DNA from: Atriophallophorus winterbourni
Lineage: Eukaryota; Platyhelminthes; Trematoda; Plagiorchiida; Microphallidae
Direction of reading: 5' to 3'
DNA: 64,000 nt
Assembly (NCBI GenBank): GCA_013407085.1
Contig: JACCGJ010010804.1
Location: 60,806-124,805, forward strand
Shown here one piece after another: positions 1-64,000 of this stretch. A program made the translations under genes and the position numbers. Each line of letters starts with the position of its first letter. Within the stretch, counting starts at the first letter, position 1. Below the pieces are notes generated by a model, which was given only the letters and a program-made list of their open reading frames with translations, was not told where the DNA came from and made no database searches.

Positions 1-71
1 AAATTAATTTGTCTTGGTGTGTGGTCGCCATAACAGAAAAGATTATTAATATTATGATTGATATTGCTCAG

Positions 72-89
72 TGCTCATATCGGTAAAAG
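72..89 (+). CDS. Possible upstream micro-exon (18 nt)
   Basis: Acceptor ...attgctcag and donor gtgagt bound 18 nt open in phase 1 (LISVK plus split codons). The pyrimidine tract is weak. If real, the gene extends to or beyond the left edge. A chance match is quite possible. Confidence 0.25.
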
Positions 90-3000
90 GTGAGTCACAT
101 TTAGTTTGAGAGAAAACATTTGCCAATCCAAAACAAAAATTACTCAGCACGCAGTTTGGTACTCATTGATAAATCGCTTTTCGCTAATTTGCAATTTTAA
201 TATTCATCTCATGATTCAAAATTCAAGATTCAAGATTCATGGTGATAAAAACCAACAGCCTTACAATATTATAGAATATGCGTATAAACGTTTGCGTTCA
301 TGTGTTTCAAATGAGTTGCAAACGTCATTTCATTATGACATTGAGAATTGAAATTTCGACCATAAATATATGTTTGAGTAATTTGTTTTTCCATTTGTGT
401 GTTTGAGAAGGAAGCACTCAATATTGTGCACCTACACTTCACGTTGCCTTATGTACGTCGTAGATCTGCTTGTGGCCACACCTTGAATGTTTATAAAGGA
501 TTTCATCATGGTAAACATGAATGATGAAGCATGATCAGAGTGTACGCAAGATGGCACGCTGAAAGCCAAAACAGTTAAATGAACTGTGAAATGACAGTAT
601 CATTTGATATATCGGAACATTAGAAAGCGAACGGAAAACGAGAAAACTCTTTGATAATTGATGATAAAAAACATTTGAGGTTGGAAAAGATATCGTTCCT
701 TTTAAATCAACACTCAGAAGCTTGAACGGATGAGTTGAGTTGATCAACGATCCATTATGTCGATTGCAAAAGTTGGGTTTTAGTTGTGAACAGAGAATGC
801 TTTTTCAAAAAACAGTTTTCAAATCCTCCAGGGACAAGTATATTTTTTAAACGGATAAAATGAAATATGCGCGTTATTCCCGGGCGATATGAGTTGTATA
901 TAATCTTCAACTCCGGCATGGTGTTAAAACTTGCGCAGAAAGCGCCAGACTATCGAACACTGTATTATCTGAATACGTTTTTTTCGTAAGAAATTGGTGA
1001 TTTCATTAATCATTCTCAAAAGGTATTTTTATTGAACGTAGAAGTTGGAATTATGCCACCAAGACTCAAACACACTACGTTTTAATTTATTTCATATTTC
1101 ATTTCAAACAATTATGCGCCAAACGTGCATAACATTTCTCGATCAGTTACCTATCACCTTGCTCACATTGTGAAGCGTTTTCAATAATCTGACTGAGCGT
1201 ACATGGGTAATGATCAATGTGGAAGGTGATTAATCTCTTTAAAAGTTATAATAGTTTGAATACGGATCTAATTTTGAATCAAAATTTATTTTCAATTCTG
1301 CTTTTCTACATTATTATTACTGCTCAAAATTTCATCATCTTTTAACCTTATTCAAGTGGATAAACAGAGTTTTTATAATCGACAATTAGACGGATAGAGT
1401 GCTGAATAGTATTCGTGTGAATGTAATGATCTATCTGGCTCGTAAAACAAAAAATAATTACCTGATACAAATTCACATAATTCGTCTAAGTGTAATGTTA
1501 GAAAGCTTATAAATGATCGATGACTTCTGCTACTACAATTTTAACTATTGGAAATCAAGTGTTTAAGCGATCAAGTCGCCCATCAAACCAACGGTTGAAC
1601 GTAAAACAACTAGTATAAAATACTTGGATATGTCGTATGTGTACCATATATATATAGTATTCATAGATACTAAAAATTGTCAGGATATATTATAACTTAT
1701 AGGTCTTGTAAAGTTCATTCATTATTTTTTTGTCACTACTCACAAGTACTAACTCTACCGAAAGTTTCCCACAATTAATCAAAACAGCCCACATCGGACT
1801 GGAGTTTCACGCTTACTTCTGCTCATAAGCAGTGTAATTGATAACTTTTTTGATACTTCATTGAAATTTTTTTATTTCTCACATAGTTATATATTTGTAA
1901 ATTATTTATTTTATAAAGTTTTCGTTTATTAAGTTCTCGTGCCATTAATATAAATATTTTCATCTGAACATAAGGACGAAGATATCTGCCAATTCAAACA
2001 TGTTAGTTTCATTTTCTATCAATTTCAAAGCCATAAATATAAAGACCAAGCTCTGTTATCTCATATATTTGCTAATTTACCATTTATTTGATGTTCGTAC
2101 ATAGAATTTCAGATGCGTGTGAATACCCGCTAATATATACCATTGAGTGTCGGGACACTCATCTTGATTAAATTGAAGTTCGAATCCACAATTCTAATTA
2201 TTGTTGCTAGATCGACTCTCGAAACGCATACTAAATTTAACTTAGCCAGTTTTGCCTAAAATCACATATCATGTACCAAATATAGATAGAAAATGATAAA
2301 TTATCTGATGTGAAGGTAATAACGGATTCATAAGTTACGATTAGTATGGCAGGATAATTGGAGCCACAATAATAATATGGGAACCATTTTTGTCTAATCG
2401 ATAACCAGAACTTCGATGTTTAGATGTACATTTAGCATAATCCTTATTGCATTTTGAAATACATGCTAACATTTTCGTAACTTTGCAGAATTTTCCCGGA
2501 CACGTCTAAGCTCATCTTCAGATATAGAACCGCACTTTATATATAAGCTAATTTGTTAACCCACTTGTAGATCCGAGAGAGAAAATGCACTACAATTCAA
2601 ATCAATAGATTTATCGTTATTTGTAGGAAGAACTGCTGCTGTAGTTCATATCAAAGTGCATATACTTGAAAAACCTATACGTTGCATTTGTGGTCTTCAA
2701 AGCACAACGTCTTCTTGTCTCAAGCATTTGAGTAAGCAACTAGAGTTGTTTTTGATAACAATGCCAAAAATATCCCGCGGCGCATGTGGCTAGTTATATG
2801 GTAAATAGTTAAAAACTTCAATATTCACCAAATCCTGGAACACAATATTTTTTTTCTTCGTTCATCATGCTGCCAACCATGCTGGTAGTAGTTGTTTCGT
2901 ATCAGATGGTTATAAATATGTTAATCTCTTTTTAGGATAGGCCATTTTAACATGTCACTGGTGGCATTGGAAACGTGTTTCTGTAAGCTAATCAGATCAG

Positions 3001-4289
3001 AACATTAGATGACTAATGCTTGAGAGTTAGGCATTATCGTTTGGGGATGTGGCACGGAAAGTAAGATAATAAACGGTGTAGTGTTTGGTGTTATAGTAAA
3101 AATTTACCAACATGAAACCAATATACACACATTAATAACAGCCAACCCTGAACAAATGCTGAAATTCGTTGCAAACATTAAAATTTAGTAGGTATTTGCG
3201 ACTGTCTCTTTTGGATCGCCACCTCAAAGTGGTTTAAACACTGTGTTTGTTGCCTCCTAACAATTAAACATGGTGCACCATTCACTGCAATGATTTACGT
3301 CAAAGAGAACGGTTAGTCTGAACTAACGATTTCCAGTTAATTTCACGAAAAATACACTGCAAAACAACTATCGAATCTGTGTAAAAATATCATAAAATGA
3401 AGTAGGGGCATATCTGAAGTTAAGGACCCAAAAATCTCTAATTGATGGATGAAGCATATCCGTCCATGCTCCCGTTCGAATAACAGCAAACCACCTACTT
3501 TTTTATTTTTTCATGAATAACAATAAATGTTATTAAAAATAAAGCTTGGAAACAACAAATGAATTTTCACAAATATTGTGTTTAAAATAACCTCTATGGA
3601 CTCAGAATTTTAATCTATCAATATCTTTGTGCTTATGTCAAACTGTTGGCTTCTATATCTTTCTCTTTCAGCTATGCAAAATACCAGATTCCGTGGGTTC
3701 TTGATTTATTAGATTAAATTAAATTTTTGTCTACTTCACTAAAATGACTTTTATTATTCTGTTCATGCGCATGTTCACATTTGCAATTTTTCGTTTATTC
3801 GAAACAACGTTACATCTAAATATCAATACCAACATTTTACTAGATTTGAAGCATATAATTGAACAGTTGAAATAAGATGCGCACAAGTGTGCATCTTTTT
3901 TCGAACATTCTAATTCATGTTGATCGTTTTCTTGACGGATTCGCAAGCACCTCAGTACCTACAGTTTCATCAATAGAAAGCAAATCGCAAACTACGGATT
4001 CACAAACCTGAAGCTCAGTTGGCTCGTGAAGTTGAATCACGACGGTTGTAGTAAACCATTTTTTACATGAGTTCATCGAAAGATTTGCACCAGCATGGGA
4101 TTCTCGAGGTTGCAAAATTGAATGAGTTTGAACAACTGTCATCTGGTTTTAAATGGACTTTCTTTATACCATGTCATCATAGAAGCGGGAATTCCCTTAT
4201 AATATTTTAAGCTGTTAAGTATGTTTTAACCTTTTCACAATTATAGTGTCTAAATGAATTGTGGGCACTCGACAGTAATTTTCAACTAG
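90..4289. other. Non-coding, no gene recognised
   Basis: AT-rich sequence with no supported long coding exon. Apart from the weak exon candidate at 3672 and an odd 47-nt splice-bounded segment at 2936-2982, I see nothing I can name. Confidence 0.5.
3672..3692 (+). CDS. Possible micro-exon (21 nt)
   Basis: A strong pyrimidine tract (tatctttctctttcag) precedes 21 nt open in phase 1 (MQNTRF between split codons). The donor gtgggt with C at -1 is poor. Confidence 0.28.
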
Positions 4290-4780
4290 GCCCATTTGCA
4301 TGCAGTTCCATCACACACACCACCATCACCGGTATCGTGCCGTTTGCAGTCATCAGATACGGACAATAAGATGACAATCCGCATGCGCTTGAAACAGTGA
4401 AAGATTGGTAAAGGTAAAGGTTGGTATCAACAACCTGTTCAATCACATGAGTCTAACTAATGTAGATTGACCAAAGGGATGTGTTGCTCACATCCCCCGA
4501 AATTACACTCCACTCAAATGTAGATTGTGTTTAAAGCAATGACCGTGAACAAAATGCTCTTTTGCATGCACACAGTGAAAGAATGGTAAACAAATAGTGC
4601 TTGTATGCCACTGTTGGAAAAAGATGGTGTGTGTGACTGAGATGCGTGCAATTTAGCCTTTTTATGGTCATGGGTTTAAACCCTAACTACATAAGTTTGG
4701 GCTCCTGTGATTGAACATATTTGTCGTACCAACCTAATGCAACAGTGGTATACAATCGCAAATTGTTTACAATAATTTTC
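4290..4780 (-). repeat. SINE-like family B copies with hammerhead-like core
   Basis: Two adjacent diverged copies, recognised by tgcatgca near the end, cacacacaccacca, tttgcagtcatcag, gcttgaaacagtg and the gggtttaaaccc box. In antisense the first contains CTGATGA, a stem-loop with AAAC and GATA in place of GAAA, so its ribozyme core is damaged. Confidence 0.65.
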
Positions 4781-4830
4781 ATTTATGATCAATTCTAGCC
4801 ATAACAATTTTATTTTCTAAAACATTCCAG

Positions 4831-4848
4831 TGCCTGTCGTATCACAAA
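4831..4848 (+). CDS. Micro-exon, 18 nt, phase 1
   Basis: Acceptor ttctaaaacattccag, donor gtaagt. In phase 1 it reads PVVSQ between split codons. The ideal donor and symmetrical length make this the most 5' exon I trust. Confidence 0.55.
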
Positions 4849-5749
4849 GTAAGTCAAAGTTATCAATATTTATTTAAAAAAATAAGTATATTGCAAGTAT
4901 GTGTTCTTTTGACAGACTGGATTGTAGGGAGCTAAAGTGAAAGTTTACAAACATCGAAATTTCTCTGGTATCTATAAAAGCAGCCACCTATTCATGAGGT
5001 AAGAAGTAAAAGCTTAGATAAGTGATCATGCAAGTAAATTATATTTAAGTCATCGTAGCGATAGAAGTAAATAGATTTCTAAGTTTCTGATTTCTCCGTC
5101 TTTATTAATCTCTCATAAATTTTACATCAAAAATCAACTAATTTTATCTGGATTCCATCGAATACGGCGTCGCGTTTTAAACACCGCAAGATATCCTCCA
5201 GACATTCATATTTTGCGTCATCTATGTCTGGAATTGAATGTGACTTGAAACTCCATTTTGAACCCAACGATCATTCTAGCTTATATATATATATAGATCA
5301 ACATTCAACACTTTTATATTTTGAGTGGCGTTCATATTCAGTTAATGTGAATATTTGTGCCGATGATGTAGATAGAGTTCCGAATGTTACGTTTTTCTAA
5401 ATGCGGTTGAACGAGCACACATGAAATCTGGTTGCTGGTAAAAAATTATATAAAATAATCAATGATTGCCTATGAGGAAATCAGTTTTATGTTGTGTTTC
5501 ATCATAACGAGATCTACTCCAACACCGAACATCGTATGAATAAGCAAATTTTAGCTCTGAATGAATTATTGGATTACCTATTCAGTAGGGACTTAACAAT
5601 AACTTGATACGATAAAAATCTTTGTTCACATAGCTAACATTGAAAATTTACAAATAATTTCTTGTTTCCGCTTTCAGTAGTTTGACAAAGCATATTACGT
5701 TTCAAGTTGTCCTTGTATTCAACTGTTGAATAAGGCTGCTACGACCAAC

Positions 5750-6030
5750 AGGTCTTCGGGTTTTTGTGATGGAAATGCATGCAAATGAGCTTTTTCGTTC
5801 ATGGTCAGGGATTTCAACCCTGTCTACATGAGTGTGGACTCGTGTGATTAAACAGGTTGGTCGTACAAGCCTTATCAAACAGTGTCATACAAAAACAATT
5901 TGTTTACGATTCTTCCACTGTTTCAAGAGAATATGGATCCTGATCCTACTGTCCTTACCCGATGAGTGTAAACAACACGGAAACGGTCATGGTGTGTGTG
6001 TGATGAAAATGCATGCAAATGAGCTTATAT
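5750..6030 (+). repeat. SINE-like family B copy
   Basis: The same direct repeat gtgatgRaaatgcatgcaaa occurs at both ends (5767 and 6000), with the gatttcaaccc box and an inner hammerhead-like segment cCGATGAG-tgt-aaaca-aca-cGGAAAC. One core base is changed and one inserted relative to the consensus core. Confidence 0.65.
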
Positions 6031-6556
6031 TACGTTTCGTTTAGCATTTATGTAAATGTAGACTGAATGAAGAAACAACTGTCTGCTTTTAAAATTCCTG
6101 CCATGACGATTTAACAATGATACAGAGTCTGATAAAGTTCTTACGGGCCAAACATGAAACACTTGAACGCGCTTTTATAATAATTGCTCGAGACCATCCG
6201 GACCATTACAAATACATTAAAAGTGATATTATACTGATGTAAAGTGCATCAGTATTGATTGATTATCTTGAGCTTCCGCATGGTATGAAGAATAACAAAC
6301 TCAACCATGGCGCAAGGGCAGAAAGCACCGAAAGGACGGATATGATTAATTTGAAACGGTAGAACGTTTGTTGAAATTAAGACGCTATCGAAAGTGAATG
6401 TGAAACGTGGGGAATTATGCAAACAATATTGCATCCATGATGCTCGGGTCATGTGCAAGCAAAGTGGAAGACGTTAGATTTAGTATTGCAATATGGCCTT
6501 AATATAATTGACGCAATTTGATCTTTTCCCTCACTCTACAATATTACCGATTTTAG

Positions 6557-6565
6557 CTGATGTTG
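6557..6565 (+). CDS. Micro-exon, 9 nt, phase 1
   Basis: A long pyrimidine-rich acceptor (ending ccgattttag) and a gtaaga donor enclose only 9 nt. Phase 1 gives D-V between split codons. Splice signals are strong for so small an exon, but coding support is negligible at this length. Confidence 0.4.
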
Positions 6566-7845
6566 GTAAGATCCTTATGTTTATATGCTCATCTGGTACA
6601 CTTCGGTAATTATGTTATAATATTTTTGAACACTGTAGTTGTTACAATCGATGCATCTGCTTAAATGTATTTGTTTCTTTCTTAAACCATGAAGATTTGT
6701 TCGATAATTTTCAAGTGCGGAGACGATGGTTTCATTTATATCATTATGGTGTGCAATTTCCAAATTTCGTTAACAAGCTAAGATGACCGAACGTATCATT
6801 GATTTCGTACAAAGAAATTTGAACAGTAGTTTGCTTTAATCCATTAACAACACTACTCGCACTACAAAAGCGAAAGCAAATCAAGATCGAATATTTTTAA
6901 TTAGATTTATTGATAAGATATCTGTGATTTTACAAATTTTAATTGATTTACCAATCATCAAATGTTTCTGGGTTGGGTATATATAATTCTATTACAAAAT
7001 GATATAAACTAATTTATGGGTCAGTGTTTTCGTTATGATTACGAATTTGTTTCTTCCACTGGGCTCGTTATCTCAAAGCAAAATAAAAATGGTCTCAGAT
7101 AGTGATATAATACTGAAAATCCTGCAGCACCTACACACTTCCGCAATATTTGTTTCGTGTTTCTAACAAAATGTGAACCTTATCTATTTCGATATACCTC
7201 ACTTTTAACGATAAAAGTTTTACATGAAGAACATTTGAAGGGTTAAATCTATCGGTATTATGTAGGATTAAAGATATTGCGGTCTCCGCAAATCTCACTA
7301 ACGATTTCAAAAGTCTACCAAACGTTTAAGAGGAATAATGAACACTTGTATAGCCACACACCTTTCCGTTAATACATATGAGACTAGTTATTAAGGTTGC
7401 GTTACATTCTTGTGGAAACTGATTATGGAAATCTTTCCGAGAATTTATTTAAGCATTATGAAAATACCGTGCCTTCAGAACAATTCTTGAATAATATTAC
7501 ACTTGGTAGTTACGCCTGAGAGTTTACGAAAATGAAATGACAGCCAAATATCAGATACATTCGCTGCATTTCACGGAGAATATGATGCGACATTTCGAAA
7601 CGTGGATTCTGAATATCACTGACATGTTAATTTTTAATTAATTTTAACGAATCTATTAATTCCTAATAGTAATATATGTTCGAATTTCATCAATTACAGA
7701 TGGAGATGAATTTATGTGTAGGTCTACCAATAATTTTTCCCATTACTAGATGAGCAATCTATTTGATTTTTGGTATATTTATTGTATCCATTAATTATAA
7801 ATATTTTGGAATTCATAATAATTATCAATGACGTTTGAATAATAT

Positions 7846-8223
7846 ATATGTCACAATGTTATACTTGTATTCCACTGAAACATAGTGTTCGTACAACGAA
7901 CCACGATGTTTAGACACAAAATCACAAAGTGATTCTTGGTCAAGCACTCAAAGCGCTTATGGATGACCAAAATAATGTGTTGCTCACATCTCCATCCATT
8001 ACACAACACAAAATGAGTCGCTGTGATTCGGTGTTTGAACACCATGGTTCGGTGTACGAACCCTATGTAACAGTGGCATACAAGTATAACCTTGTTTACC
8101 ACTTTACCACTGTTTCAAGGCTCACTGAACCTGATCTTACTGTCTCCACCTGACGACGGCAAACAGCCAGAAACCGGTAGTGAAGTGTAAGGGATGGGGA
8201 TGTGAGCAATATGTCACAATGTT
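7846..8223 (+). repeat. SINE-like family A insertion with 15-bp target-site duplication
   Basis: The 348-bp element (7861-8208) is flanked by atatgtcacaatgtt at 7846-7860 and 8209-8223. That length of duplication fits LINE-driven retroposition. The two halves are partly inverted copies (ttcgtacaacgaacc and ttcggtgtacgaacc arms). The 3' half carries a hammerhead core. Confidence 0.8.
8133..8195 (+). ncRNA. Hammerhead ribozyme (type I), family A
   Basis: Core CTGACGA (position 7 is variable in hammerheads), stem II CGGC-aaaca-GCCA, GAAA, then CCGGTA with cleavage expected after that A. Stem I is split: CCAC pairs with GTGA (one mismatch), then an internal loop, then CTTAC with GTAAG. Stem III would be the self-complementary ACCGGT, which may need a dimer. 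Hammerheads of this kind are known in schistosome SINE-like repeats. Confidence 0.6.
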
Positions 8224-9039
8224 CGTCATTTAAATAAGTATTGATGAGCTTATGATAATATGTTAGCAATTTAATTATAAATTTAATGAGAGAAAAATGA
8301 ATTTTATCCATTAATAATGCGGAGTTCATCATTTTTCGTCATTCACAGCAATTTTACATTACGCATAATGAAACTAATGTTCGAAAATTCGCTTTTTCTA
8401 ATTCCTCATCGTACGACTAATAGATCCTTCACAACACGAGCGGGTAAATTGGTAAACGCACTTGGAGATTGCCTAATCAGGTATCCGGTCTTTAAGCTGC
8501 TGTCTGATTACCAGTATGCTGCATCTGTAGTTCGGGATGAATAAACCTTGAGACACGGTGACAGTAAAAACTAATGTTTCTACATCCCCGGAGTTGATTG
8601 TATAAAATCTGTTTCAGAAAAGTGAATGGTTCGATCTAAGCCTATCTGATTGGTATGGCCCACCGAATGTAACCTAAAGATGCGTCGACATTGTTTACAT
8701 CATTCCACACAGCGAGAATTTACAGGAGGAATGTGTTATTTATGCTCAGCTTATGCTTTCAGCGACAAATTATTCGTGATCATTTTATGATCAGAGCCTG
8801 CACACAACGAACCATTTTATTCAATATCACAAGTCATTAATGAATATTATTATTATTATTTATTATTCAATTCTTACTTTGATTATGTGCGTATTTGATG
8901 TTGAACACCGAAGATGCTATCTAGCAATTTTTTGTCTTTTACTCATGAAAATGGAATTTTTCAGCCAAAATCAATTCATCTCATTTCGCAGTTTTCATAT
9001 TAATGATGGATAAGAAATCATAGTCATTATTTTTTTGGT
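8224..9039. other. Intronic sequence, nothing recognised
   Basis: AT-rich, with short (att)n runs near 8843. The open frames here look fortuitous. Confidence 0.45.
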
Positions 9040-9190
9040 GCCCACATCACTATCCCTTACACACAAATAACTGTTTCTGGCTGTTTGCCGTCATTAGGTG
9101 GAGACAGTGAGATCAGTTCCCGTAAACCTTGAAACACTGGTATAGTGATAAACAAAAATATGTGTATACCACTGTGAAATAGGGTTTTCA
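9040..9190 (-). repeat. SINE-like family A fragment
   Basis: Antisense copy of the ribozyme-bearing half, with ctgtttctggctgtttgccg and gtggagacagtgagatcag. The core reads CTAATGA, a change at an invariant G, so it is probably inactive. Confidence 0.6.
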
Positions 9191-9559
9191 CGAAGAACCA
9201 TGACATACTGTAAGGTCATACAATACATTTGTGACTAATTACTATCGAAATCGATTTCATATGAAGATACAACGTTTTATAACCATTAGAAGGTTTACCC
9301 TCAGCCCAAAATTCTTGGATAAACCGAAACGCTTGAACAACCTAAATTAAGATACTGCATTCGAAGAAATTTGTTCTCAAGCACAAGACTTCATGCCGGA
9401 TTTTGAAAGAAAACATTGAGACACATTAAAGTTCGACCTTTACATTTGTGCTACAACAACAGAATGAAGACGCAAACAAAAACGGATCGATTCTTTCACA
9501 TTTGTTGACGAGATTATCAATGTATTTTCTTTATTGTTCAAAAATGTACCACTGATAGA

Positions 9560-10540
9560 AAACGTTTAGATTTTGTGTGATGCAATTGCGCGTCAAATTT
9601 TCTATTTTCCCGTTTCAATCAACATGTTGAGAGAGCTACTTCAAAGATACAAAATGAACTTACAACGTCAATTACAATGCAAGATTTTTCGTCATACATA
9701 TACGGGTTACCATGGTTTCGTCTCTACGACTCAAATATACTCGTTAATTGCATTAGAGACTTGGACATCGAAACCTTGCTCACATATCATTAACCATACA
9801 CATGTTAACAGCCTTTTACTTACGAACCTAAAAACAACAAACGTTGAGCATTTGTTGGCATTTTACTTACAACAAATCTGGACTAACCTTGGATTAGTCC
9901 GGAGAACAACTTGCTCCAGGCAGTATACACATTTCACGAGCGCTATTGAAATGAAGATTAACCAAAATATGATGCATAAACTATTCAAGCTAGCAACTCA
10001 AATTTGCTCTGAATAGAATTTTGTTGAAGATCTTGCGCTGAAAAGCAGTTTATAATCAGAAATGGCTATCCGTCGTGTCTCATTGTACGATATATGCACT
10101 CAATGTCAAAAGGAATATCTATAACAACATTACAAGACAGAACTTTAAATCGTTTGCTTCAATTCGAAGGCGACGACTCTAGTGACTCCTTAAAGCTTAG
10201 ACCTTAATAAATAGTTCAAAGTACGTTCACTTCTGAGAATTGCGGCAAAACCATCACCAATAGGCCAATATTCAGACTCCAGCTTAATGACCGACTACCA
10301 CGTCAGACAACTTCAATATGTATTTATCAATTCACCTGTTCCTGTGGAGCATTATACATTGGCTTAATTATGAGGAAGCTAGAAAAGCTGGAAAAAAAAG
10401 AAAAAGACTGTTCTAAGGATGTGAATGGTTCAAATTCATCTAATGTGATTAACACAGACCAACGAGTAAATTCTAGACAGGCGTTCCCGTTTGTTTGCTT
10501 GCTTCCTAACAACATTTCAATCAAAATTGGCTAGAACATA
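9560..10540 (+). mobile_element. Penelope-like element fragment (RT remnant and GIY-YIG)
   Basis: The 147-codon open frame at 9573-10016 has INMLRELLQRYKMNLQRQLQ and an FRHTYTGYHGF stretch resembling, weakly, the Penelope reverse transcriptase region before its GSPLG motif. About 300 bp on, a second frame reads CIYQFTCSCGALYIG, the start of a Penelope GIY-YIG endonuclease, and further on VNSRQAFPFVCLLPN, a typical C-terminal stretch. The catalytic region is decayed. It lies in an intron of the micro-exon gene. Confidence 0.6.
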
Positions 10541-10925
10541 ATGCAAAAATATGAGGCGATTGCACAAAAAACTATTTAAACAATAATTATGACTAGTGCG
10601 TGATCTTGTCTTACCTAGTTCAACACCAATATCGTCCAAAATATTTCAAATAACAACACATGAAATTGAGTTTGGTTCAATGGTTGATACCGATCAGATC
10701 CATTTCTATTTTCTTACGCTTGTATTGTACAGCTAGATAAGAAATACCGAGAAGAAATCCATCATTTCCTTAAGTTTTTCCATAAATTGTTTTATTTTGC
10801 AGTCCTAGTTCCATTGGTTCATTCATTAAGTAGATTATGAAGAAGAAAAGAGGATCAGTTCTGTTAATAAAGCAATACATTTCCGATATATATTTTGTAA
10901 AAATAAGTATATTGCTTGATTGCAG

Positions 10926-10952
10926 TAGAATACACTCCCGGAGAGGAATCAG
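10926..10952 (+). CDS. Micro-exon, 27 nt, phase 1
   Basis: Acceptor attgcttgattgcag, donor gtaatg. Phase 1 reads EYTPGEES between split codons; phase 0 starts with a stop. It is followed after a 52-nt intron by the next candidate exon. Confidence 0.7.
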
Positions 10953-11004
10953 GTAATGTTTCATGTAAATTGAATTAATTTCATTGATATTTATACATTT
11001 TCAG

Positions 11005-11028
11005 TATGTAATGTTTACTTCAAAAATG
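11005..11028 (+). CDS. Micro-exon, 24 nt, phase 1
   Basis: Acceptor ttatacattttcag is good; donor gtagag is only fair. Phase 1 reads CNVYFKN between split codons. Confidence 0.5.
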
Positions 11029-11329
11029 GTAGAGAGTTAAGAAGTTGTTTCTCCGAAACTTTACCACCTAATAACCCTGTAGTTGGCTGAAATGCAGATA
11101 ATCGCGTTTATAAATGATTTCAAATAAAAAAGTAAATTTATCGATGATTGACATGGGTTACAGCAAAACGTTATTGATTACAAAACAAGTGACTGAAACT
11201 TTTTTCTTTGTACAATTTATTGCAGAATCAGCATTTAAATGAAATTTGTTGAATGGCAACATTTGAATTCGGTTTAAACTTCAGTGATGTCTGGTTGACC
11301 CTAAATATTTAAATAACAATAAAATCCAT

Positions 11330-11510
11330 TTACATCCATCTACATCACACACACTCCACGATTGGTTTCGTGCTGTTTGTACTCATCAGGTAAGGGCAAT
11401 AGGATCAGAATCCGCATGCGCTTCAAACCCAGTCTACATGAGTGTGGGCTATTGTGATTGAACTGGTTGGTGGTAACAACCTTATCCAATATAGTTTTAT
11501 GTTATGAAAA
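11330..11510 (-). repeat. SINE-like family B fragment
   Basis: Contains catcacacacactccac, gtgctgtttgtactcatcag, cgcatgcgcttcaaac and the gtctacatgagtgtggg box. It lies in an intron of the micro-exon gene. Confidence 0.65.
11343..11405 (-). ncRNA. Hammerhead ribozyme (type I), family B
   Basis: On the minus strand: ...CTTAC, CTGATGA, stem II GTAC-AAACA-GCAC (one A-C mismatch), GAAA, CCAATC, GTGG. All core bases are present, the cleavage position is UC, and GTGG pairs with TTAC to start stem I. It is the most intact core in the window. Confidence 0.62.
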
Positions 11511-11599
11511 GTAACTACTCACCCAGGCTCACATTCTACATATTCGTCAATAATTTTTTGACAAGATCACTAAACACGTCGGAATTATTTTATTCTCAG

Positions 11600-11614
11600 T
11601 AATTCCTGCCTACG
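11600..11614 (+). CDS. Micro-exon, 15 nt, phase 1
   Basis: Acceptor ttattttattctcag and donor gtgagt are both near consensus. Phase 1 reads IPAY with split Val and Gly codons. Confidence 0.65.
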
Positions 11615-11783
11615 GTGAGTTACAATATCCGGAATTTAAAGTTCATTGCCATTAGTTTGATTTTAAATATTTTTGCATTTGTGTTTTTTAAATTAGTTTT
11701 GTGTTTGATCAACTAAGACTCGTGACTTATCTCATAATACGTTCCCGTTTGCTGAATGTTTGAATTAATCCTCATATTTTTAG

Positions 11784-11804
11784 TTTCTGTGAAAACGAAC
11801 AATG
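11784..11804 (+). CDS. Micro-exon, 21 nt, phase 1
   Basis: Acceptor cctcatatttttag, donor gtaatt. Phase 1 reads SVKTNN between split codons. Only 68 nt of intron separate it from the next exon. Confidence 0.6.
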
Positions 11805-11872
11805 GTAATTTGGAATTTTTATATACCTTTTTAATACTGTGTGCTTTTGTCCTAACATTTCCACCTATTCAG

Positions 11873-11911
11873 CAGTTTCGGTGGTTTTATTTTGGCCAAG
11901 TATTCGAGCAG
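11873..11911 (+). CDS. Micro-exon, 39 nt, phase 1
   Basis: Very strong pyrimidine tract (tcctaacatttccacctattcag), donor gtagtt. Phase 1 reads VSVVLFWPSIRA between split codons. The acceptor is a NAGNAG tandem (agcag), so a 36-nt form lacking one residue is possible. This is the most hydrophobic segment of the gene. Confidence 0.65.
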
Positions 11912-11989
11912 GTAGTTTTATAATGAAAACACTTCTTTCGAGTTCTAAAATATACTTTTTCCCAAGTAATAAACAACTTTTTCTCATAG

Positions 11990-12004
11990 TGGAACAATTT
12001 GGAG
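11990..12004 (+). CDS. Micro-exon, 15 nt, phase 1
   Basis: Acceptor aactttttctcatag, donor gtaagc. Phase 1 reads EQFG between split codons. Confidence 0.65.
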
Positions 12005-12300
12005 GTAAGCTTAAACCGTAAAGATATCAATAAATTCAATCGCAAGTTAAGATTATTTTTATACCAATTTTAATTATTGATTGGCTACCATGGAATCAAT
12101 TATATAATTTAACTGAACCTATTTCCATTTTACCTAATAAATTATAAGCAATCCGTCTTTAAAACGTTCCATGAGTATAGCCTACACTAGATCCGAATGA
12201 AAATTTAGAATAAAACATGAACGACCACATTGAAAGTTAACGTACTTACGATTCGCAAAACATTCAATAATTTCTCATGTTCTGAAATCTTTGTCTTTAG

Positions 12301-12315
12301 TTAATGCAGAAACAG
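12301..12315 (+). CDS. Micro-exon, 15 nt, phase 1
   Basis: Acceptor atctttgtctttag, donor gtgtgt. Phase 1 reads NAET between split codons. Confidence 0.6.
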
Positions 12316-12912
12316 GTGTGTACAACTTTCATACATCATAAAAATTTAATGCACAAATTAGAAATTTGAATAATCTGAAAATAACACACTGAATTGTTAT
12401 ATTTTTTATATTTTAATTTTTGCATGCACTTTACTTTAATCATTGTGTAATTGTTTATAGTCAACTTGCCAACGTCAATTTCATTATCCTAAATAAATGA
12501 AACAAATATAAGACATAGACATTAATGAACGCATGTTCACATTTGATGGGATTTTATACAAAATATGGAGCCGGGAGGTAAAATTTAATTTAACCTTACT
12601 TATACTAGAAGAAAGCTTGGTTATTATATTCGAAATCAATTGAAATCCTGTACCATAATATTGGTTTTGGAATAAATGATTTAATTAAGAATATGAACTA
12701 CATAAGATGAAATTTTATGACGCCAAATGTTTTCGAATAAAAAGTCTACGGAAATATCAAAACTCTGTCGAGACGGAGTGTAATTTTGTTTCTTGCACCC
12801 ACTAAAGTTCAGTGGTGTTAAACACATATAGTTATGTTTCCTGTATTAACACTCGTCTATGTTCCGTGACAAGATGACCGAATTAAATAAAATATTGCGA
12901 ATTTCATTTCAG

Positions 12913-12948
12913 TAACCTACGATTGGCAATCCAATTTAGCAGTCAGAG
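12913..12948 (+). CDS. Micro-exon, 36 nt, phase 1
   Basis: Acceptor gaatttcatttcag, donor gtaaac. Phase 1 reads TYDWQSNLAVR after a split Val codon. The resulting VTYD recurs at the start of the exon at 34945, suggesting exon duplication. Phase 0 begins with a stop. Confidence 0.75.
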
Positions 12949-13151
12949 GTAAACATTAATGCGAAATCTTAATTGTTCACCGAATTTTTCAATTGATTAT
13001 CCGACCGCTTGAGTTCACCAGCAAGCTGATTTTCCATTACATTTAAAGCAATTTTAAGTTTACCAAAGTAATTTCTATTCAAAAAAGGCAAAATGGCATT
13101 AATATTTTGATAAAATATTAAGCTAATACGTGCACGTCCGGAAGTGATGTC

Positions 13152-13415
13152 TGTTGTGTTTTTGGAGCGAGTTCCGGCTGACCCAACACTCACGAAAGTG
13201 GTAAAAGACGACTGACAGAATGCATCGTTTTATTTACAGCTCATTTGTATATATATGTACAATTAACCAACTAGATGAACGAAAGTGAAGCCAAGCTACT
13301 GAAGCCGAGCTGCTATATTGATTCAAATCGGCGAGTTATGTTCAATTGATTAAAAACGATCAATACTTCCAAAGCAGTGCGAGTTTTGGCGTGCCTAGAT
13401 TGAACGACCTTGACA
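13152..13415 (-). repeat. 3' LTR of the Gypsy element
   Basis: Plus-strand ends are tgttgtg...ccttgaca. The last 40 bp match 15032-15071 with two differences, and both outer flanks are atgtc. Confidence 0.75.
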
Positions 13416-15071
13416 CCTCCCCCTGCGAAAAAAGGACGTTCACCTTCGGTCTATGTACGCCTTGTTTCTTGGATTGATTTAAAATGGTTGAACCATTGTT
13501 CTTCTTCGTGTTGGGTATCTTCTTCCTAGTGTCTCGTCTGTGCGATGTTGTTCAGCAAGACGGTTTTCGACTCTTTGCCTTTGTTCATCAGTGCTGATAG
13601 GTTCATTTTGGGAAACATGCGGTGCCGACGCATGGGAATTGTTATACTGCTTTCGTGAACCATGAGTTGCGTTTTTCCGTGAAGCATTCGCCTTAGAGCC
13701 ACGTAGACCACCTGTACCGCAAATCGGTTACTCTTTATAGTCGCTTGATCTTGTGAAACGGCCACGAATAAATTTGCTTTCTTTATAGTTCCAAGAACGG
13801 TTTTCGCGACGATTACCTTGCTGCCTGCGTGGTTGTTCATTACGAGTGTTGATTGTTCTTGGAAGCCTAGCAGCGTTTAGAAAGACTGCGTTGGGAGTTG
13901 TCTGCTATGCAGAATCTTTGTCACCTTGATGCGATTCGTTCCGGATACGTAACCATGTTTGCGTATCAACTGTCGATTTGTTCTTGATGAAGAATTCGTC
14001 TGGCAAACAGTTGCGGTTTTTGTTGAACACAGATCTTTCAAAGGCAGACTAAGTAAATTTAGCCGGTAGATCCAATCTATTCCAAGCAAATCGGGTTTAT
14101 CATTAGGCGTCAAGTAAACTAAACCAGTTGCTTGCTCGCTATTGAAATCCATCTCACAAGTAAGTTGTCCGTCAATCCGCAGTGGTTCACCAGAGGCATT
14201 TCGCACATTTATTTCCGTGGGATAGACAGTTGGGCAGCCAATCTACTTCCATTTCGAGCGGGAAATTAATGTGACGTCTGAGGCTGTGTCGATTTGCAAC
14301 GAAACGGTCATGCCTTGAATTCTCACTGCGACATATTTACGTCTGCTTTCCAAATCTGCTTCAAAGGTTGCAATGACAGCATCGATTCTGCCCCGGTTCC
14401 CATTCGATTTAGGATTATGAAGACGCTTTGCACCGGTTCGATATTTTGTTCTGCAATGTGACCCTTTGTGACCAATGCGCTTGCACCTGCGGCACTTATA
14501 AGTTCTGAACGGACAATCTTTCGAATAGTGTCATCCACCGCAATTCCAACAGGCACTTTTGGGTTTCAATCACTTTTTGGGAGGACTTGTGAACTACTGT
14601 GTGCTGCTGTGTTCCTGTACACTTGAGGCTCTATTTTCTGTCCGGCGCTTCCAATCAACTTGGTATCATGCTTGAGGTTCAGCATTCTGTGACATTCGGC
14701 TGCTATGTCTTGAAGGGTAATTTCTGGCTCGTGCTCCAGTTTGTTCAGAATTCTTGTTCGAACGTCTGCGTCTGCTGGTGATTGAAAACTGCAAACGAAG
14801 ATTAAGCATTTGAACTGATTTGGTGTCATTGAACCGAACTTGAATCTTCCACACTCTCAATTGATGATAGCAGCATGCGTAGTGTAGTCGTCTGTTTCCT
14901 TTTTCATCAGTTTGAGACAGTTGTAACAAATGCTGAATAAGGATGATTGTTCTTCAAAGATTGTCGTGAGTGTTTCAATGGTTTCGTCAAAGGTGAACTC
15001 TCGAGCACATTTTGGAAGAATATAGTCAGCGAGTGCGAGTTTTAGTGTGCCTAGATTGAACGACCTTGACA
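13152..15071 (-). mobile_element. Internally deleted Ty3/Gypsy retrotransposon
   Basis: A 264-bp 3' LTR (13152-13415, TG...CA) is flanked outside by atgtc (13147-13151). The far end retains 40 bp of the other LTR (15032-15071) followed by the same atgtc (15072-15076), a 5-bp target-site duplication. Read on the minus strand, Gag-type sequence includes two CCHC zinc knuckles (14440-14550, one with a stop) and then an aspartic protease with active-site DTAS near 14290. RT, RNase H and most of integrase are missing. A purine-rich tract adjoins the LTR at 13416-13424. Stops and frameshifts show it is dead. Confidence 0.8.
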
Positions 15072-15459
15072 ATGTCAAATAAAATATATTCATAAAATAT
15101 TTACATTTTTTCATGAAATCGTTCGCTCTGAACATAAGCGTGCAAAACCAACGCCATGAAAAATCGACATCCGGCCTTGAAACCAATAGAATCAACCTGC
15201 TTAAAACGTTCGTGTTCCTTTGTTTTAGCAATCAGTGATTTTCAATGAACAAAAAAGCGCATATGCTAGATAGCCACAGTAAAATATGAAATTGATAGAC
15301 TACCAGATTACATTGGTGTGTTACAAAATAAAATAGTGTGCCCGGTATGAGAAGCTGCCATTTTCTTTCTGATTGTTAAGTAGCACGTTCGAAAACTCTT
15401 CGTAGTTTTCTTCTGTGTTGCACCTAGTCAGAAGAAATTTGTAATGCGTCGATATTACA

Positions 15460-16330
15460 TTTCATGTCAGCATGTTAATTAATTGTTGTGGCTTTAGTGG
15501 TATCAAACTTGAATTAACTAGGTACACATGATATTGAAGAAGAACATTGACTGAAAATTTTGGTGAAGTGCTAAATTGATCAAAACAATAGAGAAAGATC
15601 TTCTCTACATTTAGCGCCTTGATGTCCTCAAAAGCTATTTTAACATTATCTGATACTATAGTAATTATATATAGATTCTTGCTTACCACCAAATTCAACA
15701 CACGGTTTTTCGGAACGATAACCGTTAGTCCAGCCTCAACAAATCCTGATAGTAATTTTTCGAAATTGCTTGTGAGATTTCTCATGTACTAGCAAATAGA
15801 AGCAGATCATCTGCATAAGCGATTAACTGCCTCGCAACTTTCACGTTCAGACTTAGATCAGACAATTCCAAAATCTGGCCGATTACCATAATTGACAACA
15901 GCGATAAAAGTGAAACACTTCTTTTAACATCTTTTTTCGTTTAATGCAAACATCATTGGTCAATTTTTGATGCTGTATTATAAGAATTCCTAATATTCTT
16001 AATAGCAGTTGCGCAGCACCAAATTTATCCCCAGAGTGGAGAATAGTCTCCTGAGAAACCGAGTCAAAAGCTTTCGACAAAACTATACTATATACTACCG
16101 AAACCGGTATACCGTGAGTTGTGGGTAGGCAAAAATAGCATGTAGTACAACTGTTGCTTCGTAGTATCCAACGCATTGAAGAAAAGCGTTTTGCTTTTTC
16201 CGCTGTTCGAAGTGTTTAAACCACCTTTTACCTGAGATATTATCGAGACAACGTACCATGACAGAAGTAATTGAAATTGGACTGTAATCTTTAGGAGTTT
16301 GCAGCATTAACACTTTGGAATAACTATACT
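15460..16330 (-). mobile_element. Non-LTR retrotransposon RT remnant (R2-like)
   Basis: Minus-strand frames show PKDYSPISITSV, then LSKAFDSVSQETIL (RT motif A) and ARQLIAYADDLLLFAS (motif C, YADD), in the right order but in shifted frames. The IAYADDLLLFA style suggests the R2 group. No other part of the element is evident. Confidence 0.65.
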
Positions 16331-16689
16331 TCGGTTTGGTAAGACTGGTTTTAAGTGTAGATTGGACGGCTTAATTGATGTCTCTAATCGATTAGAGTAC
16401 ACGGTGTATTAGTAGTCAGGATACGGTTAATTAAATAAACGGATGGTTTAAGTTATGAAATATTTTGTAAATATGATAAGATCTACTATGCACGGTTCCC
16501 TTACGTGTTGTGTAAAAGTCTTATTCAAGTCAATGGATGGCGTTCCATTTTGATTTGTCATGGTGGTACAGTGACTCAAAATATGAATACTAATATTACT
16601 AGTACTTTTAAAAGTAATAATAAACCAATGGCAATCATTATTTTGTATCATGTAACTTCGATTAATTGTCTGCATATTTGCAATCACTG

Positions 16690-16770
16690 GCACTTCACAA
16701 CTGGTTTCTGGCTGTTTGTCGACCATCAGGTTGTGACTGTATAATTAAGCTCAGTAAGCCTTAACACAAT
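16690..16770 (-). repeat. SINE-like family A fragment
   Basis: Short antisense piece with ctggtttctggctgtttgtcg and catcaggttgtgactgt, a decayed ribozyme half. Confidence 0.5.
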
Positions 16771-17376
16771 AACATTGGCAGAAACATTAAACTTCAATGA
16801 CAACCTTAAATTGGGTCATTAGAAAGCACCATCATGTTCAAATTACACAATCACGAATGGAATTCGGGTAACTTCCTGTGACTCTTAAAATTGACCAGCA
16901 AAATGTTGTGCTCACATTCTCCACATATACGGAATATAACCTGACCGTCATCATGTAAAGACAGTGAACCGTTTGTGGTGTGTAACTGAAGAGGATGTGC
17001 GCACATCACTTTATTGGCCCCTTTTAAGCTTTCTGGACACTTGACGAAAAATCACTTCATGGTTCTGCGATTGAATATCGAGGGTCATTTTAACAACTCC
17101 ATTTAACATTGACTTTCAAATCTAACTTTGTAATTCTTTGAATGTAAACAACTGTTTGATTTTTTCGTTTCGTGAAATATGGTGTAATAATACAGAGCAA
17201 TATATATAAAATTCCCTCATTCAACAACATTTCGATTACTCTGCATTTCATAGTTTACACAGCTATTGGTTGAACCATATCACAATATACGTATATGACG
17301 TGATAATAAATGAACGTTTTTCTTTTACCAAATATCACAATGACCTCCGATGTAAAATGTTATTTACATACCACAG

Positions 17377-17406
17377 GTTTGCTCACGGATGAAGAATACA
17401 TCGAAG
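17377..17406 (+). CDS. Micro-exon, 30 nt, phase 1
   Basis: Acceptor atttacataccacag, donor gtaccg (weak at +5). Phase 1 reads LLTDEEYIE between split Gly codons. Confidence 0.55.
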
Positions 17407-17879
17407 GTACCGTCATCTCTTAAAATATATAGCCTAGCTCAGCCTTGGCTGAGTAGCATTGAATAATCTTTCGCGCAGCTCAATTTATCGTTCGGTAAAA
17501 GCAATATTGTCAAATCTAGCATTGAATTATAACTTTGTCTAGCGGGATATTTATTTGTTATTCTATCATAAGGATGATACCAGAAAATAGCACATAAAAC
17601 CGATGATTACATAGACTTAGGAAGAAGAAGAAATCGATACTTCAATTCATAGACATAAAAATTGCCTAAGGTTTATTGAATTTGAATTATAAACATTTTA
17701 AAAATATGAATGATAATTGCCGAAATTGTTTAATGTGTGTAAGTAAGTGGAATATATGTTGAGTCGCGAAGTATATCGCACAATACGATGGGAATTTTTG
17801 CGTTAAGTTTATCGATTGTTTTCATCGGGGAAGCTGCTTACTACTACGCCTGGTAACTAAATGCCAAAAAATCTGGTAA

Positions 17880-18225
17880 ACATTGAATACCAAAGTAATG
17901 TGTTGCTCACATCCCCGGCAATTACACACCACTGCCGGTTTCTGCCACTGATGCATAGAGTTAGTACAACGAACGACGGTGTTCAAACACAGAATCACAT
18001 AGTGATTCTTGGTCGAGCACTCAAGGCACTTATGTATTACCATTCAGGCTTTTCGCCGTCATTAGTTGGAGACAGTAAGATTTGGTTCAGTGAGCCTTGA
18101 CACAGTGGATAAGCGCTAAACAATGTTACACTTTAATGCCACCGTTACATAGGGTTCGTTCAACGAACCATGATGTTCGAACACAGATTCACATTGTGAT
18201 TCTTGGTCAAGCACTAAATTGAAGA
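17880..18225 (-). repeat. SINE-like family A copy
   Basis: Near full-length diverged copy: gtgttgctcacatcccc, ccggtttctgccac, cgaacgacggtgttcaaac, gattcttggtcgagcactc, gccgtcattagttggagacagt and a second gattcttggtcaagcac. The ribozyme core appears damaged. Confidence 0.65.
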
Positions 18226-18879
18226 CCATGTTTATATTTTCAAATACGTTACTCGCTAGGTTAATCGATAAGTTTTTGTATGTATCTAACTTCGGTAATA
18301 AATTCCGTTCCATATGTTTATATAAATACATATTAAGGGTCATTATAAGATAGTGATTCATTTTCCATTTCAACAGTTAATGCTGATTTACAACGTATGT
18401 ATCTAATCCATAAACTAGACCGCTGGCATGCATAATCGATTCTCTGATTAAATAATAAAAATCTTTAAATTACAGGTAGAAATAGTGAGCTATGATAAAT
18501 TGATACATCTTTTATTTTATGTATTTCCATGAACAACATGGTTGTTCTTCAGATTCCTATATAACACTGGCTTCGAATTTTAACGAAATTGAGCAAATAT
18601 ATTGTTGACGTAAAGTTAGAGAATCGTAATCAGTTTATAGCAATATTGTACCAGCTTATGAAAATGGCTTCGCAATACTATATTAGAAGGGTGTTTTAAG
18701 CCTAGCTCCGCCAGTAATTGCTTGTAAATTTATCTTTAATGGTTAAGTCTACGTCCGTTATCTTGCAGTAAAATTTGCGTCACATATGAAGCGTGAGTTT
18801 GCATGAAAATTAAATAAAGTTTATAATAATAAATGCATTAATAATGTTCTAAGATCGTGATGGTGGAAGTGGTTCTGGG
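18226..18879. other. Intronic sequence with two very weak 9-nt exon candidates
   Basis: 18476-18484 (acceptor ttaaattacag, donor gtgagc) and 18715-18723 (acceptor agctccgccag, donor gtaaat) are symmetrical and open in phase 1 but too short to support. Confidence 0.3.
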
Positions 18880-19540
18880 GATTGACTTGCAATTTTGAAA
18901 ATAATCTAGTGACACGCTTGTCACAGCCTCTGGCAATCAAGTCCAACTCATGGCACGCCTGTGTGTGTGACTCAGAGACATTGCTTCAAGTGAATGTGGA
19001 AAGGGTGAAGATGGGTGTCCAGCACCCTAAAAAGCATCGGGTCACTGGAGCTCTAAAGTTCATAAAGGCCGTCTACCCACAAAATACAAAGACCTTATTG
19101 CAAACATCCGCTCGCTTTTGGGTGTATTCAATCATCGAAAAGTCTCCAAATACCAACCTCAAGGAAACATCTGAAACCCTAACCCCGTGGATCAGTTTTA
19201 AAAGTTATAATCAACGTCGTTCTGTCAACTCACACGACAGCATCGTTATCCAAATGTATCAACTTAGCAGGTTCTTTATTTTCAATGGTGTCCTGCAGAG
19301 AGATCGCTTGTTTCATCATCGGCCACTGCTAGCTCTCCAGATTGAACTCTCATGGTTTATATCTATAAGCACCAAAGAAGGGGACTCTCCATTCCACTTC
19401 TGTTGTGTATATTGCATGCTATTCTACAAACTAAATAAATTCGTTAATATTTTCACATCCGGCATGGTATGTTCGAAGAATGGAACATTTGTGTTTCAAA
19501 TGTTTTTGAAAATTGATGAGGTATCAAACTAGAATGTGAT
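18880..19540 (+). mobile_element. LINE 5'-region copy with a 216-codon chance frame
   Basis: Sequence parallels 48220-48790, the region before the endonuclease of the LINE there: cacagcc..., tccatgaaggc/ttcataaaggc, ctccagattgaactctcatgg/ctccatattgaactaccctgg, and ctctccattccacttctg/ctccatttcccttctgcgg. The open frame 18882-19532 has no recognisable domain and is probably fortuitous. Confidence 0.55.
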
Positions 19541-21253
19541 TATGCATTCACTTTTATGGACATTATAATGGTTGCGCTGATTGAGCGCGGTTTTATGGCC
19601 ACACCACAAGATGTGAAGCGACTTTTTATAAGCGAATAGTTGGAGAACAACTTTCGAAATTCCTAATCCGTAAAATGTCATTTATTAAGGATGCATCCGC
19701 CATTGTTAACCCACGAGTGTACCTAGCTTTAACCTGTACATCACTCCATGTTTATCGTTTAAACTTTTGTATATAACAAATACATTATTACTAAGACAGC
19801 GAACATTTCAACATGACTAGTTGAAACTCTCATATCTATAGCAATCGCTAAAGGACGTCGACCACGATAATAATGATATACGTCGCGTATGCAATAATCG
19901 TTGTGTTGGCAATTCATTAACCATCTTTACGATACGAACCTATTCTGAATGCTCTTCATTGACCCCCGTTTTGGGAATGTTGTTAGTATATCGTAAATCA
20001 AATGAATGAAAATCCCTTAATACTCAAGGAACCGTGGAGTATGATATCATCATGCGCTTGCAATATTCATCTGTAATCAACATTCACTGAATGGGACCAA
20101 CAAAAATCAAAATTATTAAATAAATTTATCACAAGATAAACGTAACTGAGTGAAGGCAAACTCCTAATGTCTCCCGTGTGACCAATCAATACAAGCAATA
20201 TTGAAACAATCATTTTTCCGTTGTAGTAAAGAACTTTAGTCTGTGCACATAAATTAAATAATAAATAAACAATAATCATTTCTGAATAAATGATAGATGT
20301 AGCGAACTCCTGGCATTTCGTCATTATCGATAATTGTAAGTTTATCAGCAGTCAGGGTTCACGTCACATTTCATGTGAACAGTATAATGATAAATAAAGC
20401 AGCTAATGTGTCGTGCTTCGTGATTATCCTCCAACCGACAAATTTAATAGACGTGACCGTCATCGCTGAGCTTCATATGTAAGGTAATCACGCGGAGGTG
20501 AGAACATTATTGATCGATCAATGATAAATTAACCTGCGTGCGTTGGCTCGTATGAAGCGAACTCTAGTCTGAAGAGGATGACAATTTGCTGGAGTTGGAT
20601 GAATGGACAATCTCGCCTCCGTGAAAGGTGAATATCAAGAGTCCTTGAGATTTGATCGTATTATCCGATCCAAGGTGTCGAGTGAATTGGGAAGACGAGT
20701 TCTTTCGAATGGTTGTAAAGTTAATCTTAAAATCAGTAAAATTAATTTAATTGGTCATTTTACACTTGCACTCCAAAACGGTGTAATTTATAACGAGGTG
20801 TGAGTGAATTAAATTCAAATACGTTGGAGCACAGAAATAAGCGTCCACAGCAATGCACACTGATCTCGAACATTCGTAAAAAAATTCAGTTTATCTACGT
20901 TGAGATTTTGTCATCCGATTCTTCGACAATTTAGGTCGCAGGCCTCTCAATTTATGAGCTTAATGTTGTTTAATGGGTTAATGATAGCATAAAAGATAAA
21001 CATATGGTTTTTACTTGATGATGATGATTTGGATTAATTTGTTTTAAAATATTATCGAAATTTTTCAAAAAGAAATTTCACCGATAGGAGAAAATTAAAT
21101 GTTGCGTGATCTTGTATACATAATACAATACAACATGTATCCATATATTCGTGAACAGAAATCCGGATAAGTGAGTTACATAAACGTTTGTATGCAATTT
21201 AGTGCCAATTGATTCTACAATCGCTTTCTATTGTCAATTTTACATTTACAAAG
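19541..21253. other. Intronic sequence, nothing recognised
   Basis: No domain, repeat family or splice-bounded open segment in phase 1 stood out. Confidence 0.45.
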
Positions 21254-21295
21254 GAGGCACTATACACCTTTCACCGGATGGAGATGAATTTCCAG
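21254..21295 (+). CDS. Micro-exon, 42 nt, phase 1
   Basis: Acceptor caattttacatttacaaag, donor gtatac. Phase 1 reads GTIHLSPDGDEFP between split codons. A second AG three bases downstream would remove one residue in frame. A 15-nt stretch of this exon (GATGGAGATGAATTT) also occurs after a splice-like acceptor at 7700. Confidence 0.55.
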
Positions 21296-21558
21296 GTATA
21301 CTTTTGAAAAGAAAAACAATTTAGCGTGAGAAATCATGCTTTTCATTATATCTCAAAATTTTGAATGAAATATTGATGACATGTTAATATTTCAATGAAA
21401 TATTCACCGTAAAATTTTATTTTTCTAATTGTAAGATTGCACCGCCGAACCTTATGCAGAAACGCTTGGCAAGTGAAATATGACGTTAACAAATTAAATG
21501 CATCCTTTTTCGAGCAAGCACGAGCTTGATGATTATTATAACTTTGTTTCCATTTTAG

Positions 21559-21597
21559 CAACTCAATTTAGCAGCGAAAATAAAATGGTTTACACTG
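21559..21597 (+). CDS. Micro-exon, 39 nt, phase 1
   Basis: Acceptor ttgtttccattttag, donor gtgagc. Phase 1 reads TQFSSENKMVYT between split codons. A Tigger-like transposon begins about 50 bp downstream, inside the intron. Confidence 0.7.
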
Positions 21598-21646
21598 GTG
21601 AGCTCTTGAAATTTTTTTCAAATATTATTCGGGATTCCCTGAACCT

Positions 21647-22766
21647 CGGTACTATGCCACCGCGTTACTTCCACTCTCGATACTATGCCACTTCTTCTCG
21701 TCCGACAAAATTCAATCGAATAACTTTACTAGGCCACGCTCTACTCTCGCTGCTATGCCACTAATCTGTGACTATTTAAAAGTGCATTTTTGCGCATTTT
21801 ACGCATATAGTCACCCGGTTTCAAGGTGAAATACGCGATGTTTCTCCCTGACGCCAGCTACAACCAGCCAATCACCTCACGCAAAACGACAAGTCTCTTT
21901 CCTACTCTTGCTTTAAGTATCAATAGATAGACCCACGAAAGCGCGTGCACAAACAGACATCTCAATGACATCGGTTTTGCAAACAATTCCGGGCCCATAT
22001 TGCCAGCTCAGAAACAGCAAGCGAACCCGAATTTACCGCTGAAGGAGAACCCTCGAGATCATCGATGCTTGCGAAAGAAGGAGCCGAATCGTCCCAAGTT
22101 GGCTAGGTATATTGTCAAGAAATAGGCATCGAAGTTAAGAGAACCCCCGGTGAAAGGCATTCTCAGCACGAAGTAGCAATTAAAGCTGCAATCCAAGCTG
22201 GAGTTCCCGTTCCGTCGAACGCATGAGCTACGCAGCCTAACGGCCCGAAGTTTGATGAGGGAGTGCTGAGTGGCTGGAGAAAAGCAAGAGGACTGAATCT
22301 GCCTGTCAGCGGCGATATGATAAAGGAGAAGGCGATGAAACTGGCCGAGCTGATGCACATCCCAGACTTCATGGCGAGCGACGGTTGTTTAGACAGATTC
22401 AAGAAGCGCAATGGCGTCACGTTCAAGACAGTGTAGAGCGAAGCTGGAGCGGTGGATTCCCAATCCCTTATTGATTTGCAGCAGCAGGTTCTCCGGCCCT
22501 TGCTCAGGCAGTTCTCTGCAGATGATTTCTTCAACCTGACGTGACTGATGCAAGCGTTTGATATCTAGACAACGTAGATGAACGAGATCCGACGAACGAA
22601 GATGCGTCCAGCCGCGATGACGATTTGCGAGAGCTTTGGACTGTTCGATTGGGCAATAAATGCTGGCCTTCAGAAATAACGCCGTTTGTACAAACCCCTC
22701 GTTCCTACTATGCACTCTCGCCACTTATGCCACTCTTGCTCGGTCCCAACGGGTGGCATAGTACTG
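21647..22766 (+). mobile_element. Tigger/pogo-like DNA transposon, non-autonomous or decayed
   Basis: Inverted ends cggtactatgccacc (21647) and ggtggcatagtactg (22752-22766) match but for one base, with further internal copies of tatgccac. Inside, a plus-strand frame at 22250-22440 reads a CENP-B-type helix-turn-helix, with WRKARGLNLPVSGD and DFMASDGCLDRFKKRNGV. The DDE catalytic domain is not visible, so the copy is truncated. Element length is about 1.1 kb. Confidence 0.7.
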
Positions 22767-22879
22767 AATTTGATGTATATAATATATATATGCACATCAA
22801 ACTTTTGACTGTGGTGTCCCTCTCAGCATACTTCACCGAATAACCTCCTACTCTAAACACCGTCGGCAATATACTTTTA

Positions 22880-23745
22880 TTAATGGCGAAGTCACCCATT
22901 GGATCACGATTCCTCGCGGTGTCCTGTCGGACGCAATTCTTTCTCCCATCTTATCGTCTGAATACATTTCCGATCTTCCGCGTTTTCATTCCATCCTTGC
23001 TCTCAAATACGATGACGACTTTGTGGTTGTTGTTGACCACAAAAGGTGTGCGACCCGCCTGCATCTGAATCTATTTAAATAAAATTGGCCTGTGGTCATC
23101 CTCACGCGGTTATCGTTAAATCCTCAAAAATGTAAAAAGGTAATATTTTCAAACTTGGTTGATTAGCGACGTAAAATCCTGCTTCAAGGAATTTCTCCGG
23201 TGTCCTTTAATGGCTCCGAGTTCAACAGAAGCACTTGTTTAAAGAATCCCGGGATTACCAAAGTATTGTGTTGCTCACATCCCCATCCCGGGATTACGTT
23301 ATCACAAAGTTTCAAGTGTACTGGTGATGTGAGTGCACAATACATGAGGGTTCAAATGCTAACTTGCTGTGCCCTACGCCTGTGTTCCCTGTTAGTTCCA
23401 CTTGATGTAGTTAGACATTGTTTTTTTTCTGTATTTGTACCCACTTCTACTATGCATCTCATATCATTTTCCCTGTCTAATTATAAAGGATTTCCTGATG
23501 ATCAAATGAGATATTAAGGTTATCGCTAGACTGAGCTTTGCCACTACCGAGTTAATTCGAGATATGATCGTCGAACGACCTTTCCGTAAATGTGACAGAT
23601 TGGTCAGAGTCATATCTTCCGATAATGCACACCCAATGTATGAGGTTCTCATGACTTGCAAACTGTCCTCATCCATGCAAAGTGAATACCACATCCCCTA
23701 TTTGAGAACTGAAAAATTCAGGAATTCTTTCGTCTATTAACTTGA
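22880..23745 (+). mobile_element. Non-LTR retrotransposon, 3' part of RT
   Basis: Reads VTHWITIPRGVLSDAILSPI (RT motif B), then KYDDDFVVVVDHK (motif C, decayed YADD), then HPGITLSQSFKCTGDVSAQY and SLLVPLDVVRHCFFSVFVP typical of the post-RT region. Ends at the C-terminal YLRTEKFRNSFV near 23740. Frameshifted. Confidence 0.65.
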
Positions 23746-25369
23746 CTGTTATTTGGTTGATCTATCGAAAGTTATTCTGGAGGCGACTGACAGTTTGAAT
23801 TTCGACATTGAATCCTCACCTTATTGTAACGTAACGTGACACAAGGAAAACTGTAATGTCCATGCTATCATATATTAAATTCACAATGAGATCATTCTAC
23901 GATTGAAGTTTGAAATACCAACTTTCCTATTATAAAGTATATTGCAAATATTGATTCAGAGACAAACACTGTTGACGACTTATTTACCGTTTAACGGCTT
24001 ACTTGAACAATTAATAAAAGTGAAGTGAGTAGCCAGTTCGAATCTGGTGGTGCAAACAAAATACAGGATCGTTAGTGTACCGATGGATCCAACGGATATT
24101 TCAACAACAACAACGTACGCCTAATAATTATTTTACCCAATAAATCGAAACACACTTCTCAACGTAACATGGCATGCAAATAAAAAAAATCAAACAAGTT
24201 AGACTTGACCCAAAACAGAACACGTAAGTGGCACGAGTAATATATTCAAATGGTGTACATTTTTGCATTCACATTTTTGCGTTATAACAAAGCAATAACG
24301 AAGTATCTACGATAAGGCAAATAAGATATACATATTAGCAAAATCGCCTTATTTTAGTATAATTTACTTTTCGCCTCGCATTCAAAAGATTGTACCTTCA
24401 AACTGTTCAATGTTACATCTCAGTGTGATAACTGTAACTTATCTAATCACCCACATTTTTATAAAAGTGTAAATTTTAATTTTTTATAATGGCGGTTCTG
24501 TTTTCCAGTTGCGTGATGGATGAAAATGAGAGGTGGTAAATCGCATTGCTACCCATCGCATCGTGTAATCCTCTCAGTATCGGTTGTAAAATATGATAGT
24601 TAAGTTCAGTCACCAACATTATAATCGTGGAAATTTCTTTGAAATTAGAGTGATTTCAAAGTGATCAAAGTTGTAAATGGTAAAAAGCATTTAGCTTAAA
24701 ACAAATAAACCATTAGGATGGAGGTATGCAGGTAATACAATAAAAAATGTGCGGGCTGTGATGAAACAACCTTCAGTAACCAGGCAAAACTGGTCGTGGG
24801 CTACCTTGCCAGTTTATTAAACAATACAAAACATATCAGGGGTGGCTTTCCAGTTGTCGGTAGGACGCGGTTGATGGGTTGAAAACGTGTACCGTTTGTT
24901 GGGGCTGGTATGCCTATTTAAAACGTGTTCATTATATAAAACATCGAATTTGGGTATGCTAGCGGTATACATTTTTATTCATCGATGTTTTGAATCAAAT
25001 TATTTTATAAAAAAAATTCCAGTATATGTATAGAATTAAAATATATAAAAACTCGCTCAAGCATTCGATGCAAAAATTCTTAGTTTAATTTGGTCCGAAT
25101 TATGAATACACTGAGAGGTTTCTCTGAAAACTCGTAAATATTTTGTCAATAATATTTAACCTTAACTGACCACAATTCAAGATTTAGGATTTATAGTTGA
25201 ATATCAATTAACTTTACAATAACCACAGAGTTTAAATGTAGATCGTCAAGTTTTGATTTGAATATAGCTAAATTGTTTGAGTTTACCAAATCGGTTGGTA
25301 AGGAATTCCAAACAAAACACATACGCAGCGAATAAAAATATCAACGTCAGTTCAGTTTGGAGTGTGGTA
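23746..25369. other. Intronic sequence, nothing firm
   Basis: Contains a tRNA-like T-arm (gccag-ttcgaat-ctggt near 24033) without the rest of a tRNA, and a weak 15-nt exon candidate at 24717-24731 open in phase 1 with a poor pyrimidine tract. Confidence 0.4.
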
Positions 25370-27960
25370 TTTCCACATGTAAACATGAACTCGGATATTG
25401 CTGGAAGTTCAAAGTTCTAATAAGTTATCCAGGGGTGGAAAACTCTTTACAACACTTTGTACGTACGTTCTCCTTTGCGAAAGCGTCCTCAGGTCCAGTC
25501 GTTTGAGTTGCTTGATATATGGCATATATTCTAAACCATGGACAAGCTTGGAAGCTTTATGATACAAAGGGTCCAGAAGTAAAACAACTTTCTGGAGAAA
25601 TGCTGTCCACACTCGGGTAGCATATTCTAGAACCGTGTATGTATAAGTTTTAATCGTGACAGGAAATCAGCCAGGGAAACGTTTCCACCGTAAAATGCTG
25701 AGAGGCAAGGACACGCTTTGTACACAGCTTCGCATTTTAGACCATTTTTCAAACTACCACAAATCCAGACACAAAGGTCGTTTACTTCGACTGTGTTCTC
25801 TAGGATTTGGTCTCCGAGCTTGTATGGGTAGGAAAGCCAGGATTGCTGTCGATCGTATTTCTTAGAAGTACAATTCAGCAGTAGTTCTATTTCCTGACGA
25901 CGTGGTCGTGAAATGAATTCAGAATCGTTGCAGCAATAATCAAACAAATCATCGGGAACCGTTGAGATTAAGCATCAATATTTTATGTTCCTCAGCCAAA
26001 ACCAAACAATCTGCTCTCAGTTGGCTGTTGATTAAATCGGGGAAACAGATTTAGTCGAGGACCGATCCTTGCGGACTCGACTAGTGGACAATTATTTGCT
26101 CGGCATAGGGCCCTGAAGATGAAAACTCTGTGCTGATCTGTTTGCGGAAGGTCGTCACGGGATCCATTATAAGTTTTCCAGCATATTAATGTTTCTGTGC
26201 TGTTCAACAGTGAATTTGATTGACTTGTCAACGCTTTAGAAAGTTACAGGGTGTACATGTACCAACAGTGTCAGTTGTTTAGGCTTGTCAGCAAATAATA
26301 TAAGGCAGAAAGACTTATCGAAATACATATTTGGGTAATGACAAATGTTTGCACTTTTGCAGTTATTCGTCGCTAAAACATTTTGATTACCGAGGGTAAA
26401 AATAGTCAACCGCAGTAAAACTTTTGACATCGTAACGATAACCAACTTTGGTGGTTTCTCCCAATGTTGAGGGTTCGGTGCCGTTCTGAGTTGTAGGCAA
26501 GTGATTAAACATGTCAAAATAATGCTTCCGGACGTCTGCGATATGGCTTGGCTTTGGAATAAAATAGTATAGGAATTATCTCGTCTGGTCACAAAGATTA
26601 CATTACAATTAATTTTCGTAAATGCTGGGCAACTACCGTCATATTAATCAATACCACATTTAATTAGGTCCACAATGTTTAATGCTGGATTCTTAAACAG
26701 GCTATGTGGATTCCGGTGTGAAAACTCCAAAATTAAAGTCTGCTGATAGATTATCGGTTTTTCAAACGGATTCAATTAATCTAGATAATGTTTTCGAAGC
26801 GAAACCTCCAGGTTTAATATTAATTCTAACCTTCACGAGTCAGTATGTAAGCTTTGAGGTGTGCCGAAACTTATAAAATCAAATGCGATTGAAAAGTCGG
26901 TTAATAGTCTCGAATTAAGCGGGTAATTTTGTTTCGCAGTCGAGTAAGTTGTGACAGTGAATCGGCTGTGCTTTTAGCCTTATGAAACTTCCATCCTCTT
27001 GACCTTAGTTTCATCCCCTCCCCATCCCACCTTCGTAGTTTGAATTTTGAGGAGCTTTCTTTGGGATAACTTTTGAGTGCTCGTCTAGTATAGATCTCAC
27101 GTGCTTTAAGAGAGGTAGCTAATGTCTATCCAGATAAAGATAATCCAGTTGTACATTTTAAAACTGCACGCAGCGCGAGGGTTTTCCCTGTTCTGACAAT
27201 TTTGTTCAGACAATTTTGCACCTAGAGCTACTAGCAAATTCGGAGCCTAACAGAAGCTGATCACTCCTCAACGGAGTGATCGCACAAAATTTATGATCGA
27301 GTGTGTGTAGAGGATTATTTGATCTGGCAAATAGATGAGGAAATCCTACAAGACAAGTAATAGGGAGCTTTGTATTTCTCCGGTGTAACGTGTAACGTCA
27401 AATAACTTGTAATCTTAAGAATCTGACAGATTATTCTCATGCTGCAGTCATCCTCTATATCCTGTTTTAGGTTACACCAGATGCGCTCTTTTATTTTAAT
27501 CTTGTGAACTTGACAGTGTCATTCCTTACAGCGTAAAGCAATGTTGGGGATCGACAGTTTGCTTTCAGCCATACAATATTAAAACCTAGTTTCAGTAACA
27601 CCAAAGATGTCGGGTTTGCACAGCTCGTGTAATTCAGTCAATTTACTGGGCAAACGTTTGGTTTTCATATAGAGAAATTGGTGTGGGCTTTTAGCATGTA
27701 TCGTTGAGTCATTAACGGTATTTATTGATCGGATGCTTTCGACATCGGATCACTTACGTTTTTGAGAGCACGCTGCGGTGTTCATGTTCGTTACAATTCC
27801 AGTTTTTGCTCGCAGCAAATACAAATTCAATAGGACATCTTCCATGTCCTTACCGTTAACGAAAGTAATCCTAACGAAACTTGGTTTGTCTTCATGCAAT
27901 GACTTCGTGTGACGAACTAGCCGAATTTCCGATGAAGGATGCATTGCATCTAAGAACTAT
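25370..27960 (-). mobile_element. CR1-like non-LTR retrotransposon, decayed
   Basis: Minus-strand order: an ORF1-like piece at 27750-27944, then an endonuclease start (TKRLPSKLTELHELCKPDIF, GVTETRF) near 27600, weak RT debris, YKLGDQILENTVEVNDLCVW near 25830, and the end ASKLVHGLEYMPYIKQLKRL near 25500. Many stops. Part of a 7-kb intron of the micro-exon gene. Confidence 0.65.
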
Positions 27961-28746
27961 TGAAGTAGATTACAGTTAAGGTCTTCCCGTGCTTTTTGGA
28001 AATATTTGACTGCATATAATGTGAGTTGGTAAACCCGAGATATTCCTCTTTTCAGTGAATTGGAGATGTAACCGCTAATCTCGAAAACATACCGGTTTTA
28101 GTTTCGATCTGCGAGGCTGTCTGAACAAATGGTAATCTGTTAGAGTATGATGAATTTTCTATGAGCTCTTTGTTGGTAACCTTCAAGCCTGGCATCGGTG
28201 TTACATTTATAACGATTTTACTAGTTCAATAAATTTATGAATACTTGATTCAATTACATTTGGACATGCTTAATTTCATTCTCAGGAATATGAGATAATA
28301 ATATGAGATAACTTACGTTAGTTTGATGGCCTTTCAATGAATTTTCTCACATCGGTCATAGGGATAAATATCAATTTTCAAAGTTGAATGATTAGAATTA
28401 TTGGCGTTAAGGAATACATTTCGAAAATGTAAATGGTTTTTAATGCCGGACGACGGATCTGATTGACCAGGCGTGCTGTTTTATTGACTTTATATAACTC
28501 TAACCCTGACCTGTCGAATGAATTGTTGGTATGCGTCAGTCAATTTTGATCATGGTTGTATACAGAAGCGTATGATTGTCCCATATTTCACTCCGTCTCA
28601 CAAGACTATACTATTAGTTTAAAGTGTTCTAATATCTCCTGGCATAAATTAAACACGAATTGATGAAATTGTTGAAAATTTTCAAAAATCATATTGAATT
28701 AATTTTGTTATCCTGTTTTGATTAAAGATGTTTCATTTTACTGCAG

Positions 28747-28770
28747 GAATATGGTGGCCCCTAGCCTACG
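28747..28770 (+). CDS. Micro-exon, 24 nt, phase 1
   Basis: Acceptor gtttcattttactgcag, donor gtatgt. Phase 1 reads IWWPLAY between split Gly codons. Phase 0 contains a stop. Confidence 0.75.
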
Positions 28771-29139
28771 GTATGTCATGGATATATTAGCAATAATAAT
28801 ATCCGATTATCATTTTAAAAATTCCTTTGCGATGGTTTGCTTTTAGCATGTCGTTAGTATGACGAAGCTTTATTTTATTGTGAGGGGAATTTAAGTGAAA
28901 GAAATTAATTTCTTCAAGATTCAAGAAATTATGTTTTAAAACGCTCGTAGCTTTGCAACACCATAATGTTTACGTTAAAACAAAAATTGTTGCGTTGGGA
29001 AGATCCATAGTTTTGTCAATAGGAAAATGTATTGTATTGTCTCGGTATAATGGATAAATATTTCTTAGGATAAATATCGTGTGAAGTTGCTTAATTAAGT
29101 TAAATAAGCGGTTTGTAGGCTGGAATTACTAGGCATAAA

Positions 29140-29590
29140 TATATACTGTTTATTCATAAAAATCGAATCACAAGATGCTTTTTCAACGTCTGACGGTAAT
29201 GAGTTCCAAATGAATCAAAATTGCGCCAATTAGAATAACTGACCACAGTTTCAGTAAGAATGCGATATATCCTATGCCAATAAGTGAGGCATGTGGTATG
29301 GCTTGATCGGAGGCGAAATAGATGCCTCAGAGTGAAACTTTGAGTTCAGTCTTTCGTAAGTGAGGACTAAATCCGATCAAGCTCGTCTTCAAGCCAGTGT
29401 ATCCAAATTAAGATGCAGCACTCGTTCCTTATAATGGAGGTCGCGAAGATAATCTAGAATTTCAGTTTCTCCGAGATAAATCATTTCGAGCAATATGAGG
29501 TGCTTTTGTATCTTTTTGTAGCACTGAGTAACCAAACACTGAGTGTATATTTTGTCTAGGAGCAGCACCATTGTTATTATTCTCGGGCTT
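29140..29590 (-). mobile_element. CR1-like 3' end fragment
   Basis: The minus strand reads LLDKIYTQCLVTQCYKK and LRDLHYKERVLHLNLDTLA, the conserved tail also seen at 25500. Confidence 0.5.
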
Positions 29591-30088
29591 AGTCTTGTGG
29601 TGTCAATAAGGAAATCTGGAACTGCAATTTTTAGTGGGAATATGCATGGGTGAATATGGAGTTTGTAAATAATTATTCATTATTTAAATAGTTGCGAAAT
29701 TCTACTCATATGAGCTTGACAAAAAACGAGTAACCACTGGTCGATTATGCTGAAATTTAAAGAAATATTGCTCTGGAAAACCTAGAAGAATAAACGATTT
29801 ATTAAATCATATTCCAGGGTTATATACTATTGTGATTGCAATGTGGTGTTTGTGAATGATTTACAGACATGCATTAAAAACTCTTTTCAAATAGTGTAGT
29901 AAAATAATTATTGAACCGTCAGCATTCACATTGACGCCTGTTATTATTTTCTATAACTCGATGATTATTTTAAACTATTTTTAAACGCACATTTGAAATT
30001 ATTCATATTATGGTGAAGTTGTCATGGTTATATTTCAAATATTTATCAAACTTGTTTTTTTATAAAAAAATTTCATTGTTCCAAAAAG

Positions 30089-30115
30089 TTATACATGCAC
30101 CAAATCTTCGCTCAG
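30089..30115 (+). CDS. Micro-exon, 27 nt, phase 1
   Basis: Acceptor tttcattgttccaaaaag, donor gtaagc. Phase 1 reads IHAPNLRS between split codons. Confidence 0.62.
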
Positions 30116-30253
30116 GTAAGCGTAAATGAATGATTAATACGAGAATCGAGATGGGTATTTCAAGTTACCAATAGAAATGATAATAAATATTATGAAATTG
30201 TTCGGGTATCAATTATACATTATTTATTTTGACGTATTTCAGCTTTAATACAG

Positions 30254-30271
30254 GATGTACAAAATACTTAG
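30254..30271 (+). CDS. Possible micro-exon, 18 nt, phase 1
   Basis: Acceptor at the second AG of gtatttcagctttaatacag, donor gtacaa. Phase 1 reads CTKYL between split Gly codons. Using the first AG gives 29 nt with a stop, so only the shorter form fits. Confidence 0.35.
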   Translation, partial: DVQNT

Positions 30272-30644
30272 GTACAAGGGAAAGTAGATCACTACAAAGT
30301 GTTGCACATTGGAATCAGTTGTTTTTTTAATTTCATTCTATGATAATATTTCTGCAAACTTCATATAAGTGTGAATAATTGATTGTAAAATGATCCCTGA
30401 ATGTAGAACACATATCTATAATTAATCAATTCATCAGCATTCGTCCAAATGTCGAAAATTCGAAAAACTTCAGGAAACACAATGCACATAACACAATACT
30501 CACATCGTGATGAATCACAGGACACATCTTGAATACTGGGCAATAAAATAGCAATTCTCTTTCCAACTCTCGTGAAATCTGCGCCAATAATTTTTTTTAA
30601 ATATTAAACAACATCTCCGATCTATCGAAGTTTATCTTTTTTAG

Positions 30645-30674
30645 ATACTAGCGTCAAATTCAAGATTAGAAAAT
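30645..30674 (+). CDS. Micro-exon, 30 nt, phase 1
   Basis: Strong acceptor gtttatcttttttag, donor gtgtaa. Phase 1 reads TSVKFKIRK between split codons. Confidence 0.55.
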
Positions 30675-30825
30675 GTGTAATATTTTCAAATATTTTCTCC
30701 AATTAAATTTTTTCGCAATCGAATAATTCAGTCTGATTTTCAGTCTTCCATTTTTGACACCTCAAGCAATAACTTCTATTTAAAAATGGATAGACGTTCG
30801 CATTATTAATGTAATTTTATTTCAG

Positions 30826-30861
30826 CAAATGTTGCCGAAGTCATCGAACCGTATCCAGACG
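30826..30861 (+). CDS. Micro-exon, 36 nt, phase 1
   Basis: Acceptor gtaattttatttcag, donor gtaata. Phase 1 reads NVAEVIEPYPD between split codons. A 68-nt intron follows. Confidence 0.8.
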
Positions 30862-30929
30862 GTAATATTTTTAGTTTCAAGCAATTGCTATGATTTTCCA
30901 AGATTTCGATAACCACTGTCATTTTTCAG

Positions 30930-30956
30930 TCATAAATAGAACAATAGAATTCAACC
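30930..30956 (+). CDS. Micro-exon, 27 nt, phase 1
   Basis: Acceptor ccactgtcatttttcag, donor gtgagt. Phase 1 reads INRTIEFN between split codons. The N-R-T triplet is a potential N-glycosylation sequon. Phases 0 and 2 contain stops. Confidence 0.8.
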
Positions 30957-31734
30957 GTGAGTAATTTCGGTTTTCGTTTTTAAACAAATTGCTCATACAT
31001 ATTTGATGAAAAGCTGATCTTCAATAATTAGAGATGGGAAATCATCGATTGCATGAACTGAATTATTTGTAATAAAAGATTCAGTCCTTGACACATTTCA
31101 TAACAACGACATTTTTATAAAAATAAGTTTGATGGAACCACAAATATTATTGCGTGCAATTTCCATATCAGTAGTATATTCAGCTCAAAATTGAAATTCT
31201 GTTTAAGGTGCATCCTACCATTATTTGATTTACAAAAGTGAGTTTTGAAATAAAATACTAAAATTTCATCGTCTCTATAACATAACAAATTGTTTAGAAT
31301 AAAAAACTTTCGAATTTATATAAATAAATATTATGCAAGCATCATCAAAAGCTACACCTATAGTGACTTGATACCATGTCTCTAAACTTGGGTGCAGATA
31401 CGATGACTTAATCAATAAAGATTAAAATCTAGAAGAAAATGTCATTTTAATAAGCTTTAAATCTACGATTTATCATACTAGTTTCAAAAAAAGGAAATAC
31501 TAAATTTCTTGCATAGTACGCGAGAAGGTGTATCCGGTCTTGAACAATCTGATTTTCATTGAAATAATTTTATGTGTACCGAAGTGTTGAGAATCAGTTC
31601 CACTTAACCATAATTTGTTCCATAGCACATTAAATTTCTCACCTGAAAAATATCTTATTTTTGGGTTTATGCATCTGCGATGACTACTGCATTGGACGAA
31701 AAACGGTCAGTGTTCTGGTAAAGTAAACAAATGC

Positions 31735-33150
31735 CAACTAATGAAACTTACGACTTTTTAGAGCAGCAGACTGCTGGGCGATGTGCATCTGACTATTGAT
31801 CTTAAATTAGCCTCAGTACAAAATAGCGGTATGAAGCCTTGGTCGAAACAAGCTTGAACCGGCTCCCAATAATTCAGTATCTAATAGCCCGATGTTTCAA
31901 AAATTCGACATATGGAAAGATGGGTAGAGCACTTCTTATCCCTCTACATGGAGGACAGTACGTTTTTACAGTATGAAATTGAAAATAGTGATCATTTGAC
32001 TATAACAGAACACCTAGGGCCTCCAAGTACTCTTTATGAGGTTGATAAAGCAATTGACCGCTCAGCGATTATGTAGGCTCTTAGTGACGACCGAGTTACA
32101 GCCACTTCACTCTCCGTATCTTCATTAGTAATTGGTGGAGTGTGCCCCACAAAAGATTCGAGACACTAAGATCATCAAACAATTCAGTAATAAAGGTGAT
32201 CAAGGCGACTGCAACAATTACCAAGGAATCAATCTTCTGAATGTCATAGGTGAGTAGTTTTGTAATTTTTACGGAAGCGGCTACAAGAATTAGCTGATAG
32301 ATTTTACTTAGTATCTCAATGTGGTTTCTCCAGGGGAAGATCAAACTTTGACACCGAATTCTCTCTGACAAAACCTCATGAATAGTGGCTGAAAAAGTGC
32401 AAGCAATTAAACGCTGTTCTTATTGGTTTAACTAGGGAATTCTAATAGGTCAGCAGGGGTCTTTTCATGAAGTTTGATTTTTTAATCTCCTCTCCAATCT
32501 TGAATGAAATACTCAATCCAATTTCACGGTTGCAGTTCAGAAACCTTCAAAATTCGCGAAGGCGTCAAGCAAGGATTTATTTTTGCTCCTACGATTTCCG
32601 GCATTTCTTTCGTTTCTTCTGAAGCACGATTTTAGGACGAGAACAAGAGGAAATTACCTACAGACACCATGAGATGGCAAACTTTTCAACCTGAACGGGG
32701 TAACAACACAATATGAAATGCGGGATGTGCTAATGCATGATCTTCTGTTTGCTGATGATGCAGTCAATATTACTCACTCGCGGGAGCATCTCAAGTCGCT
32801 AATGAACTGTTTTTTGTTGGAATATCAAGACTTTGGACTGACAATCAGCAGTCTTTAATCGAGAGTCACTATTGACTCCTTACATCACTTTTTATAACTG
32901 ACCGCTTGAAGCAGCCCATGATTTCACATACCTTAGTTCAACTGTTGCGGATAACCTTTAGCTAGACATCGCGATTTATAAGTGCAGTAAAGCAGCTGAC
33001 ATAGTTTCCGGTTTGAACCTTTATCTCCGAACAACCGAAATTTAACTGTATACAGTGCGTGTGCATTAAATGTTTAACTGTAGCGCCGCGAAACCTGGAC
33101 CATCACTGCGATACATGGACAGAAGCTGAATGCTTTCCGTTTAAAGAGCA
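31735..33150 (+). mobile_element. RTE-like LINE remnant
   Basis: Starts at MPTNETYDFLEQQTAG, parallel to MPTNENLRLLRAAISK at 50115. Contains HDLLFADDAVNITHSREHL (RT motif C) near 32740. Heavily broken, lying in the intron between exons 30930 and 34484. Confidence 0.6.
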
Positions 33151-34483
33151 TCAGCCAATCTTTTACATTATGTGGATGAAAAAAGCACCGAATGGTTAAG
33201 TGCTATCTGAAGTTGATCAACAAAGCATGTTTACCGACCTGCTCAGGACAAAAAGAAACAAATCTCAAGCAGTTCGGCCAAACATAATTATTTGCGGATT
33301 TGATAATGTCCCTTGCAATTGCAGTTCGTTATCAACAATGCTAGTGATTACTGGCCTATGTGTACATGTAGGTTCGCAGGACCCCAATTCTGAATAAACA
33401 AGCACAAACTACGCTAGCGCATCATCACACGTTTGGATTGGGTTTAAATGCTTTTATCCATCCTGAAGCGTTTGGAGTAATTATTAACATCATTAATATT
33501 TTTCCAAGCGATTCAAAGAGACAACTTCAAAGGTAACATAGATAGTTGCTAAAGCATTTGATTTAAAACTTTGGATTTTTAACTTCGCCGATTCTATACA
33601 TAACGAAATAATTTATCTTCGACTATCCTATAATGAAAGGCATTAATTCTGTCCATTATTGCATTTTACATTGCGGTTAATATTCGAATTGACACCTGAA
33701 CCGTTATCAAAATCTCAAGAGACTGTCGTGTCAGTTGTTAGATTCGTTTCCATTAGTTTTTGGTGAACAAGAATCATTTATTTCAGCATTCATTTCTCGA
33801 ATAAAATTCATCAAAAATCATGAGAATTTCTTAATAGCTAGTTGATCATTGTTCCTTTCCGCTTCTAACTATACAAATTAAAGAAACGCAGTATTGTCAT
33901 GCGAAAAATGAACGGTCATCCTTATTCACACAACACGAATGACCGCATATATTTGCTACAAATTATCCTGAAACCCGAATGATGGTGCAACATGTTCTTG
34001 CTGGTCATCCAATGCCTGTCAATTCGCAATCGTGTTTCACCTTCAGATACACGGGATTGTCTAGTTGTTCACGTGTGTGCCATCAATATTCAACAGGAAT
34101 AACCATATCGTGTTGTTTGAGTATATGACAACTGCTTACTAAATGAGACTATCTTTATCAATCCAAAATATTTGTTTACAAATACAAAATTTCGGAAATT
34201 TCACCATGGAAGAGCTATTAGCCTAATAAATAAATCCGAAGATCCTATAACCTCCGATAGTTCTATTGAGGCAACTTTAAAATCTATTGTTTGACAAATT
34301 TGCATTGAGTTTCAATGTTAATTGGTCGAATATCATTCCTTGTTTTACATATCAAAAAGGGTCATTCTAATTTTTATGTTTTTTCAATAGTTACCAAAGT
34401 TTTGCGTACTACTTTCGAACGAATTCTTCGTAACTGTCAAACGACCATAACCATTTAATCTAAATTGATCTGTATAATTTTAG
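33151..34483. other. Intronic sequence, nothing firm
   Basis: One 54-nt segment after gaatcatttatttcag (33787-33840) is open in phase 1 but its donor gttgat is poor. Confidence 0.35.
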
Positions 34484-34513
34484 AGATTTGTGTATCAAAT
34501 CAAGTAAAATCAA
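34484..34513 (+). CDS. Possible micro-exon, 30 nt, phase 1
   Basis: Acceptor gatctgtataattttag, donor gtaaaa (second of two in a direct repeat). Phase 1 reads ICVSNQVKS between split codons. It would leave a 30-nt intron before the next exon, a length AK8 in this window also uses. Confidence 0.38.
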
Positions 34514-34543
34514 GTAAAAATCATTTTCATCGTGTGCGTTTAG

Positions 34544-34573
34544 CTCATGTCGCGTTTGTGCCGGATACTACAA
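34544..34573 (+). CDS. Micro-exon, 30 nt, phase 1
   Basis: Acceptor ttttcatcgtgtgcgtttag, donor gtatgt. Phase 1 reads HVAFVPDTT between split codons. It supplies the A that begins the Met codon completed by the 17-nt exon at 34654. Confidence 0.72.
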
Positions 34574-34653
34574 GTATGTTTAGATTATTGTCAAACATCA
34601 ATAATAAGTTTGACCGAATTATCGTACATTCTTGATCATTTTTCACTCCGCAG

Positions 34654-34670
34654 TGTCAATCTACATACAA
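34654..34670 (+). CDS. Phase-switch micro-exon, 17 nt
   Basis: Acceptor tcatttttcactccgcag, donor gtgcgc. Read from phase 1 it gives SIYIQ after a split Met codon and ends exactly on a codon boundary. Seventeen nt is what is needed to join the upstream phase-1 exons to the downstream phase-0 exons; without it the next exon reads into a stop. Fitting both sets with one small exon strongly supports the gene model. Confidence 0.75.
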
Positions 34671-34944
34671 GTGCGCAAACGTCTTTCTAATTATAGTTAT
34701 ATTTTTACAATAATTGATTCAAAATTTGACTGAGTATGCAATGCATTTTATTTAACATTACCGCTGTTTTAATTACCATAGCTGTATACGATACATTAGT
34801 ATTTCCTATTTTTTTAAATCAAATTGATAGCAATGATAACCGAATTTAGGATCACATACGAAAAAAACTAATTCAAATTTCCCCAAAATGTAACTCTCTT
34901 TTTTCCCATTTTACTTTGTGGAACTACTTTATTTGTCATTCCAG

Positions 34945-34974
34945 GTAACGTATGATGGAGATCCAGTAGATACT
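34945..34974 (+). CDS. Micro-exon, 30 nt, phase 0
   Basis: Acceptor tatttgtcattccag, donor gtaagt. Reads VTYDGDPVDT in phase 0; phases 1 and 2 contain stops. Starts with the same VTYD as the 12913 exon. Confidence 0.8.
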
Positions 34975-35190
34975 GTAAGTTAGCCATAATTGAACAAGAG
35001 TAACATTATAAATATGTCTCGCACACGCAATAATAAATGCAGATGTTTATTATTGGTGCAAATGTTAACAGTTCCGCAGAAAAATTAACATTTCATTTTA
35101 GTAATAGGTTATAAACATCTCATTCAACATTCACATATGTCTGTGTATTTGAAGATCGCTAATATCGGAATATCAATTTGAATATTTTAG

Positions 35191-35241
35191 ACACCAATTG
35201 ACGTCACCCATTGGGTTATACGATCGTTGCATCAAAACCAA
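35191..35241 (+). CDS. Small exon, 51 nt, phase 0
   Basis: Acceptor caatttgaatattttag, donor gtaaat. Reads TPIDVTHWVIRSLHQNQ in phase 0. It is the longest internal exon of the gene. Confidence 0.75.
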
Positions 35242-35321
35242 GTAAATCACATTAAATTATTTTAGCTGTTTTCCATTTGTTAATTTCCACTGCTGAGTAT
35301 ATGTTTACGCTCCGTTCACAG

Positions 35322-35351
35322 TTGAATGTCTACAACAATTATTTTTTTGAC
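35322..35351 (+). CDS. Micro-exon, 30 nt, phase 0
   Basis: Acceptor acgctccgttcacag, donor gtgagt. Reads LNVYNNYFFD. Confidence 0.85.
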
Positions 35352-36036
35352 GTGAGTCCTTATTTTCAGACGAAAAAGAACACTCCGTTTTTGTAAATTC
35401 CATATGGGTAAACGTGAACCATACAATTTTGACAAATGGGTTTATTGAATATAAATGAGAATCGTGTAGAAATTTGAAAATCACTTGCTGTTAGTAAAGT
35501 TTCAATATTATATGTAGTACTGTATATGATCCATATTATTCCTTAAATGTATGAGCAAATAACATGAATCTGTTATTCAATTGATAAGCGTGTAAATACA
35601 GACACTTGCACAAGATTGATTGTGTAAACGCTGATAAAATATTTTTTATTAGATTGAACTGGATGATATTTTTGGTTTAGTCATGCACATGCCCACTACG
35701 ATAAAATAAGATGCGGTTGTCTAGTATAATACTTAATCAGTAGTAATCAGCAGTCAGGAAATATCAGTCAAAATGATGTGGAATGTTGCTGAATGACTGG
35801 GAACAAAATCAGTCGATAAATTCGTTGTTTTAATCATCTGCGTAGTTCCATACACTTTAAAACTCGAAGGATGAAATATATTTTGTGCGAAAAATATTTT
35901 TTGAAGCAGTGCAGGGAAATAGACATGGTTAAGTCTAATTTACAAGATTTATAATTTGGTGAAAACCATATCTCGTTATCAATCTATATTTTCGTATGAA
36001 AACTGAGCGAAATTCATTTTGTAAAACAATTTCCAG

Positions 36037-36066
36037 CAATTAGGAAAAGAACGGGCAGAAACACAA
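36037..36066 (+). CDS. Micro-exon, 30 nt, phase 0
   Basis: Acceptor gtaaaacaatttccag, donor gtgagt. Reads QLGKERAETQ. Confidence 0.83.
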
Positions 36067-36270
36067 GTGAGTGTTACAATTTCTAAACAGAAAACATCCC
36101 TGGAAGTAGTTTGGTAACATTTTCGCACAATAATTATTCATATTTGAACTCTTATGGATGCCACGGAACGTTTAAATAACATATTATTATTTACACTTAC
36201 CAATCTTTCTTCTATTTTTATTAATTTTCATTTTTCCTCGAAATATTTTGATATAAATTTTGTTTTCTAG

Positions 36271-36288
36271 CCGCCTGTGTATTATACA
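36271..36288 (+). CDS. Micro-exon, 18 nt, phase 0
   Basis: Acceptor ataaattttgttttctag, donor gtgagt. Reads PPVYYT. Confidence 0.83.
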
Positions 36289-36470
36289 GTGAGTGATATG
36301 GTCAAGAAATTCTGTAGAAATTTCCTCTCACATTTCATTATCGCTAAATTCATTGGAATTTGTCAACGCGGTGAAATCAATAGCACCAGTGTTATTTGAA
36401 GATATTCAAATATTCGATTAAATAATTATTGTAATTTATCATTTATAATTCTTTATTTCTCATTAATTAG

Positions 36471-36500
36471 CCCACGTATAATATTCGGAGAGCTTTCATT
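36471..36500 (+). CDS. Micro-exon, 30 nt, phase 0
   Basis: Acceptor tctttatttctcattaattag, donor gtgagt. Reads PTYNIRRAFI. Confidence 0.85.
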
Positions 36501-37591
36501 GTGAGTACATCTACAATTATTACTTTGTGCCTTCGAATGTTATTTCTCACATTTTGCTGAATGTTACTCTATTTATTGCACTATATTGCCTCAAACTATA
36601 AATGGACCATTTTAACGCCGAAAAAGTATTTCCACACTCATGTTTACAAAATTGAAACGAAAAAATATATACCTATGTTCTATAACATTTCTGAAACAAG
36701 CTTAGGTGGTGCGTGTGGGTGAGAGGTTGGAAATCATTGCGGTAGACCATTTCAGGTTAATGATTGGCAGCTGGCCTACATATCTGGTCTCTTATCAGAA
36801 CATACGGGTCATTGGTCTAATTAGAAGCACTTCACTCTCCTTGGTTCACAGCCAATTGAACAATGCGTCCTGATGCATGACTGAGGTTCAACTCTGATCG
36901 CGTTCTTCCAAGAATCCACAAAACATGGCAAAGCCGATTGGACTGACTTGCATATTACGCACCAGAAATCAAACATTAGTTCAGTCTGATTTCTGTTGTC
37001 TCGAAAGCCGCAGTTATTGGTAATTTGCTCCCAAGTATGAAAGAAGAAATTATCCCGATATATCAAACTGTAATTTAACAGGACGATTGGCTAAAAAGAT
37101 TTACTGAAACACTTTCCTAGCAAAAAATTAGCTTGGGAAATATTTCGTTTTTATGTATTTGTCAAATTGGTGTCAACGATTATTCTATATATTGTCCTGG
37201 CGTTATTTAAAACAAATTTAAAACTATCTTGAGCTCGCTCCTGGCGAATTTCTTTAATCCGTTTCAATATCTATTATTGCATTTCAAATCTTATCAAACA
37301 TTTTCATTGAGCCGAACCATCATATCTTTTTTAAACAGTGTGAAATACTAAAAATGTCAGTGCATATAGAATGACCGTTTGATAGACTCGCTAAATTTAT
37401 ATGTTTGAATTGGTCCTCTCGGTAAATGATAAGCCCGAAAGATTATATACATGAATTCACGTGCTCCCTTTAAATAAATCAACGTGAATTAAAGACACGG
37501 ACAATAAGGTTTCGAGGAACTATATAAATATTAGCACCAATAAGATCGATTTGCTGAAATTTGTATTTTAAACGAAGCGTATTTCATTAAG

Positions 37592-37621
37592 GTTGGGAGC
37601 GGACATATGCCTCCAACATTC
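37592..37621 (+). CDS. Micro-exon, 30 nt, phase 0
   Basis: Acceptor gcgtatttcattaag, donor gtgagt. Reads VGSGHMPPTF. An 85-nt intron follows. Confidence 0.75.
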
Positions 37622-37706
37622 GTGAGTCAAAAAATTGATTAACCTGATTAAATATGGCTTGTTTCATGTATTCTTTGTTTATATGTGATTATTGACCATG
37701 TTGTAG

Positions 37707-37736
37707 TACGAAGCCTTGTTGAATCCTCCGAACTAT
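37707..37736 (+). CDS. Micro-exon, 30 nt, phase 0
   Basis: Acceptor attattgaccatgttgtag, donor gtgagt. Reads YEALLNPPNY. Confidence 0.85.
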
Positions 37737-38214
37737 GTGAGTTGCATATATTAAACTCGCCGATAATAAATGATTGCTTAATCCGCACACTTAAATATGA
37801 CACTCAGCAAATATGATCAAGCTCTTCAAAATTTTCGCATTTTGAATTCAGTTTAAGCGAAGAGTAATGAGAATATATCGAACATTTCAAATCTTAATCG
37901 AACTGCATGCGAATGAGCTGCTTTTATATTTTCAAGATTAACTTACAACCATCATTTCTGTGTAAGCGATGCAGAATTTTTCTCCGGGAAAATCTACAGA
38001 ATTTCATCGTGGCTGTCAACCGTTATTTCTTTAAAATATTCTTATTCAAAAATTTTGCCACGACCGTGAGAACGTAAGAAAACAAAGTATTCATGACAGA
38101 AGATATATTCAGTTATCATGCCTTTTGAATTATTTGGCTGACAAAATAAATTTGAGGTCGGCATATATGTGAAAAATTAAATGATATACAAAAGTACTAA
38201 TACAGAGTAACATG

Positions 38215-38530
38215 AAATCGAAATGGTGTAGTCGCCTTAGCAATCGATTGGAATAGGTTTTGGACACATCGTGTATTCATAATGCAAAGAAAGTTGAGTG
38301 CAATCGGTTAGAGGATGTTTTGGGTTAGACACCTTTATCTAGCTCCACAGAATCAACTGTAAGGACAGTTCGGGTGTTTACATAAGGGAGACTTCCAGGA
38401 AAATTCATATTCGTATCAAAAACACCGATAGCGTGTCCAGCGACAGCCCCGGAATGCGAGGGAATATCAATCCCTTATTCGTAATTACGCCATGGTAAAG
38501 CAAGTCTTAGATACGGGCCACAGCGTTGGT
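38215..38530 (+). mobile_element. Possible LINE C-terminal fragment
   Basis: Plus-strand pieces such as KLSAIGQRMFWVRHLYLAP resemble the W-x-GHVLRM tail of RTE-like LINEs. Weak. Confidence 0.3.
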
Positions 38531-39622
38531 TTAGACAATGTAAAAATATAAATACACTGTATTAAACCGTATAGCAAACTCCTAAATGCTGAGTCGTTCC
38601 ACCTCATACCTACTAGTTAATTAGATTCATGTTTTTCTTTAAAATTTGTTTAATTATAGCACCGTTAGTTATGCGCGTTTACGCATGTAGGCCACTGTGT
38701 CAACCGACCTTGACTGTGTTCACTTTCATTAGATTGATGTGGATACACACTAGCAGGCAAATGGACCACTGATCCTGGTCATGCGTACGAGACGTGACAC
38801 ACCGTTGGCATACTATAGACTGTCCAGTGGTGATGGTAAATCAGTGGTGGTGGGTTGACTGCTACTTAGTCATGTTCCCTCTCCTGACTATCACCCTTGG
38901 TCTGACGAAGCTTCTGTGTCAAATGTCAAACGTTACCCGAAACCTGCTTTAACCGATTGCACGCACATTTCTTTGTCCTCTTTGTTTTGCGCTGAGAAAT
39001 ATACCGGAGCACTTAAATATAGAGAACAAACAGTTTCTAGAACAGGAAATTCTCCTGTTACATGGAGGTGAAGAAACAGCTGAGCTATTAAATTTGGATC
39101 ATGTCTTTGGAGGAGATACCACAAGAAAAATCAACAATTATTACAAAATAACTAAAATTTGTTTCGAGCCAATATTTTTAATCGAGGTTAAATCCAGCAG
39201 CATTTACCACAAGTCACTAAACGTTCCAAAAGTATGATTTCACTATTTCCATTACCATTTTATGAGCATCGAATTTTCAAAGCAAACTGATTTGTAGGCG
39301 AAAGTCGTTCGATTTCTTACTTCCACTCATTAGTAGAAGCTGTCCCGCCAGGCCACACAGGGATGGGACTGCACATTATGAGCTCAATTTTGTCGCAGTT
39401 TTAATGCGGCGCTACCCTTACGTGTATTTTAAAAATGGGAGCTTGATTCCCAAACCACTCAGTGAGTTGAATTTAAATTATTTAGAATTTTTATTTGAGA
39501 ATCGAACGCGCATTGAATTATAAAATGCTTATATGTTTGCATTTTAATCCATAGTCACTAAATATTCTATAGGATGCAGATCGTTCTGTTATTCAAACGA
39601 GTAAACCCACCAAATTTTTCAG

Positions 39623-39649
39623 GTTAATGAAAGCATATTACCCAGCTAT
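39623..39649 (+). CDS. Micro-exon, 27 nt, phase 0
   Basis: Acceptor accaaatttttcag, donor gtgagt. Reads VNESILPSY; N-E-S is a potential N-glycosylation sequon. Confidence 0.8.
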
Positions 39650-39889
39650 GTGAGTCACATCGTTTCAAGTAAACATTTCATTGTCAGTCAACCATTATTC
39701 TGTTTATGTTCTTGCATTCTTACAAAAAACTTACACTATTCCTTCAGAATCAGTCGTGTTACTGTTTCGCTCTCACAAATCATGATCACACAAATACCAG
39801 GGTTATGTGAGAGGCTGTTGATTGTATATTCAGCCTCAATAAGTCGAATTTGAATGATAAACATCTTCCTTGGGACATCAAGAAGCATT

Positions 39890-40350
39890 TGAATGAGAAA
39901 TGCGTATTTACATGCATTTCCATCACACACGCACAACTCAACAAGTCTTGTGGTTTTTGCTCTCGTTAGTTACAGACAGTACGAACAAAATTAGTTGGCT
40001 CATAAAATCGGAAAAATTGTAAAGATTTGAGCATGTAAGCCAGTGTTGGATGAGAACGGTGAGACTGACCTGTGTAATTACATGTGCTATTACAAATATG
40101 GATTGAGATAAACGCATGGACTCAGAACAAAAATTCGTATATGAAAATATTCTCATCACAAACGTACCGAGCTGTTTGCACTCATTATGTAAGGACAGTT
40201 CGATCACTATCATCATGCCTTTAAATTGTTGAAAAATTGTTCACAATTAGAGTTTATAGTTTATTTTTGGATAAAGCTAATAAGACCAGTCTGTGTGGCG
40301 ACATTTGTTTGAACAGGTTGGACGTACCAGCTTTAAACAACAATGACTTA
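39890..40350 (-). repeat. Degenerate SINE-like family B copies
   Basis: tgcatttccatcacacacgcacaac and tttgcactcattatgtaaggacagt mark two decayed halves in a micro-exon gene intron. Confidence 0.5.
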
Positions 40351-41427
40351 CTACCTCGCATTGTTTTGTAATCAATTAAATTCATCTGGAAATTCTCTAC
40401 CCAACGAAACCTTTTAAGCTAAATTTATCATGATTTTATGAAATGTTATTACGACGTATGATCGAAGTATTCTTCAGTATTTAAAGTTCTAAATCGTCAA
40501 GTGATTTGTATTGCATATCTCAAAAAACGTCAAACATAAATTATTCATTGATTCTCGAATCAAAATTATTATTAGTAATAATTTGTATGAATATGCAATC
40601 AAATTAATATAATTATGCTGAATAAATCAGGAGGATTACATGCGAATGAGGGTAGGTTGAAATTTTCGCATCTTTCGAATGTCTAACTCTAAATAAGTAA
40701 CTCATCATTGAGTGGTCGTATTGTAACGGGTTGTGATGAACGGCTGGAAATGACAGCTAACGAATATGTGGCCCATTATTGTTATATCCGGTTCATGAGT
40801 CCAATACTAACCACGTCCTGCGCAGCGTCTCGCTTTATCTCGGGACCAACCTGTCCAACGTTAACTGCGTTCACTCACGAATCCCAAAACACAAGGGAAA
40901 CCGGTTGGTCAAAGGCGATGGCTACGCAAAAGACGAATGAAAAAATTATCTAAGTTATAAAGGCAAATCAAACAAGCACAACAATGATAAGGAAGCATGT
41001 TTGTCCGGATTGTTACCTCGATCTGATTTGACAGTCGATTTCGTACCAACGCGAACACTTTGAGCCCTCGCCACGCAGACTAGTGTGGGCGAAATGGATA
41101 AATTGCATATAATTTGTTTGTTCTCATACTTCTAAAAATACAGTCACCGGTGCCGTTCTAAAGCAATTCTTACGAAACTTGGAATATTAGGGTTTCGCAA
41201 CTGTCGTCGTCGGTATTTTCGGTGCTTCCTGCTTTTGTGTTGTGCTGTAGGCTAATGTTCTGTATATCATTCGTGATCAGCACTCATCACTAATGAACAT
41301 CACAGTTCCACATTATGAACTATGTTTTAATTTTATCTAAAAGTAATATAATTCAAGATTCAAGATTTATGTTTGAAAAAAAGCAATTAAAATTAGAATG
41401 AACACTGTTTCGAATTATAGGAACAAA

Positions 41428-41458
<31 letters not shown>

Positions 41459-42524
41459 CATCGCCTGAAACTGAATGGTCTAAAGTGCTGTTGGCGTACG
41501 ATTTCGTTGTTTGTGTCGGGTTTACGTGTTCTTTAGTTTGATATATGCGCTAGCAACGGGAAGTCACGTTGGTGGGGTCATTATCGTCTACTTTTTTCAG
41601 GTTTTCCTTCAATGAGCGATAGCTTCCTTCGATTGCCAATAGAAAACTATCATGTATCGCTTGTTTGAGTTGAAAATACACTGGTTGCATGCGAGCTTCT
41701 AACTAGGAAATGGGGTTAAGTTCGATATTTTGAAACATAAATCAAGGTTGACGATTCTCGCCCCTGAACTCACTCCCCAATTATCTTTGTCTACAGTTGC
41801 TGGGTCGCAGAGGCCTCGCGAACTGTGTTTGCTTTCGGAGCTGATGTAGCAAATTTCCACAATAAAATCGTCTTTCATTATATTCATCGCTCCCTTCGTC
41901 AAGGTTGTATCGCAGCCAGAGCCGACATGATAGGTCACAACACGTGTCTTAGCAGTTAGTCCTTTCGTACAGGTTTGCACTTTTGTCTTACGGTTTTCTG
42001 ACTCATCGTTTCGCGTTATTATGCGGTCGAGTGTGTTTGTGTGTCCAAGTTAACGGGGCGAGACAATACTTAGTGTAGGTAGTGCAATTACGATCGCTGT
42101 TTTTCAATGAGATGACTTCGACGCAATGTTATGCTAAGGTCAAACTTACAAAAATGATATCGAAAATGCTAAACTTCACAATCAAGAAAAAAATGTTGAG
42201 TTCTTTCGAGTGGATGTAAATTCAACAGTATGCGTCAAAGATTTTTACATTTTTCACGCTCGCTTTTTACGAGGAAATTTATCCCGAATAGAAAACATCA
42301 ACTTGTGTTTCTTTCATTGAGCAAGGATCGTATAATCCGATGGATCTTGACTAGGCGATAATACACTATTTAAATTATCCCTGTATGACTTGGGAACGAG
42401 TAGTATTTCGCGAAAGTGACAGTGCATAAATTTAATTCCGCCGATTACGCGCGCTACGTCACAAGTACAATGACTTTGATACACAATATATTTTAAAATT
42501 ACCACCTGAAATATGATCAAAAAA
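40351..42524. other. Intronic, partly less AT-rich, unrecognised
   Basis: 40700-42060 is less AT-rich than its surroundings and may be an old mobile element, but no coding motif is visible. Confidence 0.35.
41431..41458. repeat. (AT)14 microsatellite
   Basis: Uninterrupted alternating a/t run in a micro-exon gene intron. Confidence 0.9.
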
Positions 42525-42775
42525 GTTTATTTGCATGCATTTTCATCACACACACACCACAACCAGTTTCGTGCTGTTTGCACTCGTCCGGTAAAGTCAG
42601 TAGAATCAGGATCCGCATGTGCTTGAAACAGTAGAAGATTGGTAAACAATTGCGCTTATATGCCACTGTAATATATTGTTGGTAAGACCAACCTGTTCAA
42701 TCACATGAGGCCTTTGTCATGTATTCAAACCCAGTCCACAGTAGCATACAAGCGCAACTTGTTTACCATCTGAAA
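42525..42775 (-). repeat. SINE-like family B copy
   Basis: tgcatgcattttcatcacac, gtttcgtgctgtttgcactcg, gcttgaaacagtag, tatgccactgt and caacctgttcaatcacatgag. In antisense the stem II loop GTGC-AAACA-GCAC and GAAA are intact, but the first core box reads CCGGACGAG. Confidence 0.65.
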
Positions 42776-43140
42776 TATGTTTTAAAGCAATTCTGATTAT
42801 CAACAAAACAAGCAATATTGGAAACGGAACATCCGCAAAAAACTACGACATCAGAGCAATCTGTTCATCGACTCATAGCAAATTATCTTCTAGATTTGAG
42901 CTAATTAAAATGTAATGTGAAACACCGACTTGATAAATATAACGGCCTAAAAACGGAAGGCATATTGTCTACAGTTGCATTCTTTTTAGCATTACCTGAG
43001 AGTGAAAAATAAAATATCAGATTTGAGAAGACCCGAAAAAATCATCAAAATACTTTATTCGACTGTTCAGTGTATTGTTATTGACACAACCTTTTAAGCT
43101 TGATTAAAAAATCAGTTTGATGCTTCCAACTTTATTCCAG

Positions 43141-43164
43141 CCACAACAACAAGACAGGAGGTAG
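43141..43164 (+). CDS. Terminal exon coding part, phase 0, stop TAG
   Basis: Acceptor gcttccaactttattccag opens an exon reading PQQQDRR and then TAG in phase 0. A gtaggt inside could act as a donor giving 20 nt, but the in-frame stop and the AATAAA 87 bp downstream make a terminal exon the simpler reading. Confidence 0.65.
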   Translation, partial: PQQQDRR

Positions 43165-43250
43165 GTTTTTCGGCATTAGAAAGCCAGTTTTATTAATTTT
43201 TTCTAGCGCATTATTTTTCAAGACCCGTGGCTTCCTAAGCACTAACATAA

Positions 43251-43256
43251 AATAAA
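43251..43256 (+). terminator. Poly(A) signal of the micro-exon gene
   Basis: AATAAA about 87 nt after the TAG of the terminal exon, giving a 3' UTR of about 105 nt with cleavage expected near 43270. Confidence 0.55.
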
Positions 43257-43270
43257 GTTGACACTATCTT

Positions 43271-44884
43271 TTCGAAAACAAAATAATAAAATCGTGTGAT
43301 TGCTATGAGTATTGTTAATCTGGCGCACTTATTTAAATCCAAATCAAAAAGCAGACATTTATAAATTAAAACCTAGTCTTGATGTATTCATTAAAACTAT
43401 GAAAAGGGACAATCGACATTCAGTTAGCAGCCAAGATTCGAATCCTGACGCGGTTTCGCAATTCATGGCGTGTGCTTACACAGATTTGTACAAAATCATT
43501 AAACTATTATTTGTGTCAACCTTCACACCGTACCATAGTAGGTAAAAACATTAGTTGATGAAATATCTATGACAGCCTAGCACATTGGCTAGAGGTTAAA
43601 CTGATATCAGTCAACGAAACCGGAGATGTGCGTCCAACCTTTTTGTTGTGCAACAATTTGAAAAGAATTTCTTACTAGTCATCTGTGTAGTGGTATCTCC
43701 TTTATTATGAGCTTTTTATCTCTTTTGCAGCATCAGAGTCACTTTGCCGTTGCTCATTTTTCAAATAATTATGAGAAAATACCAGTCTTTCATAAGTATC
43801 TTAACTTATTTAACATGTACGTTTTTATCCCTTTTCAAAACACGGAATGTTTGGTGAACGTACTTCGACTATAATCTTTTATTAGGCAAGGTATCATATA
43901 TACTCTTGCGTTATATCGCGGAAAAAGTATACTTAGTTCGTATGCAATTCATATTTAAATATTTGTGCAACAATGAATGCATAATTGAAATTAAACATAT
44001 TTTCAATATTTCTTCTTTTTAGCAGGTCGGCATAAAATAACTTCTTTCTTTGAATTAGCGTTACATGTTGACGAGTAGAAAATTAGCAAATATAATATTA
44101 GTTCAAAATGTATTATTTTTCATCTATAGTGGGTTATTTGCACTTGAGCAGGCAAGAGCGAAAAAAATCAAAAAGTGAACGCAAATTCAAACAAAGGCAG
44201 GTTGTTGTATATGAGAAGTGACAGAGAGAGTATAATCGCATTACTTATAGTTGATATTTGTTACCAAACCATGACAAATGCAATCCAGAACTATATGGTG
44301 TGCTATTGAATGTATCATTAATGATTAGGACCTAAAAGGCGATTGCTTTATTGGTAAGAGTATATTGAAGTTAAATATTTCGGAAATAATAACTAAACCC
44401 ATTATGTCTGTAATCACTGGTGGCCCAGATGTGAGTAAGAGAGCATCACAAGCGATAACAAACTCGTTCATTCGCTGAATGAATTAATATCGAAAAGTCT
44501 TCACAGTAAACAATACTCACATTAGGCGCCAGCGCTCAAAATTGATTGTTGCTCGATTGATATTGCATTCATTTTCCAGACAACACTTCCCCTCCTCAAG
44601 AAATTGAACGATTAAACAATGCTTTCAATCCTGAAGATGTTGAATCGGTTGTCTGTTTTGCTGTGAACATTTTGACGCGGTCTGTGTTGATTTTAAGTAC
44701 ATTGATGAGCGTGACTTCGAGCTTTAATTTTTAGTCATAACGGCGGGCAATCTGCGCTTCATGTATTGCATGACTGCTGGATTTGTTCCATTATTTGCTG
44801 ATTCGTTGGAACATGATTGGCAAATGATCCAAGGACCGTGTAAAGATCGTGTTTATGTTCTTATCATTTTCATACAATAATTTT
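43271..44884. other. Intergenic, nothing recognised
   Basis: Lies between the micro-exon gene poly(A) signal and Gypsy debris. Open frames are short and lack motifs. Confidence 0.45.
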
Positions 44885-45075
44885 GCAAATATTATTTATT
44901 ATTCTGGCTTTTTGTCACTGTGAGCTTATTCTATTTGGCTGTAGTACATTTCTGATGTGGTTAATGAGCGGGATGCAAGTTGCACATCTTTTCGTCTACC
45001 ATCTAGCAGTCGGTGCTGTAAAACTTCTCCAAATCCATATTCAGGCATGTCGACTGCTGCTATCACTGTAAAGAC
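44885..45075 (-). mobile_element. Gypsy RNase H fragment
   Basis: The minus strand reads AVDMPEYGFGEVLQHRLLDG and DVQLASRSLTTSEMYYSQIE, the Ty3/Gypsy RNase H start and its ASR-x-L motif. It lies downstream of the integrase piece on the same strand, the wrong order for one element. Confidence 0.6.
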
Positions 45076-45635
45076 AGAATTATAATGCTCCAATAACAGG
45101 TCAGGCTTCAGAGTTTCGTTTATCCCTTCGAATAACCTTTGACAACTGATTGATCATTTCCATTCAGAAGACTCTGTCAGTAGACCATTGAGTGACAGTT
45201 GTAGTTAACCTTGAGTAAAAAGTTGTGATGATTGTTCACTAAATGCAAAATGGACTGGTGCCGGGATTTTCGGTATGGCTTTTATTTTTGACGGATTCGA
45301 CCTTCTGCCAATACTATATATGTTTCTCTAAAATTTGTAATATGAAGCATATAGAATGAACACTTTTCGAAATTTCATTGTGTTCTACAGTTTGATACAG
45401 CTGTTGTTATTTTATGTGGTATTCTAAAAGAAGTTTGCCATGAATGTCGGACGCATTCATTGACACACTTTCTCTGTTGGACCAGCAATTGTATAATCCT
45501 GGATTTGAATGTAAATTGTTTATGTTTCGTACTGAACTGTCAGCTGATTGTCCTAAAATTGAGACGTTAGCCATGTGAGGTATCGAATTTCTATATCAAC
45601 TGCTGATGATGATTGAAGAATTCTTGTTCGAGTTT

Positions 45636-45935
45636 TGTAGTGGACCAAAAAATATAATTCTGCACTACACACAATACATTAGAATGAAAAGAACTCACTA
45701 AAAGACCAAATGAGCAGAAATCCAAAAAACGATTCAGTGAAGTCCAACCATAGCGAGGTAATCCACACAGGAAAATTCAAGAGATGGAATCCAAGGTGCC
45801 CAAAGCGCCGCCACAAATTATATTGTACAAGCATTAGTACGAATGATGTATGCTTGGCCAAATGAACGAATAACCATAAAAGGCCAAAAGGTGTGTACAA
45901 AATACGGAGATACAAAGTGAAAGTAGTCAATTGCA
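45636..45935 (-). repeat. Possible LTR adjoining Gypsy integrase
   Basis: tgtagtgg...caattgca has TG/CA ends and is followed by the purine-rich tract complement atactcccccacc, next to the integrase end. No partner LTR was found. Confidence 0.35.
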
Positions 45936-46960
45936 ATACTCCCCCACCAGAACGTTAGTTAGGCTTAAACGAAGGATAACGTACGCTCGAAATGTTCATG
46001 AGGTCACAGACTAAGCAAGACGTTTGGGCCAATGCATGTGTACCAGGTCGAGTTTGAACGGGGGTGAAAGGGACCGGAGTATTGGGATGAACATTAGGGA
46101 GGTAGGCACGTGAGGATTATCAGGCGGTTGTGATTGAAGGGTAATTACACTTGATGTAGTTGGCGGTTCAAGCTCAACGAGAGCTGGTTTCAGGCGATCA
46201 ATAGAAACCGCTTCACGTCGACCATTTATATCCAGAACGAAGTACTTGGGTTTACGCTCGATAACTCTGTGTAGTTCATGATAGGATGGTTGAAGTGGTT
46301 TACAAACAGAGTCACTTCGCACAAAAACAAAATCACACGTATCGAGAGGAGGTGATTTCTGTTAGTGGATATTGCGATGTCGAGAAGGCGTGAAATCCAA
46401 CTTGGACATAAAAGATCACAAGCGATAAATGTAATCTGATACAGGAGGTGATGGCTAGCAAAGAACAACGTGTTCACCTGGTAGACACAAGGTAGTTCCA
46501 TAAACTAACTCTGAGGCCGAGCATTGCAGGTCTTCTTTGATAGTAGAACAAATTTCAAGAGGAACGAGTGGTACATTTTCAGTCCATCTATTAGGATCGG
46601 GCTGACAAGCCAGAGAGGCCTTGAGCTGCCGGTAGAAGCGTTTAATCAATCCATTGGTAGGCGGTGGTTCGGATGTGCTGACAGCCAAGCAGTCGAGTCA
46701 AATCTCGAAACAATGTCCATTGAAACTGAGCGCCACGGTCGGTTGTGATGCTAGATGATGTGCCAAAATTGGCAATCTAGTGTTTGACGAAGGCGCGCGC
46801 TACAGTCTCTGAACACGTGTCTTTAATCGGAACAGAAATCGGCCATCGAGTAAAGCGATCAATCGCCGTTGAAATGAATGAATATCCGTTTGATGATGAC
46901 AAAGGACGGATGAGGTCAAGATGCACTATTTATGTAGCCTACATTTTATCCTCATTTTCG
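45936..46960 (-). mobile_element. Ty3/Gypsy integrase remnant
   Basis: The minus strand reads a degenerate core (IDRFTRWP-like near 46850, TTDRGAQFQW near 46730), GLIKRFYRQLKASL, then CSASELVYGTTLCLPGE, and ends with KPLQPSYHELHRVI and EAVSIDRLKPAL, the usual C-terminal domain. Frameshifted and with stops. Confidence 0.7.
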
Positions 46961-47369
46961 ACTTTAGACTGTGGGTACACTTCGGAAGTCTTACAATGTA
47001 GAATTGAACGAATATCTGACAAAGCATTTTGGAATTTCAGCCTTGTAATGGCCGCAGAGAATTGCCAAAATGCCCAAAACATCCAACTAGATACGAAAAG
47101 TCTCCGACTTGGACTGCGAAGAATTCGTAACCAAAATTCTTAAATTATTTTTCGCTGGTAAATCCATGCTCTTGTGGATAACAACGCACACACGCTAGAA
47201 GCAAGCCATTAATTTTGCCCTGAATTAAATTCTCTAAATTTTTCCATCACAAAGTTGAGTGTATTCTTACTTTTACTTTTAATTTAATTTTGTGCGTTTG
47301 GCTCCACTCATGGATTAGCCGGCTTCACTCATGTTTCGGGTTACACAAACTCACAAACGTCAATCCATT

Positions 47370-48050
47370 ATCGTTCCCTCCTCCAAGCACCGTCGATGGT
47401 GCGATGTCCCAAGGCGTCCACAAACTTCTTCACAGCAGGAAGTAGGATCCCAATTGACCGCCTTGTTACTGACGCTAAAAGCAAACGGGTTTGGTTTCGA
47501 TGACCAGTTTTATGATTGTTAAATCCGCCTTTTGGAGGACACGGCCAAACCAGTGTAGTCTTTGCCGTTAGATTTGAACGGAATGCGGAGATATTTCGTT
47601 GCATCGCGCCCAAAAGTCAGCGTTAGATACCCCGTCAAAATTTCTGACGCTTGAGATTAACCATAGGCACTAAGTGTCTAAATCTTCTAAAGGTCTTATA
47701 CCCTTGACCTTTGCGGCAATGTTTCATTTCCATAAAGCAGATTGTGAAGGTTTCCTGCTCGATGAACTAGCATTTTAGATTTAAGCCTGAATTCGGGCTT
47801 GCGCGAAAGAGTGCCTTTCAATTGTGTAAACGCATTGCGCACATGATCGAACCTTAGCTTCACTTCATTTTTCGCCTGATCATTTGGTAAAATATTTTAG
47901 CCAACGTATTCGAAGACTGGAGTATACTGAAGCGAAGAGCCCTGAACGTTCATTTGTTAGATGTCAGATGTAACGGTATAAGCAATTACTTGGATTTAGC
48001 TTAGTTTATCGCGAGACCGACTTTTACAGCAGTTCAACATTTGATGTTTA
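47370..48050 (-). mobile_element. LINE post-RT region, minus strand
   Basis: Minus-strand frames give QGSSLQYTPVFEYVG, then FRLKSKMLVHRA and LLYGNETLPQRS, the standard stretch after the RT of RTE/CR1-like LINEs, with stops. It is head-to-head with the plus-strand LINE starting at 48180. Confidence 0.55.
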
Positions 48051-48179
48051 AAAGCATTTGCAGCATTTCGGAATCCTCGCTCAAATCATCTACATTAATA
48101 GCGTAGTCGAGATAGGAGACCCGTTGAAACTTGAACATCTTGATAGAACGCTTATGCATGGTTCAGAATCTAGTCGATT

Positions 48180-51100
48180 CCGTGGTACGAATACTGAAAC
48201 GAAAGATGGTTTCAAGGTTGTCACAGCCGGGGGCCGTTTGGGTATAAGCTCCCAAATTCCAAAAATGCTCCAATGGGGTGGGTCTCATATTGACCCTGAC
48301 AACCAATTCCAGCTTCTGGCCTGCACGCATGGTTCTGTGTGACCCGGCGGAACTGCCACTACTGACAGGAGAAAGGGCGAAGTTGACTGACTGCCGCCTC
48401 GAATCCAGCATGCTTCAGGCAGGTGGAGCTCGCAAGTCCATGAAGGCGGTACACCAAGGGGAAGAAAAACTCTTATCTCAAACCTATACTGCCTTGTGGC
48501 TACACCCAATCATGAAAAAGACCTCGGAGTCAACGTGAAGGAAAATTCCAGAGCCGGATTCCCGTTAGGCATTTCGAAGTTTTATTTAACTTCGTCTTGC
48601 CAACTCCTGCGAAGGCATCGTTGTAAATATGTATCAGCCTTGCTATTCCTCCGATTCCTTTAGTGTCGTGAAGAGGTCGCACTTGCTTCATGGTCCACAT
48701 CTAGTTCTCCATATTGAACTACCCTGGCGTATATCACACCGCAAAAATGGTGAGGACACTCCATTTCCCTTCTGCGGAAAATAACACGGAGACAGAATAT
48801 ACTGGTTAAAAGCTATGGCTCTACTGGCGTAGAGCTCATCACCTGGGGCTGCTCTTGACGGTGGAATAGATTTACGGGTCTCATCGGACGGCTACCGACC
48901 GTCTCAAGCTGAGCAGCCCCAAGTCAATAAGGTACCGTCTTGCCACGATCTGTTATCCTCATTGGGTGCATGGGGATTGGGAAAGAACCAACACGCAGAC
49001 TGTAGTTTTCCGCACCAGCAAAACGAAATATTAAATAATAAAGAACAGATCTGAAACTTGAAACCTGGAACGTCAGGTCCATGCTTTCAGGATTTCATGA
49101 CGACGTCTTGAATATCTGAGGCGTAAGAAAATCAGCTGTGATTAACAATGAGCCAAAGAGGCTGCATGTCGACGTGGCTGTCCTGCAAAAGACGCGATTA
49201 CCAGACACTGCCTAACTAACAGAAAGAGATTACTCATTTCTGGAAAGGAAGAGGTTCTGATGAGCCTCGACTGCGTGGAGTTGGGTTTGCCGTGCTAAAC
49301 GACCTACTGAAAGCACAAGAACCGAGCAGCAGTGGGAGCGAACGGCTTTGAACTTGAAATTTGAAGCGCATTACTGGAAACTTCACGTTGATCAACGTTT
49401 ATTTACCGACGCTTTCTTTGACGCCTGCTAAAAAAGACGCTTTTTATCATCACCTCTCAACAGTTCTCAAAAACGTGCCACAAAGAAATTGTGTAGTGGT
49501 GTTGGGTGATTTCCATGCCAGAATTGGTGCAGATTTTGAGTCTTCGCAAAACATTTTCGGAAGGTTCGCGTAGGCAAAACCAATTAAAATAGACAAGGCG
49601 TTCTAAAACTCTGCACACAGTTCAATCTTTGTGTCAGTAACAGTTTTTTTAAACAAAACCACAGCATAAAGTCACTTGGAAACATCCTCGCTCTAAGCAT
49701 TGGCATCAGCTTGATCTTATTCTTGTTAGGCGCACTAATATAGGAAGTGAACTGCTCATTGAATCGTATCAAAGCGGAGAATGCGACACTGATTATTTAC
49801 TGGTCTGTGCAAAACTGAAGCTTCCACACACTAGATCGCACCAATTTATTTGATAAGCCTAAGATTGACGTCACTCGCATGTGCGAAAGTAATCTAGCTG
49901 CGCTGCAAACGCCTTCACAGACGAGTTCAACAAGACAACCCTACTCGAATCGGGTTCAGAAATCTAGGAATTGATGAAAAGCTGCTTACGCTGAGTCGCA
50001 CTTTCCATCTGTAGTAAAAGAAAGCTCGAACCAGCGACTGGTTCGAAGCAAAAGCTTCTCAGGTGACTGCTGTATTATATGAGAAAAGTTCAGCATTCTT
50101 GAGGTACAAAGGTATGCCAACAAATGAAAACTTACGACTTCTAAGAGCAGCTATAAGTAAGGTCGAACAGACTGCAAGACGGTGTGCAAATGACTATTGA
50201 ATTAAAATTAGCCTCAGTGTCCAAAACCTGCGGTTTCTGGAAATTTTCACGGTATGTATGATGGGATCAAGAGAGATTTTGGAGCAAATAAACTTAAAAT
50301 CGCTTCCATTAAGTCTGCATCTGGTAACCCGGTTGTCGACAAAACTCAGTAGATGGAAAGATGGGTAGAGCACTTTTTCTCTCTCGACTCTACGAACAGT
50401 ACGGTTTTACCGCATGTACTTGAAAATGTCGAGTGGTTGCCGACCATTGAATATCTAGATACTCTCCGTACTTTCGATTAGATCAATGGGACAATCAACA
50501 GCTTAGCGAATAGTAAGGCCCCTGGTGACGACAGAATTTCACCTGCGCTCATCAAATGCTGTAGATCAGCAATATTACAACCTCTTCACCATTTGCTTCT
50601 TCAGTGCTGGCAGGAGGAGTGTGTCCACAAGGGATGTAAGACACAAAGATCATCACGCTATTTGAGAATAACGGTGATAGAGGCGACTGCAACAATTACA
50701 GAGAAATCTCCCTTCTGAATGTTGTTTGCAAATTGTTTGCTAAAGCCTCACACATCTGGCTACAAGTTTTTGCTGAAATAATTTACTCCGAATCTCAGAG
50801 CGGCTGCCGCAGGGTAAGATCAGCCGTTGACATGATATTCTCACTTAGTGAACTTCAAGATAAGTGTCGGGAACAGCGTACACTTTTATACGCTGTTTTT
50901 ATTGATTCGATAAAAGCATTCGAATGAGTCAACAGGGAGGGTCTTTCCAAAATGCTTGATCGAATAGGTTGCCCCCCAAAATTAATCAAACTTGTTATTT
51001 CGTTCTACTCTGTCATGAAGGGCTCAGTCCATTTGAACGGTTTTAGTTGAGTAGCCTTTAAAATTCGCCGAGGTGACAAACAAGGGTGTGCTCTTCCTGC

Positions 51101-52345
51101 TACGCGTTTCGATATTTTCATAACTCTGCTATCGGAGCACGGTTTTCGGACGAAAACAGAAGGCATTTAAGTTGCTCCGAATCTCTCTTTTATGGCGAGG
51201 ACAGAAGGCATTTACCTACGCACGCGAAGTGATGGCAAGCTTTTCAACCTGAACCGGTTTAGAGCACAGACCAAGGCACGGGATGTGCAAATCCGTGACC
51301 TGTTTGTTTGTCGATGCAGCCTTTTGGAGCAATTTTGGAGCGGGGCCTTTGAATCGGCCGTGTTTTCATGCGTTTTCATTTTTTCAGTCAACACGGAACC
51401 TTTTGTTTTTGAAATGTTTTAACATTTCGCGAACATACATGTAAACGAAGGACGTTTGATGCCCCGCACGCTTTGAATGCTGCGAAATATTTTTATTTTG
51501 AAGGATGGGGAATTTGCTGCGCCGGTCAGAAAAATGCAAGAGAAAACTCATACATGGGGGTTTAAAAATCGTGCAGCATTACTTTCCACCAACATCCATC
51601 ACAATCACAAAGCCTAATGCCTGCAGACGAAACCGAAGCTGTTTTGATTTTGAATGTGACTGGCAGTCTCGAATTTTCCCATCAAAGTTTGACGTCCCTC
51701 TTATTCGTATTGAAATTCTGTGTTAAAACTATTTTGATTAACTGAAAATTCGTTTTAACGAATAAAGTTTTCTTCTTCTTCTTTCTTTATTGCTTTACTG
51801 TGTTGCAGTAAAACCTCAACCACCTGTGCAAGACAAACGGAAGCTGAATGCTTTCCATCGACGAATCATCCGTCCTATCTTACACATATTGTGGATGGAC
51901 AGAGTGACTATTGCTGAATTGCTTTTAGAAGCTGGTAGATAGAGCATGTTTACCTTACTATGACAGCGCCGACTGCGGTGGCTTCGTCATGTCAACAGAA
52001 TGGAAACTAGTAGTATTCGAAAGAACTACTCTATGATGAGTTGCAAGCAGGAATTCGACTGTTAAGCAGAGCACACTTGAGGTAAAAAGACGTTTGCAGA
52101 AGAGATATGAAAGCTCTTGGCATTTACTCGCGAGTTGGAAGAACTTATCTTTGAATGCACACATTGGATACATTGTGTAAAGCGTCGGCTGCAAGCTCGG
52201 GATAAGCAGATACAGCTCTTGGCTGCTGGGAGCAGATTACGCCGCCGGCGAGAAACTGACGCCTTGCAACTAAGTTCTGTCTATCATTGCAAGCGCTGCG
52301 GGAGAGATTGTTCCTCCCAAATCGGACTCTTTAGTCATTCTTAAA
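48180..52345 (+). mobile_element. LINE (RTE/SR2-like), nearly full length but decayed
   Basis: A 5' region (48180-48800), then an AP endonuclease with LKLETWNVRSMLSGF near 49055, LQKTRL near 49185 and CVVVLGDFHARIGADF near 49490. RT debris with LDSIKAFE (motif A) follows at 50890, and a post-RT part to 52345 with KRRLQARDKQIQLLAAGSRL and a C-terminal zinc finger YHCKRCGRDCSSQIGLFSH. About 600 bp of foreign or duplicated sequence lies near 51190-51780. Stops throughout. Confidence 0.7.
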
Positions 52346-53154
52346 GCTGTAAAATATGAAAATTCATGCGATTTTGATGTACATCCATGGTCAATGTCGA
52401 CCGAAGAAGGCCAACTTACAATCTATTCGTCACCATTGGTACATGTATTATCTAACACATGCTGCCGTTTTGAATCACCAAGAGTTTTGCACCCATTCTT
52501 CCATCAGTACTACAATACTAACGCTTATTTTGATGTCTTTGTTAACCAATCCTAACTACATCGTACACCTCTTTCTCGACTCTAAAATAAATGGAAAATG
52601 CTGAATTCTCTTTCTTAGCAACAAATCAATTAATTTGTAAATGTGTGTGAGATCAACAAACAAAGCAGCACACTACTTCAAACCAAAGCATGTATGGGCT
52701 ATAAATCACTGCCTGCAGTGATATTGAAAATATACTGTAGAAGTTAAACCAGCGATATTAAAAATATACTGTAGAAGTTAAAACATGAAATTGGATAAAG
52801 GAAAAATAACAAGACTATTTAAATCCACTGATCTCAAATTTTCATAAAGCCTTGGCATTTCTGAAATATTTTCCGACTGTTTTATAGGCTTGATCCTCGA
52901 TTATACCCGGTTAATAAGGCAGTCATCAAAAGGCCTGACAGCGTGGCTCTTCTCGAAGTGTTATTCATTCATTCTAAGTGCGGTGAAACCGAACACTTGC
53001 AGCAAATATTCAACACAAATCAGTTTATATGCACGGCACTAATTCCTAAATAATTAAGCACATATTGTTTAAACTTGCGGAAACCTACATCGTCTATTTA
53101 TCACCTACTTGTGAAATAGATTTAGTCACAAAATGTAAAAATTGATCTAACCAG

Positions 53155-53490
53155 AACTCATTGTCTTCACCTGATGGCAAGCAGCCAGAAACCGGTAGTG
53201 GTGTGTAAGGGATGGGGATGCGACCACTACAATACATTGGTCTTAAATATGCGCCTCGAGCGCTTAGCTAGGAATCACTTTGTGGTTCTGTATTTGATAC
53301 TCGTGTTTCTTTGTAAGGACCCTATATAACAGTGGCATACAAGTTTAACTTTGTTTACCGCTTTTCCACTGTTTCAAGGCTCACTCAACCTGATCTTACT
53401 ATCTCCACCTAATGATGGCAAACAGCCAGAAACCGGTAGTGGTGCGACGGGTAAGAGTATGTGAGCGCCAAAATACACTGATCTAGCACG
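53155..53490 (+). repeat. Two SINE-like family A copies in tandem
   Basis: Both carry ggcaaRcagccagaaaccgg followed by tagtggtg. The second has stem II TGGC-aaaca-GCCA, fully paired, but CTAATGA in place of CTGATGA. The first lacks the final core A. Between them lies gaatcactttgtggttctg. Confidence 0.65.
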
Positions 53491-55041
53491 GTTTTAATAC
53501 AAAGGTTTGTATCCATTCTGTAGTTTTTTTACTAAAGACTGAATAAGGATGACTTCAACAAATTAAATTATGTTTGTTATCAAAATGTGGTAACCAAGAA
53601 ACTGTTTGATGGACAATGAATTTGAGATTTCATCCGGACATATTTTTTAACCACAGATTGCTTGCAGTCAAGATTGGTTTTAAAAAGGTTGATGTTTTCT
53701 GCGAAACTCGAAGAAAATATAGCATACTTTTCTTTCTGGATAAGCACAGCCAGCCGTTAGTTAGTACCATATCTCCGAACGCAACAAACGGACCGCTACT
53801 TTTTTATCTTCAATTAATAATTGGCAGCAATATTTACTTCTTGTTGGAGGTTACTGATTACCTTAAACTATTCGTTATTAGATAATCATGGGGCCTGTGA
53901 CACGGAATTGGTCAATCAAATTCTTAAGTGCTGTGTACATATTATCTACTCATATGATTAGGAGGCGGTTTCGTATTTCGCAACAAGAACATTTACTACG
54001 TCTAGGTCATTTTTACACTAAACAATTTGCGTCTGCTACTGATGGTGAATGAATTTTTCGTATTTGTGAGAGGTTTCAATGCTGTCCAGTCAACAGTGTG
54101 TACGTTCTCGCACTAATCTACAATGCTTAACGAAAACCATTTAAATTGACAAATAGCGAATGAGAACTACCGTTTTGCATCTATTTACAACTCACATATA
54201 GTTTTCCGTACATTTATTCTTTTATAAATTATATTTGGATAACAATTTTTTTGCACGCTCAACTTGTTCAAGTAAGATCGCATCGGTTTTTCGTGAATTT
54301 GTGTTTCCGGTCTTATCCTGACAGTAATCTGCTTGACATATCTCTCAGTCTGGAAAGAATTCAAGGAATATGAGTTTTCGCGAAATTCTGAATGAAGATA
54401 TAGTATTACGTTAATATAAGACATTCACACCTCCCAAAATTCCATGATTTCTTATCTAATTTCTGATAGCTAACATTCCCTAATTTTCCGCTCCATGCAC
54501 TTCAAATAGACGTAGTATTCTTAACAACAATGAAGAGTTTTCAGAATTAACTTGATACCGCGTTGATCAATAAATATCGTTAGTTTTTCAATTGAAATTC
54601 GACATAACTCGCAGGTAGTCTTTAAGTTTATTTTAAATTATCGGTAAGGAGATTTGTTCGTTTTTATGACAATTACACAACAAGACAATATTTAACATAT
54701 TGCAGGGACAATAGTGCACTGAGAGTAATATGGCTTTTAATTAGCAACCCAGCCACAAGCCGTTCTTTTTCAACTTAGCTGACATACTTTCTCCCTCTTA
54801 TTTTTGATAGATGCTGACGGAGTAATTACCGTGTGCGCTTCATCAGTGATTCTTCAGGAGCGATGGATGAGTATATATTCTTAATTTTTATTCAGTAGAT
54901 AAAAATCGAAACTTCGCATTTTCACCCAAAATGGACGAGAATGAAACAAAAAGTATATTAAAATATTTCCAGTGATTTTTTCAGAATAAGATTTGTTTAA
55001 ATTAATTAATACAAAGTTACAAACCGAGTAATTTTTCTGAA
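53491..55041. other. Upstream region of AK8
   Basis: AT-rich with chance frames only. The AK8 promoter is presumably in the last few hundred bases, but no core element could be identified. Confidence 0.4.
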
Positions 55042-55137
55042 ATGAATTCAGTCATCTCTGAAACTGCTAAGCCCATTACCATCCCACCAGAATATGTGCA
55101 GTACGCTGAAAAACACAATCTCTATAATTTAACCCAT
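55042..55137 (+). CDS. AK8: AK8 exon 1
   Basis: 96 nt, 32 codons from ATG, ending phase 0 at a gtaagc donor. Contains IPPEYVQYAEKHNLYNL, resembling the conserved AK8 N-terminus. Confidence 0.82.
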
Positions 55138-58100
55138 GTAAGCCTCTTTAATTATAATTCAACAGCGCCTCTTGCAAAGCATTATAATAGACCGTCCAAG
55201 TGATCCTATAACTTACTTAATTGAATTGCTAAATAGCTACGTTGAATATGGTTAGTAATTCTATACCTTATTTGAAATAAAGTGCCATCTATATTTCTTT
55301 TTGGTCCGATATCGTCTGGTAAAAGGACACTTGCTGATTTACTGTCTGCAAAATTGAATTGCAGTGTCATTTCCAAAGAGGATCTATTTCAAAAATATCA
55401 ACAAAGCCAGGTGAGACTATAATAATTATTATTTGAGCGTGAAAGTTCAACAATCCTATCCGTTTTAACCACAAATCTGACATAAATCAAAAATATTTTT
55501 ATCAATAAACTGTTTAGTAATTTATACTAATAATCGGTTTCAGTATCTTATTGAACAATTAAAACTGATATTTTCACGAATGACTCGTGTATCATCAGCC
55601 TTATACTGCAACTGCAATATCAGTTATTTATCACATCAGCATAATTTGTTTATCTTTTTATCTTCTGTATAGACGCTTTACATTCTGTCCATTGGCATAA
55701 TTCAACCATTACAACACTGGATTTTAAGTTTATTCTATGATCGAGTAAAAATATCAATATCATTTTCAGTAACCCTCGAGTTTTGATTTGTGTACATAGT
55801 TGAATCTGAAACCATTTAACCGTGTGATTCACAAGTCTTCTCTAAAAATAAAATAATGCAACAGATTTGTTCAAAAAAAGAATGTTGATCGAGAAAAATA
55901 TTAACAAATAAGAAATAAAGTACATTGATTAGTGAAAATAAATAATATCAATTAGCATAAATTGTTATCGGGTTTTGTTATTTTATTTTAATTATAGAGA
56001 TAGAGACTAGTTAACGGCACGTTATTATGGGTTCTTAAGTTGAATAATTATTGAATGCCGAATAGGTTTTGATCCGTGTATTTGAACGCGGATAAATTAC
56101 CATATCATTGTCTACAGTCTGGTATTTGGTTTAACTTTACCTTAACCCTTAGGATCGTGGCTTTAAATCTCACCTTAGTGAGATGTTATAAAATGCATAT
56201 CAACTCAGATAAAACTGAAACTCTAATACAGTTCTTTTAGTGAAGGCTATAGTGATCCACTCAAAAGATGCTGGAGCAAGAAATACTAATCAGGTTGGAG
56301 CGGGTTCTAACTAATGTTTCGCTTTTAATTCAGAATAGAGCGTTGTATTTAATCAACATTCAATTAACCACATGTAAGTGGCGTTAAAGCCAGACAGCGT
56401 ATTATGTAACAAATTTATGTTATGCTTATCTGCTAGTTGTTATTTTTGTTGTTCTTATTTAGCATAGAGCATTTTTTCAGAGAATACTGATTGTAAATCT
56501 ATATTAGAGTTTAACCTGAAGCCTAGAACTTACTAAATGCAAGAAATTCAAGTGAAAGCGACATGATGTAGGATCTCTCAAAGACACAAAATCTAACTTT
56601 CACAAACAGCACAGTTAACCACCGTATGCGAGAGAAAATACAGTCGAGAATTTTCTGAAATTTGAAAAACTAAAGTATATTATAGTCCAAAAATGCATTG
56701 AATGATGCGCAAATTAGTCATTCTGGTTGTTGGTTAATTTTTGTTTAAAATCTTCGCCTCGAGTGCTTAGGCAGTGTGATAAACGAAGTAAAATTTTAGG
56801 GTTCCAACTAAATTATAAAGATATTTAAATCATTGACCATGTTAAAATTTTTCGGGATAGGATTGGCTAACAGAATTAGTTGTCGTATGTTGTATATCCT
56901 TATTAATGTGAACGCAAAGAAAGTCAAATTTGTTAAGAAGCAAATCAATAGGTATTTTGGGATTCTGTTAAATTTTGTCGAATGCTGATTGAGTTGCAAT
57001 ATGCTGTGTTTTGCTGGTTCAGATAAAGAACTAACTCAATATTTTCGACTTAAACTTTAAATATATGATTTTATCGTCGTCCAATTATTGTTCAGATTTG
57101 CCGGTGCTATGTATATGAGTAATGAGCTTTAGTACAGACTGGTTCATTGTTTTTGACATTCTTCTGTCGAGTGTTTGAAATACGGTCTAGATTTTTCAGA
57201 TGGGATAAAATTCACTGGTGTAGGGCATCTGCGTGTGAAAAAATTTATTTATTGTCAAATCATCAAGTCTCGTTCGATAGTCGACGAAGAAACCTCGAAC
57301 GTTTTTTTCTGTCGATAACCATTGTGTTTGAACATATTATTGTTTAAAAGTATAATCACTCGTTCTGTGAGTATTTTTAGACTCGGAGTGATACGGTGGG
57401 AATCAGTTATATTTAATTCATGATGATTCGCGAAACGGTTTGAACAAATATGACGTAAATTGTGTTTATTTGACGAAAATGAACATCTTTTGGCCATGTT
57501 TGGTAAATATCTGACTGAGTGAAGGAATTGTGAATGCAGTGTTTGGTAATCTTTCTAAGATTAATGTGAAGGGTTTATAGGTTAACGATAACCATTGATT
57601 GATGAAGCTAAAATATAAATGAAAAAAGCACGCTGGGTAATTTGATCACATTGTACTTAAATTGTCGGTAAACGAATAAATAAGTGAAAACTTGTCTAAT
57701 TGAATTTCAAACTCATTCGAACTAGTCGCGTCAATAACGGTAGAAGATAAAATGTTCCAAGTAAAGCAGACAGAATCAAAATAAAAATGTGAATTGATTA
57801 CCACACGTTTATGATCATATATTAGATAGTTTCGCTCATCCCTAAGCGTGAACAGTCACTGTAATGTATGAATTAGGGTACGGAATAATTCATAAAGTAG
57901 GATGAAGTCTTTCCTGATTCATCGATAGGGATAAGTTAACCTTTCTTCATAAGGCTTGGTACGAGTGCTAGAAACTAGTTTTCGGAGCGGTCATAGATTT
58001 GCTGCATAATATTTACATCTTTTTTGAACCATGGCGACCAGACTACACAAAGTATTCCTCGAATGGTCTCAGGTATGTATTCGTGGTCTGTGGGATGAAC

Positions 58101-61100
58101 TTGTGCAATAATTTTTTAATTATCCGCTCGGGTGTATTGAAAAACGCGTTGCTTTTGTGAAGGCCGCGTTTGTTTAAATGAGGTTTCAAAGCTACATCAT
58201 ATTCACTGCACTTTGCAAGCACGTAAACCTGTCTTGTGCGTGAAATATACTAGACGAATGATGGCGATTTTTTTATCAACTTCCAGTCGACATCTAATAC
58301 GCAAGTTAACTTTGATGATTGAGAACCTGGCGTAGTCAATATGGTTTTGTGAGCACAGAAGTGTTGCTTTTATACATTTTATCTAGTGTTTCAGCAAAGT
58401 TTGCAAGGTGGTGGCATTAACTGATTGCAATCTGAATTCAAATTAAGACAACATAAGAGCAACGGTTTCATGTACTAATTTATTTCGTGTTATATCTCCT
58501 CTAGAGCATTAAGACTGCTGATCTGGTATTAATGAGGATGAAAACTCATTTCTCAAACAGAAAACAAGGGTTAATAATAGACAGTGCAACGCTCCTCTGT
58601 TGTAAATGTATAGGATATTTGTACAAATAAAACTGGCTAACATGCTACAAAAAATTCTAGAAATTTCTCGATATCTAGGCTATTTAAATTTGTTTACATA
58701 TATTGGGCTAACCGGCATCTCTCTAATATAATTAGCTACTGTTTTCTGCAGTTCAGGTTATTCTATTATAAGGGCAATAAAGTATTTGTGCTTAAAATTC
58801 TTCTGCAATCAATAATACGTTGAAATGTTCCATCATTTTTGAATTTGCTTGCCTTGCAATACTGAATTGAAAAGTCATGGTCCAATAAAATATTTTCCTG
58901 TCTTTCGTTGTAAAGACGATGTCTTTGTTTTATCTGAAATTCAAGAAGTCTCATTTTTTGTTCAAATATATCATGGCAAAAAACTCGTTTTCAATTTGAC
59001 TGTAGTTTCTTTATCTCATAGTTCAGGATACAAAGGCGCGCAAAATATCTGCTCGATCCATTTAAATTTGGTTAGATATGACTGATCTGACTCCGATACC
59101 ACATACATTAGCAGAAACAACTAGATGTTTTTTCAATCATAGTGTGCAATAACGATCAGATCGAAGCAGTGTATTTATTTTGATGAATTTGTCCTGGCGA
59201 GCTCTCGACCAAAACCACTCAAGACATAGTTGTAATACTTGACAGTAGAAATGTTGTACTAACCTAGGAATAATCTAAGACCAGAAACACGTTTTTAAAT
59301 TCGCATAGATATGATCGCTGCAATACTTTTAGGATCACGTTTCCTGCCATTTTTATCGAACACCAAAACAAATAGCTTGATTAGCAAGGAAAGAAGTTGG
59401 AGTTAACGAAACAAAGTTTCAAACCATATGTGTAAATTCTAGAAAACATGAATCTCAATCTCTCTGTGAGTTCATCTCTCGTTCGGTCGACTATTATGAT
59501 GTCGTTTAAATATACTGTTTTACATGAGTTACTACTGAGTATCGTATCTATTGTGTCGAAATAATTGGTGATGCTGACTCAACTCCAAACGATCAAAGGT
59601 TGTACTGGAATGATTAGACGTTGGCTATCTATAGCTAGTAGTGCTCTTGATGACCGATTAACTTCAATCTGAAGAAAAGCTTCTGATTAATTCAGCACGT
59701 CAAAGTATGTGCTATGGTTCAAAATTTTTAATAAGTCTTCTGGTTGTAACAGAGGTGGTGATGATCATCAAGAACATCGATCAGATCAGTCGAATAGTCA
59801 GCACACAAACTTATTGATCGCGTTGCTTTTTTGCCACCACTGTAAGCGATGCTAATTTGTAATAGCTGAGTTGGGTTACAACTCAAACGTCTCTCAGTTG
59901 TGTGATATCAAGATCGACTATTTGTGATGCAGCGTATTGAGCCGGTCTCTTTAAGCGGTAATCTGCTTTTGCTTTTATTTCCAAAATACGTTTAGCAAGC
60001 ATTAATGTACATTGTCCTAAACCTTTGGTAAATACCCATTAGTGGGTTTCCTTCAAATCACTTACTATTTCTCTGACAATCTGAGACAAAAAACCGTGAT
60101 TGGTATTATTGAAATTGAGTTTATTGCATCGGTTAATTAGTCACAGTTTGGAGACACTATCAGAATGAGATTTCATCCTAATGTGTAGAACGTTTTATCA
60201 ACTGTCACGATGCATGACAGTTATGGTTGCCATAAATATTGACCCGCTAATGTTGGTTTACCCGTTCCATTCGAGGTGTAGGCAACTCATTACAGATTGT
60301 TCGTGCTCACTTTGTTATATGTTTCCTAGCCTTCATGTCCTGTCATTGCCCATCTTCAAGGATTTTATTTTTTAAGGTTGTGTGGCAGTTATGAATCCAG
60401 TAAATGCAGTTAATTGATTCAAAGTTTTTCTACGTGACCTGAAACCTTCTTTGCTTGGTACGCTTCCATACACTTGATAGTTAATATCTCCTAGGCCCTT
60501 GCACTCCACGACCTGTTTTGTGGTTGTCTGATGGAAATCTGTGCAAAGATACAAAGATTATTCATAGACATTGTAAGCGATTGAGCCAAAATCGGCTGGG
60601 ATTAATTACTTGAACACGGTGATTTTAGTGATCAACATATTACACTGATCACTTAAATGCGCTCTGACTGCTTGATCTGGACACACTCCTTGTACCTGTG
60701 TTTTAACAGACGCTTGAATGTATGAATTTATGTATTAGTTACTCATTAATGAAAAACCTTATGTCTAGAAAAAGGTTACAATTAAGCTGGAAAATTCGCA
60801 CGTTTTATTATTGGTGATAAAAATTATGGAAATATAACTATGAAAGAAAGAAATTCGCATCTCACTCTTTTTTAACCTGGTTCAATCAAAGCTTTTATTA
60901 ATAATAATCAGAAAATGCTCTCCGTGTTAATACCTTAAGTATGGTCCTGTCAGAATTGATGACTGATTCGAATATTCGCTTTTCCACCTACATATTTATA
61001 CTTTAACCCACAGCCTCCAAGCCCAAAAGAATTGGCCCTTCGTTTGAAAGATAGACTCAAGCAAACGGATTGTGTCAAAAACGGATATATCGTGATCGGG

Positions 61101-62186
61101 TTCCCTGAAACCGAAAGACAAGCGAAGGCGCTGGGATGGGAGGGAGTTTTTCCAGAATATGCTAGTAATAACTGATGTTTGATCTAATTCAACCGTTAAT
61201 TTTTAGTCTTTCTGGAAGCCCCTGATCAAGTTTTAATTGAACGTACTCTAGCTAAACGGATCGATCCTGTCACTGGAAGTAAGTGATTTAGATATCTTGT
61301 ATTTTCAGAGCAATATCACCTGGTTATGTCACCTCCACCGGATGTCACGGTTCAGCAACGTCTTGAGCCATTAGCAGATAATACACCTGAGTTTATCACG
61401 AAAAATTTACAAGACTATACACAAGAAGCGATTCGACTGAAACAGTTCTATTCAACAATTTCGAAGACATTTGATGTCAACCGACACATAACGGATATTT
61501 ACGCGCACATATTGGATTATGTCAATCAACCACGTCGAAACGTTGGTGATCGGGTTCCCTGAAACCGAAAGACAAGCGAAGGCGCTGGGATGGGAGGGAG
61601 TTTTTCCAGAATATGCTAGTAATAACTGATGTTTGATCTAATTCAACCGTTAAGTTTTTAGTCTTTCTGGAAGCCCCTGATCAAGTTTTAATTGAACGTA
61701 CTCTAGCTAAACGGATCGATCCTGTCACTGGAAGTAAGTGATTTAGATATCTTGTATTTTCAGAGCAATATCACCTGGTTATGTCACCTCCACCGGATGT
61801 CACGGTTCAGCAACGTCTTGAGCCATTAGCAGATAATACACCTGAGTTTATCACGAAAAATTTACAAGACTATACACAAGAAGCGATTCGACTGAAACAG
61901 TTCTATTCAACAATTTCGAAGACATTTGATGTCAACCGACACATAACGGATATTTACGCGCACATATTGGATTATGTCAATCAACCACGTCGAAACGTTG
62001 GATTACGCACTCCACGCGTTCTTCTCATTGGATTGGTTGGTTCTGGAAGGAAAACGCAAGCAAGCCGTCTGGCGGAAAAGTATGGCCTTGTTGTGGTCAA
62101 TTGTGGAGATTTGTTGAAGCAACACATGGCGCGTTGTGAGCCATTAGGGAAGGAAGTCGCTAGTTACATCGCCAGAGGGGTACCAG
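55042..62186 (+). CDS. AK8: Adenylate kinase 8, N-terminal part (incomplete at right edge)
   Basis: Six coding exons, plus duplicated copies of the last ones, give a protein colinear with animal AK8, a two-domain adenylate kinase of cilia and axonemes that catalyses phosphoryl transfer between ATP and AMP. Visible in order: a short N-terminus with IPPEYVQYAEKHNLYNL, a first P-loop GPISSGKRT, the AMP-site segment GFPETERQAKAL, the LID signature KRIDPVTG, the linker with MSPPPDVTVQQRL, and a second P-loop GLVGSGRKT. The remaining second-domain exons lie beyond the window. The start is the first ATG of exon 1 at 55042. Introns 1 and 2 are only 28 and 32 nt and intron 3 is 5.6 kb. A 454/455-bp tandem duplication covers part of exon 4 plus exons 5 and 6. 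The second P-loop has Arg where the Walker A Lys is expected, and the first has Arg after its Lys. Confidence 0.88.
55166..55250 (+). CDS. AK8: AK8 exon 2
   Basis: 85 nt after a 28-nt intron. Reads RLLQSIIIDRPSDPITYLIE and onward, the helix preceding the first kinase domain. Ends phase 1 at donor gttagt. Confidence 0.82.
55283..55410 (+). CDS. AK8: AK8 exon 3 with first P-loop
   Basis: 128 nt after a 32-nt intron. Reads VPSIFLFGPISSGKRTLADL and onward, with Walker A GPISSGK. Ends phase 0 at gtgaga. Confidence 0.85.
55411..61013 (+). other. AK8 intron 3 (5.6 kb)
   Basis: Contains the CR1-like tail at 57650-58150 and otherwise AT-rich sequence with no recognised gene. Exons 3 and 4 are both phase 0 at the junction. 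Vertebrate AK8 has about 15 more residues here, so a small exon could be hidden. Confidence 0.5.
57650..58150 (-). mobile_element. CR1-like 3' end fragment in AK8 intron 3
   Basis: The minus strand near 58060 reads IRGILCVVWSPWFKKDVNIM, the CR1 tail motif, followed by a region resembling the 25300 and 29200 copies (ttccaa...acag). Confidence 0.5.
61014..61164 (+). CDS. AK8: AK8 exon 4
   Basis: 151 nt after acceptor actttaacccacag. Contains LKQTDCVKNGYIVIGFPETE, the adenylate-kinase AMP-binding segment. Ends phase 1. Its 3' part from 61092 is the start of the tandem duplication. Confidence 0.85.
61207..61278 (+). CDS. AK8: AK8 exon 5, copy 1
   Basis: 72 nt between a 42-nt and a 30-nt intron, phase 1 to 1. 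Reads FLEAPDQVLIERTLAKRIDP, the LID region. Identical to the copy at 61662. Confidence 0.75.
61309..61545 (+). CDS. AK8: AK8 exon 6, copy 1 (cut by duplication junction)
   Basis: Starts as exon 6 but meets the duplication junction after ...RRNV. Read through, the frame meets TGA at 61559-61561. A cryptic gtgatc donor exactly at 61546 would keep phase 1 and could splice to exon 5 copy 2. Otherwise this copy is presumably skipped. Confidence 0.55.
61662..61733 (+). CDS. AK8: AK8 exon 5, copy 2
   Basis: Identical to copy 1; the preceding intron differs by a one-base indel. Joining exon 4 (end 61164) directly to this exon restores a normal AK8 reading frame. Confidence 0.75.
61764..62186 (+). 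CDS. AK8: AK8 exon 6, copy 2, with second P-loop
   Basis: 423 nt, phase 1 to 1, donor gtaagc. Continues past the junction into RTPRVLLIGLVGSGRKTQA and the segment up to RGVP, matching the start of the AK8 second kinase domain. Confidence 0.85.
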
Positions 62187-62529
62187 GTAAGCATTTACGA
62201 AAATAAAGTTGTAATCAGACGCTAAATCTACATTTTACTACATGGATTTCCAAGTATTTACTTTGTCACATTTTTTCCTCCTCGCATTGGTTTTTTGTTG
62301 TTTTTTGTTTATTTATTTCATTATGCCGAGGTGCGGGTAGTATCGCGTGCGTATGGTTTCACCCATTGGATAGTGTCCTATGCTGCCGATTTTATTTTTC
62401 CCTCAATTGCCTGTGGTTATGTGGTGAGGATTAAGAGTAACCATTAAGTTCCTGAATGAGTATCCGCGGTGGTGTATTGTTTCAATCTTTTGTTTCAAAC
62501 AACATAATGAATTATGAGGAAGTCAATTG

Positions 62530-64000
62530 AATATATCTGAGGCCTATCGGGAAGTAGAATTATCGTCTAGCGACGTTGGTTGCACAATGAGTATGTATCA
62601 ATTGATCTTGATACTCATTGCTAGTCGGACCAATAACTGCATTAAACGATCCTAATATTGTAAGATTAAATACGATAAATACGAATTCTAAATGTTTAAC
62701 TAACAAATTAGCTCAACTATGTGAGCTCTTTGACAGATTTTCACCCGAATTGGTTGCAGTTACAAAGACTTGTTTCCAGCCCTATATGACTGATTCTGAG
62801 CTTTCGATTCAGAAAATGTTACTACTCCGTCGCGATCGCCTGAATTCCGGTGGTGGAGTTGCAGTCTACTTTCATGAACGTTTATAGCAGTGTAACGTAA
62901 TCGATCATTCTGACATCAGCCTTTCTGATACGATGTGGTGTTCAGTAAACCGGGTCAATGGAGATATATGTACGTTCGGCATCATTTACCCTTCGCCATC
63001 ATTCGAAGGTTCATTAAATGATAAACCACTCGAATCCTTGCAATACATCACAAGCTCTCAGGCAACTCAATTGATTATCATGTGCGATTTTAATCTTCCG
63101 CATCCATTTTCAAAAAGTGAGCACTCCCTACATTCGTTTGAACATAAATTCGAGGAGATTATCGTAATCGCTTCACTACAAAACCACGTTGACCAGCCAA
63201 ATCACAGATAGGGTCTTGACCAACCTTCAACCCTAAACCTTGTCTTAACGTCTCAAGCAACCGTAGTAGAGGACATACAATACCTGGGACCCCTGAAAAA
63301 GAGTGACTATGCGGTGCTTGTCTTTGATTATGTATGTAGTGCTAAACGATTGAGCCAACAGACAAACATCTTACGGAAAAAACAATTTCAATCCTTAAAT
63401 ATCTGTCTTCAGCATGCACACACTCAAGAGTTTGATTGCATGGATTATGGTTCATATTACAATGTATTTCTAAATTATTTGAATTCGAAGATTGACGAAA
63501 ACTCGAGTTTTGTAGCACACCAATGCTACCACAACTACCAGTTTGTTATGCGGAGTAGAACTAAGAAATTGTTAGCTATAAAGTGAGAGTGTTTGGAAAC
63601 TCATAATAATTTCGATAAGGAAACAAATTGGAAGGATTCTGTAAGATACCGACCCACGCCATGACTCTTGTAAGAGAAGATCGCACGCAGTTCCAATGAA
63701 ACTTGCTTATAAGAATGGAAAATAATCCTAAGATTTTCTACAGGATATTAAATGAGCTATCAAATATCAAACGAGGCTTATTCTCTGTACAAAACGTTTA
63801 TTGACTACTCGCCCAAGATACCGCTGATGCTTTATATACACTTTTTATACACTTGTCTTCATTCCTAAGCGTAGTATCAAGCGTCAAATTTTTCTAAATT
63901 TGCCACATTTTGGATATATTCAGTGAAATGACCGTCAACGAATGCATGGTTAGGCCGGAACTTTGTAAACTAAACTAAAATTAGTCCCATGGTGCAGACA
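62530..64000 (+). mobile_element. CR1-like LINE, endonuclease part, in an AK8 intron
   Basis: Reads NTNSKCLTNKLAQLCELFDR, ELVAVTKTCF (ETW position changed to KTC), NSGGGVAVYFHERL and QLIIMCDFNLPHP: the AP-endonuclease motifs of CR1/Jockey-type LINEs. A frame break occurs around 62885. The RT is outside the window or lost. Confidence 0.7.

What the first reader, a model, noticed from the sequence alone, without database searches (positions are those of the whole stretch)
4831..43270. An unusually long micro-exon gene built from about 30 symmetrical mini-exons
About 32 splice-bounded segments of 9-51 nt on the plus strand share one open phase on each side of a single phase-switch exon, and end in a stop with a poly(A) signal. 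Gene finders that need long ORFs would miss it. The architecture is that of schistosome micro-exon genes, whose proteins vary by exon skipping, but I do not recognise the peptide family, so it may be a new member.
Basis: partly seen in the sequence, partly recalled or inferred. Interest (0 to 1): 0.95.

Follow-up and report, generated by a model that had tools for sequence, protein, structure and literature searches.

The report
A 48-exon fluke micro-exon gene
This stretch of a parasitic fluke's genome holds most of a gene cut into dozens of tiny exons, nearly all of a length that could be left out without shifting the reading frame, and a second copy beside it keeps the same pieces intact.

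Summary
A tandem paralogue on the same contig supports the boundaries: 26 of 28 exons fixed before it was seen keep both splice dinucleotides and their length, and 943 exon bases hold no indel where 11.1 are expected. The gene starts left of the window with a 67-nt coding exon that encodes a signal-peptide-like start, followed by 11 micro-exons. My model has 48 exons over 49 kb: 45 symmetrical micro-exons of 9-51 nt, one 17-nt phase-switch exon, a first and a last exon. I found no CAP domain on the contig, so it is not a VAL6-type tail; it meets an operational definition of a micro-exon gene (MEG; PMC7653826). The animal is most likely not a schistosome (nearest COX1: Prosthogonimus, 80%). Replacement changes between the copies are uneven across exons (p = 0.006). 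Splicing and kinship to named MEG families were not tested. Verdict: a real, very long MEG; a new member of a known kind.

The parts
72..89 (+). symmetric phase-1 micro-exon, 18 nt; first in-window exon. Upstream, outside the window on contig C6960 (window base 1 = C6960:60806): signal-peptide-like exon, coding part C6960:54901-54967, and micro-exons 55107-55124, 55203-55235, 55488-55502, 56045-56059, 57121-57141, 57244-57285, 57397-57426, 57596-57622, 58475-58504, 59164-59193, 60165-60185
   Evidence: 57397 was below the cut-off and was read by eye; 59164 could not be aligned
3672..3692 (+). symmetric phase-1 micro-exon, 21 nt
4831..4848 (+). symmetric phase-1 micro-exon, 18 nt
6557..6565 (+). 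symmetric phase-1 micro-exon, 9 nt (weaker: flanks are 93% identical in the paralogue)
10803..10829 (+). symmetric phase-1 micro-exon, 27 nt
10926..10952 (+). symmetric phase-1 micro-exon, 27 nt; 2 synonymous and 0 nonsynonymous differences from the paralogue
11600..11614 (+). symmetric phase-1 micro-exon, 15 nt, identical in the paralogue
11784..11804 (+). symmetric phase-1 micro-exon, 21 nt
11873..11911 (+). symmetric phase-1 micro-exon, 39 nt, or 36 nt from the acceptor 3 nt downstream; only the second acceptor is AG in the paralogue
11990..12004 (+). symmetric phase-1 micro-exon, 15 nt
12301..12315 (+). symmetric phase-1 micro-exon, 15 nt
12913..12948 (+). symmetric phase-1 micro-exon, 36 nt
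17377..17406 (+). symmetric phase-1 micro-exon, 30 nt (weak donor)
18377..18394 (+). symmetric phase-1 micro-exon, 18 nt
18476..18484 (+). symmetric phase-1 micro-exon, 9 nt
18769..18792 (+). symmetric phase-1 micro-exon, 24 nt, identical in the paralogue (flanks 83%)
21254..21295 (+). symmetric phase-1 micro-exon, 42 nt; 7 nonsynonymous and 1 synonymous difference from the paralogue
21559..21597 (+). symmetric phase-1 micro-exon, 39 nt; 9 nonsynonymous and 0 synonymous differences from the paralogue
28747..28770 (+). symmetric phase-1 micro-exon, 24 nt; 3 synonymous and 0 nonsynonymous differences from the paralogue
30089..30115 (+). symmetric phase-1 micro-exon, 27 nt
30826..30861 (+). symmetric phase-1 micro-exon, 36 nt
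30930..30956 (+). symmetric phase-1 micro-exon, 27 nt
31208..31237 (+). symmetric phase-1 micro-exon, 30 nt
33521..33532 (+). symmetric phase-1 micro-exon, 12 nt (lowest splice score of the 28 first exons; flanks 97% identical, so conservation says little)
34544..34573 (+). symmetric phase-1 micro-exon, 30 nt
34654..34670 (+). 17-nt phase-switch exon (phase 1 in, phase 0 out), identical in the paralogue; the only non-symmetric internal exon of the model
34945..34974 (+). symmetric phase-0 micro-exon, 30 nt
35191..35241 (+). symmetric phase-0 micro-exon, 51 nt
35322..35351 (+). symmetric phase-0 micro-exon, 30 nt
36037..36066 (+). symmetric phase-0 micro-exon, 30 nt
36271..36288 (+). symmetric phase-0 micro-exon, 18 nt; highest nonsynonymous rate of the 37 compared exons
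36471..36500 (+). symmetric phase-0 micro-exon, 30 nt
37592..37621 (+). symmetric phase-0 micro-exon, 30 nt, identical in the paralogue
37707..37736 (+). symmetric phase-0 micro-exon, 30 nt
39623..39649 (+). symmetric phase-0 micro-exon, 27 nt, identical in the paralogue
43141..43164 (+). coding part of the last exon: 7 codons and TAG; the stop is present in the paralogue
43165..43290 (+). 3'UTR with AATAAA at 43251 and 43285 (neither is intact in the paralogue; ATTAAA at C6960:42220 there)

Best explanation
This is the larger, 3' part of a functional micro-exon gene of a digenean fluke, modelled as 48 exons over 49,069 bp of contig C6960 (54901-103969), with a tandem paralogue roughly 56-64 kb upstream. 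Seen in the sequence: a first exon with an ATG, a hydrophobic signal-peptide-like start and a phase-1 end; 36 symmetrical phase-1 micro-exons (11 upstream, 25 in the window); one 17-nt switch exon; 9 symmetrical phase-0 micro-exons; a stop and UTR exon. If all exons are used the product has 424 residues. Inferred: the product is secreted and exists as many isoforms, because any subset of the 36 phase-1 exons and any subset of the 9 phase-0 exons can be skipped in frame while the switch exon must be kept; isoform choice, gene duplication and uneven amino-acid change (some exons invariant, some with many replacements) together vary a secreted protein. That it acts at the host interface is inferred only from what is published about MEGs.
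For: Excess of in-phase symmetrical segments over the minus strand and over Markov resamples in the phase-1 part; frame choice by independent codon usage; 26 of 28 exons fixed before the paralogue was seen keep AG, GT and length in it, 35 of 36 in the refined set, against 17 of 68 pseudo-exons scoring >= 10 and 82 of 212 scoring >= 8; 0 indels in 943 exon nt against 11.1 expected, Poisson p 1.5e-5; stop present in the paralogue; signal exon with an in-frame stop just upstream; 10 of 11 upstream micro-exons keep AG and have GT in the other copy's 5' part, one of them with a GC donor here and GT there; replacement rates differ among exons, p = 0.0064, synonymous rates do not, p = 0.36.
Against: No transcript was seen, so linkage of the exons into one mRNA and any skipping are inferred. 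Pooled dN/dS is 0.72 with a bootstrap interval of 0.41-1.33, so that measure does not prove constraint on the protein. Exon divergence (0.123) is close to non-exon divergence (0.133). Nine of the 37 compared exons were kept partly because they are conserved. For the signal exon and the first two micro-exons after it the flanks are 96-100% identical too, so their conservation says little; likewise 33521 and 57121. Exon 59164-59193 could not be aligned; 58227-58247 and 58335-58373 are undecided. The phase-0 part alone is not beyond chance. The signal peptide was judged from hydrophobicity, not by a trained predictor.
Confidence: 0.78

Rival explanations
1. It is the micro-exon tail of a VAL6-type gene: a group-2 SCP/TAPS (CAP) protein whose C-terminal extension is encoded by many small exons, as in Schistosoma mansoni SmVAL6 (38 exons, 64,721 bp, no signal peptide).
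For: SmVAL6 has a ~295-residue C-terminal extension from numerous small same-phase exons, and conserved introns of phase 1/1 in its CAP region (PMC2270263, passages); the window's exons are mostly phase 1.
Against: The 5' exon encodes a signal-peptide-like start; SmVAL6 has none. CAP signature motifs: none left of the window and one short GENL-type hit on the minus strand at 62748 in the window. None of the 4 CAP matches of the genome at E <= 0.001 lies on C6960.
Confidence: 0.04
2. A non-functional or partly decayed micro-exon gene copy whose exons persist by recency only.
For: Exon divergence nearly equals non-exon divergence, and pooled dN/dS is not significantly below 1; the two AATAAA signals are not kept in the paralogue.
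Against: No indel and no stop in the compared exons and splice sites kept in 35 of 36; two exons have only synonymous changes (10926, 28747).
Confidence: 0.08
3. Two or more adjacent micro-exon genes rather than one: the 5' block, the phase-1 block and the phase-0 block (34945-43164) could belong to separate transcripts.
For: No transcript data; introns of up to 7,149 bp.
Against: The 17-nt switch exon joins the two phases exactly and is identical in the paralogue; the same order is kept there. I saw no second signal exon or stop/poly(A) exon in between, but did not search for one systematically.
Confidence: 0.08
4. A chance series of splice-like segments.
For: Single weak candidates do arise by chance: of 12 second-tier candidates 3 lost a splice dinucleotide in the paralogue and 1 could not be aligned.
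Against: Counts above resamples and the other strand, codon usage and conservation against pseudo-exons.
Confidence: 0.01

Closest known systems
Schistosome micro-exon genes (MEG families of S. mansoni; PMC10526429 parts 1-2 of 5; PMC4671649 and PMC4350168, passages)
   Same: Signal peptide in the 5' exon, a centre of mostly symmetrical micro-exons, long introns, occasional non-symmetric exon, gene clusters
   Different: 48 exons in my model against the 10 to 20 stated for S. mansoni; predicted product of 424 residues against an average of about 10 kDa for head-enriched MEGs; most likely another fluke lineage; sequence kinship not tested
SmVAL6 (Smp_124050; PMC2270263 and PMC7957364, passages)
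   Same: Very many small same-phase exons spread over tens of kb
   Different: SmVAL6 has a CAP domain, no signal peptide and 38 exons; here there is a signal-like exon and no CAP domain was found on the contig
Tapeworm MEGs (Hymenolepis microstoma, Echinococcus multilocularis; PMC7653826, section 9 and passages)
   Same: Same operational definition; one family there spread by tandem duplication
   Different: Cestodes, not flukes; no comparison of sequence was made here

Membership tests
Micro-exon gene (operational definition of PMC7653826) | at least 7 exons | tested here: met
   48 in the model, 36 in the window
Micro-exon gene (operational definition of PMC7653826) | micro-exons (under 70 nt, divisible by 3) are at least half of the exons | tested here: met
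   45 of 48
Micro-exon gene (operational definition of PMC7653826) | run of at least 4 consecutive micro-exons | tested here: met
   36 before the switch exon and 9 after it
Schistosome-type MEG (PMC4671649, PMC4350168) | signal peptide in the 5' exon; product secreted or membrane-anchored | tested here: met
   C6960:54901-54967: ATG two codons after an in-frame stop, best 11-residue hydrophobicity 2.84, phase-1 end before gtaagt. Judged by composition; secretion not shown
Schistosome-type MEG | long flanking 5' and 3' exons | tested here: inconclusive
   the last exon has 7 codons plus a UTR to AATAAA; the length of the 5'UTR is unknown
Schistosome-type MEG | protein variation by exon skipping | not testable with these tools
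   no transcripts available
Schistosome-type MEG | sequence similarity to a named MEG family | not tested
   would need the exons joined; referred
VAL6-type (group-2 SCP/TAPS) gene | CAP domain upstream of the micro-exons | tested here: not met
   (motif scan of the contig; PF00188 at E <= 0.001 in the genome, none on C6960; a relaxed search did not complete)
VAL6-type (group-2 SCP/TAPS) gene | no signal peptide | tested here: not met

The most novel reading that the evidence does not exclude
The gene is the longest micro-exon gene described so far and works as a combinatorial repertoire in one locus: a fixed signal and switch exon, two blocks of freely skippable exons, and a central block (17377-21597, 6 exons, dN 0.232, dS 0.112; chosen after the fact) that diversifies under positive selection between tandem copies, in a fluke lineage outside the schistosomes.
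Probability: 0.2. Interest if true: 0.82.

Novelty: new member of a known kind. Interest (0 to 1): 0.62.

Why it matters
MEGs are a numerous, poorly understood flatworm gene class that is a challenge for gene finding (PMC7653826, section 9). A case with 45 symmetrical micro-exons and one switch exon, most likely outside the schistosomes and with a tandem paralogue to compare, makes two questions testable in one locus: whether symmetry is kept for skipping (the switch exon should not be skipped), and whether variation is laid down exon by exon. It also shows that a paralogue comparison can help to annotate such a gene without RNA.

Tried and rejected
VAL6-type tail: my leading idea until the DNA left of the window was fetched; dropped because of the signal-like exon and because no CAP domain was found on the contig.

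Second-tier exons from the fitted splice model (12 listed, besides two switch candidates): 7 kept after the paralogue check (72, 3672, 6557, 18476, 18769, 31208, 35322); 3 rejected because a splice dinucleotide is lost (6716, 7128, 34391); 1 could not be aligned (30254); 1 was not tested (275-301). Before that check, codon usage did not favour the 11 phase-1 ones as a group (-20.4 in phase 1, -23.0 and -7.5 in the others). Switch exon 34782-34798 was replaced by 34654-34670. Upstream: 59765-59779 rejected, donor lost; 56551-56583 not aligned; 54775-54807 lies upstream of the start codon and was left out though its dinucleotides are kept; 58227-58247 and 58335-58373 undecided.

Exon duplication inside the gene: best pair scores 12 against maxima of 9-13 in 30 shuffles, so no support.

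WW-ligand idea: two PPxY motifs (36271 and 37707 exons), p about 0.003 by shuffling, noticed before they were tested; one reads LPNY in the paralogue and the product looks secreted, so dropped.

Other copies: 4 matches in the genome to window 11560-12330, the window itself included; C6986 (97.7-98.8% over the compared blocks) and C270 (99.8%) match copy 1 and are probably alleles or redundant contigs, so I count two paralogues.

Rfam at gathering thresholds: 0 matches. Papers not held: PMC3435950, PMC2909574. The Opisthorchis felineus genome paper PMC6530080 has none of the five terms looked for in it.
Full report
WHERE IT IS. The window is bases 60806-124805 of contig C6960 (124,805 bp) of a 537-Mb assembly in 15,840 contigs. 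The neighbour at 55042-62186 on the + strand is adenylate kinase 8 (PDB match 9fqr, E 5.3e-81); its best relatives among 75 listed are flukes (Calicophoron 52%, Dicrocoelium 47%, Paragonimus 48%, Schistosoma mekongi 45%). An AK8 tree of 9 chosen sequences puts it in the fluke group (7 rows, 100/99), apart from the two schistosomes; its place among the other flukes is unresolved. The best COX1 match of the genome (C6618, read with table 9) is nearest to Prosthogonimus cuneatus, 80%, the other listed matches being 73% or less (120 of 7,997 listed). The animal is thus probably a microphalloid-type digenean; the superfamily name and a guess at the species (Atriophallophorus winterbourni) are recall only.

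IS THE SERIES REAL. I picked 28 exons by eye from splice context and open phase, so their divisibility by three is no evidence by itself. A generic splice model written beforehand finds symmetrical segments in excess in the phase-1 part of the + strand: 22 of 33 against 4 of 27 on the other strand; + 34900-43200 gives 5 of 11 and + 44000-63900 gives 7 of 18. There are 21 non-overlapping phase-1-open segments in 1-34900 against a mean of 5.4 (maximum 9) in 60 first-order Markov resamples; in 34900-43300 there are 5 phase-0 ones against a mean of 1.3 (maximum 7), so this part alone is not beyond chance by that test. The phase-1 count is nearly matched by phase 2 (21 and 20), so openness alone does not fix the frame. 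Codon usage of AK8 does: +6.3 bits with 0 stops against -32.1 with 10 and -40.1 with 8 for the 19 phase-1 exons; for the 8 phase-0 exons only the stops decide (0 against 5 and 4). For the final 25 in-window phase-1 exons the values are -4.0 with 0 stops, -37.9 with 14 and -41.2 with 10.

THE PARALOGUE. The DNA left of the window holds a tandem copy of the locus: C6960:1549-45763 aligns in order with window -1557 to 46922, with gaps, at 74-89% identity per block. Aligned non-exon DNA differs at 13.3% of sites with 330 gap openings in 28,077 nt. Against it, 26 of the 28 exons keep AG, GT and length. The two exceptions are 11873 (acceptor CG there, but an acceptor 3 nt downstream remains) and 34782, which was my mistake: the better switch exon is 34654-34670, 17 nt, identical in both copies. 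In the refined set it is 35 of 36, but nine of those were kept partly because they are conserved. Pseudo-exons with comparable splice scores keep both sites and length in 17 of 68 (score >= 10) or 82 of 212 (score >= 8) cases. There are 0 gap openings in 943 exon nt where 11.1 are expected (p 1.5e-5). The stop codon is present in both copies; the AATAAA signals are not intact in the other copy.

THE 5' END. Left of the window, C6960:54901-54967 starts with ATG two codons after an in-frame stop, encodes a basic then strongly hydrophobic start (best 11-residue mean 2.84) and ends in phase 1 before gtaagt. Between it and the window I list 11 symmetrical phase-1 micro-exons: 10 from the scan and 57397-57426 read by eye; with 58335 added, these 12 have 0 stops in phase 1 against 2 and 12 in the others. 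The 5' part of the other copy lies on contig C6986: the signal exon keeps its donor and length, and 10 of the 11 micro-exons keep their acceptor, have GT as donor and do not change length, including one that has a GC donor here; 59164-59193 could not be aligned; 58227 and 58335 are kept too but left undecided. Near the signal exon the flanks are also 96-100% identical, so conservation is informative mainly for 55488, 56045, 57244, 57397, 57596, 58475 and 60165 (flanks 79-91%).

THE MODEL. One signal exon, 36 phase-1 symmetrical micro-exons, one 17-nt switch, 9 phase-0 symmetrical micro-exons, one last exon: 48 exons, 49,069 bp, introns of 68-7,149 bp (median 542), 1,275 coding bases including the stop, so 424 residues if every exon is used (arithmetic on lengths).

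HOW IT PROBABLY WORKS. Inference: symmetry lets any micro-exon within a block be skipped without a frame change, but the switch exon must stay, so the gene has two independent blocks of optional exons around one obligatory exon. Published MEGs are said to make protein variants by skipping such exons and to be secreted or membrane-anchored (PMC4350168, passages). Between the two copies, amino-acid change is uneven among 37 exons (chi-square 62.9, simulated mean 36.0, p 0.0064) while synonymous change is even (p 0.36): ten exons have no amino-acid change in whole codons, others many (21559: 9 replacements, 0 silent). Pooled dN 0.127, dS 0.177, ratio 0.72 (0.41-1.33). The block 17377-21597 has dN 0.232 and dS 0.112, but I chose it after looking.

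WHAT IT IS. By the operational definition in PMC7653826 (passages and section 9) it is a micro-exon gene. It is not a VAL6-type gene. Its 48 exons exceed the 10 to 20 given for S. mansoni MEGs (PMC10526429, part 1 of 5; part 2 also read) and the 38 of SmVAL6 (PMC2270263, passages). In the listings I saw no title or abstract reporting MEGs in flukes other than schistosomes; these cover open-licence papers only, most were not opened, and alone counted 23 papers (20 listed) that mention both MEGs and Fasciola, so this is no proof of absence. Kinship to a named MEG family was not tested: it needs the exons joined, which I left out.

WEAK POINTS. No transcripts. The last intron and several long introns are bridged only by phase and by the same order in the paralogue. 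Conservation says little where flanks are nearly identical (for example 33521, 6557, 57121). Exons as a whole diverge almost as fast as the rest; what marks them as functional is the absence of indels and stops and the kept splice sites.

Noticed in passing
window 61092-62001: A 455-bp tandem duplication, 99.8% identical, inside the adenylate kinase 8 gene; it repeats exon pieces and could be real or an assembly error.
   Followed up: partly
window 13152-15071: An insertion of about 1.9 kb absent from the paralogue, with TG...CA ends and ATGTC on both sides, LTR-element-like, inside an intron.
   Followed up: partly
window 8321-9528, 19406-20344, 21626-22782: Further stretches of 0.9-1.2 kb absent or much shorter in the paralogue, possibly mobile-element insertions after the duplication.
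   Followed up: partly
window 11873/11876: Two acceptors three bases apart (CAGCAG); only the second is AG in the other copy, so the copies may differ by one codon at this exon.
   Followed up: yes
window 43160-43166: The stop codon overlaps a strong donor-like site (GAG|GTAGGT); if used as a donor, the stop would be removed. The letters are the same in the paralogue.
   Followed up: no
window 34782-34798: A second 17-nt segment, 100% identical between copies, whose acceptor is AG here and GG in the paralogue; possibly a former alternative switch exon.
   Followed up: partly
C6960:55107-60185 (left of the window) versus window exons: Whole codons of the 12 upstream candidate exons hold 4 Cys, while 229 whole codons of 27 in-window exons hold none: perhaps a Cys-bearing head and a Cys-free tail.
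   Followed up: no
L001 1426-1698, L003 1438-1674: Open frames with CAP-domain matches (VAL-like genes) of the same genome on other contigs.
   Followed up: no
G000 contigs C4859, C4746, C8922, C15234 and others: 24 COX1-like matches (some are pieces of one copy), many with TAA or TAG stops, suggest nuclear mitochondrial copies.
   Followed up: no
C270:1-9672 and C6986:1-18921: Contigs 99.8% and about 98% identical to copy 1 where they align, probably alleles or redundant contigs; C6986 has about 4 kb more between its matching blocks.
   Followed up: partly
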